DNA from: Paenibacillaceae bacterium
GTDB taxonomy: Bacteria > Bacillota > Bacilli > Paenibacillales > NBRC-103111
NCBI GenBank assembly: GCA_029256185.1
Contig: JAQSYI010000003.1
Span: 1 to 64,000 of the forward strand
Direction: 5' to 3'
Length of the DNA: 64,000 nucleotides
Made by a program: the position numbers and the translations under genes. Shown here piece after piece: positions 1 through 64,000 of the stretch. How positions within the stretch are numbered: the first letter of the stretch is position 1; each line of letters begins with the position of its first letter. Below the pieces are notes generated by a model. It saw only the letters and a list, made by a program, of their open reading frames with translations. It made no database searches and was not told the origin of the DNA.

Positions 1-1
1 T

Positions 2-133
2 CACGGGATAGGAAAGAAGTATTTGCAGGTGTATTTGAGTGAATTTTGCTGCCGGATGAATCTGGCATTGGCGGGGAAGTCCATCTTTGAAGGGCTGAGT
101 CGGATTTGCGCCCAATCACACGGACTATACTAA
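2..133 (+). CDS. IS1595-like transposase, C-terminal fragment
   Basis: An open frame enters from the left edge of the window and stops with TAA at 131-133. The 43 residues read KKYLQVYLSEFCCRMNLAL and then SIFEGLSRIC. This resembles the extreme C-terminus of IS1595/ISXO2-type DDE transposases, which typically end in a KKYLQxYLxEFxxRFNRR pattern followed by a short helix. The Arg-Asn of the usual RFNRR is only partly kept (RMNLA), so the copy may be degenerate. The catalytic core would lie outside the window. I cannot tell whether the element is intact, and I could not find a matching inverted repeat with confidence in the bases that follow. The assignment rests on this short motif alone. Confidence 0.45.
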   Translation, partial: HGIGKKYLQVYLSEFCCRMNLALAGKSIFEGLSRICAQSHGLY

Positions 134-292
134 CTTCAGCAATCATATTGATCACGCCTGAAGAGAATTTCAAGAATTATTCGTTCCTTCCGCGCTGTTT
201 TTAGTACTAGAGCAATGCGAGTGAGTTTACTATTACCCAAGCCTAAAACTTCCATATTTCATATCAGACTTACATGCCGATGTGCGGCACCA
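134..292. other. Gap, nothing recognised
   Basis: AT-rich sequence between the transposase tail and the MITE-like repeat. I see no gene, RNA or convincing terminator. It may hold the right end of the IS1595-like element. Confidence 0.3.
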
Positions 293-463
293 CTAGGGCG
301 TGTCTGAAAACTCGCTTGAGGGCATCTTTTACCGTCTTTTCGCCCCTGGCTTCGTTGCTTTCGCTTGACCCGGGGTCCCCGGTACGCCTGCGCAAAAGTG
401 CCTTGCCAGAAACGAAAATTTGGGTGTTATCTGCTCCCCTCGGAGTTTTCAAACACGCCCTAA
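293..463. mobile_element. MITE-like element with 18-bp inverted ends, YTAR borders
   Basis: The ends are 18-bp imperfect inverted repeats: GGGCGTGTCTGAAAACTC at 296-313 and its complement at 443-460, differing at one position. The element is bordered by CTAG on the left (293-296) and CTAA on the right (460-463), and the interior of about 130 bp has no transposase. A 47-bp deletion form of the same element sits at 20345-20391, and 28-bp palindromic relatives sit at 20673-20700 and 60484-60511. Non-autonomous elements with GGGCGTGT ends and a YTAR/CTAG target are known for the IS5 superfamily, and that parentage is an inference. Confidence 0.65.
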
Positions 464-764
464 TAAATGAAGTAACGGAATTCTGTTATTTCAGGATAGA
501 TAGTCACTAACCCCGTAAAAGTTGCGCTGTTGCATTTAGGTGCTTGTCCCCCCATATTTTTTTGATCGTCCCAACTTGGATAATAATTGAGTAAGAAGCA
601 ACGAATTTTCAGTCGTCGAATCCAGTATTAAGAAAACGAGACTGAGGGCCAAGTTCTGTACATGAGAATTGATGGTAATTGAGAATTTTAGTAATTTTTT
701 GGAAACCTGAGTGAAAGGGATAGTCTCCAAAAGCTCTGTGAAATGAGATACACCAGCATGGACT
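464..764. other. Gap, no gene seen
   Basis: About 300 bases of low-complexity, AT-leaning sequence. Frames are short and lack ribosome binding sites. Nothing functional is recognised. Confidence 0.4.
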
Positions 765-1112
765 CGGAATGAACGGACTTGGGTGAATGGATTCCTAGTG
801 AATGGACTTGGAATGAAAGGTCTTACAGTGAACGGTCTAAGAGGAATGGACTTACAATGAACGGGCTTAGAGTGAATGGACATAAAGTGAACTGTCTTAA
901 GGTGAATGGGCTTAGAGTGAACGGGCTTAGAATGAATGGACTTACAGTGAACCGACTTAGAGTGAACGGTCTTGCAGTGAACGGTCTTGCAGTGAACGGT
1001 CTTGCAGTGAATGGTCTTGCAGTGAATGGTCTTGCAGTGAATGGTCTTGCAGTGAATGGTCTTGCAGTGAACGGTCTTAGAGTGGACTCAGACCGAATGA
1101 ACGGACTCCGGG
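765..1112. repeat. 15-bp minisatellite, about 23 units
   Basis: A degenerate tandem array with a 15-bp period, typified by AGTGAACGGTCTTGC. The central seven units (about 971-1075) are nearly identical and the flanking units are diverged. The period is a multiple of three and the unit lacks stops, so both strands stay open by chance; the plus frame reads as pentapeptide repeats of the type VNGLA. I see no ribosome binding site or signal peptide. The array abuts the 3' end of the M23 peptidase gene, which lies on the opposite strand. Confidence 0.85.
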
Positions 1113-1118
1113 TGGGTT

Positions 1119-1970
1119 TTATTGATTACTTTCCCACCATTGCAGGTAAGGGTAAGGATCAATGGTGTACCAAGCTGCCTGGTCCGTCTTGTATATGCCA
1201 AAGTGCAGATGCGGATCGAATTGCCCTTCTGTGCCTTCAGGTCCATAGCCTGTGCTGCCTACATATCCCAATAACTGCCCTTGGGTTACTTGACTGCCTT
1301 TGCCGATTCCCGGCGCATAACGGCTCAAGTGGGCGTAGTAAAATGCGGTAGTGCTGTCTGTACGGACGGTGACACGCCAACCGCCATATGCATTCCAGCC
1401 GAAATTGATAATCTCCCCATCCAAGACGCTGTAGACAGGCGTTCCTGTCGTCGCAAAAATATCCACTCCTTCATGCTTGCGGACAGCATCGCCGGAAGGC
1501 GTCCAAGATCGTCCGTCATTGTAATTATTAAGGAGCGGAACATGATAGGCACCCTTAGGCAGTGGAAACATACCATGCTGCAGCTGATCGGGTTTGGCTG
1601 CGGCCGCTTTAACAACATCCGGGATCATTACGGTCATTCCTTCCGCTACACGGTCTGGAGCGGTGATCTGCGGATTGGCTTGCAGCAAGGCAGCCAAGGT
1701 TACTCCAAACTTCTGGCTAACCAGCCATAAGGTGTCATTCTTTTTCAGTGCATACGGTGTAGGGCCGGGTACCTTCAAAACCTGACCGGGATAAATCATA
1801 GTCGACCCTAAGGCGTTGTCTGCTGCCAGTTGGTCGATGGAAATATGATATTGATTGGAGATTTTCCACAATGTGTCTCCCGGCACAACAGTATAAGAAG
1901 CAGCATTGGCCGTACCCGCGAACAGGAAAATACCGGCTGTTAGACTTATAATCTGGTTTCGGATCTTCAC
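1119..1970 (-). CDS. Secreted LysM-M23 metallopeptidase (cell-wall hydrolase)
   Basis: A 283-residue exported peptidoglycan endopeptidase. A signal peptide (residues 1-23, ending TANA) is followed by two LysM modules at about 26-68 and 73-117, which bind the glycan strands. A C-terminal M23 (LytM-type) domain follows. Its zinc ligands are visible as HEGVD (His166, Asp170) and as HLHFG near residue 255. The start is GTG at 1970, preceded on the minus strand by AAGGGAG at suitable spacing. The gene stands alone and is divergent from the oxidoreductase at 2170. The family cleaves peptide cross-bridges during growth or sporulation, but which of these applies here cannot be read from the sequence. 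A minisatellite begins just after its stop codon. Confidence 0.93.
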   Translation of the reverse strand: MKIRNQIISLTAGIFLFAGTANAASYTVVPGDTLWKISNQYHISIDQLAADNALGSTMIYPGQVLKVPGPTPYALKKNDTLWLVSQKFGVTLAALLQANPQITAPDRVAEGMTVMIPDVVKAAAAKPDQLQHGMFPLPKGAYHVPLLNNYNDGRSWTPSGDAVRKHEGVDIFATTGTPVYSVLDGEIINFGWNAYGGWRVTVRTDSTTAFYYAHLSRYAPGIGKGSQVTQGQLLGYVGSTGYGPEGTEGQFDPHLHFGIYKTDQAAWYTIDPYPYLQWWESNQ

Positions 1971-2169
1971 AATATCAGCTCCCTTGATACAAAGATAGTC
2001 TTCTATCTAAATTATCGAGGTATTGGAAGCTGGAATAAAGTATTAAATATTGGTAAATTAGCGCGGATACCATATCAGAATACATCCAGGGCAGAGAGGC
2101 AATAATGAGTCAGGATGTTCCATAAAGTGGAGCATGAACCGAAAGTGTTCTATTAAAGGGGGTATAACG

Positions 2170-3720
2170 ATGACTTCAATTTCAACGGATAACATTCAAG
2201 CGGATTTTCCAGATCTCCCGCAGTCCTTTTGGCTGGCTTCTTCAACCATCCCAGAATTTCCGTCGTTGTCATCAGATATTAAGACAGACGTGGCGGTGGT
2301 GGGAGCAGGGATCACCGGGATTACTGCAGCTTACCTTCTCGCTGAGAAAGGCTATAAAGTAGCCGTTATCGACAGCGGCAGGGTCCTGAATGGCACTACG
2401 GGGCACACAACGGCCAAACTGACCGCCCAGCATGATCTGATCTATGATAGCTATATCTCGCATTTTGGCCGGGAACAAAGCCGTCTTTATTACGAGGCGA
2501 ATAATGAAGCGCTGCAATTCGTCAAGCAGATGGTAAAGGAACGGGAGATTGATTGCCAATATTCGGAGGAGGACGCCTGGGTATATACTTGCTCGGAGGA
2601 ATATATAGAGAAAATCGACTCCGAATACAGGGCCTATGAAGCTCTGGGGATTCCGGGAGCTTATAACAAGCAGATTCCGCTTCCTCTTAAAACCTTGGCG
2701 GCAGTAGTGATGAAAAATCAGGCTCAGTTCAACCCTGTGCCATTCCTGCTCTATCTTATTCAACAAATACTTCGGCATGGAGGACAGTTCTATAGTCATA
2801 CCACGGTCAACGGTATAGAAAAGGGGCAGCCTGCCGTTGTAAAAACAGCTGGGGGATCAAAAATTGTATGCGACTATGTAATAAGCGCTTCCCATTTTCC
2901 GTTCAATGATATAAGCGGATTCTACTTTGCGCGGCTGCATGCTGAGCGTTCTTATGTGCTCGCGGCTAAAACAGCAGCCAAGTATCCGGGCGGCATGTAC
3001 TTGAGCGCGGAAGATCCCAAACGCTCTCTCCGTTCCGTACAAATCCACGGCGAGCCTATGGTGCTCATTGGAGGAGAGGGTCATAAGACAGGCCAGGGCA
3101 TCTGCACCTTCCAACATTACGAAGCCCTCCGCGAGTTTGGCAAGACTGAACTGGGGCTTGAAAAGATAGCTTACCGCTGGTCTGCCCAGGATCTGTACTC
3201 GCTGGATAATCTGCCATATATCGGCCAGGAGCTTGCCGGTGTACCGAATCTGTTCGTAGCCACAGGTTATCGCAAATGGGGAATGACTACCGGCATTGCA
3301 GCAGCCATTCTGCTCTCCAAACTGATTCATGGAGAAGAAAGTCCTTACGAGGACTTGTTCGCTCCTGTGAGATTCCACGCCAATCCCAGTATTCAGACCT
3401 TCGTCATCCAAAATGCCAATGTGGCCAAGGAACTGGTCGCCGGCAAGCTGGGTATGATTCATCGCACTGTAGAAGAACTGCAGATCGATGAAGGAGCGGT
3501 GGTACGGATTAACGGCAAACGGGCGGGGGCTTACCGGGATATGGAAGGTGCTTTGCATCTGGTTGATACTACATGCACCCATTTGGGCTGCGAGGTGGAA
3601 TGGAATGAGGGCGAACGCAGCTGGGATTGCCCCTGCCACGGGTCCAGATTTTCATACGAAGGAAACGTTCTGGAGGGACCGGCTAAAAAAGCACTCGGTG
3701 CTGTCACTCATCCCGTATGA
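2170..3720 (+). CDS. FAD-dependent oxidoreductase with C-terminal Rieske domain (YhfW-like)
   Basis: A 516-residue protein. The N-terminal half is a DadA/GlpD-type FAD-binding fold with the dinucleotide motif VVGAGITGITAAYLL at about residue 37. The C-terminus is a Rieske [2Fe-2S] domain with ligand pairs CTHLGC and CPCHGS. The fusion is that of Bacillus subtilis YhfW and related proteins of unknown substrate, so electron transfer from an amine or amino-acid-like substrate to the Fe-S cluster is only a family-level guess. I chose the ATG at 2170, preceded by AAAGGGGG at about 8 bases, over an in-frame upstream ATG at 2134 that lacks a site. There is no operon partner; the next gene starts 138 bases later. 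Confidence 0.9.
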   Translation: MTSISTDNIQADFPDLPQSFWLASSTIPEFPSLSSDIKTDVAVVGAGITGITAAYLLAEKGYKVAVIDSGRVLNGTTGHTTAKLTAQHDLIYDSYISHFGREQSRLYYEANNEALQFVKQMVKEREIDCQYSEEDAWVYTCSEEYIEKIDSEYRAYEALGIPGAYNKQIPLPLKTLAAVVMKNQAQFNPVPFLLYLIQQILRHGGQFYSHTTVNGIEKGQPAVVKTAGGSKIVCDYVISASHFPFNDISGFYFARLHAERSYVLAAKTAAKYPGGMYLSAEDPKRSLRSVQIHGEPMVLIGGEGHKTGQGICTFQHYEALREFGKTELGLEKIAYRWSAQDLYSLDNLPYIGQELAGVPNLFVATGYRKWGMTTGIAAAILLSKLIHGEESPYEDLFAPVRFHANPSIQTFVIQNANVAKELVAGKLGMIHRTVEELQIDEGAVVRINGKRAGAYRDMEGALHLVDTTCTHLGCEVEWNEGERSWDCPCHGSRFSYEGNVLEGPAKKALGAVTHPV

Positions 3721-3858
3721 GTTGACCTATGCGGTGTAACTGACTGAATAAAAAGCAGCAGCCTTTCTTCTTCCAAGCAACTTTCAATGCGGTAAATCCG
3801 TCTATAGTTACAGATGATTTTTCTGTAAAGCACGAGCACTATAGAAGGGAATCCACAC

Positions 3859-4662
3859 ATGAAGAAGAGCATGTTGTTCATTTGGGCAGCCATTCTGGTC
3901 TTGTCCGCCGCTTGTGACGACAGCGAGAGCAAGTATACTGCCGCGGCTCCTAGTTCGGCGGTCGCTTCAATGTCGCCTGCAGTATCTTTGCCCGCAACAT
4001 CCCCGTCCGCAATACTTTTGCCGGCCGTATCTTCGCCCGCAGCTGCTTCTCCGGAAGCCTCTTCATTCCCTTTACCGGAAGGAACTGTAGAAGACATGTC
4101 TATCCGGGCGGTGGGAGAACATCCTTCGGGGCAAATTCTCGTTCAGCCCGCCAGTCTCGCAACCCGTGCCCCGCTGGGATCTCCCAGCTGCTATGGACAG
4201 GAAACAGACTTGGGTTGGAGAGGCGACTATGAGGCTGTTTGGCAAACTGGCGATGGCGCAAAGCCGGTGGGAGTATTCACTTTCCCGGCAGACTTCGAGA
4301 TCATCCAACGGAAGAGCGATACGGTGAAGATGGAGAAGCATACGTTAGGAGATACGGATATTTTCACCTATGTGCCCCGCTATACCGATTGCCACGGTTT
4401 GGAAACGTATCTGTTTGGTGTGAGCGGCAAGGAGGCTTTCCCGATTTCGTTAAAAATGGACAGTGAGCGCGTTCTTACTCGTTTGAGTCACTTGCCTAAT
4501 CGCTCCGTACAATGGAAGAACGAAGAAATGATTATAACCGGCGGGTACGGTGCGGGGCAGGAATTTATCTCTGTATATCATTTTCACTATGATCCCAAGG
4601 AGCGGTCCATGATTCTGAAGACAACGGATCTGGTCAGTCCCAATGATATCTATAAAGATTAA
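3859..4662 (+). CDS. Lipoprotein of unknown function with Ala/Ser/Pro-rich linker
   Basis: A 267-residue protein with a lipoprotein signal peptide; the lipobox LSAAC puts the lipidated Cys at residue 19. Residues about 28-75 form a low-complexity linker of short S-P-A-rich repeats, which would hold the folded part away from the membrane. The remaining roughly 190 residues form a globular domain with many aromatic residues and a CYGQETDLGW segment that I do not recognise. It is surface-anchored by inference. The gene is monocistronic, followed by a hairpin at 4717-4746, and its downstream neighbour is on the opposite strand. No function is proposed. Confidence 0.75.
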   Translation: MKKSMLFIWAAILVLSAACDDSESKYTAAAPSSAVASMSPAVSLPATSPSAILLPAVSSPAAASPEASSFPLPEGTVEDMSIRAVGEHPSGQILVQPASLATRAPLGSPSCYGQETDLGWRGDYEAVWQTGDGAKPVGVFTFPADFEIIQRKSDTVKMEKHTLGDTDIFTYVPRYTDCHGLETYLFGVSGKEAFPISLKMDSERVLTRLSHLPNRSVQWKNEEMIITGGYGAGQEFISVYHFHYDPKERSMILKTTDLVSPNDIYKD

Positions 4663-4716
4663 TTGAGTTTGCATGTGTGCCAAAGAGAGTGGCATGAATA
4701 TAAGGGAAGAACATGC

Positions 4717-4746
4717 AGGAAGCCAGCGATTATTCGCTGGCTTCCT
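4717..4746. terminator. 13-bp hairpin between convergent genes
   Basis: Perfect inverted repeat AGGAAGCCAGCGA / TCGCTGGCTTCCT with a 4-base loop. It lies between a plus-strand gene ending at 4662 and a minus-strand gene ending at 4807. The following T-run is weak, so this is a probable bidirectional terminator. Confidence 0.6.
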
Positions 4747-4806
4747 GTGTTGCTTGGAGGAACTTAATCAGGTGATTGAGAGATGGAGAAGTATTAATTT
4801 CAGTGT

Positions 4807-5991
4807 TTATTTCACTGCGTATTGAGTTAGGGACTTGTATTGCTCATCGGTCAGATCCTTGCTGTGGTAGAACAGCTTGTAGAAGCGGTTTACTTCCTGC
4901 TTCATATCATAGTGAAAGGCATCCGGGTACAGCAACTGCGAGAGCCATACCATACCTATGTATCGGTTGATGGAAGGGGGAGAGCCCAGCCAGTTGTAAG
5001 GCGTGGCGGGAACTTCATAGAATTTGCCTTCAGCAATAGCCTTCATTTGCTTCCATGTGCCGTCCGCCGCGGCCTTGCTGTAAAAGCTTTGCGGAGCAAA
5101 CAGGATTACATCCGGTTTCCACTGGACAATCTGCTCCAGGGAAACTTCATTTCCGGTCCCCTTGCTGGAAGGATTGTCGATCACCGCCACATTATCTCCC
5201 ATCAGATCCAGCACCTCCGCATGGAAGGAGCCCTTGGCAATGACGTTGGTGCCGGTATCTCCCAAGCTGTAAAGCACTTTTACTTTTTTATCCCCGATGG
5301 TCTTCATGGTCTCGGTGGTATTGGTATAGATTTCCTTGCAGTAATCCGATAATACTTTGGCTTCCTGAGGCATTCCCAACACTTGTCCCAGAGTCTCATA
5401 GCTCGACGACATGGTGGCGAGAGTCGCTTCGATAAAGATCGTGGGAATGCCGAGCTGCTTCTGTACGGAATCCATATCGTCCACTATGCTGCTTTTCTTC
5501 TCCCCGATATCGATGATGATCTCCGGAGCGGCTGCGGCCAAGGCCTCCTTGTTCAGATTGGCGGAGCCGTAAAATTGTCCAAATACGGGAAGGCTCAAAT
5601 ATTTGGAGTCCAAATAAGTGCCGGAGTCCTGACTCCATTTGTTGGACAGGCCCACCAGTTTATCAGGGGCCAGGGCGAACAGCACCATTTGGGCCAATTG
5701 TCCCGAAGGGGCGATTTTCTTCACGTTCTTAGGCAATTCTACTTGGCGGCCTGCAGAGTCGGTGAAGATGTAAGTCGCTGCCGGGCTCTGTGATGCGGCT
5801 GCAGACGGGGAGGGCTGGATGCTTGAAGAGCCGGAGGCGGCGGTTGACGTTGCACCGGTTGTGGCGTTCACTGTTGCACCGGCCGCTGAGGTGCCTTGAT
5901 CCTGTGATGATGAGCCGCAGGCGGCCAGCAGAGATGCGGCAAGAATCAGCGAAAGCACGGTGGGGGAGATGCCGGATAAACTTTTTTTCAT
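4807..5991 (-). CDS. Metal-chelate ABC transporter, substrate-binding lipoprotein
   Basis: A 394-residue lipoprotein with lipobox LLAAC (Cys25), then a Ser/Ala/Thr-rich spacer to about residue 75. A class III periplasmic-binding fold follows (PF01497, the FecB/BtuF type used for ferric siderophores, haem and cobalamin). Family features include a DSAGRQVELP strand at the start of the fold, the EIIIDIGEKK segment and the C-terminal PPSINRYIGMVWL helix. It is the last gene of a three-gene importer operon: its ATG overlaps the stop of the ATPase gene by one base (TAATG), with AAGGAG 9 bases upstream. The ligand is unknown. The divergent DUF364/GTPase operon and the Fur-like sites at 8049-8078 point to a metal chelate. 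Confidence 0.9.
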   Translation of the reverse strand: MKKSLSGISPTVLSLILAASLLAACGSSSQDQGTSAAGATVNATTGATSTAASGSSSIQPSPSAAASQSPAATYIFTDSAGRQVELPKNVKKIAPSGQLAQMVLFALAPDKLVGLSNKWSQDSGTYLDSKYLSLPVFGQFYGSANLNKEALAAAAPEIIIDIGEKKSSIVDDMDSVQKQLGIPTIFIEATLATMSSSYETLGQVLGMPQEAKVLSDYCKEIYTNTTETMKTIGDKKVKVLYSLGDTGTNVIAKGSFHAEVLDLMGDNVAVIDNPSSKGTGNEVSLEQIVQWKPDVILFAPQSFYSKAAADGTWKQMKAIAEGKFYEVPATPYNWLGSPPSINRYIGMVWLSQLLYPDAFHYDMKQEVNRFYKLFYHSKDLTDEQYKSLTQYAVK

Positions 5992-6806
5992 TAGAACACG
6001 CTCCTTATCAGATGATTGCGTTTGATCTCGGGGATGGCAAATTGGGGAATGCAGAGGGAAACGGCGCCGTCGTAGAGCTGCTCCAGAGCAATCTCGATTC
6101 CGTACAGAGAATGGATTAATTCTGCGCTTATTACTTCACGGGGCGAGCCAAAGGCCAATACCCGGCCCTCCTGCAGGGCAAGCACCTGGTCAGCGAACAA
6201 CAGCGCCTGATCCGGGTTATGAGTGGATTGCAGGATGGTATAACCAGTCTGTGCAAGCTGCTTGACGGTCTGCAGCACCCGGAGCTGGTTGCCGTAATCC
6301 AGATTGGCGGTGGGCTCATCCATAATCAGAATCCGGGCCTGTTGGGCCAATGCCCTGGCGATCAGCACCAGCTGACGTTCACCGCCGCTCAGTTGCATGA
6401 AGCTCTGCCGGGACAGCCGGGAAATCCCCACTTGCTCCAACGCTTCTTCCGCCTGTCGGCGCTGCATGACCCCCGGCACAGAAAGCACGGAGAATTGGGA
6501 GGTGGTACCCATCAGCACCATATCCATTACGGAATAGCTGAAGGCGGGAGAATGGGATTGGGGAACGTAGGCAATATGCCGGGCCAACTGGTTGGCGGAC
6601 AGCGTGTCCGCTTTTTGGCCGCTAATCCTTATGTCTCCCGTATATCCTGCCAGCAAGCCCAAAATGCAGCGGAACAAGGTGCTTTTGCCTACACCGTTGG
6701 GCCCCAGCAGACACAGCAGACTATGGGCTTGTTGACTAAAGCTGATGTCATGAAGCACCTCCCTGCTGCGGTAGGAATAGCTGAGCCGCTCTACCTGAAT
6801 GCTCAC
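5991..6806 (-). CDS. Metal-chelate ABC transporter, ATPase subunit (FecE/BtuD type)
   Basis: A cytoplasmic ATP-binding subunit of about 271 residues. It shows Walker A LLGPNGVGKST near residue 35, signature LSGGERQLVLIARAL near 143 and Walker B ILIMDEPTANLD. I prefer the GTG at 6806 because AGCAGGTGA lies about 6 bases upstream. A TTG two codons earlier (6812) sits right against that site and is less likely. It powers the FecCD-type permease encoded upstream and overlaps the binding-protein gene downstream by one base. The spacer between it and the permease gene is filled with a degenerate tandem repeat that appears to derive from this gene's own ribosome binding site. Confidence 0.92.
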   Translation of the reverse strand: MSIQVERLSYSYRSREVLHDISFSQQAHSLLCLLGPNGVGKSTLFRCILGLLAGYTGDIRISGQKADTLSANQLARHIAYVPQSHSPAFSYSVMDMVLMGTTSQFSVLSVPGVMQRRQAEEALEQVGISRLSRQSFMQLSGGERQLVLIARALAQQARILIMDEPTANLDYGNQLRVLQTVKQLAQTGYTILQSTHNPDQALLFADQVLALQEGRVLAFGSPREVISAELIHSLYGIEIALEQLYDGAVSLCIPQFAIPEIKRNHLIRSVF

Positions 6807-6939
6807 GCTCAATCACCTGCTCTTTGTTGGGTTCAATGCTAATCACTGTTGAATTCAATGCTATTCATTGCTGGGTTCAATGCTACTACTGTTGAATTCA
6901 ATGCTGCTCATTGTTGGTTCAATCCTGCTCTTATTGGGT
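6807..6939 (-). repeat. Degenerate ~22-bp tandem repeat between permease and ATPase genes
   Basis: Read on the minus strand, about seven units of 20-23 bases follow one another. They have a core of AGCATTGAACCCAACAATGA and begin and end in near-copies of AAGAGCAGGTGAnTGA. The first copy carries the permease stop codon and the last carries the ribosome binding site of the ATPase gene, so the spacer looks like an expansion of the gene junction. Confidence 0.75.
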
Positions 6940-7962
6940 TCAGTCACCTGCTCTTATAATCAGGCCAAGAAAAAACGGGGCTCCAATAAATGCTGTCAGG
7001 ATGCCGATGGGGATCTCGCTGGTCCAAAGATTGCGGGAAACGTTGTCCACTCCCAGCAGAAAGATGGACCCAGCCAGCATGGATACAGGGAGCAGCCGCT
7101 GATAGTTGTTGCCCGCAAGCCATCTGGAGATGTGGGGGATTACCAGTCCCACCCAACCGATCATGCCGCTTACGGCGACGCTGGACGCTGTAATCAGCGT
7201 GGCGCATAAGATGACTGTGAGGCGGACAGCTCCTGTATTGACTCCCATGGTACGGGCTTCATCATCTCCCAGGGTAAGAATATTGATCCTCCACCGCAGC
7301 AGAAGCAGGGGAATAAGACCGATCCCCATGGGGATCATGCTGAACCACACATCCGACTGTCCGGTTCCCGCCAGACTGCCCATCAGCCAGTAGGTGATGG
7401 CCGGGAGCTCATCGTTGGGGTCTGCGACAAGCTTGATGTAGGAGGTACAGGCAGAAAATAAGGAGCCGACCATAATCCCGGACAGGACCAGCGGCAGGAT
7501 ACGGGAGCCCCTGGTGCGGTTGCTGATGATAAATACGATGCCAACAGACAGGATGCTAAAGACAAACGCGCTAAAAGTAATCTGTTCCTTGGTCCCCTCC
7601 AGCAATATGGCCAGTGCGGCGCCGAAGGAAGCGCCCGCTGATGCTCCCAGAACGTCTGGAGCCGCCATAGGATTCTGGAATATGCCCTGGTACGATGCCC
7701 CCGCCGCCGAAAGACAGCAGCCTACCAGGCAAGCCAGAAAAATGCGGGGCAGCCTCACATTAAAGAAAATGGCCTCCATCTGAGGATCGATATGGGCAGC
7801 AGCCGCAGCTTGTCCTGCCATGATTCTGGAGGCCACAAGCTTTAGCACCTCTTGAGGGGAAATGGGGTAGCGTCCCAGATTCAACGAGACCAATACCGAA
7901 ACGAACAGCAGCAGGGCGAGGCCGGTTATCACCCATACATGCCTGTATGATTTCAATGGCAT
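6940..7962 (-). CDS. Metal-chelate ABC transporter, permease subunit (FecCD family)
   Basis: A 340-residue polytopic membrane protein of the FecCD/BtuC family (PF01032). It starts with a basic N-terminus and hydrophobic segment VITGLALLLFVSVLVSL and carries the family signatures LPRIFLACLVGCCLSAAG and GLVIPHISRWL. Members form homodimers of ten helices per subunit and pass iron-siderophore, haem or cobalamin. The ATG at 7962 touches the AAGGGGG ribosome binding site. A TTG two codons later (7956) has a more normal spacing and may be the true start. It is the first gene of a leftward operon, promoter-proximal to the Fur-like sites in the divergent intergenic region. Confidence 0.92.
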   Translation of the reverse strand: MPLKSYRHVWVITGLALLLFVSVLVSLNLGRYPISPQEVLKLVASRIMAGQAAAAAHIDPQMEAIFFNVRLPRIFLACLVGCCLSAAGASYQGIFQNPMAAPDVLGASAGASFGAALAILLEGTKEQITFSAFVFSILSVGIVFIISNRTRGSRILPLVLSGIMVGSLFSACTSYIKLVADPNDELPAITYWLMGSLAGTGQSDVWFSMIPMGIGLIPLLLLRWRINILTLGDDEARTMGVNTGAVRLTVILCATLITASSVAVSGMIGWVGLVIPHISRWLAGNNYQRLLPVSMLAGSIFLLGVDNVSRNLWTSEIPIGILTAFIGAPFFLGLIIRAGD

Positions 7963-8048
7963 CCCCCTTATTGTGAAAGTGATTTTTGTCGATCATTGTA
8001 GCAATTGATTATTGTTATGTCAATCACAAAAATATAATTAGACATAAA

Positions 8049-8078
8049 TGATTATAATTGAAATGATTATTTTTGAAA
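8049..8078. promoter_or_regulatory. Two overlapping Fur-like operator half-matches
   Basis: TGATTATAATTGAAA (8049-8063) and TGATTATTTTTGAAA (8064-8078) are direct 15-base neighbours. Each partly matches the Bacillus Fur 7-1-7 consensus TGATAATNATTATCA; a further TGATTATTGTTATGTCA lies about 30 bases upstream. They sit in the AT-rich gap between the divergent importer and GTPase operons. Control by Fur or a relative (Zur, PerR) is an inference. Confidence 0.45.
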
Positions 8079-8167
8079 ATTTAGATTGAAATTTCAGAAC
8101 TTACGAGTTAAATTAGCACTATTAGATATATTTGAATAAGGTTGATTGTGAAGGGTGGAGGAGAAGC

Positions 8168-8854
8168 ATGAAGCTGGTAACGGTGGCGGGACCCCCATCC
8201 TCGGGGAAAACATCGGTGATTCTGCAGCTTGCGGAGATTCTCCGGGAGAAGGGCTGGAAGATCGGTGTGGTGAAATTCGATTGTCTGACCTCTTTTGACC
8301 AGCTCCGCTATAAGGATGCGGGTATTATGGTGCAGGTAGGATATTCCGGGAAGGTGTGCCCGGACCATTTTTTCATCAGCAATATTGAGGATGGGGTGGA
8401 ATGGGGCAGACGTATGGGACTGGACCTGCTGATTACAGAAAGCGCAGGGCTGTGCAACCGCTGCTCTCCCCACGTGCGGGGGATACTTGCCATATGCGTG
8501 ATTGACAGTCTGTCCGGTATCCATACTCCCCGCAAGATTGGTCCCATGCTCAAATTCGCTGATTTAGCAGTAATCACCAAAGGGGATATTGTCTCTCAGG
8601 CAGAGCGGGAGGTATTCCGCTTCAATGTCCGCCAGGTGAACAGCCGGGCAGCGATTCTTCATGTGAACGGGATTACCGGGCAAGGTGCTTTTATGCTGGG
8701 CAAGCATATAACCGGCACTGCAGATACGTTAACGCTGCGGGACATGCGCCTCCGTTTCACCACACCGGCTTCGGTATGCTCCTATTGCACGGGGGAGACG
8801 CGGATTGGTGAAACCTACCAGATGGGCATGATGAAGAAAATGGATTTCAGGTGA
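8168..8854 (+). CDS. HypB/UreG-like GTP-binding metallochaperone
   Basis: A 228-residue P-loop GTPase of the SIMIBI class (HypB, UreG, CooC and CobW relatives). The P-loop is GPPSSGKTS (residues 8-16). A switch-like ITESAGLCNRCSPH follows, and a guanine-specificity site appears as TKGD where NKxD is usual. Paired cysteines occur in CNRC and again near the C-terminus in CSYCTGE, giving candidate metal ligands. HypB/UreG proteins use GTP hydrolysis to insert nickel, which makes a metal-insertion or metal-chelate role likely, though the client is unknown. ATG 8168 follows GGTGGAGGAGA; the longer frame from 8132 has no site. It is the first gene of a five-gene operon and overlaps or abuts the next. 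Confidence 0.8.
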   Translation: MKLVTVAGPPSSGKTSVILQLAEILREKGWKIGVVKFDCLTSFDQLRYKDAGIMVQVGYSGKVCPDHFFISNIEDGVEWGRRMGLDLLITESAGLCNRCSPHVRGILAICVIDSLSGIHTPRKIGPMLKFADLAVITKGDIVSQAEREVFRFNVRQVNSRAAILHVNGITGQGAFMLGKHITGTADTLTLRDMRLRFTTPASVCSYCTGETRIGETYQMGMMKKMDFR

Positions 8855-8859
8855 TCATG

Positions 8860-9870
8860 ATGGACTATAAGCTGCTGATCGAGACGGCAACTATTGCGAG
8901 GATAACGGAGCTTTACCCCGTAACCCGGGATTTCGTACTCAATTACAATCTGGAGGAACTGCCGGAGCAAGAGCTTCTGTCTGATGCGTTGCTTCAGGCG
9001 AGTGAGGAGAGGCTGGCCGAATTCGGTTGTACCCGGCAAGATATTGCCGAACAACTGGCACAGTTTCTGGAGACCATGCAGGAGCGGGAGCTGTTGGACC
9101 GGGAAGTCCGCTCCCTGACCATTCTGGGCGGCCGGGACAAGCAGGGCAACCCGGAGGATATCACCCTGACGGTCAGCAGCGGAGAAATTATCAGCATCGT
9201 CGGCCCCACAGGCTCGGGCAAAAGCAGGCTGCTCGGCGATATTGAGTGTATTGCCCAAGGGGATACTCCCACCGGAAGACACATATTAATCAACGGCAAG
9301 CCGCTAGACGATGAGGAACGCTTCAGCATGGAGGGCAGACTGGTAGCCCAGTTGTCGCAGAATATGAATTTTGTGGTAGACCTGACTGTGGCGGAATTTC
9401 TGGAGATGCATGCGCGAAGCCGTTTGTGTGAGGATACGGAGCAAGTGGTCCGGCAGTGCTTTGACTGTGCCAATGAGCTGGCCGGAGAGAAATTCAGCAT
9501 GGTTACCAAGGTCACCCAGCTCTCCGGGGGCCAATCCCGGGCGCTGATGATCGCCGATACAGCCTACATGAGCGCCTCTCCCGTCGTGTTGATCGACGAG
9601 ATCGAGAACGCGGGCATTGACCGGAAGCAAGCGTTAAGCCTGCTGGCGCGCAAGGAGAAGATTGTGCTTATCTCGACCCATGATCCTCTTCTGGCCCTGA
9701 GTGCGCACAAGCGGGTTGTCATCCGCAACGGCGGCATTCACAGCATCATGGAGACGGACGCGGAGGAACGGGAAAGTCTGTCTCTCATCGAAGCTTTGGA
9801 TCAGACATTGATGGCAATCCGTCACCGGTTGCGGATGGGGGAGCGGATTTTGCGGCAGAATTTGGAATAA
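8860..9870 (+). CDS. Stand-alone ABC ATPase with N-terminal extension
   Basis: About 336 residues. The first 100 or so form a charged helical region without transmembrane segments. A single nucleotide-binding domain follows with Walker A GPTGSGKS near residue 115, signature LSGGQSRALMIAD near 225, Walker B VVLIDEIENAG and the switch histidine in STHDP. The Walker B region reads DEIENAGID rather than DEPTxxLD, as in non-transport ABC proteins. No permease is encoded nearby on this strand. GTG 8851 and ATGs 8857 and 8860 are possible starts, and I chose 8860 because AGGTGA is 5 bases upstream. It is translationally coupled to the GTPase gene. The role is unknown; it may act on a protein or metal-cofactor client of the neighbouring GTPase. 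Confidence 0.8.
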   Translation: MDYKLLIETATIARITELYPVTRDFVLNYNLEELPEQELLSDALLQASEERLAEFGCTRQDIAEQLAQFLETMQERELLDREVRSLTILGGRDKQGNPEDITLTVSSGEIISIVGPTGSGKSRLLGDIECIAQGDTPTGRHILINGKPLDDEERFSMEGRLVAQLSQNMNFVVDLTVAEFLEMHARSRLCEDTEQVVRQCFDCANELAGEKFSMVTKVTQLSGGQSRALMIADTAYMSASPVVLIDEIENAGIDRKQALSLLARKEKIVLISTHDPLLALSAHKRVVIRNGGIHSIMETDAEERESLSLIEALDQTLMAIRHRLRMGERILRQNLE

Positions 9871-9956
9871 TCAGAAGCTGGTGAGAGGAAGTTTGGGGTG
9901 AAAATGCTAATCAATCGATACTGGAGAGATAAATTGTCTCAAGGGGGTGTTCCGGA

Positions 9957-10730
9957 ATGTGGGAACTATATGATGCGCTGATTGAAGGAATACCGGAGGA
10001 TTGCAGCGTTATGGATGTACTGTGCGGCAATGGACGGGTGCTGGTGGCAAGCGAAGCGGGTTATGGCTTCAGTTCACTTGTATCAGGTAAATCACGGCCG
10101 GTCTCCATGGCTAACAAAACACCGGGAATGAGCCTTCGTGAGCTGGCGTCCTGCATCAAATCGTGGAATTTGCAGGAGGCCAGTGTAGGGCAGGCGGCGC
10201 TCAATGCTTATTACAATGCTCCGGCCACCGCCCTGGCCAACGGCGTCCCTGTCTCCTCCATCCGCTTCGCGGAGGACCGGATTCATGATCCGTTTATTTC
10301 CTATCAGAACGCCATCCGTGGCAAGAAGGTGGCGGTGATGGGGCATTTTCATTATTTGGACCAGTTGTTCCGGCCGGTGTGCGACCTGTCAGTATTGGAG
10401 TTCGAGCCACAGGAGGGGGATTATCCCCAGACCGCCGCCGAATACATCCTGCCGGAAGCGGAATATGTGGTGATTACAAGTGTTGCGCTGATCAATAAGG
10501 CATTGCCGCGGCTTCTGGCCTTATCCCGGCAGGCCAAGGTAATTCTCGTGGGGCCTTCAACTCCCATGGCTCCGGCGCTTCAGGGTTTTGGCGTGTCCGA
10601 TCTGTCGGGCTTTGTCATCAAGGACGGAGAGAAGGCCCGGCGGCTATGCTCCGGGCAAGAGAACGGCAAGATTTACACCTCGGGGCAGAAGGTCAGCCTC
10701 CGATTCCAAGCGGTCAATGGAGGAGTATGA
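9957..10730 (+). CDS. DUF4213/DUF364 putative metal-chelation protein
   Basis: A 257-residue protein. The N-terminus (MWELYDALIEGIPED) matches the DUF4213 enolase-like domain. The C-terminal half, from about residue 120 (KKVAVMGHFHYL), matches the Rossmann-like DUF364 domain (PF04016). The known structure of this family from Desulfitobacterium suggested a heavy-metal-chelation role, and the gene is often found beside FecBCD-type importers, as here. The sequence AEYVVITSVALINKAL and VGPSTPMAPAL fits the family's substrate-site loops. The start at ATG 9957 follows AAGGGGGTG. The stop is two bases from the methyltransferase start. The reaction is not known for any member I can name. Confidence 0.82.
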   Translation: MWELYDALIEGIPEDCSVMDVLCGNGRVLVASEAGYGFSSLVSGKSRPVSMANKTPGMSLRELASCIKSWNLQEASVGQAALNAYYNAPATALANGVPVSSIRFAEDRIHDPFISYQNAIRGKKVAVMGHFHYLDQLFRPVCDLSVLEFEPQEGDYPQTAAEYILPEAEYVVITSVALINKALPRLLALSRQAKVILVGPSTPMAPALQGFGVSDLSGFVIKDGEKARRLCSGQENGKIYTSGQKVSLRFQAVNGGV

Positions 10731-10731
10731 T

Positions 10732-11436
10732 ATGCATTTTTCCTGGAACGAAGCAACGATTGCCTGGTTTAAAGCGGCAAGTGATTATACCGGATTTCAC
10801 CGGAAGCTGGCAGACCGGCTGCGTCCGGTGGTAGCGGGCAGCAAGTCCATGTATGATATGGGCTGCGGCCTGGCGCTGCTGTCCCAAGAGCTAGCAGGCA
10901 GCGTGGACCGGATTGTGTGCGTGGATATGAACGAAGCCGCTCTTGCCGATCTGAGCGGAGAACTGGCGCGGAAGGGAATCAACAATATGAAGCCGCTGCT
11001 TCAGGATTGTTATGCGGACGGACCGGAGTGCGATGTGATTCTGTTGTCGTATTTCGGCAGCAGCACGCTGGACCGCTTCCTGCCCCGCTGCCGCAAGCTG
11101 ATTGCCATTGTGGACCGGGATGAGAGAAGCAGCTTGGCCGGGCAGGTGTTAACCGGAGTAGACCGGAAGCGCCAGACTGCCAACCGGGTAGAGGAGCAGC
11201 TCCAAGAGAAGGGAATCCGCTACACGCTGGAGGAAGTCTCTCTGGAATTCGGCCAGCCCTTCTGTTCCCGGGAGGATGCTGTCTTGTTCTTGAAACAGTA
11301 TTACCGCTGCACCTCTTCCGAAGCGGAGGAGTTTACGGAGAGGCGCATTCAGCCTGCCGTGAGCGCCCCGTTCACCCTCTACCTTCCCTATATGAAGAAC
11401 ATGGGTGTGTTCGTGGTTGAAGGGATGTGCGGCTGA
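10732..11436 (+). CDS. Class I SAM-dependent methyltransferase-like protein
   Basis: A 234-residue Rossmann-fold protein. The SAM-binding motif is modified to YDMGCGLALLSQEL (about residues 41-54), followed by the acidic strand IVCVDMNEAAL and the motif-IV strand CDVILLSYFG. It lacks a recognisable substrate domain; the C-terminal part (PFTLYLPYMKNMGVFVVEG) is short. ATG 10732 is preceded by GGAGGAG and lies one base after the DUF364 stop. Its last base is shared with the start of the NTPase gene (TGATG), so the five genes are almost certainly co-transcribed. Possible roles are methylation of a chelator or of a metal-binding cofactor; none can be shown. Confidence 0.78.
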   Translation: MHFSWNEATIAWFKAASDYTGFHRKLADRLRPVVAGSKSMYDMGCGLALLSQELAGSVDRIVCVDMNEAALADLSGELARKGINNMKPLLQDCYADGPECDVILLSYFGSSTLDRFLPRCRKLIAIVDRDERSSLAGQVLTGVDRKRQTANRVEEQLQEKGIRYTLEEVSLEFGQPFCSREDAVLFLKQYYRCTSSEAEEFTERRIQPAVSAPFTLYLPYMKNMGVFVVEGMCG

Positions 11437-11966
11437 TGCATCTCTTCCTGACCGGAGAGATTCAAGTGGGCAAAAGCACGCTGATCCGTCAGGCGGTCCG
11501 GCAGCTCGGAGTGACCCCCGGCGGGTTCGTCACCGGATTCTGCAGTCGGGAGCGCAGCCTGCCTGACCGTTCGCTCTATCTGAACCCGGCGTGGACGGAA
11601 CCGGCATATGATCCGGCGCATACGGTGGTCCGCTTCAGAAGCGGAGAGCGCCCTAGCCCCGATCCTGCTGCCTTCAACCGGCTGGGCTGCCGGTTCATTG
11701 AAGAAAGCCGGGGCTGGGCCAACCTCATGATCATGGATGAATGCGGACAATTGGAACAAGAGGCGGATGCGTTCCGTCAGTGTGTGCTGGACAGCCTGAA
11801 CGGGAGTGTGCCTGTTATCGGCGTGTTGAAGCGGGTACGCTGCGAGTGGTTGGATGCCATAGCCCGTCATCCTGCCGTAACGCTCATCGAAGTGACCGTA
11901 CATAACCGGGACGGGCTTCTCCCGCAAGTAACAGAACGGCTCGCCCGCGCGGTCAACCCTTCGTAA
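11436..11966 (+). CDS. THEP1-like nucleoside-triphosphatase
   Basis: A 176-residue P-loop NTPase of the NTPase_1/THEP1 family (PF03266). Walker A is GEIQVGKST (residues 7-15), followed by the family GGFVTGF strand and Walker B LMIMDECGQLE. Family members hydrolyse NTPs slowly, and their physiological role is open. I place the start at ATG 11436, overlapping the previous stop by one base, with AAGGGA about 10 bases upstream; a GTG at 11427 is too close to that site. It is the last gene of the metal-handling operon and is followed by a clear terminator. Confidence 0.82.
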   Translation: MHLFLTGEIQVGKSTLIRQAVRQLGVTPGGFVTGFCSRERSLPDRSLYLNPAWTEPAYDPAHTVVRFRSGERPSPDPAAFNRLGCRFIEESRGWANLMIMDECGQLEQEADAFRQCVLDSLNGSVPVIGVLKRVRCEWLDAIARHPAVTLIEVTVHNRDGLLPQVTERLARAVNPS

Positions 11967-11983
11967 GCTTTTTATAGCCCATG

Positions 11984-12019
11984 CAGCAGGCATTGTGCAG
12001 AATGCCTGCTGTTTGTGTT
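11984..12019 (+). terminator. Rho-independent terminator of the metal-handling operon
   Basis: Stem CAGCAGGCATT / AATGCCTGCTG (11984-11994, 12001-12011) with a 6-base loop, followed by TTTGTGTT. Confidence 0.8.
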
Positions 12020-12075
12020 GACCTTTTCCCTTATTTTTACTAAAATGCTGATTGCGGCATTTTCATTCGGGGGCT

Positions 12076-12135
12076 CCCCCAAAAGTACCCGGATTTTGCA
12101 TCGAAGCATCTCGTCACTTTTGGGGGATTGTTTTT
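12076..12135 (+). terminator. Long-loop hairpin with T-run in front of the esterase gene
   Basis: Perfect 11-bp inverted repeat CCCCCAAAAGT (12076-12086) / ACTTTTGGGGG (12116-12126), 29-base loop, then ATTGTTTTTTG. Immediately after lies a -10-like TATAAT (12141-12146). It could be a second terminator for the upstream operon, or a hairpin that shapes transcription of the esterase gene. Confidence 0.5.
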
Positions 12136-12140
12136 TGTTG

Positions 12141-12146
12141 TATAAT
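12141..12146 (+). promoter_or_regulatory. Candidate -10 box for the esterase pair
   Basis: TATAAT, 28 bases before ATG 12175. The bases where a -35 box should be are the 3' arm of the hairpin and match poorly. Confidence 0.4.
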
Positions 12147-12174
12147 AGGGATTGGACTGGAAGGAGGCTGCTGA

Positions 12175-13209
12175 ATGACTGAACCGGGCCCATATTTATT
12201 GAGGCTGTATGCAGAGAATAAGCCCCGTTTCGAATTCAAGGCGGAGACGGATTGGACAAGCTGGCGAGAGGAATTAAGGGAGAGCTTCGCTGCCAGGATT
12301 GGTGTTGTTGCTAATTGTGAACGTGTGCAAGATACGAAGGAAACTTCGGTCATCCTGCTGGAGCGCAAAACATGTGAAGGCTACATCCGCGAGCGGGTGG
12401 AATGGACCACCTTCGACGGAATGAGGATGCCCGTCTACCTCCTGATCCCGGAGGGGATGAGCGGACCGCGGCCGGCTGTTGTGGCCTGCCATGGGCATGG
12501 ATACGGCAGCCGGGAGATTGTGGGGCTCATGCCGGACGGTTCCGAGCGGGAGGGGAACCCGGGGCTGCACAAGGATTTTGCTGTGGAACTGGTAAAGCAG
12601 GGGTATGTGGTAGCGGCGCCGGAGCTGTTGGGCTTCGGAGACAGGCGGCTGGAGGAGGACGTGAAGGCCGGTCCCCGGCAGAGCTCCTGCTTCCGCCTCT
12701 CGGCCCATCTGATGATGCTCGGCAGGAATATCGCCGGGGTGCGCGTGGCCGAGACCATGCAGGTGGTCAGCTATCTGCAGTCCCGGAAGGAGGTTAACCC
12801 GCGGCAGATCGGCTGCATGGGCATATCCGGCGGGGGGCTGGTGGCCGCATTCGCGGCGGCGTTGGACGAGCGGATCGGCGCAGCTGTGGTAAGCGGATAC
12901 GCCAATACTTTTGAAGACAGCATTCTGAACCGGGCCCACTGTCTGGATAATTACATACCCGGGATTCTGCTTGATGCAGAGCTTCCCGAGCTCATCGGCC
13001 TGATTGCGCCCCGACCGCTGTTAATTGAGTCCGGAGACCAGGATCTGGTTTTCCCCAGAAGGGGTGCGGAGCGGGCGTTGGAGCGGATTTCCCTGATCTA
13101 TGCAGCAGTGGGAGCGCAGGAGTCGCTTAAGGTGGATTATTTCCAGGGCGGCCATGAGATCGGCGGAGCGCAAGCCTACAGATGGCTGAAACAGTTGGAG
13201 AGCTTGTAG
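12175..13209 (+). CDS. Alpha/beta-hydrolase, acetyl-xylan-esterase-like
   Basis: A 344-residue serine hydrolase without a signal peptide, hence cytoplasmic. It has the oxyanion region ACHGHGYGSREI near residue 103, a nucleophile elbow GISGGG near 218 in place of the common GxSxG, an acid in SGDQDLVF and a catalytic histidine in GGHEIGG. This arrangement is that of the Abhydrolase_7/dienelactone-hydrolase-like esterases often encoded with carbohydrate-processing genes. AAGGAGG lies 7-8 bases before the ATG. It is followed 65 bases later by a GDSL acetylesterase, suggesting joint deacetylation of an imported plant oligosaccharide. The exact substrate is not shown. Confidence 0.82.
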   Translation: MTEPGPYLLRLYAENKPRFEFKAETDWTSWREELRESFAARIGVVANCERVQDTKETSVILLERKTCEGYIRERVEWTTFDGMRMPVYLLIPEGMSGPRPAVVACHGHGYGSREIVGLMPDGSEREGNPGLHKDFAVELVKQGYVVAAPELLGFGDRRLEEDVKAGPRQSSCFRLSAHLMMLGRNIAGVRVAETMQVVSYLQSRKEVNPRQIGCMGISGGGLVAAFAAALDERIGAAVVSGYANTFEDSILNRAHCLDNYIPGILLDAELPELIGLIAPRPLLIESGDQDLVFPRRGAERALERISLIYAAVGAQESLKVDYFQGGHEIGGAQAYRWLKQLESL

Positions 13210-13274
13210 ACGCTTCATAAGCATGGAAAATTAGGAGAGCTGAGGAGAAGATGACAAGGATGGGGGAAGAAACA

Positions 13275-13964
13275 ATGGAGCAACAACAGCTAACGGTATA
13301 CTTGGCAGGGGATTCCACGGTGGCGGATTATCCGCCGGAAAGTCTGCCGATGCTGGGGTGGGGAGCCAAGCTGGGCGAGTTTCTGTCCGGACCGGTGCGG
13401 GTCGTGAACGCCGCCACAAACGGCAGAAGCTCCAAAAGCTTCATCGACGAAGGCCGATTGGCAGCGGTTCTGGAGACCATGGGAGCAGGAGATGTGTTCC
13501 TGATCCAGTTCGGACACAACGACAGCAAGGAGGATGCCGAGCGGCGCACAGAACCGTGGAGCACCTATCAGGAGCATTTGCAGCAATATATCGACGGGGC
13601 GCGCTCCCGCGGGGCCGTCCCTGTATTGGTCTCCTCTGTCTGCCGCAGGCGGTTTGACGACAGCGGAAGACTGGTTGACACCCATGAGGATTATCCTGAG
13701 GCCATGCGGGATTTGGCCAACCGGGAACGGGTTCCCTACATCGACCTCTGTGCCAAGAGCGGTGTGCTGCTCCGCCAGTTAGGCAGTGAGAAATCCGTGG
13801 AGCTGTTCACCTGGCTTGCTCCCGGAGAACATCCCAATTACCCGGAGGGAAGCTCCGACAATACCCATCTCAATGAACATGGGGCAGAAGTAATCGCGCG
13901 GTTGGTTGCAGAAGAACTGGCTGTTCTCGATATGCCGCTGCGCGACAGAATTGTATTGGCATAG
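13275..13964 (+). CDS. GDSL/SGNH acetylesterase, rhamnogalacturonan-acetylesterase-like
   Basis: About 229 residues of the SGNH superfamily. The blocks are visible in order: block I LAGDSTVADY with the nucleophilic Ser, block II GRSSKSF, block III QFGHND and block V DNTHLNEHG with the Asp-His pair. The order and spacing match YesT/RhgT rhamnogalacturonan acetylesterases. There is no signal peptide, so it would act on intracellular oligosaccharides. ATG 13275 (GGGGGA 7 bases upstream) is preferred; an ATG at 13251 in the same frame adds eight residues and has a closer AGGAG. Co-transcription with the esterase at 12175 is likely, and a terminator follows at 14003. Confidence 0.87.
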   Translation: MEQQQLTVYLAGDSTVADYPPESLPMLGWGAKLGEFLSGPVRVVNAATNGRSSKSFIDEGRLAAVLETMGAGDVFLIQFGHNDSKEDAERRTEPWSTYQEHLQQYIDGARSRGAVPVLVSSVCRRRFDDSGRLVDTHEDYPEAMRDLANRERVPYIDLCAKSGVLLRQLGSEKSVELFTWLAPGEHPNYPEGSSDNTHLNEHGAEVIARLVAEELAVLDMPLRDRIVLA

Positions 13965-14002
13965 ACGGCATCTGCCGGTTGTTCATCCTGTTGCCACAGA
14001 TT

Positions 14003-14038
14003 CCACCAGCGTCTTCTCGGGCGTCTGGTGGTTTTTTT
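14003..14038 (+). terminator. Terminator after the esterase pair
   Basis: Stem CCACCAG (14003-14009) / CTGGTGG (14025-14031), followed by seven T residues. Confidence 0.85.
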
Positions 14039-14144
14039 GCTGCAGATTCAGGAAAATTATTGCAAAAGAACAGGGGAAACGGGCAAAATAGAAGAAGCTG
14101 TCCTTCCCTGCCGCCGGAGTGCCGGGGGAAAGCGACGGGAATAA

Positions 14145-14198
14145 ATCACAAAGTTCCTGCGATTGATCATAGGCGGCTCCAAAAACTGCGGCTACCAT
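14145..14198 (+). promoter_or_regulatory. Promoter with 21-bp ATCA direct repeat (site A)
   Basis: ATCAC at 14145 and ATCAT at 14166 are 21 bp apart; the second lies inside GATTGATCATAG (14161-14172). A weak -10-like TACCAT begins at 14193. The same half-sites, spacing and offset to the -10 box recur at 17861 and 32531. The arrangement suits an AraC-type activator, presumably the response regulator encoded just downstream. Confidence 0.6.
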
Positions 14199-14249
14199 GA
14201 TAGTAGAGAATAAAATGGCGGGTTTTTTTGCCTGTAAAGGATGGGCTCC

Positions 14250-15893
14250 ATGTACAGAATTCTCGTGGTGGATGATGAACCGAGGGTAAGCGCGGGCATT
14301 AAAGGCTATCTGATGGCCTCGAGGCTTGAGATCAGCCATGTGGAAACCGCATCGAACGGCTTTGAGGCGCTGGACTGCCTCCGTATGGATACATTCGATC
14401 TGGTGCTGACGGATATTCAGATGGGCATGATGAACGGAATTGAGCTGATGGAAGCGATTCTCCTGGAGCAGCCCCATCTCCCCGTGATTGTGATCTCCGC
14501 CCATGAGAAGTTCGACTTCGCCAAAAAAGCGATGCGCCTGGGCGCCAAGGATTACCTGATCAAGCCGGTGGAGCTGGAGGAGATGACCCGGGTGGTCAGC
14601 CGGGTGCTGGAGGAAAAGAAGGAGTCCGGCAGACTGACCATGCAGCTGCCCTATCCCGAAACCGGGAAAGAAGCGCGGCAGCATATGAGGCGGCACGAAG
14701 CGCTTATGGAGCTGGTCACGGAGACGGAGCTTCAGGAGAAGGACTACCACGATTTGCTTCAAGATATTGGCGGTCCGCTTAAGGGGGAGGGGAGCTTCTA
14801 CAGCATCGCCGCCGTTCATCTGAATTTAAGCAAGGGCGGTTTCAGCAACCAGGAGGTTACCTTGAAGGACCGGAAGCTGCTGAAATATGCGTCCATCAAC
14901 ATTCTGGAGGAGAGCCTGTCCGACTGGTACGGAGTGGCCTTCAACGGCTTCGGCAATCAGCTGGTAGCGGTCATCCAGCTTGGCGATGGGGAGTCCTCCG
15001 CGGGTACCCGCCAATATATGAACTCCCAGCTGAATCTCATCGGGCAGACCATTGTGATGAATTTGCGGCAGTATCTGAACGTGGAGGCTACGGTGGGCAT
15101 CAGTACGCTGAGTCCGGATCTGTCCATGCTGCCCAAGCTGATGGAGGAAGCGGGAGCGGCCGTGGAATGGCGCAAGCTGCATCCCGATAACAATGTATTG
15201 TACTATGAGGATATGGCCGCGCTGGGCAATCTGAAGATGATGGAATGGGTGGGCATGGTGGAGGAGCTGACCCTGCAGCTGAAGGCGGAGGAGACAGCAC
15301 AGCTGTCTGTGGATACGGAAGGCATCCTGCGGATTCTCTCGGGATTGAACCAGACAGAGGGGCTGTTTCACAGCTTTTTCGGCCTGCTGGTCTACCGCCT
15401 TTACGGCCTGTTGTTTGACTATGGCCTGGAGAACAGCGCTTCCTTCCGCCATTTTGACCCGGATGTATACTTCCGGGGGACAGAGAACGAAGCCAAGCTG
15501 GAGACTCTCAAGACCTATATCCGCGAGCTGGCGGCTTTTCTGCGCCAATGCATCAGTGAACGGGATCAGAGCGTGGTCTCCCGGGTGAAGGCTTATATCG
15601 AGCAGCATTACGGCAACCATAGCCTGAAAATTCAGGATGTGGCCGGGGCGGTGCATTTCAGCGCGGCTTATGTCAGCTATCTGTTCAAGAAGGAAACCAA
15701 TAAGAATCTGTGGGATTACGTATCCGAGATCCGGATCGAGGAGGCCAAGCGGATGCTCGCTGTTACGGATATGAAGCGGTATGAAATTTCCTACCAGGTG
15801 GGCTATCAGTCGCCGGAGCACTTCAGCCGAATGTTCAAGCGCTTCACGGGGGTATCTCCTGCCGATTACCGCAAAAGCGTTCAGGGGGAATAA
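14250..15893 (+). CDS. Response regulator, receiver plus AraC-type HTH (YesN-like)
   Basis: A 547-residue regulator. An N-terminal receiver domain (about 1-120) has the acidic pocket VVDDEP, the phosphoacceptor in VLTDIQMG and the conserved Lys in DYLIKPVE. A middle region of about 300 residues follows. The C-terminus is an AraC-type double helix-turn-helix, with VAGAVHFSAAYVSYLFKKE and YQVGYQSPEHFSRMFKRF. I start at ATG 14250, nine bases after AAAGG; an in-frame ATG at 14241 abuts that site. It is followed almost directly by its sensor kinase. Repeated ATCA half-sites 21 bp apart in front of this gene, the biosynthetic operon and the importer at 32613 make these the probable targets. Confidence 0.93.
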   Translation: MYRILVVDDEPRVSAGIKGYLMASRLEISHVETASNGFEALDCLRMDTFDLVLTDIQMGMMNGIELMEAILLEQPHLPVIVISAHEKFDFAKKAMRLGAKDYLIKPVELEEMTRVVSRVLEEKKESGRLTMQLPYPETGKEARQHMRRHEALMELVTETELQEKDYHDLLQDIGGPLKGEGSFYSIAAVHLNLSKGGFSNQEVTLKDRKLLKYASINILEESLSDWYGVAFNGFGNQLVAVIQLGDGESSAGTRQYMNSQLNLIGQTIVMNLRQYLNVEATVGISTLSPDLSMLPKLMEEAGAAVEWRKLHPDNNVLYYEDMAALGNLKMMEWVGMVEELTLQLKAEETAQLSVDTEGILRILSGLNQTEGLFHSFFGLLVYRLYGLLFDYGLENSASFRHFDPDVYFRGTENEAKLETLKTYIRELAAFLRQCISERDQSVVSRVKAYIEQHYGNHSLKIQDVAGAVHFSAAYVSYLFKKETNKNLWDYVSEIRIEEAKRMLAVTDMKRYEISYQVGYQSPEHFSRMFKRFTGVSPADYRKSVQGE

Positions 15894-15895
15894 CA

Positions 15896-17779
15896 CTGAG
15901 ACTCCAATACAAGGTTATCTTGGCGTTCTGTCTGTTTATTATCGGACCGTTCCTGATCGTCGGATGGGTCAGCACCTGGAAAACCTCGGATACCATAAAA
16001 AACGAGGTAGGCAAAACCATGCTCCAACTCGTGAAGCAAAATCACGTCACAATGGAAAATACCCTTGCTTCCGTCCGGGACAAAACCCTGACCTTTCTGG
16101 ACAATCACTTCTTCAGCAATACCGGCCAATTCACCTTCTGGACCCGTATCTCCACTCCCGGCGAGCTAAGTCAGGCCGATGCCGTTCTGGACCGCTGGTC
16201 CTCCGACGGAACCGAATACAGCCTGTATCTGTACCAGACAGAGGAGCTGCCTTTTCCCGTGGACGTCTCCTACAAGAGCAAGGGACTGATCTTTCTCCAG
16301 GAGGGTACCAGCCTGTATCCCGAATGGGCCGAGCAGACCCGGCAGGACAAGGGGGCAGGATCATTCCGGCTTGCCGCATCAAGCAGCGGCCAGGCTACCA
16401 TCAGCTATACCCGGAGCATTCTTAACCCGGAGCGGTACAATGAGCAGCTGGGCTTTCTGGTGGTGTCCAAGCTGGAGGTTCTGCTGACCAAGAATCTGCT
16501 GTCTGTTCAGCTTCCCGACGGGGCAGCCACCTATTTGTTCAACGACCGGGGGGAATTGCTCATGTCCGCGGGGGCGGAGGAGGCATTGGAGGCCGGCAAT
16601 GCGGCAGACAATCTGCAACAGGGCCGAGTCAAGGAAAGCCAGGCGGAAGCGAAAAAAGCCAGCGCCGCGGACAACAACGTCCTCTCCCAATTGCCTGCGG
16701 AGCTGAGAGACCATCAAACCGGCTATTATTACGGCCACGACGGCAGACAATCCTATCTGTACGCGATCTCCTACAATACGACGTTCAACACGAGACTGTT
16801 GTACAAGATCCCCGTGCAATCCATCACAGGCAACCAGCCGGAATTCCAGCGGATGATCATGATCATGCTGGCGGTATATCTGCTGTTCGTGCTGCTGTTC
16901 GTCTTGTATCTCATCCGGGATATCATCAAGCCGCTGGGACGGCTGGTGACCTTCACCCGGGTGTATGAGCCCGGCAGGCCGTTTGATTTCGGAGGATACA
17001 CCGCACGCAAGCGAACCGACGAATTCGGGTTGTTATACGATGCCTTTATCCGGATGACCCAGCGAATGGACCAGTCCATTGAAGAAAACTACGGGATGAA
17101 GATCAAGCAAAAGGAGCAGGAGCTGTCCACGCTTCATTCCCAAATCACGCCGCACCTGCTGTACAACACCCTGGACTCGATTTATTGGTACGCCCTGGAC
17201 AGCGGTAACGCCAATGTGGGCAGCATGGTGAAGGATCTGTCCAAGCTGCTTCGGATTGGACTCAGCAAGGGGAAAAGCATCATCACCGTAAAGGAGGAGC
17301 TGGAGCATGTTCAGGCCTATATCCGTCTCCAGATGCAACGGTATCCCGGGATCTTCGAGGTGTTCTGGGATATCGAGGAGGGGATGGAGGATTATACGCT
17401 CCCCAAGGTGATCATCCAGCCCCTGGTAGAGAACGCCATCTTCCACGGTATTCAGAGCATGGATGGGGAAGGCATGCTGTGGATCAGAATCAAGCGCCTC
17501 ACAAGAAGCGGGCTGCAGACAGAAGGGGTGGAGGAGTTAGAGGAAAATCATCCGGAAGATATAACCATTCTCATCGAGGACAACGGCTTCATTCCTGTCG
17601 ATCTTGACAAGCTGGAGATGATTGTCAGAGGCGAGCTGCAGGACAAGGGCTATGGCATCCGCAATGTCCACCAGCGCATCCAGCTTCACTACGGGGAGGC
17701 CTATGGGCTTAGCTACAGCCTTCGCGAGGGTGGGGGGCTTGTGGCGGCCATTGCGCTGCCTGCCCGCCCCCATGAATAG
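15896..17779 (+). CDS. Sensor histidine kinase (YesM-like), probable CTG start
   Basis: About 627 residues. One transmembrane helix is near the N-terminus (ILAFCLFIIGPFLIVGWV) and a second near residue 320 (MIMIMLAVYLLFVLLFVLYLI), flanking an extracellular sensor of about 280 residues. A HAMP-like linker follows, then a His_kinase box with phosphoacceptor in QITPHLLYNTLDS and a C-terminal ATPase with N-box VENAIFHGI. The first ordinary start codon is TTG 15920, inside the first helix. A CTG at 15896, with AGGGGGA about 6 bases upstream, would restore the MRLQYK-type basic N-terminus usual for YesM proteins, so I use it. It lies two bases after the response-regulator stop and pairs with that regulator. 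Its signal is unknown. Confidence 0.88.
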   Translation: MRLQYKVILAFCLFIIGPFLIVGWVSTWKTSDTIKNEVGKTMLQLVKQNHVTMENTLASVRDKTLTFLDNHFFSNTGQFTFWTRISTPGELSQADAVLDRWSSDGTEYSLYLYQTEELPFPVDVSYKSKGLIFLQEGTSLYPEWAEQTRQDKGAGSFRLAASSSGQATISYTRSILNPERYNEQLGFLVVSKLEVLLTKNLLSVQLPDGAATYLFNDRGELLMSAGAEEALEAGNAADNLQQGRVKESQAEAKKASAADNNVLSQLPAELRDHQTGYYYGHDGRQSYLYAISYNTTFNTRLLYKIPVQSITGNQPEFQRMIMIMLAVYLLFVLLFVLYLIRDIIKPLGRLVTFTRVYEPGRPFDFGGYTARKRTDEFGLLYDAFIRMTQRMDQSIEENYGMKIKQKEQELSTLHSQITPHLLYNTLDSIYWYALDSGNANVGSMVKDLSKLLRIGLSKGKSIITVKEELEHVQAYIRLQMQRYPGIFEVFWDIEEGMEDYTLPKVIIQPLVENAIFHGIQSMDGEGMLWIRIKRLTRSGLQTEGVEELEENHPEDITILIEDNGFIPVDLDKLEMIVRGELQDKGYGIRNVHQRIQLHYGEAYGLSYSLREGGGLVAAIALPARPHE

Positions 17780-17789
17780 ATTATGCTCC

Positions 17790-17814
17790 AATCCGGCTGC
17801 TGGCCGGATTTTTT
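17790..17814 (+). terminator. Terminator after the sensor kinase
   Basis: AATCCGG (17790-17796) pairs with CCGGATT (17804-17810), with six T residues overlapping and following the 3' arm. Confidence 0.8.
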
Positions 17815-17860
17815 GTTCTGCCTCTTCCCGGGACAGTCAAGGAAAGGGGTGCGAAGAAAG

Positions 17861-17914
17861 ATCACGTTTTTGCGGGGATAGATCATAGCCAGGGAATAAT
17901 TGTCATCCTATACT
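17861..17914 (+). promoter_or_regulatory. Promoter of biosynthetic operon with ATCA direct repeat (site B)
   Basis: ATCAC at 17861 and ATCAT at 17882 (inside GATAGATCATAG, 17877-17888) are 21 bp apart, and a -10 box TATACT lies at 17909-17914. Spacing is identical to sites A and C. The proximal half-site overlaps the -35 region, as expected for a class II activator. Confidence 0.65.
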
Positions 17915-17978
17915 TGAATCGACAGTTGAAATGTGGAACAAATGGAATAAGGCAGGAGACAATGGGAGGGGAGATCAT

Positions 17979-19082
17979 TTGGAGCCAGTCAAATTGCCAT
18001 TAGCTAACCCCGTTATTACTTCTTATCCTACAACGACCGCCGTTTTGTCCATTACATGGACAGATCCTGCTTCCCAAGCGTGGTTTTACAATAATTTCAT
18101 CCAGCTATACAGCAGGGGGAGGGAATTTATCCGGACGGGCCTGGAGTTTTACAATGATTTTATCTATAAATTTTGTCCCCTTATCAGAAGGGAGTACCTT
18201 AACAGAGAAAGTCTGAATGTTCTGAACATGGATATTGCAGAATTGCTGGCAGGTTTCCTGAAGGCCGGAAAATATATTCTGATCCATCTGAACATGTTTC
18301 ATATCCGCGCCTACGCGTTTGCCTACAACCAAGTACAGGACTATCATGCCACTTTTATTTATGGATGCGATTGCAGGCAGCAATTGTTTTTTATCGCAGA
18401 TTTTTTCGAGGGAAAATACAGCCGGAAAACAGCTACGTTCGAAGAGGTCCGGCATGCTTATTCCTCCATGGTGCAGTTCACCATTGAGCATGATATCAGC
18501 GGGTTAAGCCTTCTGAGCCTTAATCCGAGCCCGTTCAATTTGTACGAGAACGAGAAATGGGTGTTCAGCCCTGAACTGACCGCTTCCCTGCTGCGGGATT
18601 ATCTGTCTTCGACAGACAGCTATGCTCTCTTGAATTTACCGAAGGACAATCTGATCTGCGGGATAGGAGTGTATGCGCTCCTAATGGAGAATTTGCAGCA
18701 GCTGGTCTTGGGAGAACTGTCCCTATCCCAGTTTCATATCAAGCCATTCCATATCAGTTGGAACCATAAGACTGTCATGCTGGCCCGGATCAAATATATG
18801 GGAGAAGCAGGCTGCCTGGAGGAGCATATCCGATTCTATGAGGAATATCAGGAAATCGTCAAGCTGTCCTTCATTATCCGGAGTATTGCCTTGAAAAGCT
18901 TCGTTACTCAAGATGCAGGACTGATGGGGAAAGTGATTGATCACCTGCACAGCCTGGTAGAGAAAGAGACGGTTATACTGCAGAAGCTGGCGGATCAAAT
19001 ACACGTATCCGGGCCGGAAGATTGCCGGTATAAGGACGTACAAGCTGCCGCGGCATTGGAAGCGAAGGGAGGCTGGAATTAA
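17979..19082 (+). CDS. BtrH-like N-terminal-domain protein, first gene of biosynthetic operon
   Basis: A 367-residue protein that I match only loosely to the BtrH_N/C39-like papain fold. It has an N-terminal NPVITSY segment, a conserved FYNNFIQLY helix, YILIHLNMFHI, then the paired strands YHATFIYGCD and LFFIADFF, where C39/BtrH proteins place their catalytic His and Asp. No cysteine is found at the usual nucleophile position in the N-terminus; the first is in KFCPL. It could therefore be a non-catalytic partner or use another residue. BtrH transfers a carrier-bound acyl chain to an amine. The TTG start at 17979 follows GGGAGGGGAG. It heads the operon, eight bases before asbC. Confidence 0.6.
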   Translation: MEPVKLPLANPVITSYPTTTAVLSITWTDPASQAWFYNNFIQLYSRGREFIRTGLEFYNDFIYKFCPLIRREYLNRESLNVLNMDIAELLAGFLKAGKYILIHLNMFHIRAYAFAYNQVQDYHATFIYGCDCRQQLFFIADFFEGKYSRKTATFEEVRHAYSSMVQFTIEHDISGLSLLSLNPSPFNLYENEKWVFSPELTASLLRDYLSSTDSYALLNLPKDNLICGIGVYALLMENLQQLVLGELSLSQFHIKPFHISWNHKTVMLARIKYMGEAGCLEEHIRFYEEYQEIVKLSFIIRSIALKSFVTQDAGLMGKVIDHLHSLVEKETVILQKLADQIHVSGPEDCRYKDVQAAAALEAKGGWN

Positions 19083-19089
19083 AACATCC

Positions 19090-20346
19090 ATGATCACAAT
19101 CAATGAACATTTATATACCGGAGAAGAAATTGAGGAATTATTCCATGAAATGGATCAATTGGAAGCCTACTCATCCTGCGGCGGGAAAATATTTATGGTT
19201 TGCAGCAACGAGCCGATTGTGGTGCTTGCGGCTGTTATGTATTTGCGGAGCCGAAACGCCTCCGTGCTGCTGCTGCATGGGGATACGCCCCATGAGACGG
19301 CGCTGGCGCTTGCCCGGGAAGCCGGATGCGATTATGCAGTGATCCGGTTGTACAAGCCCCTGGCGTTGCGGGAGGCAAAGTCCGGGCCGGCTGCATCCTC
19401 ATTCGCAGCTTCGCTGTACCAGTTCAGCTCGGGGACCACCGGCAGACCCAAGCTGATCGGGAGAGCATGGACCGAATTGGAGCTGGAGATTCAAATGTAT
19501 AACCGGGCTCTGAGAGCCAGTCCCGATGAGGTGCCGCTTATAATGGTTCCTCTTGCCCACTCCTTCGGGCTGATTACCGGTACATTGTCCGCATTGGAAC
19601 GAGGGGCTGCGCCCGTTGTCATCAGTGAGCGAAATCCCAAATTTGCAGCCAGGATACTGCGCTCTTATCCCAAATCCATCCTGTACACGGTTCCCTTCCT
19701 GCTGCATCTGTTGTGTTCCCTTCATGCAACTACAGTCAATCTGCATAAAGTGGTCTGTTCCGGCGCGCCTCTTCCCGAGTCTCTGTTCCGGCAGCTAAGA
19801 AGCCTATCGGTGTATCTCCTGCAACAGTATGGTTGTACGGAACTGGGCTGCATCTCACTAAGCCATGAGCCGGACTCTGTAGATGATGTGGGGAAGGTGC
19901 TGGATCATCTGGAAGCCGGCATTCAAGAGGTTGAGCCGGGATGGGGTGAGGTTGTGATCCATTCTTCACGGGGAAGCATCTGTACCAACGATATCGGCTT
20001 CCTGGACAGTGAAGGCCGTCTGCATATAAGAGGCAGGAAGGATGACTTGATCAATGTGGCCGGCCAGAAGGTAATCCCCGGGGAGGTGGAGGAGGTGATC
20101 TGCCTAATGCCGCAGGTCGCAGAGGCTCTTGTCTATGCCGGACGCCATCCTGTGTGGGGGCAGTCGGTCAAAGCGCTGGTGACGTTAAAGCAACCGGAGA
20201 TTCAGCTTCAGGATACGGCAATCCCTGACCATATCCGGTCATGGTGTCACGGGCAATTGCCGGCGTTTAAGGTTCCAGGGGAAATTCGCATCGTTGAGAT
20301 GCTGCCACGGACAGCCACGGGCAAAATTACCCGCAAAGGTCTTTAG
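19090..20346 (+). CDS. asbC: AsbC-like 3,4-dihydroxybenzoate-AMP ligase
   Basis: A 418-residue adenylate-forming enzyme. Petrobactin AsbC activates 3,4-dihydroxybenzoate and loads it on AsbD. The resemblance runs over the whole length: an N-terminal INEHLYTGEE...HEMDQLEAY segment, the P-loop SSGTTGRPK, VPLAHSFGLITG, the adenosine-binding QQYGCTELGC, and a C-terminal lid with DDLINVAG and the catalytic Lys in TATGKITRKG. It is shorter than typical acyl-CoA ligases, as AsbC is. The nearest ribosome binding site (AAGGGAGG at 19065) is 17 bases from this ATG, so an ATT codon at 19078 cannot be excluded as the start. Its TAG stop is supplied by the border of a palindromic repeat (20345-20391). Confidence 0.88.
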   Translation: MITINEHLYTGEEIEELFHEMDQLEAYSSCGGKIFMVCSNEPIVVLAAVMYLRSRNASVLLLHGDTPHETALALAREAGCDYAVIRLYKPLALREAKSGPAASSFAASLYQFSSGTTGRPKLIGRAWTELELEIQMYNRALRASPDEVPLIMVPLAHSFGLITGTLSALERGAAPVVISERNPKFAARILRSYPKSILYTVPFLLHLLCSLHATTVNLHKVVCSGAPLPESLFRQLRSLSVYLLQQYGCTELGCISLSHEPDSVDDVGKVLDHLEAGIQEVEPGWGEVVIHSSRGSICTNDIGFLDSEGRLHIRGRKDDLINVAGQKVIPGEVEEVICLMPQVAEALVYAGRHPVWGQSVKALVTLKQPEIQLQDTAIPDHIRSWCHGQLPAFKVPGEIRIVEMLPRTATGKITRKGL

Positions 20347-20391
20347 GGCGTGTCTGAAAACTCGCTTGAGGGCAGATTTCACACACGCCCT
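20345..20391. repeat. 47-bp deleted MITE-like palindrome on the asbC stop codon
   Basis: It begins TTAGGGCGTGTCTGAAAACT and ends CACACGCCCTAG. The first 30 bases match the left end of the element at 293-463, and the interior is lost. The TAG of its left border is the asbC stop codon (20344-20346). Confidence 0.75.
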
Positions 20392-20421
20392 AGGACCCCG
20401 GGCAGAGGAGGTATTGTGAAG

Positions 20422-20676
20422 ATGAAGCGCGAAGAGATGATTTCCAAGCTTGGGGATATCATGGTGAATCAGTTGGAGTTAGTGCTTGCCGGGCCGCTAT
20501 CCGAAGCGGACCGCTTGAATGAAGATCTCCATATCGACTCCATTATGGTGCTGCAGCTGATCGTTTATATGGAGGAGGTGTTCCAAGTATCCGTACCGGA
20601 AGAGGAGATTGATCCCTCCAACCTGCAAACGGTGGGGTCACTGGTCCGTTTTGTTGATAATCTGCAAGCCTGCTAG
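20422..20676 (+). CDS. asbD: AsbD-like aryl carrier protein
   Basis: An 84-residue acyl carrier protein. The phosphopantetheine attachment serine is Ser40 in DLHIDSIMVLQL. The sequence is close to petrobactin AsbD: a KxxDIMVxxxEL opening, LIVYMEE, VPEEEIDP and TVGSL near the end. It should carry 3,4-dihydroxybenzoate as a thioester from the preceding ligase to the AsbE-like transferase. GAGGAGG lies 10 bases before ATG 20422; GTG 20416 is an alternative start. Its stop codon is the TAG of another short palindrome (20673-20700). Confidence 0.9.
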   Translation: MKREEMISKLGDIMVNQLELVLAGPLSEADRLNEDLHIDSIMVLQLIVYMEEVFQVSVPEEEIDPSNLQTVGSLVRFVDNLQAC

Positions 20677-20700
20677 GAAGGGTTTGCAAACACGGACTAG
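20673..20700. repeat. 28-bp degenerate CTAG palindrome on the asbD stop codon
   Basis: CTAGGAAGGGTTTG / CAAACACGGACTAG. It has the same length, centre (TTTGCAAA) and CTAG borders as the perfect palindrome at 60484-60511, with several mismatches between arms. The left TAG is the asbD stop. Confidence 0.65.
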
Positions 20701-20730
20701 ACCAAAACAGCACAGGAAGGCGGCTATACG

Positions 20731-20991
20731 ATGAAGAGAGACGCAGTAATACAGTTTATCCGGGCATGCGTTGCCCATCTGACAGGCCGTCCCGAACTGG
20801 AGCATGTCCTTGATGAGCAGGGACAGCTTCAGGAATACGGGATTGACTCTGTGGCATTGATCAATCTGGTTGTGATGATTGAACAGAAATTCGCTATTTT
20901 CTACGAGGACGAGGAACTGATCGAGGAAAACTTCAGCTCCCTCCATATTGTAGCCGAGCGTCTGCTGGAGAAGCTGGGCGCCAAGATATGA
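20731..20991 (+). CDS. Second acyl/aminoacyl carrier protein
   Basis: An 86-residue carrier protein with the attachment site GIDSVALINL (Ser40) and acidic helices. It differs clearly from the AsbD-like protein next to it, so a different cargo is likely. The cluster also encodes an ATP-grasp ligase and a BtrK-like decarboxylase, so this or the carrier at 26767 may play the BtrI role and hold an amino acid. GGAAGG precedes the ATG. It ends in an ATGA overlap with the asbE-like gene, implying coupled translation with the condensing enzyme. Confidence 0.88.
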   Translation: MKRDAVIQFIRACVAHLTGRPELEHVLDEQGQLQEYGIDSVALINLVVMIEQKFAIFYEDEELIEENFSSLHIVAERLLEKLGAKI

Positions 20992-21935
20992 GGGAATGGG
21001 TCCATATCCATTGTTTGCTTGACTGTCTGAGACATATTCTGGTTGAGGCTGATATCCAGGATGTTCTTCCGCTTTATTTCGGTGTATGGGACACGCCGTT
21101 TGAGACCACTCCCGAAGGATTGCTGACCTACAGCTCTGCCAATCTGGACGGAGATATTTCTACGGAAGCCATGGAATTTCTCTATGGTACCCCCTTGACC
21201 TGCTGGTACAATTACCGGGGAAGCAAGCGGCAGAATCTGGAGCAATTGGACCGGCTGGCATCCGAAGGCGGACAAGCGGTCTATCTGCTCCCGCAATTGG
21301 ACTTGTATGAGCTTTCTTATCACCAAAGATGTTACAGGCAGATTCACAGACCTCATTATGTGATTGCTGCGAGAGGTACGGGGGGAGGGTGGAAGATAAC
21401 GGACCCTTCATTCGGATGGGAAGGGGAGATAGCAGAGGCAGAATTTGATGCCGCCTTTTGCAGCAACTCCCTGGGGGGCGGCTTCCTTGTTCATGCCGGT
21501 TCTTTGGTCAACCCGAAGCCTGAGCAGGCGGGGGCTTTCTTCGAAGAGGGTTGGAGCCGCAAGACTTACAGACTGTCCGAGGCCTTTCTCTCCCTGCTCG
21601 AACGCATGGGGCATCACGAACCGGAATTGATGGGCCGCTTGTCCGCCAATGTGGAGCAGCTTGGGATTCTGGCAAGCCGCAAGCAAAGCTACTTGCTGGC
21701 GTTCTCTTACTTCGATCCCCGTGCAGATTTGCAACGGGAACAGGAACTGGTCCATAACCTGCTCAAGGGCTGGCGTTCTGCCGCTTACGCCGCCATTCGA
21801 ATCGCGATTACCAAGGACCGGACTGCCCTGCAGCGTCTTGCTGCCAGAGTTGTTGCCTTGGGGGAGGAAGAAGAGGGGCTTAAGCAGGAATTATGGCATT
21901 CCTATGAGCGCTGGAGGCTGGTATTCCCAATATGA
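20988..21935 (+). CDS. asbE: AsbE-like condensing enzyme (DUF6005-type, papain-like)
   Basis: A 315-residue protein resembling petrobactin AsbE, which transfers 3,4-dihydroxybenzoate from AsbD to a primary amine of spermidine or its citryl conjugate. Shared features are the opening VHIHCLLDCLRHIL with candidate nucleophile Cys9, YFGVWDTPFE, GLLTYSS, and the paired RPHYVIAARG and WKITDPSFGWEG strands that supply the His and Asp of a papain-like triad. It is embedded by ATGA overlaps between the second carrier and the glycosyltransferase. With no AsbA/AsbB present, its amine acceptor must come from elsewhere in the pathway. Confidence 0.8.
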   Translation: MREWVHIHCLLDCLRHILVEADIQDVLPLYFGVWDTPFETTPEGLLTYSSANLDGDISTEAMEFLYGTPLTCWYNYRGSKRQNLEQLDRLASEGGQAVYLLPQLDLYELSYHQRCYRQIHRPHYVIAARGTGGGWKITDPSFGWEGEIAEAEFDAAFCSNSLGGGFLVHAGSLVNPKPEQAGAFFEEGWSRKTYRLSEAFLSLLERMGHHEPELMGRLSANVEQLGILASRKQSYLLAFSYFDPRADLQREQELVHNLLKGWRSAAYAAIRIAITKDRTALQRLAARVVALGEEEEGLKQELWHSYERWRLVFPI

Positions 21936-23281
21936 ATGAGAGCCGATTATTACGAATAGGTTGTGTAAACGGCCAGTCCAAACGGGTAAACGAAAGGGCA
22001 ATAGACGACCAATGGCTTGCTTATTTGGCAGAATCGGTGGATTTGGTCCGAATCTCCAGTTATGCGTTCATCAAGTTGTTCGGCGGCTCCTTCCGGCGCT
22101 GGTCGGAGCAATATCCCGCTTCTCTTAAAGAAACTGCCTGCCGGTTGGCTCAATTATGTGTACAGGAGCAGCTTGATGTCATTTATGTCAACTGGCCGGA
22201 GTTGATGCCTTACTTAATGGCGGCCAGGAATTATGGTCAATTGAAGGTGTCCTTCCTGTTAATAGCGCATTCGGTTGGCTCCGAGCAGTGGCTCAAATAT
22301 TGGATCAGTATTGCGCCTTTGCTGCAAAACCGGGATACGCTGCTGACCGGGACCTTCTCGTGCAAACAAGCGCTGCTTCATATTTCCTCCCTGTACAGCG
22401 CTGCTGTTGTCATTCCCTTATGCATCAGGCTAAACGAGGTGGACGGACTGCATGTATGCGGGCCGGCAGAAGACAACCAAACGCCGGCTTTACTCTCGAT
22501 CGGGAGAATCGAGGATGTCAAGAACATGGAGCTGCTTTTAGCGGCTTTTGCCCTGATCCGTCGGCATACGGCAGGTGCAAGACTGATCGTGGCAGGGGAA
22601 TACACAGGCTTCCACCCGGAACAGACGGCGTACTACCGGCAGCGGATCGAACAGTCTGTCCGGCAGCTTCATCTGGAGCAAAGCGTAGTCTTTACCGGCC
22701 CCGTGCAGGGAGCGGAGAAGGAGCATTGCTTCCGGCAGGCCGATCTGTTAATTAATCTGTCTACCGATCCCGGTGAAACCTTCGGATATAATCTGCTGGA
22801 GGCGAAGATGCGGGGGATTCCTGTGGTATGCACCCGTTGGAATGGATTCATGGAGCTTGTAGAAGACGGCGGGGATGGGGTGCTGATTGACTGCGAATGG
22901 ACGGGGGCAATGCCGTTTGTGGATGCCGTTCATGTTGCGGATGCCTGCATAGCCCTGCTCGGTGATCCGGAGAGGCGCCGGCTCATGAGCGGGAGGGCCA
23001 TTGCTCAGGCAAAAAAATATGATTACCGCCGCCTTATGCCGATTATCGTGAATACGCTGGAGGCCCGCAGAAGCTTGCCCTCCGAAACGCCGCCGCTGCC
23101 GTCCGATCTGTTGAATGCTTGTCCTTTGGGCAGTCTCGGCCATATTTATAACTTGGCCCTGCTCGCGGATACCGGCTGGAATGGGGAGACGCCGCTTTCA
23201 CTGCTGCAATCGCCTGTACAGTATACTTATCCGGAGTGGATGCAGCGGGTCAAACCCATTATCCGGCACTTCGCTCATTAG
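21932..23281 (+). CDS. GT4-family glycosyltransferase
   Basis: A 449-residue GT-B enzyme. The C-terminal donor domain has LLSIGRIEDVKN, the E-x7-E motif in ETFGYNLLEA and GIPVVCTRWNG, typical of GT4 retaining transferases using nucleotide sugars. No membrane anchor is seen. The gene overlaps the asbE-like stop by ATGA and is followed by a doubled hairpin repeat before the ABC exporter gene. In the context of a catechol pathway it would decorate the product or an intermediate, as glucosyltransferases do in salmochelin formation, but the acceptor is an inference. A cell-envelope role is the alternative. Confidence 0.82.
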   Translation: MNESRLLRIGCVNGQSKRVNERAIDDQWLAYLAESVDLVRISSYAFIKLFGGSFRRWSEQYPASLKETACRLAQLCVQEQLDVIYVNWPELMPYLMAARNYGQLKVSFLLIAHSVGSEQWLKYWISIAPLLQNRDTLLTGTFSCKQALLHISSLYSAAVVIPLCIRLNEVDGLHVCGPAEDNQTPALLSIGRIEDVKNMELLLAAFALIRRHTAGARLIVAGEYTGFHPEQTAYYRQRIEQSVRQLHLEQSVVFTGPVQGAEKEHCFRQADLLINLSTDPGETFGYNLLEAKMRGIPVVCTRWNGFMELVEDGGDGVLIDCEWTGAMPFVDAVHVADACIALLGDPERRRLMSGRAIAQAKKYDYRRLMPIIVNTLEARRSLPSETPPLPSDLLNACPLGSLGHIYNLALLADTGWNGETPLSLLQSPVQYTYPEWMQRVKPIIRHFAH

Positions 23282-23286
23282 CGGCC

Positions 23287-23414
23287 GATGCTTACGATGC
23301 CAGTTTTTCATACAAACACTCCTTACGTCGTATTTGTATGAAAAACTCAGTTGATGCTTACGATGCCAGTTTTTCATACAAACACTCCTTACGTCGTATT
23401 TGTATGAAAAACTC
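23287..23414. repeat. 66-bp direct repeat, two copies, each a 15-bp-stem hairpin
   Basis: Copies begin at 23287 and 23353. Each contains the inverted repeat AGTTTTTCATACAAA / TTTGTATGAAAAACT (23302-23316 with 23333-23347; 23368-23382 with 23399-23413) around a 16-base loop. The lead sequence GATGCTTACGA, GC, AGTTTTTC recurs at 45784. The second copy ends just before the AGGAGG of the exporter gene. Confidence 0.85.
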
Positions 23415-23427
23415 TTAGGAGGTTCCT

Positions 23428-25227
23428 ATGCAGAGTTTTAAACTTCTGAAGCAGCTGGCTCCATTGATCAACATCCGTTGGAGGCTCACCTTGCTGGCTT
23501 ATGTATGTACATTGGCGGGACTGGGCGCCACACTGCTGCAGCCTTTAATCTTCTCTTATCTGATTGACGAGGTATTGGTCAAGGGAAGGCGGGAGCTTAT
23601 CTCCACTTTGCTTCTGGGTTTTGCCGCGCTGGCCGTCATTTCCGTAACCACTACACTCATTCGAAGCACCTTGTTTCGCTATCTGGGGATACAGAATATG
23701 CTGGATTTGCGCAAGGTCCTGACCAAGCATATCCGCTCGATTCCCATGTACCAAATTGAGAAGGATGGAGTAGGCAAATACACGGCGCTGCTTGGTATGG
23801 ATACCAGCATCATGGGCAATTTTGTGAATCACGTGATGGTGGAATTGATCTCCAAAATATTCATGTCCGCCGCTGCCTTGGGTATGATGTTTATGCTGGA
23901 TTGGGGCTTTGCCCTCATGACACTGCTGTTTGTTCCGGTGCTTGCGTATATTCCCCGGCTTTTACGCAAACCCATGCTGCGTTACTCCTCTCATGTCCGG
24001 ACCCATAATGAGCAGATCGGAAGCCACTTGATCGAGAGCATGGAGGGCTCCAAGGAAATTCGGGCATTCGGGCTGGAGGGATGGGAGGAACGGCGCAATG
24101 ACGAGTTGTACAAGGATCTGGTGAAATCCAGCACCAAGGAGACCATGATGAATGTATGCTCCGGCCAACTCAGTATTCTCCCGATTACGGTGATTCTGAT
24201 GCTGATCTATTGGTATGGGAGCAACCGGGTGCTGGATCATCAAATGTCCATCGGGGTGCTGGTGGCCGCCGTGACTTACATGCAAAGCGCACTTAATCCC
24301 ATCAAGGATATGAACCATTACTTTGGAGAGATCCAGAGATCGCAGGTAGCGTTGCAGCGGATTACCGCATTCCTTCAACTCCCTGTGGAAACCGCTGCCG
24401 AATGCCGCCAGCAGGAGGAAGAGCCTTCCTCAGGCAGCCCGGGTGAAGCCATTTCCCGCTTCAGTGTGCCCGCCGTCCTCTGCACCGGCTTATATGCTGT
24501 CTACGACAAGATTCCCGTGCTTAGAGATGTGGATTTCACGGTCCAAAAAGGACAGATGGCCGCTTTTGTGGGACGCAGCGGTGCAGGGAAATCCACATTG
24601 TACAAGATTCTGATGGGATTCTCACCGTATGAGAGCGGGGAAATCCATGTGGACGGAATACCGTTGAGGGAAATGAGCCGCAGCCGGTACCGTTCGCAGA
24701 TCGGAATTGTATTTCAGGAGCCCTTCCTGTTCAAGGGGACCCTGGGCGAAAATATCCGCATTGGCAATTTGGAGGCGGGCCCGGATGAGGTATCGGAGGC
24801 AATCCGCCGTGCCCATCTTCATGATCTGGTGGCCTCGTTGCCGGATGGACTGGATACCCCCCTTGACCACAAGGGCTTTCAGTTATCCGGCGGGCAAAAG
24901 CAGAGAATCTCCATCGCCCGCGTCATGCTGCAGAAACCGCAAATTTTGCTGCTGGATGAGCCCACTTCCGCCCTGGATCAAGAAACGGAAAAAGAAGTGA
25001 TGGAGGCTCTATTGGAACTGACGGCCGGGAAAACCACCCTGATCTCCGCCCATCGGCTGGGGATGATCCGCCGGGCAGATATGATCTATATGATGAAGCA
25101 TGGTGAAATTGTGGAATCGGGAACTCATGGGCAGCTGATGAGCCAGCGGGGGGACTATTATGATATGACAGTTAACGGATATGCCCAGGACCTGGAGGAA
25201 CAACGAAATATGGAAGTGATCCGATGA
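23428..25227 (+). CDS. ABC exporter, fused membrane and ATPase domains
   Basis: A 599-residue half-transporter of the MsbA/LmrA type. A six-helix transmembrane domain covers about 1-320. The nucleotide-binding domain has Walker A FVGRSGAGKST near residue 380, signature LSGGQKQRISIARVML, Walker B ILLLDEPTSALD and the switch His in SAHRLG. It would work as a homodimer at the membrane. Its place inside the biosynthetic operon, overlapping the next gene by ATGA, points to export of the product. AGGAGG lies 8 bases before the ATG, right after the doubled hairpin repeat, which could set its expression apart from the upstream genes. Confidence 0.92.
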   Translation: MQSFKLLKQLAPLINIRWRLTLLAYVCTLAGLGATLLQPLIFSYLIDEVLVKGRRELISTLLLGFAALAVISVTTTLIRSTLFRYLGIQNMLDLRKVLTKHIRSIPMYQIEKDGVGKYTALLGMDTSIMGNFVNHVMVELISKIFMSAAALGMMFMLDWGFALMTLLFVPVLAYIPRLLRKPMLRYSSHVRTHNEQIGSHLIESMEGSKEIRAFGLEGWEERRNDELYKDLVKSSTKETMMNVCSGQLSILPITVILMLIYWYGSNRVLDHQMSIGVLVAAVTYMQSALNPIKDMNHYFGEIQRSQVALQRITAFLQLPVETAAECRQQEEEPSSGSPGEAISRFSVPAVLCTGLYAVYDKIPVLRDVDFTVQKGQMAAFVGRSGAGKSTLYKILMGFSPYESGEIHVDGIPLREMSRSRYRSQIGIVFQEPFLFKGTLGENIRIGNLEAGPDEVSEAIRRAHLHDLVASLPDGLDTPLDHKGFQLSGGQKQRISIARVMLQKPQILLLDEPTSALDQETEKEVMEALLELTAGKTTLISAHRLGMIRRADMIYMMKHGEIVESGTHGQLMSQRGDYYDMTVNGYAQDLEEQRNMEVIR

Positions 25228-26789
25228 GCGGATTAATCGATTTCTTTGAGTCAACCGGACGCAAGGACAGGGGAATCAGCTATGAGGCAGGAGGAAGCTG
25301 GCATCACATCACTTATGATGCCATGGTCTGCAAGGCCTCCCGTCTGGCCGCACGTTGGCTCAACCATACCGGTGGACGGCGCTGCATCTGCCTGATCCGG
25401 ATGGAGACGGGACCCGATTATCTGCAAGCGCTGATGGCCGTTGTGCAGATGGGCAGCATCCCCGTTCCGCTCCATGCCAACTGCCGGGAAGAAGAGATTC
25501 GCCAAACCGCCGATTGGCTGGAGGCGGAGATCATCATTGCAGACGCTGCCAAGCTGAAGCAGTGGCCGGCGGGGTGGATGCCGGCAAGGCTTATTGGCCT
25601 GGATGGCCGGACTGGTGACAGAATCGATTGCAGCACAATGGATAGCGTCGGGAGCGATGACAGTGCTGCCGGCCCGGCGCCCGAATGGACAGAGCGCGTC
25701 TATGAGCCGCCGCCTGAAACGGCCGTCATCATGATGTCCTCCGGCTCTACCGGCAGGCCCAAGGCGATTATGCTAAGCGCCGACAATCTCCTGACCAATG
25801 CGGCGGCCATCGCCGAATATACCGCCCTTACTGACCGAGACCGGGTATTGATCTGCAAATCGTTGGGTTATCTCTCCACCATTACAGGAGAATGGCTGCT
25901 TGCTCTTCAGACAGGCGCCGACATCTGCCTGAACGGACCGCTGTTTCACCCCCTGCAGCTGGTAACCCGGATTCGCAATGCCGGAGCGACCTTCGTATGT
26001 GTGGTTCCATCGATGATTATTCCATTGCTGAAATCCGGAAAATGGGACATAGCCGAGCTGGCAGCCTTGCGCCGAATGATCATCATCGGAGGGGCGGTAT
26101 CCCCGGATATTCTGCTGGAGCTGCAAGCAAAGCTGCCCCATGTTGAGCTCATCCCTTCATATGGCCTGACTGAAGCTGCTCCCAGAGTCACCTATCTGCC
26201 CGCTGCAATGCTCAAGCGGATACCCGGCTCGGCCGGAAGGCCAATCCGCAATGTCCGGGTAGAGATACGTCAGGATGGTGAACTGCTTCCTGCGGGAGAA
26301 ATCGGGGAGATTACAGTGTCCGGCCCCAATGTCATGCTTGGCTACTATCGGGACCGGGAGCGGACAGACCGCGTACTGCAGCCCTATGGACTGAAGACTG
26401 CGGATATGGGCTATCTGGACGAGGACGGTTTTTTGTTTATCACCGGGAGAGCCGACCGTGCCGTGAATATTGCCGGACAGACCGTTTACCCGGAGGCCGT
26501 CGAGCATATCTTGCTTGCCCATCCTGAGATAGAGGAGGCGGCGGTTTGCGCCGTTTCCGATCCGGTATGGGGCAGCAGGCTGATCGCTTTTGCGGTGCCC
26601 TGCTCCTTACAGACGCCGACGAAGCCGCTGGAGGATTACTGCCAGGCCAAGCTGCCGCCCGCCCTAAGACCCAAGCGCATCATTTATAAAACCAGCTTGC
26701 CCAAAACGGCTTCCGGCAAGCCGGACCGCACACAACTGGCGGAAGACGCCGCTAAGGAGGAGCAGGATGCCGCTTCAACATCAGGATAA
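25224..26789 (+). CDS. Acyl/aryl-AMP ligase (ANL family)
   Basis: A 521-residue adenylate-forming enzyme with P-loop MSSGSTGRPKAI near residue 173, A5 motif PSYGLTEAAP, A7 motif LKTADMGYLDEDG, A8 ITGRADRAVNIAG and the catalytic Lys in KTASGKPD. It is full length, unlike the AsbC-like enzyme. Its 3' end overlaps the carrier-protein gene at 26767 by 23 bases, so it probably charges that carrier. The substrate cannot be read reliably: an aryl, fatty or amino acid are all possible. Confidence 0.85.
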   Translation: MSGLIDFFESTGRKDRGISYEAGGSWHHITYDAMVCKASRLAARWLNHTGGRRCICLIRMETGPDYLQALMAVVQMGSIPVPLHANCREEEIRQTADWLEAEIIIADAAKLKQWPAGWMPARLIGLDGRTGDRIDCSTMDSVGSDDSAAGPAPEWTERVYEPPPETAVIMMSSGSTGRPKAIMLSADNLLTNAAAIAEYTALTDRDRVLICKSLGYLSTITGEWLLALQTGADICLNGPLFHPLQLVTRIRNAGATFVCVVPSMIIPLLKSGKWDIAELAALRRMIIIGGAVSPDILLELQAKLPHVELIPSYGLTEAAPRVTYLPAAMLKRIPGSAGRPIRNVRVEIRQDGELLPAGEIGEITVSGPNVMLGYYRDRERTDRVLQPYGLKTADMGYLDEDGFLFITGRADRAVNIAGQTVYPEAVEHILLAHPEIEEAAVCAVSDPVWGSRLIAFAVPCSLQTPTKPLEDYCQAKLPPALRPKRIIYKTSLPKTASGKPDRTQLAEDAAKEEQDAASTSG

Positions 26790-27033
26790 AGAGTGGGTTA
26801 TTCGTGAAACCGCCGGAGTGATAGCCCGCATCACCCGCAGAGATCCTTCTGCCATACAACAGGGCCACTCCCTCGGGAATGACCTTGATATTGATTCGCT
26901 CCAGTTGCTGGAATTGATCGCACAATTGGAAGAAACCTTCGGATTTGAGGTGGAGCCGGAGGAACTGGAGCCGGAGCACTTCCGCTCGGTTCAGGCCGTG
27001 ACTCATTATGTGGAAAGGAAGCTTCGGATATGA
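26767..27033 (+). CDS. Third carrier protein
   Basis: An 88-residue carrier with attachment site DLDIDSLQLLELI (Ser44) and a final helix like those of aryl and peptidyl carriers. It is preceded by AAGGAGGAGCAGG inside the 3' end of the upstream ligase gene and ends in an ATGA overlap with the PaaK-like gene, so three genes in a row are translationally coupled. It is likely to be loaded by one of these two adenylating enzymes. Confidence 0.88.
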   Translation: MPLQHQDKEWVIRETAGVIARITRRDPSAIQQGHSLGNDLDIDSLQLLELIAQLEETFGFEVEPEELEPEHFRSVQAVTHYVERKLRI

Positions 27034-28157
27034 CCTCATCAATGGCTGAGCGGCTGGACGGATTATACTCCTTTCTGACGGAAACATACCCTTATTACCG
27101 GCCCCTGTCCGGAAGGAGGGAAGGGTTCTTTTCCCTGCCCTTTTTGAAGAAAGCCGCCATTGGGCGCAACAGGGAGCTGTTCGCGCATCCTTTTTTGCAG
27201 CCGGAATTGGAGACCTATACTTCGGGAACAACCGGCATTCCCTTCCGGTGTGTAAGAACGCGGCAGGAACAGCTGGCATTGTCCATGGCCCTCTTCCGCC
27301 AGAGAATTCCGTGGGGGCTTCCGGCAAGGCACCGGCTGCTGCTGCTCAGCAACCGCATGACCGATGAGCCGCATATGCTGCTCCATTATGAGAAGCTGCT
27401 TCAGCAGCAAGAGCCCCACCTGATACAAGGAAGGTCCGCTGCTCTGTACGCTTTGGCTGTCCATTGCCTGGAGGCTGGATTCAGACCCGCCAAGTCTCTG
27501 AAGCTGGTGCAGAACTGGGGGGAGCCGATTCAGCCGGGGCACGCAGCAGTCATTGAAGAAGCGTTCGGGGTCCCTTACACGGATTATTACGGGCTGGAAG
27601 AAATCTGGCTGATTGGGTATAGCGATTCCAGCGGAAGGCTGCGCATAGATGAACGGTCGGTTTATGTGGAAATCATCGATCCCGAGCGTCAACAACCCCT
27701 GCTTCCCGGGGAATACGGGGAGATTGCCGTAACGTCGTTTGTCATGCAGAGTCTGCCTTATATCCGCTACCGGACAGGTGATATCGGAAGGCTGCTGCGG
27801 GATGAACAATCCGGGGCCAGCTATCTGGAATTGCTGCCGGTGCGAACCGCCCATATCCGCTTGCCCGACCGGAATGTGCATGCTTCGATTTTCCGCTACC
27901 TGGACAAGTTCTTCCATACCTTAGCTATGGAGCAAGGGGTAATCCAGTACCAGCTCGTGCAGGAGCAATATCATGTGTTCCGGCTGCTGCTGCTGGTGAA
28001 TGCCGCACTGAATACAGAGGAGTTGGAGAGGAAGCTGGGGCCTATGCTAAGCCGATATTTATCGGCCCCCGTGGAAGTCCGGGCTGAGATCGTTCAGCAT
28101 ATTCCACCGAATCCGGCAAACGGAAAGACCCTTTCGTTTATAAGTCTGATATCTTGA
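27030..28157 (+). CDS. PaaK/CapK-like adenylate-forming enzyme
   Basis: A 375-residue member of the phenylacetate-CoA-ligase branch of the ANL superfamily. It shows YTSGTTGIPF (P-loop, about residue 67), a conserved NWGEPIQPGH helix, DYYGLEE and SLPYIRYRTGDIGRL. It is shorter than PaaK and its C-terminal lid is compact. Such proteins adenylate aryl acids or act in thioester chemistry in natural-product clusters. It follows the third carrier by ATGA overlap and may share it. Three different adenylating enzymes for three carriers in one operon suggests at least two different acyl building blocks. Confidence 0.75.
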   Translation: MTSSMAERLDGLYSFLTETYPYYRPLSGRREGFFSLPFLKKAAIGRNRELFAHPFLQPELETYTSGTTGIPFRCVRTRQEQLALSMALFRQRIPWGLPARHRLLLLSNRMTDEPHMLLHYEKLLQQQEPHLIQGRSAALYALAVHCLEAGFRPAKSLKLVQNWGEPIQPGHAAVIEEAFGVPYTDYYGLEEIWLIGYSDSSGRLRIDERSVYVEIIDPERQQPLLPGEYGEIAVTSFVMQSLPYIRYRTGDIGRLLRDEQSGASYLELLPVRTAHIRLPDRNVHASIFRYLDKFFHTLAMEQGVIQYQLVQEQYHVFRLLLLVNAALNTEELERKLGPMLSRYLSAPVEVRAEIVQHIPPNPANGKTLSFISLIS

Positions 28158-28176
28158 AGGGCAGAGGGGGAGCCAG

Positions 28177-29121
28177 ATGGCCGTAACCTGGCATAATGAA
28201 CAAGTCGTTAATATCGCTCCTACTGAATGCGGCGCCTCCTGTGTGATGACGGCGCTGAATATGTTGGGGAAGGATACTGCTTTTTTCTTGCTGGATTATT
28301 GGAATATCAGCTATAAATCCGGGCTGCTGTTCTCCAGCAAGTCCTTGCGACTCTTAAACCTGGACTATATGTACGGAGTCCGGTTCGATTATTCCTTGGG
28401 AGATTGGGCCGATATAGAGGAATGGCTTGATGAGCGGCTTCTGCTCATTGTCGAATGCAGGGCATCGCGGCTTGCCTTTTTCTCCCGAGAAAATCTGGTG
28501 CTGGAGGACAACAACGTCATTAGCCACTACATTCTGCTCCATGGACGTGAAGGGGGCAGCCGTTCATTCCTGGTAACTGATCCTATTGCGGGCTATGAGG
28601 GCGCCATGACCTGGGAAGAGCTGAGCAGGGCCAGTGTGGAGCCCGGAAGAGTGCTGGCATTCCGCTTGAAGGATTCCCATTCCTCCTTCTTGCAGCCGCC
28701 TGGGAAGGAACTGTTCTGCAGTGCGGTTGCCCGCAATGGCAAGCTGTATAAGTCCATGGCCATCAGCTCTTTTGCCCGGGATCTGGAGCGTTCGCTCCAG
28801 TGGACGCCGGATAAACGGAACAAGTGGCTGGACTCCAACAAAATTACCATTACTTCGATCATTAAGCTTCGGAACGCGGTGTGGAATTGCTGCTGCAAGA
28901 CGGATCTGTTTGACGGAAGGCACAGAGCGGAAGGGGCGGCGCAGGTTGCTCAGATCACCAAGACATGGACTTTAATCAATTTTCTGTTAATTAAATACGG
29001 CCGCAAGCCTGAAGGGGAGCTGGTACATGCGCTCACCGGCAAGTTGGAGCTTGTCAGGCGGCAAGAGCTTGATTTTCTCAACAGTCTGGAGGAATTAGCC
29101 CATGATCTCGCCACAGATTAA
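28177..29121 (+). CDS. C39/BtrH-like cysteine acyltransferase
   Basis: A 314-residue papain-like protein. The start shows the C39-type nucleophile motif TECGASC (Cys18), then ISHYILLHG with the candidate His and SFLVTDPIAGYEG with the candidate Asp, so the triad looks complete. Lacking a membrane exporter domain, it is unlikely to be a bacteriocin leader peptidase. In this operon it more likely forms or breaks an amide bond, as BtrH and AsbE do. GGGGGAG precedes ATG 28177. Its last 20 bases overlap the asbF-like gene. Confidence 0.72.
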   Translation: MAVTWHNEQVVNIAPTECGASCVMTALNMLGKDTAFFLLDYWNISYKSGLLFSSKSLRLLNLDYMYGVRFDYSLGDWADIEEWLDERLLLIVECRASRLAFFSRENLVLEDNNVISHYILLHGREGGSRSFLVTDPIAGYEGAMTWEELSRASVEPGRVLAFRLKDSHSSFLQPPGKELFCSAVARNGKLYKSMAISSFARDLERSLQWTPDKRNKWLDSNKITITSIIKLRNAVWNCCCKTDLFDGRHRAEGAAQVAQITKTWTLINFLLIKYGRKPEGELVHALTGKLELVRRQELDFLNSLEELAHDLATD

Positions 29122-29977
29122 CTTGTGCACCATTTCGTTCCGCCATGAATTGGCCTCGTTTGGCGACTTGATCCACTTTTCCGCTTCCGCCGGTTTTGCC
29201 GGAATAGAACTGTGGGGAGTGCATGCCAGGGCGCTGCAGGAGCGCTCCGGTCCGGAGCTTGCCTCTCTGCTATCCGGTATGAAAGAACGGGGTCTCGGGA
29301 TCTCCATGATCAGCCATTATATAAGCGGTATCGGCGCCGCTGTGGACCGCGGACATATTCTCCGGCAGGGGGAGAGACTGGTGGCGGATGCGCTTGTTTT
29401 CGGAGCGGACAAAATCCGGATATTCGCCGGGAATCAAAGCAGCCGGAAAGCATCAGCGGAAGAGTGGAGGCGGGCGTTCAGCCAGATCGGGGACTTGGCG
29501 GAGCTGTGCCGGGAGCACAATATAAAGCTCGTACTTGAAACACATCCCATGACGCTTGCCGATTCCACTTTCTCCGCACTGATGATTCTGGAAGAGGTCT
29601 CTCACCATAATTTGGCGGTCAATGCCGATCTGCTGCATTTGTGGGAGGCAGGCGATGATCCCCTGGCCGCTATCGAAGCGTTGTCTCCTTATACGGTGTA
29701 TTATCATTTCAAGAATATCAATTGCCGGAGCAAGCTGAGCGTATTTGAGCCAGCCAATATTTATTCCCCCGGCGGCACCAGAGAGGGGATTGTTCCCCTC
29801 CGGGAAGGGATGCTGGACTATCGGCCGCTGATCGGGAGAATCCGGGAATTGAAGGAGCCGCAACCGTTCGAGGCCTCCATTGAATGGTTCGGTCCGCGTC
29901 CTTACCTGCATTTGGCAGACGAACTGATTTGGTTGAAGGAGCTGTTCTCTTGCTCGAGGGGGGAGGTAGGAGTATGA
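29102..29977 (+). CDS. asbF: AsbF-like 3-dehydroshikimate dehydratase
   Basis: A 291-residue TIM-barrel enzyme of the xylose-isomerase-like family (PF01261). It is strongly similar in pattern to petrobactin AsbF, which converts 3-dehydroshikimate to 3,4-dihydroxybenzoate: LCTISFRHELASFGD, GFAGIELWGVHA, DKIRIFAG, LVLETHPMTLADS, NADLLHLWEAGDDP, YYHFKNIN, VFEPANIY and ASIEWFG all align by eye. The Glu/His/Asp metal ligands in these motifs are retained. It anchors the prediction that the pathway uses 3,4-catechol rather than the usual 2,3-isomer. The ATG at 29102 lies inside the previous gene, and its stop overlaps the ATP-grasp gene (ATGA). Confidence 0.93.
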   Translation: MISPQINLCTISFRHELASFGDLIHFSASAGFAGIELWGVHARALQERSGPELASLLSGMKERGLGISMISHYISGIGAAVDRGHILRQGERLVADALVFGADKIRIFAGNQSSRKASAEEWRRAFSQIGDLAELCREHNIKLVLETHPMTLADSTFSALMILEEVSHHNLAVNADLLHLWEAGDDPLAAIEALSPYTVYYHFKNINCRSKLSVFEPANIYSPGGTREGIVPLREGMLDYRPLIGRIRELKEPQPFEASIEWFGPRPYLHLADELIWLKELFSCSRGEVGV

Positions 29978-31248
29978 ATCACTGCGGAGGGATGTCTCAA
30001 TGGACCGGAATAACGGAAAGCAAGGTGTGGTATTCCAATTTGAATTGGGAGCAGCGGGTCCGGGCAGGACTGCGGCTGCCGCAGGTTCACAACAAAGCCG
30101 GGGAAGCGGTCATCCGCCAAATGGACGTGCACCAGATATACTTGGCCGATCCTGAAGATACGGTCATCTTGAAGGAGCAGCCCGATGAGGAGTTTATCGA
30201 TTATGTCGAGGGGCAGCTCCAGAGTCTGCCCAGGCTGAGAATCGGTCTTCCCGGCCATTTCCCGGAGGAGTTGGCGAATCGGCTGGCGGTTCCTTACCTG
30301 GTTGACCGGGAAGAAGCGGATTTTCTCCGGAATCTGAATGCCCGATGGATTGGCCCCGATCCCGATTTGGCCTGGCGGCTGAACAACAAGCTGGAGACGC
30401 GGCTGTTGTGCGAACAGCATCACATCGATCTTAGCGACGGATATATCTGCCGGAACCTCAAGGAATTGAACGCCGCCTATAAGAGCCTGAGCAAGCGGTA
30501 CCCTAATAACCGGCTTGTCTTGAAGACGGAATTCGGTTCGTCAGGGAAAAATATGATGCATATTTACAAGCCTGGCGACTTTGAACACATCGAAAGCCTG
30601 TTGGCTCACCGCTCCGGCGGCAGGGACTTCTCCATTTCCATAGAACGTTGGCATGAAGCGGAAAAGACCATGTCGGCGCAGCTCTTCATCTGGAGCGGCC
30701 ACGCTCGTCTATTGGCAGTAACGGAACAGTTGACTAATGAAGTGGGGGTCTATAAGGGCAGTATTCTGAATCCGGCATGGCCGGATGCGGTGCGGGAGAG
30801 GTATGAGGAGCAGTTGAATTTAATAGGCAGCGTTCTGGCCCGGATGGGCTATGAAGGAGTGATCGGGGTGGACTCCATTCTGGACAAGCAGGGGCGCTTG
30901 CTTCCGGCAATCGAGTTCAACGCGAGATTAACCCTGGTCACCTATTTGCTGAAGATCATCAACAAACTTATTGAAGGAGGCTTCCCGAGCATCCGCAACC
31001 AGTATTATGATCTCAAGCCCGGGCAGTTCCTGTCATTCTCCCCATTCCTGGCCGGGGCGCGGGCCGCAGCAGCCACCGCCAAGGGAGAGCGGGAATGTTT
31101 TTTTGTTTATGGGTTTCATGTGAGCAAGGAAGATGAGAGCTCCCGGCTTTGCCGGATTTTCATTCTGTACTGGGGCATAGACCCGGCTCACCTGCAGCAT
31201 ACCAAACAAGCAGTGGAGCAGTATATATCGCAGACCGGGAGAGGATGA
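29974..31248 (+). CDS. ATP-grasp ligase (BtrJ/PGM1-like)
   Basis: A 424-residue ATP-grasp enzyme. The ATP-binding part is visible as NRLVLKTEFGSSGKNMMHIY (about residues 178-197), then SIERWHEAEKTMSAQLFIWSG and the metal-binding IGVDSILDKQGRLLPAIEFN, where Asp and Glu-x-Asn are the Mg ligands. The overall layout recalls BtrJ of butirosin biosynthesis, which loads glutamate onto a carrier protein, and the PGM1-type peptide ligases. The start is ATG 29974 (GGGGGGAGGTAGGAG upstream), overlapping the asbF stop. A carrier-loading or amide-ligase role fits the neighbouring carriers and decarboxylase; the amino acid is unknown. Confidence 0.78.
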   Translation: MNHCGGMSQWTGITESKVWYSNLNWEQRVRAGLRLPQVHNKAGEAVIRQMDVHQIYLADPEDTVILKEQPDEEFIDYVEGQLQSLPRLRIGLPGHFPEELANRLAVPYLVDREEADFLRNLNARWIGPDPDLAWRLNNKLETRLLCEQHHIDLSDGYICRNLKELNAAYKSLSKRYPNNRLVLKTEFGSSGKNMMHIYKPGDFEHIESLLAHRSGGRDFSISIERWHEAEKTMSAQLFIWSGHARLLAVTEQLTNEVGVYKGSILNPAWPDAVRERYEEQLNLIGSVLARMGYEGVIGVDSILDKQGRLLPAIEFNARLTLVTYLLKIINKLIEGGFPSIRNQYYDLKPGQFLSFSPFLAGARAAAATAKGERECFFVYGFHVSKEDESSRLCRIFILYWGIDPAHLQHTKQAVEQYISQTGRG

Positions 31249-31253
31249 CAGGG

Positions 31254-32525
31254 ATGAACATGATGAACGGACTGTTTCTGTCACCGGTTGCAATGGAGCA
31301 GACGGCCAGGCAATGTGCGAAGAAGTATGGGACCCCCTTGTTTATGTATAATAAGGACCGGCTGGAAGAGTCGTACACCCTGCTCCGGCAATCCCTGCCG
31401 AAGGAGCTTGTCATCTATTATTCCATGAAGGCCAATCCGAATCCTCGTATTATCCGCTTCATGCTGGAGGCAGGCTCGCCGCTTGAGGTTGCTTCAGCAG
31501 GGGAATACAGGAAGGCGCTTCAGGCGGGGGCAGAGGCCCATAGCATTGTTTTTACAGGCCCCGGCAAGAGCAGGGCGGAATTGGAGGAATGCATAGCCGG
31601 AGGAGTCTATGCCGTCAACGCGGAGTCCGAGCAGGAAATTAGGATAATCGGCGAAATTGCCGCCAGCCAAGGTAAGAAAACTTCTGTCCTGCTCCGGGTT
31701 AATCTCCATGTGAGCCGTCACGGCTCCCGTATGGCATCGGGAGGTTATGCAAGCCCTTTCGGGATTGATGAGGACCAGCTTCCCGGTGTAATAGCAACGA
31801 TTATGTCCATCCCTTCCATCCAACTCATTGGGCTGCATACCTATCTGGGGACCCAGAACTTCAATATCGAATTTTACAGGGAGTCCATTGCTTTGATGTT
31901 CAAGCTGTGCCGGCGCATAAAAGACGAATACCGGCTCCCTCTGCATACTTTGGGCCTGGGAGGCGGATTCGGCGTTCCCGCCTTCGCGGGTGATCATCCG
32001 TTTGCTGTGGAAGAGTTCGGACGTATTGCGGGTGAACAAATAGCAGAGAACAGGGATTTGGGGCTGGAGCGGATTTTCATCGAATCGGGGAGGTTCCTGA
32101 CCGCAGAGATGGGGACCTACATCACATCTGTTCTATATGTGAAGCAATCCTACGGCAGACGCTTTGCCATTCTGGATGGAGGCACCCATCACCGGGCGTT
32201 CTCCACTCTTATGGGGCGGAGCTTCAAACAAACGCTGCCGGTCACCGTTCTTCCCGTAAGCGGAGGCAGCTATCAGGAGGGAGGATCAGCCGGGACAGAG
32301 GTCTACACGCTGGCAGGCAAGCTGTGCACACCGTCGGATGTTCTCCATAGCGGCGCGCAACTGAGGGCGGGGCTTGCAGAAGGCGACCTTATTCTATTTC
32401 CCTCCGCCGGGGCCTATGGCTTGTCATGCGGCAATGTTCATTTTCTCTCCCATGGAATTCCGCGGGAAATTCTTGTTTCTGGAAGAGACGGAGAGAAGAG
32501 GGAAGATATCAGCTGGTTAGGATAG
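31254..32525 (+). CDS. PLP-dependent decarboxylase, fold III (BtrK/DapDC-like)
   Basis: A 423-residue alanine-racemase-fold decarboxylase. The PLP lysine is Lys59 in YYSMKANPNP. Further family motifs are VASAGEYRKAL, the TLGLGGGFGVP phosphate loop, FIESGRFLTAEMGTYI and the late GAYGLSCGNVHFLSH. The ESGR form and overall length are closer to BtrK, which decarboxylates a carrier-bound glutamate to GABA, than to LysA. Free diamino acids are the alternative substrate. It is the last gene of the operon. ATG 31254 has GAGG 9 bases upstream; ATG 31245 overlaps the previous stop and is also possible. No terminator follows; a new promoter (site C) lies just behind it. Confidence 0.85.
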   Translation: MNMMNGLFLSPVAMEQTARQCAKKYGTPLFMYNKDRLEESYTLLRQSLPKELVIYYSMKANPNPRIIRFMLEAGSPLEVASAGEYRKALQAGAEAHSIVFTGPGKSRAELEECIAGGVYAVNAESEQEIRIIGEIAASQGKKTSVLLRVNLHVSRHGSRMASGGYASPFGIDEDQLPGVIATIMSIPSIQLIGLHTYLGTQNFNIEFYRESIALMFKLCRRIKDEYRLPLHTLGLGGGFGVPAFAGDHPFAVEEFGRIAGEQIAENRDLGLERIFIESGRFLTAEMGTYITSVLYVKQSYGRRFAILDGGTHHRAFSTLMGRSFKQTLPVTVLPVSGGSYQEGGSAGTEVYTLAGKLCTPSDVLHSGAQLRAGLAEGDLILFPSAGAYGLSCGNVHFLSHGIPREILVSGRDGEKREDISWLG

Positions 32526-32530
32526 AATCC

Positions 32531-32584
32531 ATCACATTCATGCAAACATCCATCATCGTCAAAGAACTGCTCCTATCCTATACT
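32531..32584 (+). promoter_or_regulatory. Promoter with ATCA direct repeat before the importer (site C)
   Basis: ATCAC at 32531, ATCAT at 32552 (21 bp apart) and TATACT at 32579-32584, the same layout as sites A and B. The 12-base block around the second half-site (32547-32558) is more diverged than in A and B (8 of the 11 defined positions). Confidence 0.6.
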
Positions 32585-32612
32585 AAAAGCAACAGAGAAA
32601 GGAGTGGAGCCA

Positions 32613-33587
32613 GTGAGCAAGACAGCAGCATCTCCCCGGCAAGCCATACGAATGCAGACGAAGACGCGGGGACTCGTTTTTTTCCGCAATCTGTGGAAAT
32701 TCAGATATTTAACCCTGATGGTTCTGCCAGCAGCCCTGGTGCTGGTGCTGCATAACTATCTTCCCATGTTCGGACTGTTCATCGCCTTCAAGAAGATCAA
32801 TTACATTGACGGAATCTGGCACAGTCCATGGGTGGGCTTCGAGAATTTCACGTTCCTGTTCAATAACGGGTCGTTGTGGAGGATCGTACGCAACACCGTG
32901 GGCTACAGCCTGACCTTCATGGTCCTCAATCTGGTGCTTGCTGTGGCCGTAGCGGTAGCCATCAATGAACTGCGCAGCAGATTAGCGGCCAAGACGTACC
33001 AGACTTTTCTGATCATGCCCCATTTTCTGTCGATGGTAGTCGTCAGTTATCTGGTCTACGCCTTCTTGCATCCGACCAGCGGCTTTCTCAACAGCACGAT
33101 CCTGGAATGGTTGGACAAGGATCCGATTCCTTGGTATATGGAGAAGCAGTACTGGCCGTATATTCTCACCTTGGTCAGTGCATGGAAGGGCATCGGCATG
33201 GGGGCGGTCATCTATATTGCGGCAATCTCCGGCATTGATCCCGAATATTACGAGGCAGCCGTGATCGACGGAGCGTCGAAATGGAAGCAAATCCTCCATA
33301 TAACGCTGCCATCCATTCGTCCCATCATCATTATTATGACCATCTTGAACATGGGACATGTGTTCAATTCCGATTTTGGCCTGTTCTATCAGGTGCCGAT
33401 GGATTCCGGGATGCTGTACCCGGTAACGGACACGGTGGACACCTATGTATACCGGGTCATGATGCAGTTGAATGATATCGGCATGTCCTCTGCCGCCGCA
33501 TTGGTGCAGTCGGTGCTGGGCTTTATCATGGTGCTGGCCACCAACGGAATTGTACGCAAGATCGACCGCGAGCAAGCATTGTTTTAA
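32613..33587 (+). CDS. Oligosaccharide ABC transporter permease (LplB-like)
   Basis: A 324-residue binding-protein-dependent transport permease with a cytoplasmic N-terminus and about six helices. The EAA loop is seen as EYYEAAVIDGASKWKQILHITLP, which contacts the ATPase. The subfamily is the LplB/YtcP-type importers of pectin- or hemicellulose-derived oligosaccharides, which share the housekeeping ATPase MsmX and so lack an ATPase gene nearby, as here. GTG 32613 has AAAGGAG 8 bases upstream; GTG 32604 is in the same frame. Site C lies immediately upstream, so control by the two-component system at 14250 is likely. Confidence 0.92.
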   Translation: MSKTAASPRQAIRMQTKTRGLVFFRNLWKFRYLTLMVLPAALVLVLHNYLPMFGLFIAFKKINYIDGIWHSPWVGFENFTFLFNNGSLWRIVRNTVGYSLTFMVLNLVLAVAVAVAINELRSRLAAKTYQTFLIMPHFLSMVVVSYLVYAFLHPTSGFLNSTILEWLDKDPIPWYMEKQYWPYILTLVSAWKGIGMGAVIYIAAISGIDPEYYEAAVIDGASKWKQILHITLPSIRPIIIIMTILNMGHVFNSDFGLFYQVPMDSGMLYPVTDTVDTYVYRVMMQLNDIGMSSAAALVQSVLGFIMVLATNGIVRKIDREQALF

Positions 33588-33611
33588 TATGCCAACTGGA
33601 GGTGAGCGCAA

Positions 33612-34523
33612 GTGGCTGGAACAGCCTACCGCCGGGAAAACCGGATTTCCCCTATATCCAATGTACTGTTGAATCTCGCATTTACCCTGTTATCTCTTGC
33701 CTGTGTGATGCCCGTTATTCTGGTTATCGTCGTATCCTTCACGCACAGCGATTCGCTGATCAATCAAGGCTACAGCTTTTGGCCCGACCAATGGTCTCTT
33801 ACGGCGTACAGAACCATGTTCAAGGATGCATCCACGATATTTGACGCCTATCGGGTGAGCATCACGATCACCGTATTCGGTACCTTGCTTAGTGTACTGC
33901 TCATGGCCTTGTACGCCTATCCCATCTCGCGCAAGGATTATCCGCTGCGCTCCTTCTTTACCTTCTTCCTGTTCTTCACCATGCTGTTCAGCGGAGGGAT
34001 GGTCAGCCGCTATATGGTCTACACCCAAGCGTTGAGCCTGAAGGATTCTTATATGGCGTTGATCTTGCCGCTCCTGATCGTCCCGTTCAACGTGATCATC
34101 ATGCGGACCTTCTTCCAGACGACGATCCATCCGGCCCTGATTGAATCGGCCAAGATCGATGGAGCAGGGGAGCTGCGCATCTTCTTCCGGATTGTGCTGC
34201 CGCTGTCCCTGCCTGTATTGGCGACCATGTCACTGTTCGCTACCATTCTTTATTGGAACGACTGGTTCAATGCGCTGCTGTTCATCAATACGGAGGCCAA
34301 ATATCCGCTGCAGTTCCTGATGATGCGCGTTCTGAACGATGTGCAGTACATCCGGGAGAATATGATGCTGGCCGTGCAGAATCCGGAGCTGTTCAAGGAT
34401 CTGCCCAATGAATCGCTGCAGATGGCCATGGCTGTCATCGGTATGGGCCCCATTCTGGTAGTTTACCCATTCTTCCAGAAATATTTCGTCAAAGGTCTGA
34501 CTGTCGGCGCTGTGAAGGGCTGA
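33612..34523 (+). CDS. Oligosaccharide ABC transporter permease (LplC-like)
   Basis: A 303-residue partner permease with six predicted helices. Its EAA loop reads ALIESAKIDGAGELRIFFRIVLP, and the typical C-terminus is QKYFVKGLTVGAVKG. It forms the membrane channel together with the product of the preceding gene. The GTG start at 33612 has GGAGGTGAG about 7 bases upstream. The order permease-permease-lipoprotein is standard for this transporter class in Paenibacillus. Confidence 0.92.
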   Translation: MAGTAYRRENRISPISNVLLNLAFTLLSLACVMPVILVIVVSFTHSDSLINQGYSFWPDQWSLTAYRTMFKDASTIFDAYRVSITITVFGTLLSVLLMALYAYPISRKDYPLRSFFTFFLFFTMLFSGGMVSRYMVYTQALSLKDSYMALILPLLIVPFNVIIMRTFFQTTIHPALIESAKIDGAGELRIFFRIVLPLSLPVLATMSLFATILYWNDWFNALLFINTEAKYPLQFLMMRVLNDVQYIRENMMLAVQNPELFKDLPNESLQMAMAVIGMGPILVVYPFFQKYFVKGLTVGAVKG

Positions 34524-34605
34524 TTAACGGTAATGCCGGCGGCCGCTGCACTTCTATTGCATCAGGCTGCCGTTTGATATAACATCCAATACAGGAGGGT
34601 CTATC

Positions 34606-36177
34606 ATGAATCGTAAAAAGTCTGTTATAATCGCGCCTTTGGCCTTGGCCGTAGGGTTGTCCGCCGTCTTGTCGGCTTGCGGCGGCGACAGCAAGGAAGG
34701 CTCGGCCAGCACAGCGCCCGGCGCCAGCGCCGCCAGTTCGGCTGCGGCTTCCGCCAGCCCGGCTGCTGCCAAGCTCGATCCGTATGAGGTTTCCTTAATC
34801 TACTACGGAAAGCCGCAAAAGGATGATGCCCTGATTCAAGATGAGCTGAACAAGTATCTGAAGGAAAAGATCAATACTACTGTTGCGCTTCAGCCCATTG
34901 CTCCTGCCGATTACAAGAAGAAAACCGAATTGATGATGAATACGGGAGAAAAGATGGACTTGATGTTCACCGCCTCCTGGCTTGATTTCTCCGCTAATGT
35001 GACCAAGGGTGCATTCCTTGAGCTGGATTCCCTGGTAGAGACGCACGGCCAGGGCATTAAGAAGGAGCTGCATCCCCTGTATCTGGAGGCTCCACGGTAC
35101 AAGGGCAAGCTGTATGCCATTCCCACCAACAAGGAAATCACCCAAGGCAAAGCCTTCACGTTCCGCAAGGATATTACCGACAAGTACAACATTCCCATCG
35201 ACAAGATCAATAAGGTGGAAGACTTGGAGCCTTACTTTGAGACCGTGAAGAAAAATGAACCGGACATGATCAACATGTATGTGGCCGGCGGACCGACAAG
35301 CTTCATGATGTATGAAGCCAAATCCAACTACCGTCCCATCGGACCGCTTCCCGGCAAGCTGCCCATGTTCTTCATCGACTACAAGACCAAGGACATGGTT
35401 GTTAAGACCATACTGGATCAGGATATCGTCGATCTGAATAAGGGCGATGCGGAAATGTTCCGCAAATATTATGAAAAAGGCTATATTAACGCTGATGCGG
35501 CCACAACCACCACTAATGTAGAGGATATTCGCAAACAAGGAAAAATATGGATGCAAACCACAGTCTGGAAGCCCGGCGCGGATATTGAGTTGAAGCTGAA
35601 GGACAACTACGACTGGGTCTCCCACGTCATCGAGGAGCCCATTGTCACCACAGATTTGGCTACCGGTTCCATGCTTTCCATCTCCAGAACCTCCAAGAAT
35701 CCGGAGCGCGCCATGATGGTGCTGAACTATCTGCACAGCGATCCGTATGTCATCAACCTGCTGGTGAACGGCATTGAAGGCAAGCATTACAAGAAGGTAA
35801 GCGCTAACCGCATTGAACCGATCAAGGATTCAGGATATGGGGATACCGCCTTCTTCTGGGTGCTGGGCAACCAATTCCTGAACTACCTGAAGCCGGGTCA
35901 GCCTGACGATCTTTATGAGAGCTGGAAGAAGTTCAACAATGAAGCCACCCGTTTCCCGCTGCTCGGATTTACCTTTGACGACACGAAGGTAAAGAATGAA
36001 ATTGCCCAGCTTACTACCATCATCAATGAGTATAAGGTCATTAGCACAGGCGCTTTGCCCAATCCGTCCAAGATGATCGACGAGCGCAATGCCAAGCTGA
36101 AAACGGCAGGCCTGGAAAAGGTAAAAGCGGAAATGCAAGCCCAGATCGATGCCTGGTGGAGTGAAAATAAAAAATAG
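34606..36177 (+). CDS. Extracellular solute-binding lipoprotein of the LplBC importer
   Basis: A 523-residue family 1 solute-binding protein. The lipobox VLSAC places the lipidated Cys at residue 25, followed by a Ser/Ala-rich linker to about residue 58 and a large two-lobed domain rich in Lys and aromatic residues. The length matches LplA-type proteins that bind plant oligosaccharides. CAGGAGGG precedes the ATG. It is the third gene of the importer operon. The ligand is not identifiable; the deacetylase-like and GH9 genes downstream suggest a beta-linked plant glycan, while the shared promoter motif with the biosynthetic operon leaves open another cargo. Confidence 0.9.
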   Translation: MNRKKSVIIAPLALAVGLSAVLSACGGDSKEGSASTAPGASAASSAAASASPAAAKLDPYEVSLIYYGKPQKDDALIQDELNKYLKEKINTTVALQPIAPADYKKKTELMMNTGEKMDLMFTASWLDFSANVTKGAFLELDSLVETHGQGIKKELHPLYLEAPRYKGKLYAIPTNKEITQGKAFTFRKDITDKYNIPIDKINKVEDLEPYFETVKKNEPDMINMYVAGGPTSFMMYEAKSNYRPIGPLPGKLPMFFIDYKTKDMVVKTILDQDIVDLNKGDAEMFRKYYEKGYINADAATTTTNVEDIRKQGKIWMQTTVWKPGADIELKLKDNYDWVSHVIEEPIVTTDLATGSMLSISRTSKNPERAMMVLNYLHSDPYVINLLVNGIEGKHYKKVSANRIEPIKDSGYGDTAFFWVLGNQFLNYLKPGQPDDLYESWKKFNNEATRFPLLGFTFDDTKVKNEIAQLTTIINEYKVISTGALPNPSKMIDERNAKLKTAGLEKVKAEMQAQIDAWWSENKK

Positions 36178-36193
36178 TCTGGGGTGATTTCTG

Positions 36194-37543
36194 TTGAAAC
36201 CGGAAAGGCTCATCTATACCTTCGTCAGCTATGCTTCCCATTATAACGCGCCAGGGATGCAGGGAACAGCGGTGGAGGGTGTGGAGAGGACAGCCAGATT
36301 GGCTCACCGATATCAAATACCCGTAACCTGGATCGTGAACCGGGGCTCCATCCCGGTTCTCGAAGACCGAATCCGGCAATGGCATGAGGAATACGGCGAT
36401 GACGTCATCCTTCAATGCCCGTTCTTCATGGAAGATGCGGGCATGTCCAAGGAAGTGCTGAAGAACAGGCTGGAGAGCGACTGGCAGCTTGTACAGGAGG
36501 CGTTCCCGTGGGCGGTTACCAAGATTGCAGGCCGGGGCAAGATCTATAACGAAGTGATTGAAGTGCTGGAGGAATTGGACTTCCAGGGCATGTGGGGCTA
36601 TTGCTGGGAGCAGGTCTGGTGGGATGGGATTACCCATAAGGGAATCCCGTGGGGCTCCTGGTATGTGGACAGCAGCCGGTATAAGGTACCTCATCCCGGC
36701 AAGGGCAAGATCGTGGCCTGCGAGTGGACGGCCCGGGATCTGCATCAGACCTGGCATACAGGCAGCCCGGTTCTGTACTCGACCGATCCCAATGATGTGT
36801 TCCGCGCCGGACTATGCTCAGGGGATAATATTGAATACTGGAAGCAGGTATTCGACGAATACTTGGACAATACGGACCATAACGACCAGGTGTTCTTCCT
36901 GCAGCAGCAGGAGGGACATGAGATGGAGTACAGCGACAGCTTCTCTGTATTCCCGGTCTCTCACGTGGAGGCATGCGAGGGGATGCTGGACCTGTTCTTC
37001 CGGTATGTGGCCGGCAAGGGAGTAACCATGACTACTCTGCCCAAGGCGCTGGCGCTTTATCACGACCGCAATGAGGTGACGGCTCCGGTATATATGCTGA
37101 CCCGCGATAAGCCGGTCCGCCCGGAAGTGAACGAGTATACCATGACCCTGGGCGGAGTGGGGCTGGGCCCATGGCCCGATACCTTCCTGTATTATGACAA
37201 CCAATGTCAGATGGTATTCGTGAAAGGGGAATGCAAACCCCGCCTGCTGCGCAATTACGTGGGACAGTGGAACATGCAGGAGGAGTTCACGGAAGAGATT
37301 CCCCCGGTATTCGTTACCAAGTACGAGAAAAGTCCGGATGTAATCGAGCTGGAGTTCAGCATTGGCAACTGGAAGCCTATTCCATTCGGTCTGGTTTATT
37401 GGGATGACCTAAGCGGCTTCGAAGCCGTCTCCTGCCCGGAAGGGGCAGAGGTGAAGCTGATCAAGGACGAATTGGCCTTCCTGCGGTTCAATCTTACCGG
37501 CAACAAGAGCACACTCCGGCTCCGGTTGGAGCGGAAGAACTAA
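36194..37543 (+). CDS. Glycoside hydrolase/deacetylase-barrel-like protein, unknown function
   Basis: A 449-residue cytoplasmic protein. The N-terminal 300 residues look like a deacetylase-type beta/alpha barrel: YTFVSYASHYN at the start, ARLAHRYQIPVTWIVNRGS (the usual search for a later strand), DDVILQCPFFMED and WGYCWEQVWWDG. A beta-rich C-terminal domain of about 130 residues follows. Canonical metal-binding Asp-Asp-His-His motifs of NodB deacetylases are not obvious, so activity is uncertain. The TTG start follows GGGGTGAT. It lies 16 bases behind the importer lipoprotein and ends the operon before a terminator at 37579, so it probably acts on the imported sugar. Confidence 0.6.
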   Translation: MKPERLIYTFVSYASHYNAPGMQGTAVEGVERTARLAHRYQIPVTWIVNRGSIPVLEDRIRQWHEEYGDDVILQCPFFMEDAGMSKEVLKNRLESDWQLVQEAFPWAVTKIAGRGKIYNEVIEVLEELDFQGMWGYCWEQVWWDGITHKGIPWGSWYVDSSRYKVPHPGKGKIVACEWTARDLHQTWHTGSPVLYSTDPNDVFRAGLCSGDNIEYWKQVFDEYLDNTDHNDQVFFLQQQEGHEMEYSDSFSVFPVSHVEACEGMLDLFFRYVAGKGVTMTTLPKALALYHDRNEVTAPVYMLTRDKPVRPEVNEYTMTLGGVGLGPWPDTFLYYDNQCQMVFVKGECKPRLLRNYVGQWNMQEEFTEEIPPVFVTKYEKSPDVIELEFSIGNWKPIPFGLVYWDDLSGFEAVSCPEGAEVKLIKDELAFLRFNLTGNKSTLRLRLERKN

Positions 37544-37578
37544 ATAACAGGACTTGCGGATTTCAGCATGAGTCTACG

Positions 37579-37626
37579 CCAGAGCACACATTCCCGTGGG
37601 AAGTCAGAGTGTGCTCTGGTTTTTTT
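37579..37626 (+). terminator. Terminator of the importer operon
   Basis: Perfect 11-bp stem CCAGAGCACAC (37579-37589) / GTGTGCTCTGG (37609-37619) with a 19-base loop, followed by seven T residues. Confidence 0.9.
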
Positions 37627-37633
37627 GCATGAA

Positions 37634-37647
37634 TGCAAGCGTTTTCG
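37634..37647 (+). promoter_or_regulatory. cre-like site upstream of the GH9 gene
   Basis: TGCAAGCGTTTTCG matches the catabolite-responsive consensus TGNAANCGNTNNCA except at the last base. It lies 28 bases before the GH9 start, where bound CcpA could block transcription. Confidence 0.5.
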
Positions 37648-37675
37648 AAATAATTACATAGGGAGGAAAAATCAT

Positions 37676-40600
37676 ATGATTCCTAATATGCACCCCTCAT
37701 TTCGCACCGGCAGGGGACGGAGAACGCTCCGGTACAGAGGACGAATCCAGCAAGTGCTCAGTCTGCTGCTGGCAGCGGTGTTGCTGCTGTCCATTCCCTT
37801 GCCCGCGGTTGGAGCGGTCGCGCCGCTGCCAGGGCCATCCTATCCCATGCTATACGACGACTTCTCGGGAGGGGGAACCTTCAAGCAGAATTGGGCCAAC
37901 TGGTATAATCAGAGCGGAGGAACAGGAACCTTCGCCAAAACCACTGTGGAGGAAAGAGCGGTAGGCCGGTTTACCCAAACACCGGCTTCCGCCTACTCGT
38001 GGGCCAAGTTCGAGCCTCAGCACGACAACGGCAATTTCAACGGCTATCAATATGTGACGGTTGTGATGAAAAACCCCGGCTATCCCGATGCCAGAATCCG
38101 GATGGGCATCAGCGACGGAACCCATGACTATACCCTCACAGGGGATTGGATCTCCGTTCCGGGGGAATGGACCTCCTTTCACTTTGATCTGGACCAATTC
38201 CCGGTTCTCAATAAGAAAAGCATTCATTTCTCCATCTGGCTGAAGCAGAACGGCGGACAATACGGAGAAATCCTCATCGACAGCATCAGCGGCTCCTCCC
38301 AGGCCGCAGGAAGCGCGCCCGTCCTCTCCGCTGCCGGGGTCAGTTCAAGCTCCGGGGATGCCAACACCCGGTTCACCTTCGGGGCAGTCTATACCGACGC
38401 GGATAATGATCCGCCGTTTGCCGTGCAGATGGTGTTGAATGATTCCACTGTCTATGACATGGACGAAGTCGACAGGGGAGACTTCAACTATGCCGACGGC
38501 AAGGCCTATACCCTGTCCGCCAGATTGCCTGCCGGAAACCACACTTATTACCTCCGGGCGGCAGACGGGTACAACGACCAGACTGCAACGGCCGGCCAGC
38601 CCCTTGCGGTGGCCGCTGTTGCGCAGATTGTGGATATGAACGACAGCACGGCCGTCATGGGGCATAACCGGCTGGAATATACAGGATCCGGCTGGCAATA
38701 CACAGCGGCGCCTGCGGGCAGCTATGGCTCCGACCAGCATGAATCGGGCACAGCGGATGGCACGGCGGTATTCACCTTCGTCGGAACCAAGGTGCAGTTA
38801 TATGGGGCAAAGGATCCCTCCTACGGCATTGCCGCCATTTCCCTGGATGGGGGAGAGGAGCTGAATGCGGACAGCTATGGAGCGGCCAGGCAGGAAAATA
38901 CGCTGCTGTACACCAGTCCGGAGCTGCCCAATGGCCTCCATACCCTGAAGGTCCGGGTAACAGGGCTTAGCAATCCCGCCTCCACCGGGGCGCGCATCTC
39001 CATTGACCGGATCAATGCGGCAGTCTACACCGGCAGCCTGGTGGACAGCATCAATGTATCCCAGGCGGGATACGGAGCGGCAGACCACAAGCCGGCCACG
39101 GTCACCGCGGTTGCCCCTTTGACCGATCTGACGTACAAGGTGATGAACGGGACTGCCACCGTTTCCACCGGCATGATGAAGGATGAAGGCGTTGTCTGGG
39201 GCAAACAGGTATATTCCCTCGATTTTTCCCAGGTGACCCAGACCGGTTCGGGCTTCACGATTGTGAGCAACGGGGCGTCGTCCTATCCGTTCCCCGTTCA
39301 GACGAATCTGTGGAATTCCTATAAGGATGAGATGACCGCATTCTACCGGCTGCAGCGGTCCACGGACACGAGTGTGGCCTATCCTGCCGGCTACAGCGAT
39401 ATCGCCCCGTCTGTTAAGATATTCCATCCCGATTCCTTTCTGGATGACGCGGTGGCTGCCGACGGCACCCATTATGATCTGACCGGCGGCTGGTTCGATG
39501 CGGGCGACTACGGCAAATACGGGGGCAACCAGTGGGTGACCGGGGAGATTGCCCTGGCTTACCTCCGCAATGCCGGGTCGGCCCAGGTGCAGTATGACCA
39601 TGACGGCAACGGCATCCCGGATCTGCTGGACGAAGCCAGGTTCGGCAGCGAATACCTGCTGAAATTCGCCGACCAGATGGGGGGAGCCATCTACAATATC
39701 AAGAATTACACCAGCTTCCAGCATCCGGAGAAGGCGACGGACAATATTGTGGGCACCGCGGACGATCCCACTCTGCGGGAGCTGTGCGTGGGCGGCTCGG
39801 GCAAAGCCGCGGGGGCGCTTGCCGCTACGGCGCGGGCGATCAACCACGCCATCGCCAATGGCAGAATTGCTTCCGGCAAGATCGCGGAGATGCAGGCATT
39901 CTCCGCCGAGATCGCTTCCGCGGCACTGCCCTTCTACCAGTTCGCGCTGAACTATGAGGGACCGGACCCGGGAAGCTACACCACCACAGGCGGAATCCCC
40001 AATACGCTCTTGTGGGCGGAGACGGAGCTGTACCTGCTTACGGGCGACTCCGCCTACAAGGACGCGGCCGCCGCGCGGATCGCGGAGCTGGCTCCCGGGG
40101 ATCTGCGATCAACCAACTACTGGGATATGCGGCCCATGACACTGACGGAATTTTACCCTGTCGCCGATGCCGCCACCCAGGCTCATATTCACAGCATTCT
40201 GAAGAAGCAGATGGAATATTTCATCACCTCCCTGGATGATACGCCCTACGGCGTGCTGGATGAATTCAGCGCCTTCGGGGTCAACGAACCGCTGGCCTCG
40301 TATATCGGAGATGCGCTCCGCTACAATCAGCTGTTCCCCGACCCTGCGGTGATGAAGGCGGCGATGAAGGGCCTGTACTGGATCTTCGGCAATAATCCCT
40401 GGAACAAGAGCTGGGTATCCGGCATCGGAACCGACTATGTGAGATATCTGCATACGCGGCTGGATGAGGAATCCCGCAGCACCGCCAATCGGGGAGTGGT
40501 GCTGCCCGGGGCGATGGTGGCCGGACCCAACATGAAGGATACCAAGGACAGAACCAGCGTCAGCCCCTGGTACCAGGACCGGCCGTTCCTGGAGGATGAC

Positions 40601-41767
40601 ATCAACCAGTGGAGATACAACGAATTCAGCATCAGCATTCAGGCGGGATTGCTCTATTCGGTGATGGCCCTGAGCGCTTCCCAGAGCGGTTCTGTCGGCG
40701 GGGTCAGCCTTCCGGCCCTCCCTGTAACCTCTCCGGTCATCGGCGATTATGTGACCGGACCGGTGACGGTGTTCGCCGAGCCGCAGGCCGCCATGGCCGC
40801 CATGGACTACCGGGTGGACGGCGGATACGAGCCCATGGCCATATCCGGGAGCGCCTATGCCGCCCAATACGATACCACGGCGCTGGCCCCCTACACCAAC
40901 AAGCGGGTCTATGTCAGGGGGACTGCGGCCGATGGCCAATCCACCTACAGCGCCGCCCATTTCACCGTGGCGCCGCCGCTGCCTGATCCGGATCATCCGC
41001 TGCTCTACGATGATTTCAACAACCAGGGTACCTGGGGAACCGCCAAGCTGGGCTGGGTCAACTGGTACAATCAGGATGGGGGAACAGGGGCGTTTCTGCA
41101 GACGGCGGAGGACGGCCGGACCGTCGGGAAGTTCACCCAGACTACCAGCTCCACCAAGTCCCAGGCCAAGTTCGAGCCGTGGAAGGACCGGGTGGACCTG
41201 TCGGGGTACCGCTATCTGACGGTGGTGATGAAGAATCCCGGCTATCCCGGCCTGCAGATGAAGATCACCGGCTCCGGCGGCTATATCTCCGTCCCTGCGG
41301 AGTGGACCACCTTTCACTTCGATCTGGACCAGTCCGCCACGCTGGACAAAAAGTCCGTTCATCTGGAGCTGTGGCTGAAGCAGACCACGGGGGTTCCGGG
41401 GGAGCTGTGGGTTGACGAGATCTATGCGTCCAACCAGCTTGCAGGCACGGCTCCGGTTCTGACGGATACCGCGTTGAATGCGCAATCCGGGGATACGGAT
41501 ACGCTCTTCACCTTCAGCGCTACCTACCGGGATGCAGACAACCAGAAGCCCCACCGGGTCCAGGTGGTAATCGACGGAGTCATCCGGGATATGGCGGAGC
41601 TGGACACGACGGATACCACTTACGCCGACGGCAAGCGGTACACCTATTCCGGCAAGCTGGGCAACGGCATCCATTCCTACTACTTCCGCACAACCGACCA
41701 CCACGGGGGTAGTGTCCACCGTTCTGCAGACCGGCCCGGTTGTGAGTCCGCCCGCGGCCCCGGCTGA
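37676..41767 (+). CDS. Multidomain GH9 glucanase, frameshifted near its 3' end
   Basis: The open part encodes 1363 residues. Signal peptide 1-47 (AVGA) is followed by a beta-sandwich module at about 55-200 (LYDDFSGGGTF...NWYNQSGGTGTF), an Ig/bacterial linker module at about 210-320 and a further sandwich domain at 325-455. A CelD_N-like Ig domain (INVSQAGYG, about 458) precedes the GH9 catalytic barrel, with WFDAGDYGKYG near 605 and the general-acid Glu in WRYNEFSISIQ near 983. The first sandwich module and its Ig partner are repeated at about 1106-1350. The frame then runs into 20 odd residues and stops. A one-base change in a G5 run at 41705-41709 would join it to the frame that continues to 42350. 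GGGAGG precedes ATG 37676. Confidence 0.88.
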   Translation: MIPNMHPSFRTGRGRRTLRYRGRIQQVLSLLLAAVLLLSIPLPAVGAVAPLPGPSYPMLYDDFSGGGTFKQNWANWYNQSGGTGTFAKTTVEERAVGRFTQTPASAYSWAKFEPQHDNGNFNGYQYVTVVMKNPGYPDARIRMGISDGTHDYTLTGDWISVPGEWTSFHFDLDQFPVLNKKSIHFSIWLKQNGGQYGEILIDSISGSSQAAGSAPVLSAAGVSSSSGDANTRFTFGAVYTDADNDPPFAVQMVLNDSTVYDMDEVDRGDFNYADGKAYTLSARLPAGNHTYYLRAADGYNDQTATAGQPLAVAAVAQIVDMNDSTAVMGHNRLEYTGSGWQYTAAPAGSYGSDQHESGTADGTAVFTFVGTKVQLYGAKDPSYGIAAISLDGGEELNADSYGAARQENTLLYTSPELPNGLHTLKVRVTGLSNPASTGARISIDRINAAVYTGSLVDSINVSQAGYGAADHKPATVTAVAPLTDLTYKVMNGTATVSTGMMKDEGVVWGKQVYSLDFSQVTQTGSGFTIVSNGASSYPFPVQTNLWNSYKDEMTAFYRLQRSTDTSVAYPAGYSDIAPSVKIFHPDSFLDDAVAADGTHYDLTGGWFDAGDYGKYGGNQWVTGEIALAYLRNAGSAQVQYDHDGNGIPDLLDEARFGSEYLLKFADQMGGAIYNIKNYTSFQHPEKATDNIVGTADDPTLRELCVGGSGKAAGALAATARAINHAIANGRIASGKIAEMQAFSAEIASAALPFYQFALNYEGPDPGSYTTTGGIPNTLLWAETELYLLTGDSAYKDAAAARIAELAPGDLRSTNYWDMRPMTLTEFYPVADAATQAHIHSILKKQMEYFITSLDDTPYGVLDEFSAFGVNEPLASYIGDALRYNQLFPDPAVMKAAMKGLYWIFGNNPWNKSWVSGIGTDYVRYLHTRLDEESRSTANRGVVLPGAMVAGPNMKDTKDRTSVSPWYQDRPFLEDDINQWRYNEFSISIQAGLLYSVMALSASQSGSVGGVSLPALPVTSPVIGDYVTGPVTVFAEPQAAMAAMDYRVDGGYEPMAISGSAYAAQYDTTALAPYTNKRVYVRGTAADGQSTYSAAHFTVAPPLPDPDHPLLYDDFNNQGTWGTAKLGWVNWYNQDGGTGAFLQTAEDGRTVGKFTQTTSSTKSQAKFEPWKDRVDLSGYRYLTVVMKNPGYPGLQMKITGSGGYISVPAEWTTFHFDLDQSATLDKKSVHLELWLKQTTGVPGELWVDEIYASNQLAGTAPVLTDTALNAQSGDTDTLFTFSATYRDADNQKPHRVQVVIDGVIRDMAELDTTDTTYADGKRYTYSGKLGNGIHSYYFRTTDHHGGSVHRSADRPGCESARGPG
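41705..41709 (+). other. G5 run at the frameshift point
   Basis: Five G residues in CCACGGGGGTAGTG. Removing one G restores HHGVVSTVLQTGPVV and links the two frames. The change could be a sequencing error, a real disruption or a slippery tract. Confidence 0.65.
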
Positions 41768-42350
41768 AGTCCTGCTGGAGGCGGAAAACCTGCAGGTAAC
41801 AGCCATCTCCGCCGGAGACAGCCACTCCCTGCGGTCGGACCTGAAGCTGAGCGGGGGAAGAGGGGATAATTTTGCCGCCAACGGAGTCAACGATTTTATC
41901 GAATACCGGCTGAGTGTGGACAACAATGTCTATAGCAGCGTATACGGCAGCGTGACTGGCGGGGTGTACGGAGAAAGCCTGTACGGGAGCATCCTGTACG
42001 GCGACGCCTCGGGCGATAACGTCCAGGACGGCAACGGCGTGTACACCGACGGTGTAACCGGCAGCGTTTATGGCAACGGCGTATCCGGCGGAGTGTACAA
42101 TGTGAAAATCAGAGTGATGAAAAGCGATGACAGGGGCATCTACCGGCTGTCGGTAAATGGGGTTGACGTAAGCCAGGCGGTGGACAATTATGCCTTGCCC
42201 TCCTCCAATGTCTACCAGGAGATCGATCTGGGCACAGTCAGCCTGACCTCACCGGGAGACCAGCTTTTCCGGTTCACCTGCACCGGCAAGAACGGCTCCA
42301 GCAAGGGATACCGGCTGGTGCTGGATTATATCAAGCTCACGCGGCAGTAG
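41710..42350 (+). pseudogene. Displaced 3' part of the GH9 gene: CBM35/CBM6-like module
   Basis: About 213 residues in the +1 frame relative to the GH9 gene. After a Pro-rich linker (VSPPAAPAEV) comes a carbohydrate-binding module of the CBM6/CBM35 type: VLLEAENL at the start, GGRGDNFAANGVNDFIEYRL, GVYNVKIRVMKSDDRG and a closing YRLVLDYIKL strand. A stretch of about 52 residues rich in Tyr, Gly, Ser and Val (VYGSV, VYGES, ILYGD) is inserted between EYRLSV and GVYNVKIRV, where related modules have a short turn. There is no ribosome binding site of its own, so it is listed as the disconnected end of the upstream gene. Confidence 0.7.
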
Positions 42351-42384
42351 GTTTATCCATATTTATACGTTCTAAGATTTTAAG

Positions 42385-42433
42385 AAAGAAAATCCCCGGG
42401 CGGGTGTGAGGCGCCGCTTGGGGATTTTCTTTT
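42385..42433 (+). terminator. Terminator after the GH9 gene
   Basis: Stem AAAGAAAATCCCC (42385-42397) / GGGGATTTTCTTT (42420-42432), with the T-rich 3' arm continuing into TTTT. Confidence 0.85.
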
Positions 42434-42523
42434 GCTGTAGTATTTCACAAATGCTAAAATCTGTGTAGAATAAATAAGGAGTTCTATATACCATTGTCTT
42501 GACTGAAAGGGGAAGGAACAGAC

Positions 42524-43585
42524 TTGGACAAGAAGAGATACAACCTGGTCATCGTAGGCTATGGCGGAATGGGCAACCACCACAACAAATTGATTCAGCC
42601 CATCGAGCAGCTTCAGGTCGCCGGCGTATACGATATTATGCCGCACCGCATGGAATTGGCCCGCTCTCAGGAACTGAACGGTTATGGCAGCCTGGATGAG
42701 GTATTGGCCGATGAAGCAGTGGACGGAATCGTAATCGCTACTCCCAACGATGTCCACAAGGAAATCGCCATCCGGGCGCTGGAAGCCGGCAAGCATGTCA
42801 TCTGTGAGAAGCCCGTTACCATAACCAGTGGGGATCTGCTGGAAATTGTGGCTGCAGCGGACAAGGCCCAGCGGATTTTCACCGTGCATCAGAACCGCCG
42901 TTGGGATTCGGATTTTCTGATCATCAAGGATCTGGTGGAGAAGAAAAAAGTGGGCGAGGTCTTCCATGTGGAATCCCGCGTTCAAGGCGGAAACGGCATT
43001 CCCGGCGATTGGCGCCAGCTTAAGGCCTACGGCGGCGGCATGCTGCTGGACTGGGGCGTGCATCTGCTGGACCAGTTGCTGCTGCTCACCGACAGCAAGA
43101 TCGAGAGTATAAAGGCCGATCTGAGCACGGTGCTGGGCACGGAAGTGGATGACGGGTTTACCACTATCATTAAGTTCAAGGATGGCCTGTCCGCCTTGAT
43201 TGAGGTGGGCACCACCAATTATATCAAGCTGCCGCGCTGGTATGTGAAGGGGACGGAAGGAACTGCCGTGATCCGCGATTGGGATCTGAGCGGCGAGATT
43301 GTCCGCACCAACCCGGATGTAGCCAAGGTGGAGCCGCAGCCGATTCAGGCCGGACAAGGCCTCACCAAGACCATGGCGCCGCCGTCGTCCAAATCAACCC
43401 TGAAGCTGCCTATTGAGAAGGTAGATCCGCCGGCACAAAGCTTCTACGATAATTTCGTCGCCTTACTGGAAGGGCGCTCCGCCCAGATCGTCAAGAATGA
43501 CCAAGTACACCGGGTGCTGCGCCTGATCGAGACCATCTTCGACGCGGCCAATACCCAGACGGTGATCAAAGACATTGATCTGTAA
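42524..43585 (+). CDS. Gfo/Idh/MocA-family NAD(P)-dependent oxidoreductase
   Basis: A 353-residue sugar or inositol dehydrogenase-like protein. It has an N-terminal Rossmann fold with IVGYGGMGNHH, and the family motif CEKPVT with its catalytic-site Lys at about residue 97. A C-terminal beta-sheet domain follows, with GGGMLLDWGVHLLDQLL supplying the Asp-His substrate contacts. The family oxidises hydroxyl groups of sugars or derivatives. The TTG start at 42524 is about 8 bases after GGGGAAGG. It is flanked by terminators on both sides, so it is transcribed alone. The substrate is unknown. Confidence 0.9.
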   Translation: MDKKRYNLVIVGYGGMGNHHNKLIQPIEQLQVAGVYDIMPHRMELARSQELNGYGSLDEVLADEAVDGIVIATPNDVHKEIAIRALEAGKHVICEKPVTITSGDLLEIVAAADKAQRIFTVHQNRRWDSDFLIIKDLVEKKKVGEVFHVESRVQGGNGIPGDWRQLKAYGGGMLLDWGVHLLDQLLLLTDSKIESIKADLSTVLGTEVDDGFTTIIKFKDGLSALIEVGTTNYIKLPRWYVKGTEGTAVIRDWDLSGEIVRTNPDVAKVEPQPIQAGQGLTKTMAPPSSKSTLKLPIEKVDPPAQSFYDNFVALLEGRSAQIVKNDQVHRVLRLIETIFDAANTQTVIKDIDL

Positions 43586-43610
43586 ACTATAGGGCCGCTA
43601 CAAGCGGATA

Positions 43611-43669
43611 AGGACGCTTCTCCCAAGGTTATGAAGGGTATACCTTGGCTGTGGGATGGGGCGTCTTTT
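43611..43669 (+). terminator. Terminator after the oxidoreductase gene
   Basis: Nested hairpin: outer arms AGGACGC and GCGTCT, inner arms CCAAGGT and ACCTTGG, then TTTT. Confidence 0.7.
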
Positions 43670-43713
43670 CCCTTGATTCTTAATTGCGCAGCTTGCAACG
43701 GAGGGTTAACATC

Positions 43714-44979
43714 TTGGGACAACATGAACATACCAATGCCCGCGGCGCTTCTGCTTCCGGCAGGTACAACTATGCCGTTTTGCTCGTTGTAGTGTTTGGG
43801 GGCTTCCTCGTATTTGGATTTTCCGAGAACATCAAGGGACCCGCAATCCCCCGGATTCAGGCGGATTTCGGTCTGGATGAGATGCAATTGGGCCTGCTGC
43901 TGGCGCTGAATTCCCTAGGCTATCTGGTTGCTTGCTCGTACACCGGCGCTTTGACCCGGCGAATCGGCATCAAGCTGACGGGGATTCTCGCCTTCGGCTC
44001 CATGGCTGTTTCAGGAGTGCTCATGTATGTGTCGGCCAATTATGCCTTTCTGTCCCTGTCCTACTTCCTGATGTATATCGGCAACGGGATGCTGGAGATC
44101 GGCCTTGCGATTATGGCGGCAAGAATCTTTACGAAGAACACAGGCACCATGATGAATCTGTCCCATTTTTTCTACGGGCTCAGTTCCACCGTGGCTCCTA
44201 TCTTTGCCTCGTCCATGATGGGCTGGCATATAGCAGGGGGAGAGTTGGGCTGGAGGGGCATGTATCTGGTCATGCTTTCCTTGTCCATTCTGCCGATCAT
44301 CCCTTCCGTCATCGGCAGGTTTCCGCAGGATCAGGCAGAAGCAGGCAACAGAATTTCCTTTAAGAGCTATGTGCGGGATCCTATCGCCTGGTTGATCATT
44401 GCCGTTCTGTCCTTCGGGGTGGTATCCGAGCTTGCGGTGGGCAGTTGGCTGGTCAATTATCTGGAGAAAGCCTACGGCTGGAGCGCCCAGTCCGCATCGT
44501 GGATGCTTTCTGCCTTTTTCCTGTTCTTTATGCTGTCCCGCCTGTTCGTGGGGCCAATTACGGACAAGATTGGATATACACTGTCGATCATGATCTTCTC
44601 GGGCTTTGCCGGACTATGCAGCCTGGCAGCTGTGATTATCGGGGAACAAGCCGCAATCTTGTTTGCTGTAGCCGGGATCGGCATCGCTCCGGTCTATCCC
44701 ACCGTGATGGCACTCTTGGCCAAGCGCTATCCCCATGGAACCGATGTAGCTATCACCTTCACGGTCACGCTCATGGGAATAGCCAGCGTAATCGGCAACG
44801 TACTGATTGGGGTGATCATCGATGGAGTCCGCTCCATGGCAGCCCGCTGGGATACGGGGGACGGCCAACTGCTTGGTCTCCAGGCAGGCTATGTTTTCAT
44901 TGCCCTGATGGCGCTTCTGTGCTCAGGCGCATGTGTCATTCTCTATGGCATCATGCGCAGGAATAAGGAAGTGCTGTAA
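43714..44979 (+). CDS. MFS transporter (sugar-phosphate/fucose permease-like)
   Basis: A 421-residue permease of the major facilitator superfamily with about 12 hydrophobic helices. The loop between helices 2 and 3 reads YTGALTRRIGIKLTG, a form of the MFS signature, and a second such loop is FVGPITDKIGYTLS in the C-terminal half. The GFSENIKGPAIPRIQADFGL segment resembles FucP/GlcP-type sugar transporters. The TTG at 43714, about 8 bases after GGAGGG, is preferred to the frame's earlier TTG at 43684. The substrate is not determined; a sugar used by the neighbouring dehydrogenase is plausible. Confidence 0.87.
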   Translation: MGQHEHTNARGASASGRYNYAVLLVVVFGGFLVFGFSENIKGPAIPRIQADFGLDEMQLGLLLALNSLGYLVACSYTGALTRRIGIKLTGILAFGSMAVSGVLMYVSANYAFLSLSYFLMYIGNGMLEIGLAIMAARIFTKNTGTMMNLSHFFYGLSSTVAPIFASSMMGWHIAGGELGWRGMYLVMLSLSILPIIPSVIGRFPQDQAEAGNRISFKSYVRDPIAWLIIAVLSFGVVSELAVGSWLVNYLEKAYGWSAQSASWMLSAFFLFFMLSRLFVGPITDKIGYTLSIMIFSGFAGLCSLAAVIIGEQAAILFAVAGIGIAPVYPTVMALLAKRYPHGTDVAITFTVTLMGIASVIGNVLIGVIIDGVRSMAARWDTGDGQLLGLQAGYVFIALMALLCSGACVILYGIMRRNKEVL

Positions 44980-45030
44980 GGTTTCTTAAGCGAAATCCAT
45001 AGGAATTCATAATGGGAAGGAGGATTTGAT

Positions 45031-45486
45031 TTGGAAATAAGACCTGACAATTTGACCGGCAGCCAAGTCATGGCCTTGATTAAGGAGCATCTTCACAATA
45101 TGAGCTTGGATACGCCTCCGGAGAGTGTGCATGCCCTGGGGCTGGACGAGCTGAAAAAACCGGAAATTACCTTCTGGACCGTTTGGGAGCAAGACGAGCT
45201 GCTGGGCTGCGGTGCGCTGAAAGAGCTGGATTCGGAACACGGGGAGATAAAATCCATGAGGACTGTTATCTCCCGGCGCAAGCAGGGCATCGCCAGAAAG
45301 ATGCTGGAGCACATCCTTGCGGAAGCACAGCGCCGCGGCTACCGGCGGCTGAGTCTGGAGACAGGCTCCATGGATTCCTTCGCGCCGGCCAGAAACCTGT
45401 ATGCCGGGATGGGTTTTCAAGCCTGCAGTCCTTTTGCCGATTATACCGATGATCCAAACAGTGTGTACATGACCAAAGAATTATGA
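45031..45486 (+). CDS. GNAT N-acetyltransferase
   Basis: A 151-residue acetyltransferase of the GNAT fold. The central ELLGCGALKEL strand pair, the acetyl-CoA pyrophosphate loop in SRRKQGIARKMLEHIL (a variant of Q/RxxGxG/A) and the RNLYAGMGF motif near the C-terminus are visible. The opening MEIRPDNLTGSQVMALIKEH is typical of the YafP/ElaA-like small GNATs in Bacillales. The TTG start follows AAGGAGG. It lies 51 bases after the MFS gene and may be co-transcribed, ending at the hairpin at 45516. The acceptor is unknown. Confidence 0.9.
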   Translation: MEIRPDNLTGSQVMALIKEHLHNMSLDTPPESVHALGLDELKKPEITFWTVWEQDELLGCGALKELDSEHGEIKSMRTVISRRKQGIARKMLEHILAEAQRRGYRRLSLETGSMDSFAPARNLYAGMGFQACSPFADYTDDPNSVYMTKEL

Positions 45487-45515
45487 GATGCTTTTTTGTC
45501 AAGTGAACCTCTGAT

Positions 45516-45554
45516 TGCCCTTAAGGAAGCTATCCTTCCCAGGGGCATTTTTTT
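45516..45554 (+). terminator. Terminator after the GNAT gene
   Basis: TGCCC and AAGGA pair with TCCTT and GGGGCA around AGCTA, followed by seven T residues. Confidence 0.75.
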
Positions 45555-45747
45555 GTTTTGTGATGGATAGAGGAGTGTTTGTTCACATTATATACATATT
45601 CTATTGGTGCAATAAAATAATTTTATCGAAAGCGAAAACAGTCGAAAAAAGTTGCATCACGCTTTATGTAATAAAACATAACATGACAATTGACTCCTGG
45701 TACGGTTGGTGTTAATTTATAACAATGAATCCGCCGGATTTCGGCAA
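45555..45747. other. AT-rich gap, no gene seen
   Basis: AT-rich sequence before the 2-hydroxyacid dehydrogenase gene. It probably holds that gene's promoter, but no box is convincing. A candidate 66-residue frame at 45515-45715 lacks coding character. Confidence 0.4.
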
Positions 45748-45840
45748 ATGCCGCTTCGCCGGCAAGGAACTCAAAACTAGGCTGATGCTTACGAAGCGAG
45801 TTTTTCGCCAATGCCGCTTCGCCGGCAAGGAACTCAAAAC
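45748..45840. repeat. 63-bp-spaced repeat module upstream of the dehydrogenase gene
   Basis: A 30-base block starting ATGCCGCTTCGCCGGCAAGG occurs at 45748 and 45811. Between them lies TGATGCTTACGAAGCGAG followed by TTTTTC at 45783, the same lead sequence as in the doubled hairpin at 23287-23414. The module ends right before the AGGGGG ribosome binding site. Confidence 0.75.
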
Positions 45841-45857
45841 TTTTAGGGGGCGCCACC

Positions 45858-46892
45858 ATGAACCGCCAGACTATTCTTTACTTTGATCCCATGACCGAGG
45901 ATATGAAGGAGCTGCTCCGGTCACAGCTGCCTTCCGGATACGACTTGTATTTCTGGGATGAGCAGAATGATGTATCTAAGCCAAAGGTTTTGGCGCAAGC
46001 CAAGTATCTGATGGCCACTGTATTTCCGATCACTGGAGAAATGATTCGCGCAGCCGGCCAAACACGGCATATCCAAAAATGCGGAGTCGGTCTGGACAAC
46101 ATTGACATGAACACAGCCTCCGGACATGGTATCTCCGTTTCCAATATTCCCGGCTGCAATGCGGTATGCGTAGCTGAGTTGACTGTCATGTTCATCCTGT
46201 CGCTATACCGCAAGCTGCCTTATGCCAATAACCGCACCAAACAAGGAGAGTGGCTGACCTGGGCGCTACGCCCGGATTCCTTCGAGATGAGAGGAAAAAC
46301 CCACGGTCTGGTGGGCATGGGACATGTGGGCTGGGAGACGGCGCTCCGCTCCAAAGCCATGGGAACAAGCATCGTTTATTATGATAAGAACCGGTTGCCA
46401 CTTGAGAAAGAAGTGGAACTCAATGCCGAATTCTTGGGGCTTGAGCAATTGCTGCAAAAGTCAGATATCATAAGCGTGCACGTGCCGCTGCTGCCGGCTA
46501 CCAAGGGTCTTATCAATTCCGCTTCATTCAAGCTCATGAAGCCTAACGCCGTGTTGATCAACGTGGCACGTGGAGGTGTGGTAGATGAGGCGGCTTTGTA
46601 TGAGGCGCTGGTGAATGGCGAAATCAAGGGAGCGGCTGTCGACGTCTGGGAGCAAGAACCGGTCAACCCTGCACATCCGCTGCTTACGCTGGAGCAGGTG
46701 ATCGCTACCCCCCATATCGGTGGAGGAACCCGTGACACACTTATACATGTATACCATGAGGCCTTCAATAACATTCAGCGGGTCGAACACGGATTGGAGC
46801 CATTGTATGCGGGCAACATGGAACTGCTAAGAAGCTACGCCGCCGTGGCTGCAACCAAGCAAACCTTGAAGCAAGTCGAAGTAAGCTTTTGA
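45858..46892 (+). CDS. D-isomer-specific 2-hydroxyacid dehydrogenase
   Basis: A 344-residue NAD-dependent dehydrogenase of the SerA/phosphoglycerate-dehydrogenase family (PF00389, PF02826). It has the N-terminal KCGVGLDNID, the cofactor motif GLVGMGHVGWETA near residue 151, the conserved Arg in LINVARGGVVDE, the Glu in WEQEPV and the catalytic His in TPHIGGGT. No C-terminal ACT domain is present, so it is more like a hydroxypyruvate or D-lactate-type enzyme than classical SerA. AGGGGG precedes the ATG. The last codons (LKQVEVSF) fall in the first unit of a 23-bp tandem repeat that continues past the stop. Confidence 0.9.
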   Translation: MNRQTILYFDPMTEDMKELLRSQLPSGYDLYFWDEQNDVSKPKVLAQAKYLMATVFPITGEMIRAAGQTRHIQKCGVGLDNIDMNTASGHGISVSNIPGCNAVCVAELTVMFILSLYRKLPYANNRTKQGEWLTWALRPDSFEMRGKTHGLVGMGHVGWETALRSKAMGTSIVYYDKNRLPLEKEVELNAEFLGLEQLLQKSDIISVHVPLLPATKGLINSASFKLMKPNAVLINVARGGVVDEAALYEALVNGEIKGAAVDVWEQEPVNPAHPLLTLEQVIATPHIGGGTRDTLIHVYHEAFNNIQRVEHGLEPLYAGNMELLRSYAAVAATKQTLKQVEVSF

Positions 46893-46990
46893 AGCAAGTC
46901 GAAGTAAGCCTTTGAAGCAAGTCGAAGTAAGCCTTTGAGGCAAGTCGAAGTAAGCCTTTGAAGCAAGTCGATGCAAGGCCTTGAGGCAAG
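46863..46990. repeat. 23-bp tandem repeat overlapping a gene end
   Basis: Five to six units of GAAGCAAGTCGAAGTAAGCC plus TTT, the last units diverged. The first unit encodes the C-terminus and stop of the dehydrogenase. Confidence 0.85.
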
Positions 46991-47084
46991 TCAATTCTGC
47001 TGCCGTCTATGACGGAAGGGAAGAGGAGCATCTATACCTATCCTGGGTTCTTTTGGACACTCTCCCCTTGGCTCAGGAAATGAT

Positions 47085-47275
47085 ACCAACCCAGATGAGG
47101 CCCTTTTTGAATCAGGTAAATGATACCACCAGATGAGGCCCTTTTTGAAAAAGGCAACTCAAAAGAGGGCCTCTCAGTATCAGATAAATCAAAAGGGGGC
47201 CTCTTTGTATCAGGTAAATCAAAATGGAGTCAGGTAAATCAAAATGGAGCCTCTTTGTATCAGGTAAAATATCCA
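47085..47275. repeat. Degenerate tandem repeats in the 1-kb gene-free stretch
   Basis: Two copies of CCAGATGAGGCCCTTTTTGA (47091 and about 47129) are followed by three units of the type TCAGGTAAATCAAAA, GGAGCCTCTTTGTA with a period near 38 bases. The 46893-47500 region holds no gene. Confidence 0.7.
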
Positions 47276-47296
47276 ATAGGTCTCCGGAGGTTTCTT

Positions 47297-47341
47297 GATC
47301 TCTCTTATCTCTCTTATCTCTCTTGATCTCTTGATCTCTCT
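47297..47341. repeat. Simple repeat TCTCTTA/TCTCTTGA
   Basis: Short pyrimidine-rich units (ATCTCTCTT) repeated about five times. Confidence 0.8.
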
Positions 47342-47502
47342 GCAGGCCTTTCTCCTGATTGAAGGGGATAGTATCCGGAGGATAGGAAGACTGCTATAAC
47401 CAGCCGATTTACTTCATTGATTTAAAGCGTTAATTTATTAAATTAATAATAAAGTGATCATGCAACTTGCATACCCGTATTATTTTCTTTTTCTAAAAGG
47501 CC

Positions 47503-47532
47503 TTGACTTTTCCGTAATGACTTAGGTAATAT
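47503..47532 (+). promoter_or_regulatory. Promoter of thrS
   Basis: -35 TTGACT (47503-47508), 18-base spacer, -10 TAATAT (47527-47532), directly in front of the T-box leader. Confidence 0.65.
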
Positions 47533-47539
47533 TATTGCC

Positions 47540-47850
47540 AAGTCACATATTCAGGCGTTGACCAAAGACATGATTTCTCCTACGGACAGTCCAGAGAGAG
47601 AAGCGAAAGCTGAAAGCTTCTCCAGCAACCGGCGGGAAGTTACCCCTTTGCAGCCGTGGCGTTGAACCCGTGATCTGATCTCATGGCAGTAAGCGTCACC
47701 GTCTTATCCCCGATAACGGATACCAATAAGGGTCTTGCAGCTGTATGCTTGGGTGATCAGTCCAAGTGTGTCGTGCCAGGCTGAATTAGGGTGGAACCAC
47801 GAGCTTAAACGCACTCGTCCCTTTGGGGAAGAGAGGCGTTTTTTTTGCGT
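47540..47850 (+). ncRNA. T-box riboswitch leader of thrS
   Basis: A leader of about 310 bases. The conserved T-box AGGGTGGAACCACG is at 47788-47801, and its UGGN bulge would pair with the ACCA end of uncharged tRNA-Thr. A terminator follows: AACGC, CTC, TCCC pairs with GGGGA, GAG, GGCGTT (47808-47840), then a T8 run. A purine-rich AGAGAGAAGCGAAAGCTGAA lies near the 5' end, as in stem I. I could not assign the specifier codon with certainty. Confidence 0.92.
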
Positions 47851-47889
47851 TCCCGTTATCTGATAATATCAGGAAAAGGAGGCTAAATC

Positions 47890-49800
47890 ATGCAGATCAA
47901 CGCAGCACTGCCGGACGGAACAATCAGGAGGTATCCCCAAGGCACCACTATTAGACAAGTAGCTGGATCGCTTAGCAAGAGCTTGATGAAAGACGCCATA
48001 GCCGGTAAAATCAACGGCAAGCTTGCGGACTTGGATCAGCAGATTAACGATGACAGCCTCATCGAGCTTATTACATGCAGCAGTCCGGAAGGACTGGAAA
48101 TATACAGGCATACTGCTGCCCACATTCTGGCGCAGGCTTTGAAGCGCCTATACGGAAGCCAAACTGTCAAGCTGGGGATCGGCCCGGTAATTGAAGACGG
48201 CTTCTACTACGATGTTGATATGGGCAAATCCCTTACCCCTGATGATCTGGCGGCGATTGAGCAAGAGATGGAACGGATTGTTCAGGAAGATCTGCCCATC
48301 GTACGCCAGGAAGTTGGCAGGGCAGAAGCGGCGGAACTGTTCACAGCTCTTCACGAGCCGTTGAAGCGGGAGTTGGTTGAAGCATTGAATGAGGATGCAA
48401 CAATCTCCCTCTACCGGCAAGGGGAATTTACGGATTTGTGCCGGGGGCCGCATCTTCCTTCTACCGGCCGGATTAAAGCATTCAAGCTGCAGAATATTGC
48501 GGGAGCTTACTGGCGCGGTGATGCCCGCAACAAGATGCTGCAACGGATTTATGGAACGGCCTTTCCCAAGAAGAAGCAGCTTGAGGAGCACTTGCATTTC
48601 CTGGAGGAAGCGAAGAAACGGGATCACCGCAAGCTGGGGAAGGAACTGGGGCTATTCATGTTCTCCGAGGAAGCCCCGGGCATGCCCTTTTATCTGCCAA
48701 AGGGGATGGTAATCCGCAACGGGCTGGAGAATTTCGCCCGGGAGCTGCAGAGAGAGCGGGGATATGAGGAAATCCGCACCCCGCTGATGATGAACAACCG
48801 GTTGTGGGAGCAATCGGGACATTGGGACCATTACAAGGACAATATGTATTTTTCCCAGGTGGATGAAGCAAAATTTGCCCTAAAGCCAATGAACTGTCCC
48901 GGAGCGATGCTTATTTTCAAGAACAGCCTTCATTCGTACCGTGACCTGCCTGTGCGGCTGGCAGAATTCGGGCAAGTACACCGCCATGAATTTTCAGGTG
49001 CGCTGAATGGGATGATGCGGGTGAGAACATTTTGCCAGGATGATGCCCATCTGTTTGTACTGCCGGAGCAAATTGAAGAGGAGATCGGCCAGGCCATGGA
49101 GCTGATTGACCATGTCTACCGGGTATTCGGATTCGAATACAGGGTGGAGCTGTCCACCCGGCCGGAGGAGTTCATGGGCTCGGAGCAGCTGTGGGAGCAA
49201 GCGGAGCAATCTCTGGAGAATGTGCTGAATAAGCGCGGGATCGCTTACCGGATTAACGCGGGAGATGGATCGTTCTATGGTCCGAAGATTGATTTTCACA
49301 TCAAGGATGCGCTGAAGCGCAGCTGGCAATGCGGCACGATTCAGCTGGATTTCCAGATGCCCGAGAAGTTCGACCTCACTTATATAGGCGAGGATAATCT
49401 GAAGCATCGTCCTGTAGTGATTCACCGGGCCGTGTACGGTTCGATTGACAGGTTTATGGGGATTCTGACGGAACATTACGCCGGTGATTTTCCGTTGTGG
49501 CTTGCCCCCGTGCAAGTGAAGCTGCTGGCGGTGTCGGAGCATGAGCACGACTATGCCCTGCGCGTGAAAAAAACCTTGGAGGGAGCCGGAATTCGCGCTG
49601 AAGCGGATGTCCGCAAAGAGAAGCTGAGCTACAAGATCCGTGAAGCCCAGTTGGAAAAGGTCCCGTACATGCTTGTGCTGGGGGAAAAGGAGCGAAGCTC
49701 TGCTTTAGTTTCTGTCCGCAAGCGGGATACGGGTGATCTGGGAACGATGAGCATCGAAGCGATTATTGAAAGGATTGCCGGAGAGCTCCAGCAGAGATGA
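47890..49800 (+). CDS. thrS: Threonyl-tRNA synthetase
   Basis: A 636-residue class II synthetase. Domain order is TGS (1-60), the editing domain with HTAAHILAQAL (about 76) and YYDVDMG, then the catalytic core. The core has motif 2 within GQVHRHEFSGALNGMMRVRTF, zinc ligands including the Cys in MNCPGAM, and motif 3 GSIDRFMGIL. The C-terminal anticodon-binding domain starts near LAPVQVKLLAV. GGAGG lies 8 bases before ATG 47890. Expression is set by the T-box leader. The length and T-box suggest either the main enzyme or an inducible ThrZ-like second copy; the window cannot decide. Confidence 0.96.
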   Translation: MQINAALPDGTIRRYPQGTTIRQVAGSLSKSLMKDAIAGKINGKLADLDQQINDDSLIELITCSSPEGLEIYRHTAAHILAQALKRLYGSQTVKLGIGPVIEDGFYYDVDMGKSLTPDDLAAIEQEMERIVQEDLPIVRQEVGRAEAAELFTALHEPLKRELVEALNEDATISLYRQGEFTDLCRGPHLPSTGRIKAFKLQNIAGAYWRGDARNKMLQRIYGTAFPKKKQLEEHLHFLEEAKKRDHRKLGKELGLFMFSEEAPGMPFYLPKGMVIRNGLENFARELQRERGYEEIRTPLMMNNRLWEQSGHWDHYKDNMYFSQVDEAKFALKPMNCPGAMLIFKNSLHSYRDLPVRLAEFGQVHRHEFSGALNGMMRVRTFCQDDAHLFVLPEQIEEEIGQAMELIDHVYRVFGFEYRVELSTRPEEFMGSEQLWEQAEQSLENVLNKRGIAYRINAGDGSFYGPKIDFHIKDALKRSWQCGTIQLDFQMPEKFDLTYIGEDNLKHRPVVIHRAVYGSIDRFMGILTEHYAGDFPLWLAPVQVKLLAVSEHEHDYALRVKKTLEGAGIRAEADVRKEKLSYKIREAQLEKVPYMLVLGEKERSSALVSVRKRDTGDLGTMSIEAIIERIAGELQQR

Positions 49801-49815
49801 GAGGGAGATGGATGC

Positions 49816-49863
49816 AAAATTGGGCATTCCCCGTTCAGACTTTCTCTGAAAAGGAAACGCCCA
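49816..49863 (-). terminator. Hairpin between thrS and the convergent AraC gene
   Basis: Imperfect long stem: TGGGC, TT, CC, GTTCAGA (49821-49839) pairs with TCTGAA, GG, AA, GCCCA (49845-49863). On the minus strand it is followed by ATTTT, so it suits the AraC-family gene. Confidence 0.6.
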
Positions 49864-49868
49864 TGGTG

Positions 49869-50753
49869 CTACTTCTGCTCACGGAACTGCTGGGGGGACA
49901 CCTGCTCCAGACGCTTGAACATTCTGCTGAAGTAGAAGGGATCGTCATAACCGATCTGACTGGCGATTTCCTTCACACTTAAGGATGTATGGTGCAGCAG
50001 ATGCTTGGCACGCTGGATCCTGAGCTGATGGATGTACTGATTAATCGAGGAACCGGCATATTTCTTGAACACCTGGCACAGGTATTCGTATTTCCTGTCC
50101 AGCGCCGCTTCCAGCCGTTTCCGGTCCAGTTGTGTCTCATGACCGTTGTTCAACAAGTCTACCAGCCGGCGAAAGGTGATGTAAGAGACCGGGAAGCTGG
50201 TGTCCAGATGGCTGCGCTGCAGGAAATCATCCGCCATCATATGAAGCATCCGGGCGAGAAGCAGCGTAGCCTCCAGCCGGAAGTAGCCAACGGGTTCTTT
50301 CATCGTTTCCACAAGCTCCTGGAACAGACCCAGGAGCTTGTACCGTTTGGTACTGCGGTCGAGCCGTGGCAGAATAACCGGGTCCTCATAACGGGTATTC
50401 ACGGTACGCAACTCTGTCCGGGGGGCATGGACAATTGTAAGCTCAGGGGCCCGGTGCAGCGCGAATTCCTCCAGGCCAGGCTCACAGGAAAACTGCGCCC
50501 AGAAGAAGGAGCCTCCGGAAGAAGCGTTCCCCCAGCCTCCATGCCGCTCCCATGGCTTGAGGATAATAGAGTCTCCAACCGACAGGGTCAGACTGCTGTC
50601 CTCGACCTGAAAATTGACGGTGCCTTCTGCGACAATGATCAGCTCATAATAGGGGTTATAATGGTACTTCATAAAGGTCGGTGCCGCCGTGGCATTGAAC
50701 AGGTCGGCCCACCGCACATCCAATACGGACAGGCGGGACATGGAGTAATACAT
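49869..50753 (-). CDS. AraC-family transcriptional regulator with cupin sensor domain
   Basis: A 294-residue regulator. The N-terminal cupin (about 25-110) shows YYELIIVAEGTVNFQVED and GDSIILKPWERHG. The C-terminal AraC-type double HTH covers about 195-294, with YLCQVFKKYAGSSINQYIHQLRI in helix-turn-helix 1 and IASQIGYDDPFYFSRMFKRL in 2. Such proteins sense sugars or related ligands and activate adjacent operons. AAGGGGAG is 8 bases before the ATG. The divergent gene at 50909 is the obvious target, across a 155-base intergenic region. Confidence 0.92.
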   Translation of the reverse strand: MYYSMSRLSVLDVRWADLFNATAAPTFMKYHYNPYYELIIVAEGTVNFQVEDSSLTLSVGDSIILKPWERHGGWGNASSGGSFFWAQFSCEPGLEEFALHRAPELTIVHAPRTELRTVNTRYEDPVILPRLDRSTKRYKLLGLFQELVETMKEPVGYFRLEATLLLARMLHMMADDFLQRSHLDTSFPVSYITFRRLVDLLNNGHETQLDRKRLEAALDRKYEYLCQVFKKYAGSSINQYIHQLRIQRAKHLLHHTSLSVKEIASQIGYDDPFYFSRMFKRLEQVSPQQFREQK

Positions 50754-50908
50754 GGATCTGCTCCCCTTTCGGAATAGATGGGAAACTATATTTTTGATTC
50801 GAAAATCTCATTTCTGTTTATGGATGCCGTCTTGTCTCTCTGTATATAATCTAGGCATGGTGTAATCGTAACCATTATAACACGGAACAGGACATGGAGG
50901 CGCAAACG

Positions 50909-52804
50909 ATGAGCGTAAGCATCTTGAATGAACAGGACTATTACAGGATTGTGTACGGCGGCTGGCTGGGCAAAAATATCGGGGGAACGCTTGGATATGC
51001 GGATGAAGGGAAGAAGGAGCTGCTGAATCTGACGTATTATCCCAAGCTGCCGGACGGGCCGTTGGAGAATGATGATCTGGACCTGCAGCTGGTGTGGCTG
51101 CACGCGCTGGAGCAATACGGACCGGGCTTGACCGCACGGGAACTGGGCCAGGAATGGCTGGAGCATGTCTTCTTTCCATATGATGAATATGGATATGCGT
51201 TGGCCAATCTGCGCCGCGGCCTGCTGCCTCCGGTAGCCGGGGCTTTCAATAATCCTTTTACCAATTGCATGGGTTCGCCGATCCGCTCGGAGATCTGGGC
51301 GATGGCAACTCCCGGTTTGCCGGAGCAGGCGGCGTACTATGCTTATCAGGATGCGATTGTGGATCACGCAGGGGGAGAAGGGGTATACGGAGAGATGTTC
51401 TTCGCCGCCATCGAGAGCGCTATTTTCTTCGAGCGGGACCGGGACCAGCTCATTTCCATCGGGCTCACCTATATTCCTGAGAACAGCCGGACTGCGCGTG
51501 CTGTCCAGGATTTGCTCCGCTGGCACAAGGAGGGCCACTCCTGGACGGAAGCCCGTTCCCTGATTCTCGAGCATCATGGCAGCGATAATTTCACCGATGC
51601 GCCGCAGAATATCGCCTTCACGATTCTGGGCTGGCTGTATGGCGAGGATTTCGAAGATGCGATCCTAAAGGCAGTGAACTGCGGCTATGACACGGACTGC
51701 ACGGCCGCCACTCTGGGCGCTATTCTGGGCATGCTGCTTGGACCGGAGGCACTGCCGGAACGTTGGGCCAAACCGCTGGGAGACCGTGTCGTGGTCAGTC
51801 CTCCCATCAAGGGATTCCCCGCGCCGACCAGCCTGGATGAACTGACCCGCCGCACCATTGCCGTAGGCAAGGAGATTCTGGCTTATGCCGGCGGGGAAAT
51901 CCTGGTGCATCCCGAACTGGCCAGCTCCTGGAGCCCGCAGCACCGGAAGGCGGAAGTATCTGCGGCTGTCCGGGAGCTGTGGGAGCACGGGAGCACAGGA
52001 AACCGCTATCTGCTGCCGGAAGGAACGCGGCGCCAGCCTGATCTGGAGGCAGTCATCGAATACGGCAACGAAGGGCCGGTGATTGTGGAGGGGCGAAGCA
52101 AGGAGCTCGGCATCACGCTTATCAACCGGGCCACAACGGCGCTTACAGGCGAGTTGTCTCTGATTGTACCCGAGGGATGGAGCGCTTCGGAGGCGGTCGT
52201 GGTGGAGCTGGCACCGGGCGAGTCCCTTCAATGGAAAGCGGACGTATCCGCGGCTCATGTAACGGGAGCTTATCAGAAGCTTCAGCTGATCTGGACGCGC
52301 ACGCATGACGATTCCATATGGAGCCAACAGACGATTCCGTTTACGCTGATCAGTGCATCCCGTTGGACTCTCTGGGGACCGGAGGATAACGGAGCCGGGT
52401 TGGAAGCGGCAATCGCAGGCAACTGTCTCCATTGGGGCCAGGTGGCAGACGCTGGAGCAGATGGTGTATACCGGGCTCGGACACAGCTTCATATCCCGGT
52501 TGACCGGGAGCTCAGACTGATCGCAGCGGCCAACGCCCCCGTGAAGGTAAAGCTGAACGGACAGACGGTAATCGACTGCAAGATCATACCTGAGTTCATG
52601 CCTGCGTATCATCGCCCGTACAAAGAACAGCGCACAGAGCTTGAACTGACCGCAGGCAGCCATGATCTGGAGATTGAGCTCATCCGGTCAGGCACCGAAG
52701 GGAAAAGCGCTGCCATGCCGGAGGTCTATGTGCTGCCGGTAGCCGTCCTCAAGACCAAATCACCTGGACCGCACTACTATTACACAGATGTAACTTTCGG
52801 TTAA
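50909..52804 (+). CDS. ADP-ribosylglycohydrolase-fold protein with C-terminal beta domain
   Basis: A 631-residue protein. The N-terminal 330 residues are of the ADP-ribosyl_GH family (PF03747): GGWLGKNIGGTLG, the metal-binding NDDLDLQLVW, FFAAIESAIFF and GYDTDCTAATLGAILG with Asp ligands are all present. The C-terminal 300 residues form a beta-rich region (GITLINRATTALTGELSL, then DRELRLIAAANAPVKVKLNG) resembling carbohydrate-active enzyme accessory domains. The family also includes enzymes acting on glycosides rather than ADP-ribose, and the sugar-locus context supports that. ATG 50909 follows GGAGGCG; ATG 50894 overlaps that site. It ends at a strong bidirectional terminator. Confidence 0.85.
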   Translation: MSVSILNEQDYYRIVYGGWLGKNIGGTLGYADEGKKELLNLTYYPKLPDGPLENDDLDLQLVWLHALEQYGPGLTARELGQEWLEHVFFPYDEYGYALANLRRGLLPPVAGAFNNPFTNCMGSPIRSEIWAMATPGLPEQAAYYAYQDAIVDHAGGEGVYGEMFFAAIESAIFFERDRDQLISIGLTYIPENSRTARAVQDLLRWHKEGHSWTEARSLILEHHGSDNFTDAPQNIAFTILGWLYGEDFEDAILKAVNCGYDTDCTAATLGAILGMLLGPEALPERWAKPLGDRVVVSPPIKGFPAPTSLDELTRRTIAVGKEILAYAGGEILVHPELASSWSPQHRKAEVSAAVRELWEHGSTGNRYLLPEGTRRQPDLEAVIEYGNEGPVIVEGRSKELGITLINRATTALTGELSLIVPEGWSASEAVVVELAPGESLQWKADVSAAHVTGAYQKLQLIWTRTHDDSIWSQQTIPFTLISASRWTLWGPEDNGAGLEAAIAGNCLHWGQVADAGADGVYRARTQLHIPVDRELRLIAAANAPVKVKLNGQTVIDCKIIPEFMPAYHRPYKEQRTELELTAGSHDLEIELIRSGTEGKSAAMPEVYVLPVAVLKTKSPGPHYYYTDVTFG

Positions 52805-52825
52805 CAGAAACCGATCCTCAATAAA

Positions 52826-52876
52826 AGCAAAACCAATAAGCCGCCATCTGTTGAATGGCGGCTTATTGGTTTTGCT
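52826..52876. terminator. 22-bp perfect hairpin, bidirectional terminator
   Basis: Starts AGCAAAACCAATAAGCCGCC, ends in its complement GGCGGCTTATTGGTTTTGCT, with a 7-base loop. It lies between convergent genes ending at 52804 and 52888; A and T runs inside the arms suit both directions. Confidence 0.9.
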
Positions 52877-52887
52877 GTGCTTTGCCC

Positions 52888-53766
52888 TTACTCCTTTACC
52901 GCCCCCATTACAATGCCCTTGACAAAATACTTCTGAAGGAACGGATAAACAGCGAGGATGGGGAGCATGGCGATGAAGATTTGCGCCGCCTTGACACTCC
53001 GGTTGGACAGCAGCTCCAGATCCTCGAAGTCGATGCCGGTTTTGCTCAGGTCCCGTTCCACAACAATGGTCTGGAGCAGAGTGGCCAGCGGCCACTGGTC
53101 CGGTGAGCGCATGTACAGCACCCCGTCAAACCAGTTGTTCCATTGCCCCACCAGCGAGAACAAGGACAAGGTGGCCAAAGACGGCAGGGAGATGGGCAGG
53201 TAAACCGAGCGTAGAATCCTGAACGATCCCGCCCCGTCCATAATGGCGGCTTCATCCAGCTCCTTCGGGATCGCCCGGAAGAAGTTCATCATCAGAATGA
53301 TATTCCAGACATTAAGCATATGGGGGAAGATGTAGACCCAAAAGGAGCCCACCAGATGAACCCGCTGAATCATCAGATAGTGCGGGATCAGCCCCGCATC
53401 GAAGATCATGATGATCACGAAGAACCAGACGTAGAAATTACGCATTCTGAACTCTATGCCGTTTCTGGACAGGGGGAAGGAGGCCAGCACGGTTACAATC
53501 ATCGCTATGACTGTGCCTACCAGGCTGCGGATCACGGAAATGCGCAAGGCATTGATGAAGTTGTTATTCTCGAAGGTTTTCACATAGCTGTCCAGGTTGA
53601 AGTCAATGGGAATGAGGCTGACCAGATTGGACTCGGCCGCGGTTTTTCCGCTTAGTGACACGGCAAAGATATGCAGCATGGGCAGAATGCACAGGATAGA
53701 GACCAGGATCAGCAGGGCGGCGTTAAAATAGTAGAACACCTTGTATTTGGGGTTTTTATAATACAC
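52888..53766 (-). CDS. Sugar ABC transporter permease (LplC/YesQ-like)
   Basis: A 292-residue permease with six helices. The EAA loop reads ELDEAAIMDGAGSFRILRSVYLP, with the family's C-terminus QKYFVKGIVMGAVKE. The GTG start at 53766 follows GGAGGT by 7 bases. It is the second gene of a leftward operon with the LplB-like permease, and both face away from the YesM/YesN pair at 54912, whose regulator probably controls them. No ATPase gene is nearby, as is normal for transporters sharing MsmX. Confidence 0.92.
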   Translation of the reverse strand: MYYKNPKYKVFYYFNAALLILVSILCILPMLHIFAVSLSGKTAAESNLVSLIPIDFNLDSYVKTFENNNFINALRISVIRSLVGTVIAMIVTVLASFPLSRNGIEFRMRNFYVWFFVIIMIFDAGLIPHYLMIQRVHLVGSFWVYIFPHMLNVWNIILMMNFFRAIPKELDEAAIMDGAGSFRILRSVYLPISLPSLATLSLFSLVGQWNNWFDGVLYMRSPDQWPLATLLQTIVVERDLSKTGIDFEDLELLSNRSVKAAQIFIAMLPILAVYPFLQKYFVKGIVMGAVKE

Positions 53767-53793
53767 GGCAAGTACCTCCAGGACGGATGAATT

Positions 53794-54741
53794 TTAGAAT
53801 ACGCGGTAGTTGGTCCATTTGTAGGCACAGTAATAGCCGCCGCCCACCAGGATAAAGCCCACCACCGACTTGAACAGGCCCACTGTGGCGGCAAAGCTGT
53901 ATTGTCCCCCTTGAAAGTTGCGGAATACATAAGTGTCGATAATATCTCCCTTTTGCAGCACCAGAGGGTTAATCAGATTGTAAATCTGGTCGAAATTGGC
54001 GCTTAGCATGCTGCCTAGGGATAAGGTAAATACGACGACCATAATGGGCAGCAGGGAGGGAAGAGTGATATGAATGGTCTGCTTCAGCCGGCTGGCCCCG
54101 TCGATCTCGGAAGCTTCGTACAGATCGGGATTGATCCCGGACAGAGCGGCCAGAAAGACAATAGCGGAGAAGCCGAATTCCTTCCACAGATCGCTTACGA
54201 TCACCGTCGCCCGAAACCAATTCCCTTCCCCCAGGAACATGACCGGCTCCAGATGCAGAGTGGTGAACAGCCGGTTGACGATTCCCTCCAGCGACAGCAC
54301 ATCCAGCAAAATCCCGCCGAGAATGACCCAGGACATAAAGTGGGGGAGGTATACCATGGTCTGAATCGACCGCTTCAAGGACATCTGGCGGATTTCGTTG
54401 AGCAGAAGCGCGAAGGTGACGGGGACGATCAAGCCAAAAATAATTTTCATGGTGGAAATAAGCAGCGTATTGGTGATTACCTGCACGGAGTCCCTCATGC
54501 TGAAGATCATGCTGAAGTTGTCCCAACCTACCCAGGGGGAACTGCCAATACCGAGCCACGGCTTGAAGTCCTGAAAAGCCATCACAATCCCCGGCATGGG
54601 AGCATAGCGGAAGATGATGGCAGCTACCACAGCGGGCAGCAGCATGAGATGCAGACTCCAGGTTCTGCGAAATAATCCTTTTTTCTTCATTTTTGGTCTT
54701 GCCGATATGGTGGATGATGATATAATGGCGGTATTCTTCAC
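53794..54741 (-). CDS. Sugar ABC transporter permease (LplB/YesP-like)
   Basis: A 315-residue permease with a basic cytoplasmic N-terminus and six helices. Its EAA loop is DLYEASEIDGASRLKQTIHITLP. I start at GTG 54741 because AGGAGG lies 7 bases upstream; an ATG at 54771 in the same frame would put that site inside the gene. It is the first gene of the leftward transporter operon. The matching binding protein is likely the lipoprotein encoded at 58370, beyond the two-component pair. Confidence 0.92.
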   Translation of the reverse strand: MKNTAIISSSTISARPKMKKKGLFRRTWSLHLMLLPAVVAAIIFRYAPMPGIVMAFQDFKPWLGIGSSPWVGWDNFSMIFSMRDSVQVITNTLLISTMKIIFGLIVPVTFALLLNEIRQMSLKRSIQTMVYLPHFMSWVILGGILLDVLSLEGIVNRLFTTLHLEPVMFLGEGNWFRATVIVSDLWKEFGFSAIVFLAALSGINPDLYEASEIDGASRLKQTIHITLPSLLPIMVVVFTLSLGSMLSANFDQIYNLINPLVLQKGDIIDTYVFRNFQGGQYSFAATVGLFKSVVGFILVGGGYYCAYKWTNYRVF

Positions 54742-54911
54742 TTTGGTTCCTCCTAAAAGTTTTGAGCTCATAAACCAGGCGAAGCAGTTGTAACGAAAAA
54801 CTTACTTCGAAAGCAACTCAACAACCGGTATAATCCAATTTTAGGTTGGAAGCGTTTTTTTGTATAGAATACATATTCAAGATGGCTGTCAATATCTTAA
54901 GGAGGCTGTCC

Positions 54912-56642
54912 ATGAAACGCAACAGGCCCATATTCGTCCGGATGAGCGGCGTTATTCTGCTTCTGCTCGTTCCAACGGTAATCCTCTATACCTATTTCAG
55001 CAGATCGAGCATCGAGGTTATCGACAAGCAGATGTCGGCGAACAATGAGAGCCAATTGCTGTTTCTGAAGAGCCAGATTGAATCCCATGCCGAGCGCCTC
55101 TCCTTCTCCTCCAGTGTGCTTACGCGTGATTCCTCTCTGCTGGACTTGCAGATCAGCACGCTGACCAAGGACTATTACCAGATGATCAATTACCAGACGC
55201 AGTTGAAGGAGAAGATGCTGCTGCAGAGCCTCTCCAGCAATTGGACCAATGAGCTGTCGGTCTACTTGCCCGAGACCCAGACCCGGGTATCCACCAACCC
55301 CGCCAAGACTTATGATTGGAGCGGCCTTGACCGCAAGGACAACGGAATATGGCGCTTCAAGCCGGGCAATGGGAATGAGCCGCCGTATTATCAGCTGTTC
55401 ATCTGGGATCCGTTCTTGCCGGGGAATGGTGTCCAGCAGGATAATGCGGTCTTCGAGGTGCGGTTTAGCCTTGACAATATCCGCAAGATGCTGCAGCATT
55501 ACAAGCTGGAGAGTCCGGGCAGCTGCTTCCTGCTTACGGGCAGCGGGGAGGTATTCTCCCATACGGAGGCAGGAGATGGACGGTTCAAGGAACTGGGCAC
55601 GGTGCTCCTGCAAAAGGGAATGGAAGCGATTGGGCACCTCAGCCTGCAAGTGGAGGAGCAGAATGTCTATTTAAGCTACGCCCACATTCCCGGATTGGAT
55701 GCCTGGCTGGTGGATTATGTGCCGCTGAATGTATTCCATGCGCCGATCATCAAGAACCGGAATTTGTTCTACATGAGCATGATGCTGCTGATTGTGCTCG
55801 GCTTTATTTCGTCGTATATGCTGTATCTTCATGTACAGAAGCCCATATCGTTTATTGTGAGGGGGCTGAAGCATTTTGAGATGGGGGATTACTCCTTCCG
55901 GATCAACCGGAAGTTCCATAATGAATTCGACTATATGATGCTGCGCTTTAACGAGATGGGCAATGAAATCCAGCATCTGATCTTGAATGTGTACGAAGAG
56001 CAGAAGCGTTCCCGGCTGGCAACGCTTAAGCAGCTTCAGTCGCAGATCAATCCCCATTTTCTGTATAACTGCCTCTCCTTCATCGCCGCCTGCGCCAAAT
56101 CCGGCCAGACGGGCACCATCAAGGAAATGACGTATCATCTGGGCGGTTATTACCGTTACACCACCCGGGTAGAGAAGCAGATGCCCCTGGTGAAAGAAGA
56201 GGTGGAGCTGGTCCGGCACTATCTGCAAATCTATTCCTTCAGGCTGGAGCGGCTGGATTATGCCATCGATATTCCGGAGGAAATGATGAATGAGCCCGTG
56301 ATGAGGCTGATTCTGCAGCCTGTTGTGGAGAATGCCATTGTCCACGGCATCGAGCCCAAGCCGGGAAGGGGACAGATACTGATTACAGGGCGGCAGGAGC
56401 CGGAGTGGAATGTGATTCAAGTGGAAGACAGCGGCATCGGCATGACCGGCAATGAAATCCGGGATTATATGCTGCGCTTGGATCAGCCGATGGACGAAAC
56501 CATGGGCTGCGGGCTGTGGAACGTCCACCAGCGGCTGGACCAGCGGTTCGGTCCCGGTGCAGGTGTGCTGCTGGCGCCGTCTGAACGGCTGTCGGGAATA
56601 TGCGTATTCCTCAGATGGAGAAGAGAAGAAAATGAAGCATAA
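54912..56642 (+). CDS. Sensor histidine kinase (YesM-like)
   Basis: A 576-residue kinase. Transmembrane helix 1 is at about 12-32 (MSGVILLLLVPTVILYTYF) and helix 2 near 285 (LFYMSMMLLIVLGFISSYML), flanking an extracellular sensor of 250 residues. A HAMP domain follows, then the His_kinase box QINPHFLYNCLSF with the phosphoacceptor, and an ATPase domain with VVENAIVHGIEPK and DSGIGM. The start at ATG 54912 has AAGGAGG; the upstream in-frame ATG 54846 does not. It is 14 bases ahead of its response regulator. A cre-like GGAAGCGTTTT lies upstream near 54847. The ligand is probably an oligosaccharide or the loaded binding protein. Confidence 0.93.
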   Translation: MKRNRPIFVRMSGVILLLLVPTVILYTYFSRSSIEVIDKQMSANNESQLLFLKSQIESHAERLSFSSSVLTRDSSLLDLQISTLTKDYYQMINYQTQLKEKMLLQSLSSNWTNELSVYLPETQTRVSTNPAKTYDWSGLDRKDNGIWRFKPGNGNEPPYYQLFIWDPFLPGNGVQQDNAVFEVRFSLDNIRKMLQHYKLESPGSCFLLTGSGEVFSHTEAGDGRFKELGTVLLQKGMEAIGHLSLQVEEQNVYLSYAHIPGLDAWLVDYVPLNVFHAPIIKNRNLFYMSMMLLIVLGFISSYMLYLHVQKPISFIVRGLKHFEMGDYSFRINRKFHNEFDYMMLRFNEMGNEIQHLILNVYEEQKRSRLATLKQLQSQINPHFLYNCLSFIAACAKSGQTGTIKEMTYHLGGYYRYTTRVEKQMPLVKEEVELVRHYLQIYSFRLERLDYAIDIPEEMMNEPVMRLILQPVVENAIVHGIEPKPGRGQILITGRQEPEWNVIQVEDSGIGMTGNEIRDYMLRLDQPMDETMGCGLWNVHQRLDQRFGPGAGVLLAPSERLSGICVFLRWRREENEA

Positions 56643-56656
56643 GGAGGACAAAGCCA

Positions 56657-58267
56657 ATGTGTCAGCTGCTGCTTGTCGATGATGAGCCGGTCCTGTTGAA
56701 CAGCATGGTGGACAATGATTGGGAGAGCGCCGGGATCGCCCGGGTCCATAAAGCGGCTTCAGGGTTGGAGGCGGCTGAGCTGCTCAAGCACGCGCCGATA
56801 GATATCATCGTCACGGATATCCGTATGCCGGGCATGAACGGATTGGAGCTGTGCAAGCATGTGCAGGAGCATTATCCCCGTACGAAGTGCATCCTGCTGT
56901 CAGGGTACGGAGAATTCGAATATGCGCGGCAGGCCATCCTGCACGGCACAGTCAGCTATCTGCTGAAGCCGATCAAGGATGAGGAGCTGCTGGAGGAGGT
57001 AGGCCGGATCAGACAGCAGCTGGAGCAGGAATGGAAGCAATCCCTGACCTCCGAGCAGGCGCGGCATTCCCTGCGTTCCCATCTGCCCCTGCTGCGGGCC
57101 AACCTGCTGAACGCCCTGTTGGCTGGTGATGGCTTGGCCGCCTTGGATTTGCCAAGAAAGCTTGCGGAGTATCAACTGCCCTTTGTGCCGGAGGCTCCCT
57201 GTCTGTTGATGCTGATCCGGCCGGAGGGAGGCTTCGGCAATTCCGAAGAGGATTCCCTGCTGTACGAATTCGCCGTCCACAATATTGCTTGTGAAATCCT
57301 AAGCGGCCGCTATACTGTCTGGTATGGCAAGGACCCCTTCGGCTATATGTGCTTCCTGCTGCAGAACAAAGAAAAAAGCGACTTGCGCGGCAATGAACCC
57401 ATACCTGAGAAAGCAGCGCAGCTCCTGCAAGGGAAGGTGGCCGCCCATCTGAAAGGCCAGCTCTCCGTGATCGTCAGCGGCTGGAGCGGCTTTCCCGGAG
57501 AGCTGGCCGGCCAGTACCGCAAGGCGCTCAATGAATTCCGCAAGCTTCCCCACAGCGACAGGGGAGGAATTCTCCACTCGGGAGCGGCGCGCACCCAGTC
57601 CAGATCCCTTGATTGCCTGTACAGTCCCCCCAGCTTCCAGCAGCTCATGGAGGCAAGAAGATGGGAGGATGCCCGCAGCAAGCTGGACCAGGTGTTTGAG
57701 AGGATGAACGCGGACCGGCTGGATACGGAGGAGCATATCATGGAGGTAGGCTATACTCTGATGAACGCCTTTCTTTATTACGCCCACATGCGGGGTCATA
57801 CGCTGCTGGAGCTGTCGGGACAACAGCTGGATCTTACCGGGGACCCCCGGTTATTCATGCGTTCCGCCCGGGTGCGGGAATGGGCAGAGAAGCTGCTGGC
57901 CAGCCTGGAGGCCTCCGATGGCGGGCTGGAGCAGCGGGACGGCAAAAGCCAGCTGATCTCCAGGATTCACCGATTTATTGAAACGCGCATTGCCGGGGAT
58001 GTATCGCTTCAGACCATTGCCGATCACGTGAATCTTCATCCTGTGTATCTGTCCTCCATGTACAAGCAAGAGCGGCAGGAGAACATCAGCGATTTCATCA
58101 TGCGCTACCGGATGGAGAAGGCAGGGGTGCTCCTCCATACAACGGACATCAAGATCTATGAGCTGGCCAGTCAGCTGGGGTTCCAGAATCCTCCTTATTT
58201 CAGCAAGCTGTTCAAACAATATTACGGCGTCACTCCCCAGGAATACAGGGACCGCCAGACCCCCTGA
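56657..58267 (+). CDS. Response regulator, receiver plus AraC-type HTH (YesN-like)
   Basis: A 536-residue regulator. The receiver domain (1-120) has LLVDDEPV, the phospho-acceptor in IIVTDIRMPGMNG and Lys in SYLLKPIKD. A linker region is followed by a C-terminal AraC-type HTH with IADHVNLHPVYLSSMYKQE and LASQLGFQNPPYFSKLFKQY. AAGGAGG precedes ATG 56657. It forms a two-gene unit with the kinase and is followed by the binding-protein gene. The likely targets are the permease operon (54741) and the lipoprotein gene (58370). Confidence 0.93.
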   Translation: MCQLLLVDDEPVLLNSMVDNDWESAGIARVHKAASGLEAAELLKHAPIDIIVTDIRMPGMNGLELCKHVQEHYPRTKCILLSGYGEFEYARQAILHGTVSYLLKPIKDEELLEEVGRIRQQLEQEWKQSLTSEQARHSLRSHLPLLRANLLNALLAGDGLAALDLPRKLAEYQLPFVPEAPCLLMLIRPEGGFGNSEEDSLLYEFAVHNIACEILSGRYTVWYGKDPFGYMCFLLQNKEKSDLRGNEPIPEKAAQLLQGKVAAHLKGQLSVIVSGWSGFPGELAGQYRKALNEFRKLPHSDRGGILHSGAARTQSRSLDCLYSPPSFQQLMEARRWEDARSKLDQVFERMNADRLDTEEHIMEVGYTLMNAFLYYAHMRGHTLLELSGQQLDLTGDPRLFMRSARVREWAEKLLASLEASDGGLEQRDGKSQLISRIHRFIETRIAGDVSLQTIADHVNLHPVYLSSMYKQERQENISDFIMRYRMEKAGVLLHTTDIKIYELASQLGFQNPPYFSKLFKQYYGVTPQEYRDRQTP

Positions 58268-58314
58268 TCTTAACAATTTTGTATGCCATCTTAAAACTTT
58301 ATCTCTTACCCGTT

Positions 58315-58328
58315 TGTAAGCGCTGTAA
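58315..58328 (+). promoter_or_regulatory. cre-like site before the binding-protein gene
   Basis: TGTAAGCGCTGTAA fits TGNAANCGNTNNCA except one base. It is 42 bases before the start region of the lipoprotein gene. Confidence 0.45.
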
Positions 58329-58369
58329 TAAGCTAGAGATGCAGCCAATAAAGCTTAAAGGGAGGATTT

Positions 58370-60091
58370 TTGGTAAATATGAGAAAAAAAATGACTCTGC
58401 TTGCGCTTGCAACGGTGATGATCTTCTCGCTGGTCACTGCCTGCTCGGACAAAACAGACAGTTCGGGCAGCACGGACAGCCCTAGTACAGCTCCAGGAGC
58501 CTCACAGACGCCTGCTGCCACGAAGGCAGACCCGGTCGAAGCCATCCGGAAGGGAACCTACAAGTTTGACCCGCCTGTCACCATCACCACCGTGAAAGCT
58601 ACGGACACCACCATGAAGTTCAAGAATGGGGAAACCTTCGAGAACAACGTGCATACCAAGTGGGCGCATGACCAGCTGGGAGTGGATATCAAGCTGCTGT
58701 GGCAATCGCCGGGAGACCAGTTCAACACCAAGATGAGACTGATGCTGACCGCCAACGAAGACTTGCCCGATGTTCTCACCACGCAGGATATGACCTTGCT
58801 GGATGAGCTGATCCAGTCCGGGAAGTACAAGGATATTACGGCGGACTATGAGAAGTATGCTTCCGACAAGATAAAAGGCATCTACGACTCCAATCCCCTG
58901 AACTGGAGCCAGGTCACTTACGGCGGCAAGAAGATGGCCCTGCCCAACTTTGCCAATGCGGGCAATGACAACGCCGTTATGTGGATCAGGCAGGATTGGC
59001 TGGATAAGCTTGGCATGAAGGCTCCCGCCACCTTTGAGGAATTGGAGGCATTGATGCAGGCGTTTCTGGACAAGAAACCGGGCGGCTCCGACAACGTCAT
59101 CCCCTTTGGAGCGAGCATGGGTTCAGGCAGTTCCTCCCCCAATCCCTTCGCCAGCTGGCTGGGAGAGACCACATGGGTGTTCGGAGCTTACGGTACAGTT
59201 CCATACCAATGGCTGGAGAGAGACGGCCAACTGGTTCACGGCTCAACGCTTCCCGCGATGAAGGAGGGCTTGGCCAAGCTGAAGTCCTGGTATGACAAAG
59301 GCTATATCTCCAAGGAAGCCGGCCTGCATGATGAGAACAAGCTGGCTGAACTTATCGCCCAGGGACGTGTGGGCATCGTGGTAGCCCCCTCCTGGATGGG
59401 CGGCTGGCCCACATCGGATCTGAAGAAAAATGTGCCGGGAGCGGCCATGAAGCCCTATCCGCTGCCGACGCTGAATGGCAAGATCATGGCCCGCGACACC
59501 ATCTACCTGCGGGGCGGCATGCTGGTGAAGAAGGATTTCAAGCATGTGGACGCCCTGTTCTTGTACCTGAACCGGATCTTCACTGTGGTCAATGCGGAAG
59601 AAGGCAGCGAGTTCGTCAATGGCTGGTACAAGGATTATGATTATACGATCAAAGCGGACGGAACGGTATCCCAGGATGAGAAGGACATCCCGGGCGGCAA
59701 GGTGGGTCCGGCCAAGTATGTGCTGATCGAGCCCAAAAATCCGTTCTCCGGAATGAAAATTCAGGCGGCATTAAGCAGAGGGGCTGCACCGTCAACGCCA
59801 AGCGAGAAAAGGGCGGCGGCGGGCCTTCCCGAAAATCTTAAGGCGGCGGAAATTGTCGATGACGGCTGGAAAGCGGGGATTTATATTCCCCAAGCTTACA
59901 CAGGAGCAAATACCCCGTCGATGCAATCCAAGGGCGGCATCCTCACCAAGCTGGAGGGGGATACGTTCCTGAGCATCATCTACGGCAAGAAGCCTGTCGA
60001 GGAATTCGACAATTTCGTGAAAGAGTGGAAGAGCTTAGGCGGGGATTCCATCGCCAAGGAAGTCAATGAATGGTACAAAAAGACGAAATAG
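58370..60091 (+). CDS. Sugar-binding lipoprotein (family 1 solute-binding protein)
   Basis: A 573-residue lipoprotein with lipobox SLVTAC (Cys25 from the TTG start), a Ser/Thr/Ala linker to about residue 50, and a long two-domain binding fold. The length is that of LplA/YtcQ-type proteins. GGGAGG lies 4 bases before TTG 58370 and 13 before ATG 58379, so either may start translation. It would deliver the ligand to the permease pair at 52888-54741, which is divergent from it across the two-component genes. A GC-rich hairpin follows the stop. Confidence 0.9.
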   Translation: MVNMRKKMTLLALATVMIFSLVTACSDKTDSSGSTDSPSTAPGASQTPAATKADPVEAIRKGTYKFDPPVTITTVKATDTTMKFKNGETFENNVHTKWAHDQLGVDIKLLWQSPGDQFNTKMRLMLTANEDLPDVLTTQDMTLLDELIQSGKYKDITADYEKYASDKIKGIYDSNPLNWSQVTYGGKKMALPNFANAGNDNAVMWIRQDWLDKLGMKAPATFEELEALMQAFLDKKPGGSDNVIPFGASMGSGSSSPNPFASWLGETTWVFGAYGTVPYQWLERDGQLVHGSTLPAMKEGLAKLKSWYDKGYISKEAGLHDENKLAELIAQGRVGIVVAPSWMGGWPTSDLKKNVPGAAMKPYPLPTLNGKIMARDTIYLRGGMLVKKDFKHVDALFLYLNRIFTVVNAEEGSEFVNGWYKDYDYTIKADGTVSQDEKDIPGGKVGPAKYVLIEPKNPFSGMKIQAALSRGAAPSTPSEKRAAAGLPENLKAAEIVDDGWKAGIYIPQAYTGANTPSMQSKGGILTKLEGDTFLSIIYGKKPVEEFDNFVKEWKSLGGDSIAKEVNEWYKKTK

Positions 60092-60121
60092 CCCATCCGG
60101 CACAATCTGAATAGACAGCTT

Positions 60122-60153
60122 CGGCCCGCGGAAGATTCTCCGCGGGCCGGTTT
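60122..60153 (+). terminator. GC-rich hairpin after the binding-protein gene
   Basis: CGGCCCGCGGA (60122-60132) / TCCGCGGGCCG (60139-60149), then GTTTGC. The stem is strong and the T-run weak. Confidence 0.75.
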
Positions 60154-60289
60154 GCTTCACAAGGCTTGCAGCCTGTTTCTTGGTTGTGGAGGTTTGTTAC
60201 GAAGGTGTATAAAAAGCGGGTATGATGTTACCAAATGCGGGGTGAAGCCGTAAAAGAAGTATGCAAAACAGGAGAGGAGAAAAAATAGT

Positions 60290-60487
60290 ATGGAGCAATG
60301 GGAATACAAGACAATGAAGTTCAAGACGGGCGGCTTCTTTGGCGGGAAGGTTGACGAGTATGAATTCCAGGAGGAGCTGAATCAACACGGCCAGTTGGGC
60401 TGGGAATTGGTTTCCTGCTTCGATACAAGCCAGTCCCAGGGAGCCTCACGGGATATTATTGTGGTCTTTAAAAGAAAGAAGACCTAG
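60290..60487 (+). CDS. DUF4177 small protein
   Basis: A 65-residue protein with the DUF4177 pattern: WEYKTMKFKTGG at the start, ELNQHGQLGWELVSCF in the middle and IVVFKRKK at the end. The family is widespread in Bacillales and uncharacterised; a small alpha-beta fold and cytoplasmic location are inferred. AGGAGAGGAG precedes the ATG. Its TAG stop (60485-60487) is part of a perfect 28-bp palindrome. Confidence 0.85.
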   Translation: MEQWEYKTMKFKTGGFFGGKVDEYEFQEELNQHGQLGWELVSCFDTSQSQGASRDIIVVFKRKKT

Positions 60488-60511
60488 GGTGTGTTTGCAA
60501 ACACACCCTAG
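60484..60511. repeat. Perfect 28-bp palindrome CTAG...CTAG on a stop codon
   Basis: CTAGGGTGTGTTTG followed by its exact complement CAAACACACCCTAG. The TAG of the left border is the stop codon of the DUF4177 gene. It is related to the repeats at 293, 20345 and 20673. Confidence 0.85.
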
Positions 60512-60582
60512 TCCCCTGATGGGCCTGGCCTTCAGACTGCCATGAAGCTAACGGTTAACAGGTGCCGCCATATTGCCAAACC

Positions 60583-60606
60583 AGCCGGACATTGTGCCGG
60601 CTTTTT
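60583..60606 (+). terminator. Terminator after the DUF4177 gene
   Basis: AGCCGG (60583-60588) / CCGGCT (60597-60602), followed by TTTT. Confidence 0.75.
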
Positions 60607-60632
60607 GGCTTGGATGCGTGGACGACTGCTTA

Positions 60633-63101
60633 TCAGCCTTCGCATAAAGGGATTTCAAGCAGAGCATGAGCCGCTGCATCAATCTGGAAGGTCTTGCATT
60701 CGAAGCCGTTCAAGCTGACCGGTTGGCTGATGCCCATGGAAGGAATCCGCACAACTGTGCTTCGTGGCAGTCCCGTGGGCTCGAACAGACGGAGGATGCA
60801 GCCGCTCCCCTGTTCCTTCTTCTTGAATGCGCTCAATTGAACCGCTTCGTCCTCCAGCAGAAGGAAGGGGGCAAGCGGTTCTCCTTCTCCCGAGGGGAAG
60901 AAGGAGAGGGCGTAAGGCCGCTCATTATGAACGGCGGCTTCCCGGTCCACCCGTTCCCGGCGCTCCCGGCAGCTGCCCGCGTTGATCCAAAACGTATAAC
61001 ACCGCTCTCCCTGGTCCATTCTGGGCAAGAAGCGGTCCTGCACCATGATCGGGCGGTCATGGATGGGATGTGCGCAATATCCGGCTCCCCGCAGAAGGGA
61101 AAGACGAATTTCACCATTGATGCAATCGGAGCCATATATGCCGTTATTGATGCAGCTCAGCGCCAAGTCCTGCCCTGGGGATTCCAGCGCCACCCACTTT
61201 TGCGCCACGGTTTCATGTCCTGACCGGTCCAATTCGCTGATGCCGAAGGCCGTTTGCCCGCGGTAGCTTCCCTGTTCCAGCACAGTTGGAACGGAGAGCT
61301 TCAGCATCTTGTCCTTCTCATTCCAATACACGCGAAGCTGAACTTCCAGCTCCGTTCCCTGCTTGGGCAGCTTGTAGGTCTGGCAAATATACGAGTGATT
61401 ATACCGGAATACCGCTTCAATCACCGTCCGGACCTCTCCGTCCTCCACAACCCGTACTGAGGGAAGCAATCCCTTCACACCGGAGAATGCGCTGCCTTCT
61501 TCCTGATCCATCAGGGTAAAGGCCGCTGATTCACGGGGGAACGCCGCCGTATCCATCCGCCAGGGATCCTCGTTATCCGGCACAGCCAGGGGAGTAAATG
61601 CATTCCGGTGCAGAAAGGAAACGCCGCGGACCGCATATTCATCGATCAGCCCGGTCTGTGCGTTCACAACCACCCGAAGATCCGCCGTCTCAAATACATA
61701 ATATCCGCCGCACTCCAGCAGCCGGGGAACAGGCTTGCTCTCCAGCATCTCAATCCGGCAGTCAAACCGGTTCATGGAACAGGGGGCAAGCTCGGCCTCG
61801 AAGACGACCCGCTTGCGCCAGTCCAGATTCAGATTGCTCAGCTCCTTCTCCGGCTGGCAGGGGATGCGCTGCCCGTTGCGGAAGACTACCGGCAGAGAAA
61901 ATTCTTCCTTCCAGTTCTGATCCTCCAGCATGAATTCGCATTCGAATACACCCTTGACTGCAAAGGGGTGGGGGTTGTAGACCAGCACCGGATATTCCTT
62001 GAGCGCCGCGCGGGGCTGGCCCGCCGCAAGGGCGAAGAAGGCGCGGGCTTTCAGCCGGGCGGCAATTTCCAAGCCGTGCTCCAGCAAGCGGAGGGAGGCT
62101 TCCTCGGCGGGCTGTACGGAAGAGCCGGGGAGAATATCATGGAACTGGGCGGTCAGCAGATCGCACAGCGCTTCATGCATCTGTTCGGCAGGGTAGGACA
62201 GCAGTCCCTGCAGAACAGCGGCAGACAGCATTTTCTCTGTCATGTACAGCTCGTTCTCCAGTTGGCGGTGCTTCTGCTTGATCCGGATCATGGAGGTGTA
62301 GCAGCCGACGAAGCGGGGATTCAGATCACCCTCATAGCGGGGAAGCGGACCAGATTGGGCCACCTCACGGAAGTAGTCCTCCGGAGTGGAGTGAACAATC
62401 CGGAATTCCTCCGTTTCCTCCATTAATTGGCCGATTGCCGCAAGATCCGCCCGGGACGGACCGCCGCCGTGGTTGCCCACCCCCCATAGAATAAGACCCG
62501 AGCGGGCATCCTGGTTGGCGGACAACCAGCCCTTAATTTTCTCCGCAGCCTGTCCCATCAAAGTATTGTAGCCGCCTTGAATCTTATGTGCCATCACCTG
62601 GCTGCCATTGAAGCCGCACCACACGAAATCTCCCTGGGGCAGCCCCTCCATTTCGTCGGGCCGCATGAAGATATAGGAGTCATAACCGGCCTGCTGCATA
62701 ATTTGCACAAGTCCGCGGGTATGACCGAAGGAATCAAAGTTAATGGCCGTGCCAGGCTCGACGCCGAATTTCTCCCGGAAGTAGCTTTTGCCGAGCAGAA
62801 TCTGGCGTACGAAGGATTCACCAGACGGCATGTTGCAGTCCGGCTGCAGGTACCAGCCGCCCATGATATGCCATTTCCCCTCGCGGACCAACCGCTGGAT
62901 GCGGGCGAACAGCTGGGGTTCATACTCTTCTATCCACTTATAGAGTATGACCTCGTTGTGGTTGAAGACATATCCGGGATACTCCTCGCAAAAATCCGCC
63001 GCTGCCCGAAAGGTGGATACGGCCGCCGCCGCTCCTTCTTCCCATTCCCACTGCCACACCGGGTCCAGATGGGCATTGCTTAACAGGTGAAGCCGTTTCA
63101 T
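60633..63101 (-). CDS. GH38 alpha-mannosidase
   Basis: An 822-residue glycoside hydrolase family 38 enzyme without a signal peptide, so cytoplasmic. The N-terminal catalytic domain has LLSNAHLDPVWQWEWEEG with zinc ligands His and Asp, IMGGWYLQPDCNMPSGES, the nucleophile Asp in NFDSFGHTRGLVQIM and DLLTAQFHDILPGSS near residue 340. The mid helical and large C-terminal beta domains of the family follow. I start at ATG 63101, preceded by GGAGGAGG; the longer frame from 63185 lacks a site. It would trim mannosyl residues from imported oligosaccharides. The divergent AraC-type gene at 63354 is its probable regulator. Confidence 0.93.
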   Translation of the reverse strand: MKRLHLLSNAHLDPVWQWEWEEGAAAAVSTFRAAADFCEEYPGYVFNHNEVILYKWIEEYEPQLFARIQRLVREGKWHIMGGWYLQPDCNMPSGESFVRQILLGKSYFREKFGVEPGTAINFDSFGHTRGLVQIMQQAGYDSYIFMRPDEMEGLPQGDFVWCGFNGSQVMAHKIQGGYNTLMGQAAEKIKGWLSANQDARSGLILWGVGNHGGGPSRADLAAIGQLMEETEEFRIVHSTPEDYFREVAQSGPLPRYEGDLNPRFVGCYTSMIRIKQKHRQLENELYMTEKMLSAAVLQGLLSYPAEQMHEALCDLLTAQFHDILPGSSVQPAEEASLRLLEHGLEIAARLKARAFFALAAGQPRAALKEYPVLVYNPHPFAVKGVFECEFMLEDQNWKEEFSLPVVFRNGQRIPCQPEKELSNLNLDWRKRVVFEAELAPCSMNRFDCRIEMLESKPVPRLLECGGYYVFETADLRVVVNAQTGLIDEYAVRGVSFLHRNAFTPLAVPDNEDPWRMDTAAFPRESAAFTLMDQEEGSAFSGVKGLLPSVRVVEDGEVRTVIEAVFRYNHSYICQTYKLPKQGTELEVQLRVYWNEKDKMLKLSVPTVLEQGSYRGQTAFGISELDRSGHETVAQKWVALESPGQDLALSCINNGIYGSDCINGEIRLSLLRGAGYCAHPIHDRPIMVQDRFLPRMDQGERCYTFWINAGSCRERRERVDREAAVHNERPYALSFFPSGEGEPLAPFLLLEDEAVQLSAFKKKEQGSGCILRLFEPTGLPRSTVVRIPSMGISQPVSLNGFECKTFQIDAAAHALLEIPLCEG

Positions 63102-63353
63102 TCTTGTTGCCTCCTCCAAAGTGCAAGACTTTTGGGCCTGCCGGTTACAGGATCGGTCAGCTGCAATGGAATGCTTCCGCCTCATTATGACCGTTGCAGC
63201 CGCTCCCCCAAACCGCAGGTTCTGCCTTTATTGTCAGTCAAAAACACTCGCGAGTACATTGCCAATTCTCACTGTTTCTTGTCTTATTATGATATAGTGG
63301 TGATGGAACAGAAGAGGTGGAAGTCGGGACAGAAAAAAGGGGAGGGAAGAGAT

Positions 63354-64000
63354 ATGGAAGAAATCAAGGATATCGCTATGTGGAAAGGCGTACTGCCGCC
63401 TGTCTTCAGCCGGGTGTGCCAGGAGATTCAGATTAACGACACGGTGATTGATTGGGTGGATATTATTTTTGAACAAATCGGCAATGCCAGCCGGTGCCCG
63501 CCCCATACCCATACCTGGTTCGAGTTCAATTATATTCTGTCGGGACAGATGGAGACCCGGTTTGGCGGGGAGTCCCTCTTGATGCGGCAAGGAGAATTTT
63601 TCCTGATCCCTCCGGGAATGCTCCATTCTCATGTCTACAACCGGGGGAATCCCCATGAGGGTCTGTGCATACGCTGGAGAATCCGGCCGGCCGGAGCCAT
63701 CGACCCGGAACAAACTCACTCCTCTTTCTATAACCGGCTTCGCCGCCTGCATCAGTGGCAACCCGGAAACTACCGCGATGAGCATGGCGTTGGCAGCTTG
63801 CTGCAAAGCTTCTTCACCGAAGCCGCATCAGGGTGCTCCGGACTGTCGCTCCAGTTGATGCTGGTCCGCCTGTTGGAACTGCTTGGCCGGCTTCGGCAGG
63901 CGCAGGAAAGCAGCCCTTCTTACCCATTGGCCCCTAACGATTCCCTGGTCCGCAAGGTGGAGGTATATATGGAGGACTTTCAGGACGGCAAGCTGAATGT
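63354..64000 (+). CDS. AraC-family regulator, truncated by the window edge
   Basis: A plus-strand frame opens at ATG 63354 (GGGGAGGGAAGAG upstream) and stays open to the last base, giving 215 residues. An N-terminal cupin domain is visible: CPPHTHTWFEFNYILSGQM, then GEFFLIPPGMLHSH. The sequence ends in NDSLVRKVEVYMEDFQDGKL, which is the usual entry to the AraC HTH, so the DNA-binding domain lies beyond the window. The gene is divergent from the GH38 gene and probably controls it in response to a sugar. Confidence 0.85.
   Translation, partial: MEEIKDIAMWKGVLPPVFSRVCQEIQINDTVIDWVDIIFEQIGNASRCPPHTHTWFEFNYILSGQMETRFGGESLLMRQGEFFLIPPGMLHSHVYNRGNPHEGLCIRWRIRPAGAIDPEQTHSSFYNRLRRLHQWQPGNYRDEHGVGSLLQSFFTEAASGCSGLSLQLMLVRLLELLGRLRQAQESSPSYPLAPNDSLVRKVEVYMEDFQDGKLN

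What the first reader, a model, noticed from the sequence alone, without database searches (positions are those of the whole stretch)
17979..32525. Unrecognised hybrid biosynthetic operon: petrobactin asbCDEF parts joined to butirosin-type carrier chemistry
Seen: 14 genes on one strand, most with ATGA overlaps, encoding AsbC-, AsbD-, AsbE- and AsbF-like proteins together with two more carriers, an ATP-grasp ligase, a BtrK-like decarboxylase, two further BtrH/C39-like proteins, two more adenylating enzymes, a glycosyltransferase and an ABC exporter. Known: AsbC-F make, activate and transfer 3,4-dihydroxybenzoate, and BtrI/J/K/H build and transfer a carrier-bound amino acyl chain. Inference: the operon makes a new 3,4-catecholate amide, perhaps glycosylated, without modular NRPS or PKS enzymes. 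I know of no described cluster with this combination.
Basis: partly seen in the sequence, partly recalled or inferred. Interest (0 to 1): 0.93.

Follow-up and report, generated by a model that had tools for sequence, protein, structure and literature searches.

The report
NRPS-free catecholate assembly operon
A Paenibacillus-like bacterium carries fourteen genes in one row, thirteen of them found in the same order in a genome of another family, that likely build a new catechol-tipped and possibly sugar-bearing small molecule without the giant peptide-making enzymes usually needed, which would make it a sister of the antibiotic closthioamide's unusual pathway.

Summary
The gene row is real: 14 co-directional genes, 17979-32525. 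Profile and structure-library searches support AsbC/D/E/F (3,4-dihydroxybenzoate supply, loading, transfer), a BtrK-like decarboxylase, an ATP-grasp-like ligase, three carriers, two more adenylating enzymes, a GT4 glycosyltransferase and an ABC exporter. ATGA overlaps are at 5 of 13 junctions, not most. It is not petrobactin: the genome has no IucA/IucC match. Thirteen genes recur in identical order in G399 (another family), 12 of them in Fictibacillus norfolkensis; a sister layout occurs in Paenibacillus and Cohnella. Eight of nine related loci add a dehydrogenase/aminotransferase pair predicted to make an amino sugar or aminocyclitol; the window and G399 lack it. Predicted folds of g11 and g01 match CtaG (closthioamide) and CcbD (celesticetin); g05 and g11 keep a Cys-His-Asp triad (17 of 17 sequences), g01 lacks the Cys. 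Best reading: a closthioamide-like, NRPS-free carrier pathway with a 3,4-catechol cap and probably a GABA-like linker (inferred). Acceptor, sugar and role are unknown; no convincing Fur box was found. New variant of a known kind; nine literature searches showed no description.

The parts
17790..17810 (+). terminator-like stem-loop between yesM and the operon
   Evidence: consensus match only; 13 such sites in the region against a shuffled mean of 14.6
17886..17914 (+). weak promoter-like site upstream of g01
   Evidence: 9 of 12 consensus matches; 12 such sites in the region against a shuffled mean of 11.6, so only a candidate
17979..19082 (+). g01: papain-fold (CcbD/CtaG/AziU-like) protein without the catalytic Cys; accessory, role unclear
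19090..20346 (+). g02: AsbC-like adenylating enzyme, predicted to load 3,4-dihydroxybenzoate on g03
   Evidence: PRK08308 425.5 bits; SSGTTGRP motif
20422..20676 (+). g03: AsbD-like aryl carrier protein
   Evidence: PRK07639 93.4 bits; DSI carrier motif
20731..20991 (+). g04: BtrI-like carrier, predicted partner of g13/g14
   Evidence: PP-binding 34.1 bits; DSV motif; a homologue lies directly upstream of the g13-type gene in 9 of the 10 family hits above 160 bits
20988..21935 (+). g05: AsbE-like (DUF6005) predicted papain-fold transferase with Cys9-His123-Asp139
   Evidence: DUF6005 187.7 bits; triad; the six-row A5 profile hits CtaG chains at E 0.00034
21932..23281 (+). g06: GT4 glycosyltransferase
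   Evidence: Glycos_transf_1 87.9 bits
23428..25227 (+). g07: MsbA-like ABC exporter
   Evidence: ABC_membrane and ABC_tran; TIGR02203 333.8 bits, below its cut-off of 602
25224..26789 (+). g08: second adenylating enzyme, acid unknown
   Evidence: AMP-binding 191.9 bits
26767..27033 (+). g09: third carrier protein
   Evidence: PP-binding 41.9 bits; DSL motif
27030..28157 (+). g10: short PaaK-like adenylating enzyme
   Evidence: AMP-binding 33.3 bits; NF045666 81.5 bits against 300; TSGTTGIP motif
28177..29121 (+). g11: second triad-bearing papain-fold transferase, CtaG-like fold (Cys18-His117-Asp135)
29102..29977 (+). g12: AsbF-like predicted 3-dehydroshikimate dehydratase
   Evidence: PDB 3dx5 E 5.7e-61; ten active-site positions (roles recalled) kept in 7 of 7
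29974..31248 (+). g13: ATP-grasp-like ligase, predicted to load an amino acid on g04
   Evidence: weak ATP-grasp profiles below cut-off; 44% and 35% orthologues in two related operons
31254..32525 (+). g14: BtrK-like PLP decarboxylase, predicted to act on g04-bound glutamate
   Evidence: PDB 7ru7/2j66 E 3e-80

Best explanation
The 14 co-directional genes likely encode an NRPS-free carrier-protein pathway that would make a 3,4-dihydroxybenzoate-capped amino-acyl amide, working like closthioamide biosynthesis rather than like petrobactin biosynthesis. Predicted order: g12 makes 3,4-dihydroxybenzoate from 3-dehydroshikimate; g02 loads it on g03; g13 loads an amino acid (glutamate by butirosin precedent) on g04 and g14 decarboxylates it there to a GABA-like unit; g05, through its Cys-His-Asp triad, moves the catechol acyl group from g03 onto the amine of the g04-bound unit, as CtaG is proposed to move 4-hydroxybenzoate in closthioamide. 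g08/g09/g10 supply a third acyl or adenylated unit; g11 (same triad) makes a further amide bond, probably releasing the chain onto an amine, as CcbD and BtrH do with amino sugars. g06 adds a sugar and g07 exports the product. Shown here: gene order, family membership, conserved active-site positions, predicted folds, conserved gene pairs. Inferred: every substrate, the order of steps, the division of work between g05 and g11, and the product. The end use (antibiotic, metallophore or signal) is open.
Against: No thioamide synthetase (CtaC/AANH) or CtaJ-like gene was recognised in the 14, so the closthioamide likeness covers the assembly steps only. g14's best NCBIfam model is an exosortase-associated decarboxylase, below cut-off. 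A 17-row g05/g11 profile did not find CtaG by sequence. Fold matches do not prove reaction or substrate. g05 itself was not modelled. L091's g05 lacks the second Cys (the triad Cys is kept). L088 has no g05 on its contig, and L093 has no detectable g04. Six of nine related loci have neither an ATP-grasp gene nor GT4, so those steps are not universal.
Confidence: 0.6

Rival explanations
1. The product is chiefly an acylated amino sugar or aminocyclitol (butirosin or hygromycin A style): the chain is put on a sugar amine, and the window's operon takes that amine from elsewhere in the cell.
For: 8 of 9 related loci carry a GFO/IDH/MocA dehydrogenase and a DegT aminotransferase between AsbD and g04 or g05; the best PDB match of the L077 aminotransferase is named glutamine--scyllo-inositol transaminase, followed by sugar aminotransferases; a glycosyltransferase gene is found with both layouts (GT4 in layout II, UDP-type in 5 of 6 loci of layout I); CcbD was solved with an amino sugar substrate (7yn2 title) and BtrH acylates an aminoglycoside (PMC10318531 passage).
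Against: The pair is missing from the window and from the G399 operon. The best aminotransferase match elsewhere in the window's genome is a partial 36% hit (E 3.3e-23), and in G399 36% (E 3.1e-59), against 57-89% among the related operons. The window's genome is about 94% complete, so an unassembled copy is possible.
Confidence: 0.35
2. It is a siderophore or other metallophore operon: the catechol serves to bind iron or another metal.
For: AsbC-F supply the iron-binding unit of petrobactin; DUF6005 has been tied to siderophores by gene context (PMC10318531, passages); a FecB/FecCD/ATPase import set and a DUF364 heavy-metal-chelation gene lie about 6.5-13 kb upstream in the window.
Against: No Fur-box-like site clearly above shuffles in front of g01 (38 of 500 shuffles reach its best) or of the seven related operons scanned (113-468 of 500); G399 and G035 were not scanned. 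No uptake gene inside the operon. Among the flanking genes of relatives that were annotated importers of oligopeptide type (L091) and glycine-betaine type (L080) were seen but no FecCD or siderophore-binding family; many flank genes were not annotated. A single 3,4-catechol would be a weak chelator. The control was poor: a petrobactin-type locus (L086) also lacked a clear Fur box at its first gene (385 of 500), though its asbC upstream region had a candidate (1 of 500).
Confidence: 0.3
3. It is a petrobactin-type NIS operon whose citrate-joining genes lie elsewhere.
For: AsbC, AsbD, AsbE, AsbF likeness.
Against: No IucA/IucC match in the window's genome, nor in G399, G026 or G049; G037 and G035, which have both, keep the IucA/IucC genes at another site. 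In AsbC, AsbE and AsbF trees the petrobactin-type rows form their own group, without the window.
Confidence: 0.04
4. Two separate functions share one transcript: a 3,4-dihydroxybenzoyl amide pathway, and a GABA-type decoration of a cell-surface glycan by g13/g14/g06/g07.
For: TIGR03098 (exosortase-associated ligase) is among the profile matches of g08, and TIGR03099 (exosortase-associated decarboxylase) is the best NCBIfam match of g14, both below cut-off; GT4 and MsbA-like exporters also serve envelope glycans.
Against: The 13 genes stay together in the same order in two families, and GT4 also occurs inside petrobactin-type operons near asbE/asbF (L086, L113).
Confidence: 0.1

Closest known systems
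Closthioamide (cta) pathway, Ruminiclostridium cellulolyticum
   Same: free-standing carriers for an aryl acid and for an amino acid, an acyl-CoA-synthetase-like loader, an ATP-grasp loader, a decarboxylase, and a papain-fold CtaG transferase; no NRPS
   Different: 3,4-dihydroxybenzoate by AsbF instead of 4-hydroxybenzoate by CtaA; BtrK-type decarboxylase; no AANH thioamide synthetase; adds a third carrier, two more adenylating enzymes, a glycosyltransferase and a second triad-bearing transferase
Petrobactin asbABCDEF and rhodopetrobactin/methylolanthanin operons
   Same: AsbC, AsbD, AsbE (DUF6005) and AsbF homologues
   Different: no IucA/IucC synthetases and thus no citrate step; window proteins fall outside the petrobactin-type groups in three trees
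Butirosin AHBA side-chain genes btrI/J/K/H
   Same: carrier, ATP-grasp-like gene, BtrK-like decarboxylase, transferases of BtrH-type fold
   Different: no oxygenase or other hydroxylation gene among the 14; catechol acid added; the butirosin gene set itself is partly recalled
CcbD of celesticetin biosynthesis
   Different: works beside CcbZ with its PCP domain; about 12% identity
[quoted passage not shown]
   Same: joins an aromatic acid (catecholic, recalled), an aminocyclitol (cf. the extra gene pair of related operons) and a sugar; start of the abstract of PMC10949010 seen
   Different: cinnamic-type acid; other enzymes and producer (recalled); not compared by sequence

Membership tests
Petrobactin-type NIS siderophore operon | IucA/IucC (AsbA, AsbB) synthetases | tested here: not met
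   0 matches in the window's own genome, about 94% complete
Petrobactin-type NIS siderophore operon | AsbC, AsbD, AsbE, AsbF | tested here: met
   best profiles or structures are the Asb ones; the models for AsbC and AsbD are matched below their equivalog cut-offs
AsbF 3-dehydroshikimate dehydratase | metal ligands and active-site residues of 3dx5 | tested here: met
   E146, D176, H202, E261 and six further positions kept in 7 of 7; positions by the alignment, roles recalled
AsbE / DUF6005 | DUF6005 profile | tested here: met
   g05 187.7 bits against a cut-off of 25; g11 only 13.2 bits, below cut-off, so g11 is not filed there
CtaG/CcbD/BtrH papain-fold transferases | Cys-His-Asp triad in g05 and g11 | tested here: met
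   17 of 17 g05/g11-type sequences
CtaG/CcbD/BtrH papain-fold transferases | Cys-His-Asp triad in g01 | tested here: not met
   no Cys in residues 8-35 in the seven distinct proteins of A4/A7 with letters there; Asp141 kept in all rows, His123 in all but one gapped row
BtrH_N (PF14399) | Pfam profile above cut-off | tested here: not met
   g01 and g11 no match, g05 14.8 bits against 29.7
Butirosin-type carrier cassette | BtrK-type decarboxylase | tested here: met
   273 bits to BtrK against 178 for the next PDB protein; NCBIfam's best is TIGR03099 below cut-off
Butirosin-type carrier cassette | BtrJ-type ATP-grasp ligase that loads BtrI | tested here: inconclusive
   only weak ATP-grasp matches; no BtrJ sequence available; conserved neighbourhood with g04-type carriers and BtrK-type genes
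Closthioamide-type (non-canonical thiotemplate) pathway | aryl-acid carrier, amino-acid carrier, loaders, decarboxylase and CtaG-fold transferase without NRPS | tested here: met
   as gene families and fold only; roles of cta genes from PMC6772006
Closthioamide-type (non-canonical thiotemplate) pathway | AANH thioamide synthetase CtaC | tested here: not met
   no such domain among the 14 proteins
Any of these | chemical product | not testable with these tools
   needs culture, labelling and mass spectrometry

The most novel reading that the evidence does not exclude
A new natural-product class spread over Paenibacillus, Cohnella and Fictibacillus relatives: glycosylated 3,4-catecholate pseudo-peptides made on free-standing carriers by papain-fold amide synthases, in which the amino-acid-loading module is exchangeable (ATP-grasp plus BtrK decarboxylase in the window, G399 and Fictibacillus; a seryl-tRNA-synthetase-like amino acid:carrier ligase in three loci; an adenylating enzyme plus BtrK-like decarboxylase in Cohnella cholangitidis) and the amine acceptor differs between subtypes.
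Probability: 0.5. Interest if true: 0.78.

Novelty: new variant of a known kind. Interest (0 to 1): 0.63.

Why it matters
Pathways that join amide bonds without NRPSs are easily missed: the petrobactin genome-mining rule read here (PMC11317620 passages) asks for IucA/IucC, so it would pass this operon over. If right, the operon links petrobactin's catechol unit to closthioamide logic, offers a testable function for two poorly described papain-fold families (DUF6005 relatives and the g11 family), and comes with nine further loci with swapped modules for testing how carrier-to-carrier amide synthases choose partners.

Tried and rejected
Petrobactin variant: rejected (no IucA/IucC, separate tree groups). 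Fur regulation as evidence for a siderophore: looked for, not convincing, with a weak control. g01 as a working Cys transferase: rejected for lack of Cys. A sequence profile of all 17 g05/g11 rows against PDB found only designed helical chains, whereas the six-row g05 profile found CtaG weakly. The single-sequence genome scan with g11 found nothing; the six-row profile scan found 7 loci but uses two short patterns and will miss others: G035 and G399 were found only by genome searches. A protein-database search with g11 found, beside the window's own protein, one relative on a 30-kb contig that could not be fetched (P0002; probably the same contig holds a 59% g13 relative, P0004). hhalign of g01 against g05 and g11 was weak (9.1% and 25.6%). 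Empty-site test: in G025 and G026 orthologues (85-86%) of the downstream sugar-transport genes have other genes upstream, which suggests insertion or rearrangement but gives no clean empty site. MIBiG could not be queried. Literature: nine answered searches in an open-access library; no description of this operon was seen in the listings, several of which were capped or mostly off-topic.
Full report
Observation. ORF listing and junction check confirm 14 genes on the + strand, 17979-32525. Overlaps: ATGA at 5 of 13 junctions, any overlap at 7 of 13, the other six gaps of 5-146 bases. Profiles: g02 AsbC-like, g03 AsbD-like, g05 DUF6005 (AsbE), g06 GT4, g07 ABC exporter, g08 and g10 adenylating enzymes, g04 and g09 carriers. 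g12 matches AsbF 3dx5 at E 5.7e-61 and g14 BtrK at E 3e-80; the best NCBIfam model of g14 is TIGR03099, below its cut-off. g13 has only sub-threshold ATP-grasp matches. g01 and g11 have no family above cut-off. g02 and g03 score below the equivalog cut-offs of their best models, so they are relatives and not certified members.

Not petrobactin. The window's genome has no IucA/IucC match (2 of 14 control genomes rang). Of the eight genomes with related operons five were tested: two have IucA/IucC and three do not. In G037 they sit in a separate petrobactin-type operon on another contig, and in G035 about 1.1 Mb away. Trees of AsbC (22 rows), AsbF (22 rows) and AsbE (20 rows) put the petrobactin-type rows (12, 11 and 12) in one group (91/98, 99/96 and 100/100) with the window outside it; the row L124 is a long branch in two trees, and in the AsbE tree the window and L091 are long branches.

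Related operons. Two genome-contig scans with g11 were made: the single sequence found none, a six-row profile found seven loci: two contigs of a Paenibacillaceae MAG (L088, L094), Paenibacillus oryzisoli (L089), Cohnella mopanensis (L090), Fictibacillus norfolkensis (L091), Paenibacillus sp. N3.4 (L092) and Cohnella cholangitidis (L093). Genome searches added G035 (L081/L082) and G399 (L138/L139): g11 matches in 5 of 104 family genomes and 4 of 398 class genomes, the window's own genome counted in both; two of the four class matches are weak (E about 1e-6) and were not looked at further. That makes nine related loci in eight genomes. Gene content by tblastn is (earlier listings).

Two layouts. 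Layout II (window, G399, F. norfolkensis, MAG L088) has GT4, g08, g09 and g10. G399 has the window's 13 genes g02-g14 in identical order. F. norfolkensis has 12 of the 13 in the same order (no exporter), plus two extra genes after AsbD, and a PPTase-family gene downstream. L088's contig ends after g10. Layout I (L089, L090, L092, L093, L094, G035) shows no GT4, g10 or ATP-grasp gene and has a different adenylating enzyme in 6 of 6; a UDP-type glycosyltransferase lies nearby in 5 of 6, not in L094. Eight of nine related loci have a GFO/IDH/MocA dehydrogenase and a DegT aminotransferase after AsbD; the window and G399 do not. PDB matches of these two proteins of L077 fit amino-sugar or inosamine formation but do not choose between them. 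The loader of the amino acid varies: ATP-grasp plus BtrK-like in the window, G399 and L091; a class-II seryl-tRNA-synthetase-like amino acid:carrier ligase in L089, L090, L092; an adenylating enzyme plus BtrK-like gene in L093. In L088, L094 and G035 no loader of these kinds was recognised; the first two are contigs that end soon after. The three largest neighbouring ORFs checked (1811 aa in G399; 1416 and 1268 aa in G037) are carbohydrate-related proteins, not NRPSs.

Carrier-loader unit. Among the 10 family hits of g13 above 160 bits (L002-L011), a g04-type carrier lies directly upstream in 9 (not in L009), and a BtrK-type gene is next downstream in 5. This supports g04-g13-g14 as one unit.

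Known parallel. The closthioamide paper (PMC6772006, text parts 1 and 2 of 3 read) describes a thiotemplated, NRPS-independent pathway with loaders CtaD (ATP-grasp) and CtaI, carriers CtaE and CtaH, decarboxylase CtaF and peptidyl transferase CtaG. Several of these roles are proposals in that paper. BtrK's action on BtrI-bound glutamate is stated in PMC7857480 (passages). DUF6005 is used as the AsbE model in PMC11317620 (passages) and called papain-like and possibly siderophore-related in PMC10318531 (passages). PMC13251462 was seen as passages only, PMC2922099 as passages, PMC5596346 as passages, PMC10949010 as the start of its abstract in a listing.

Role. No Fur-box-like site clearly beat shuffles in front of g01 or the seven related operons scanned; the control locus was ambiguous. 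A metal-import region lies about 6.5-13 kb upstream in the window without any shown link; among the annotated flank genes of relatives no siderophore-uptake family was seen, but many were not annotated. The biological role therefore stays open. Verdict: a real, conserved operon family that I found described nowhere in the searches made; new variant of a known kind.

Noticed in passing
window 4807-11436: FecB-like binding protein, ABC ATPase and FecCD permease on the minus strand, then CobW-type GTPase, ABC ATPase, DUF364/DUF4213 'putative heavy-metal chelation' protein and a methyltransferase on the plus strand: a metal-handling region upstream of the operon.
   Followed up: partly
window 47890-49800: An ORF that reads like a threonyl-tRNA synthetase (judged by eye) about 15 kb downstream. 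Catechol-bearing obafluorin is known (recalled) to hit this enzyme and to be paired with a resistant copy; whether this is a second copy was not checked.
   Followed up: no
L086, L113 (G063, G069): Petrobactin-type operons of this family that carry a GT4 gene 44-45% identical to g06 near asbE/asbF, with IucA/IucC and a lysine/ornithine monooxygenase: possibly glycosylated mixed siderophores.
   Followed up: partly
L107, L108, L109 and L006, L011: Carrier - ATP-grasp - BtrK-type triads in neighbourhoods without any Asb genes recognised: a wider set of carrier-bound amino acid decarboxylation modules.
   Followed up: partly
window 14241-17779 and 32604-36177; L136, L137: The operon lies between a YesN/YesM-type pair and LplB/YtcP/lipoprotein-type sugar-transport genes; in two same-genus genomes the orthologous transport genes (85-86%) have other genes upstream, as if the operon had been inserted.
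   Followed up: partly
family-wide search with g01: Relatives of g01 occur in 36 of 104 family genomes, up to eight per genome; whether most of them also lack the Cys was not checked.
   Followed up: partly
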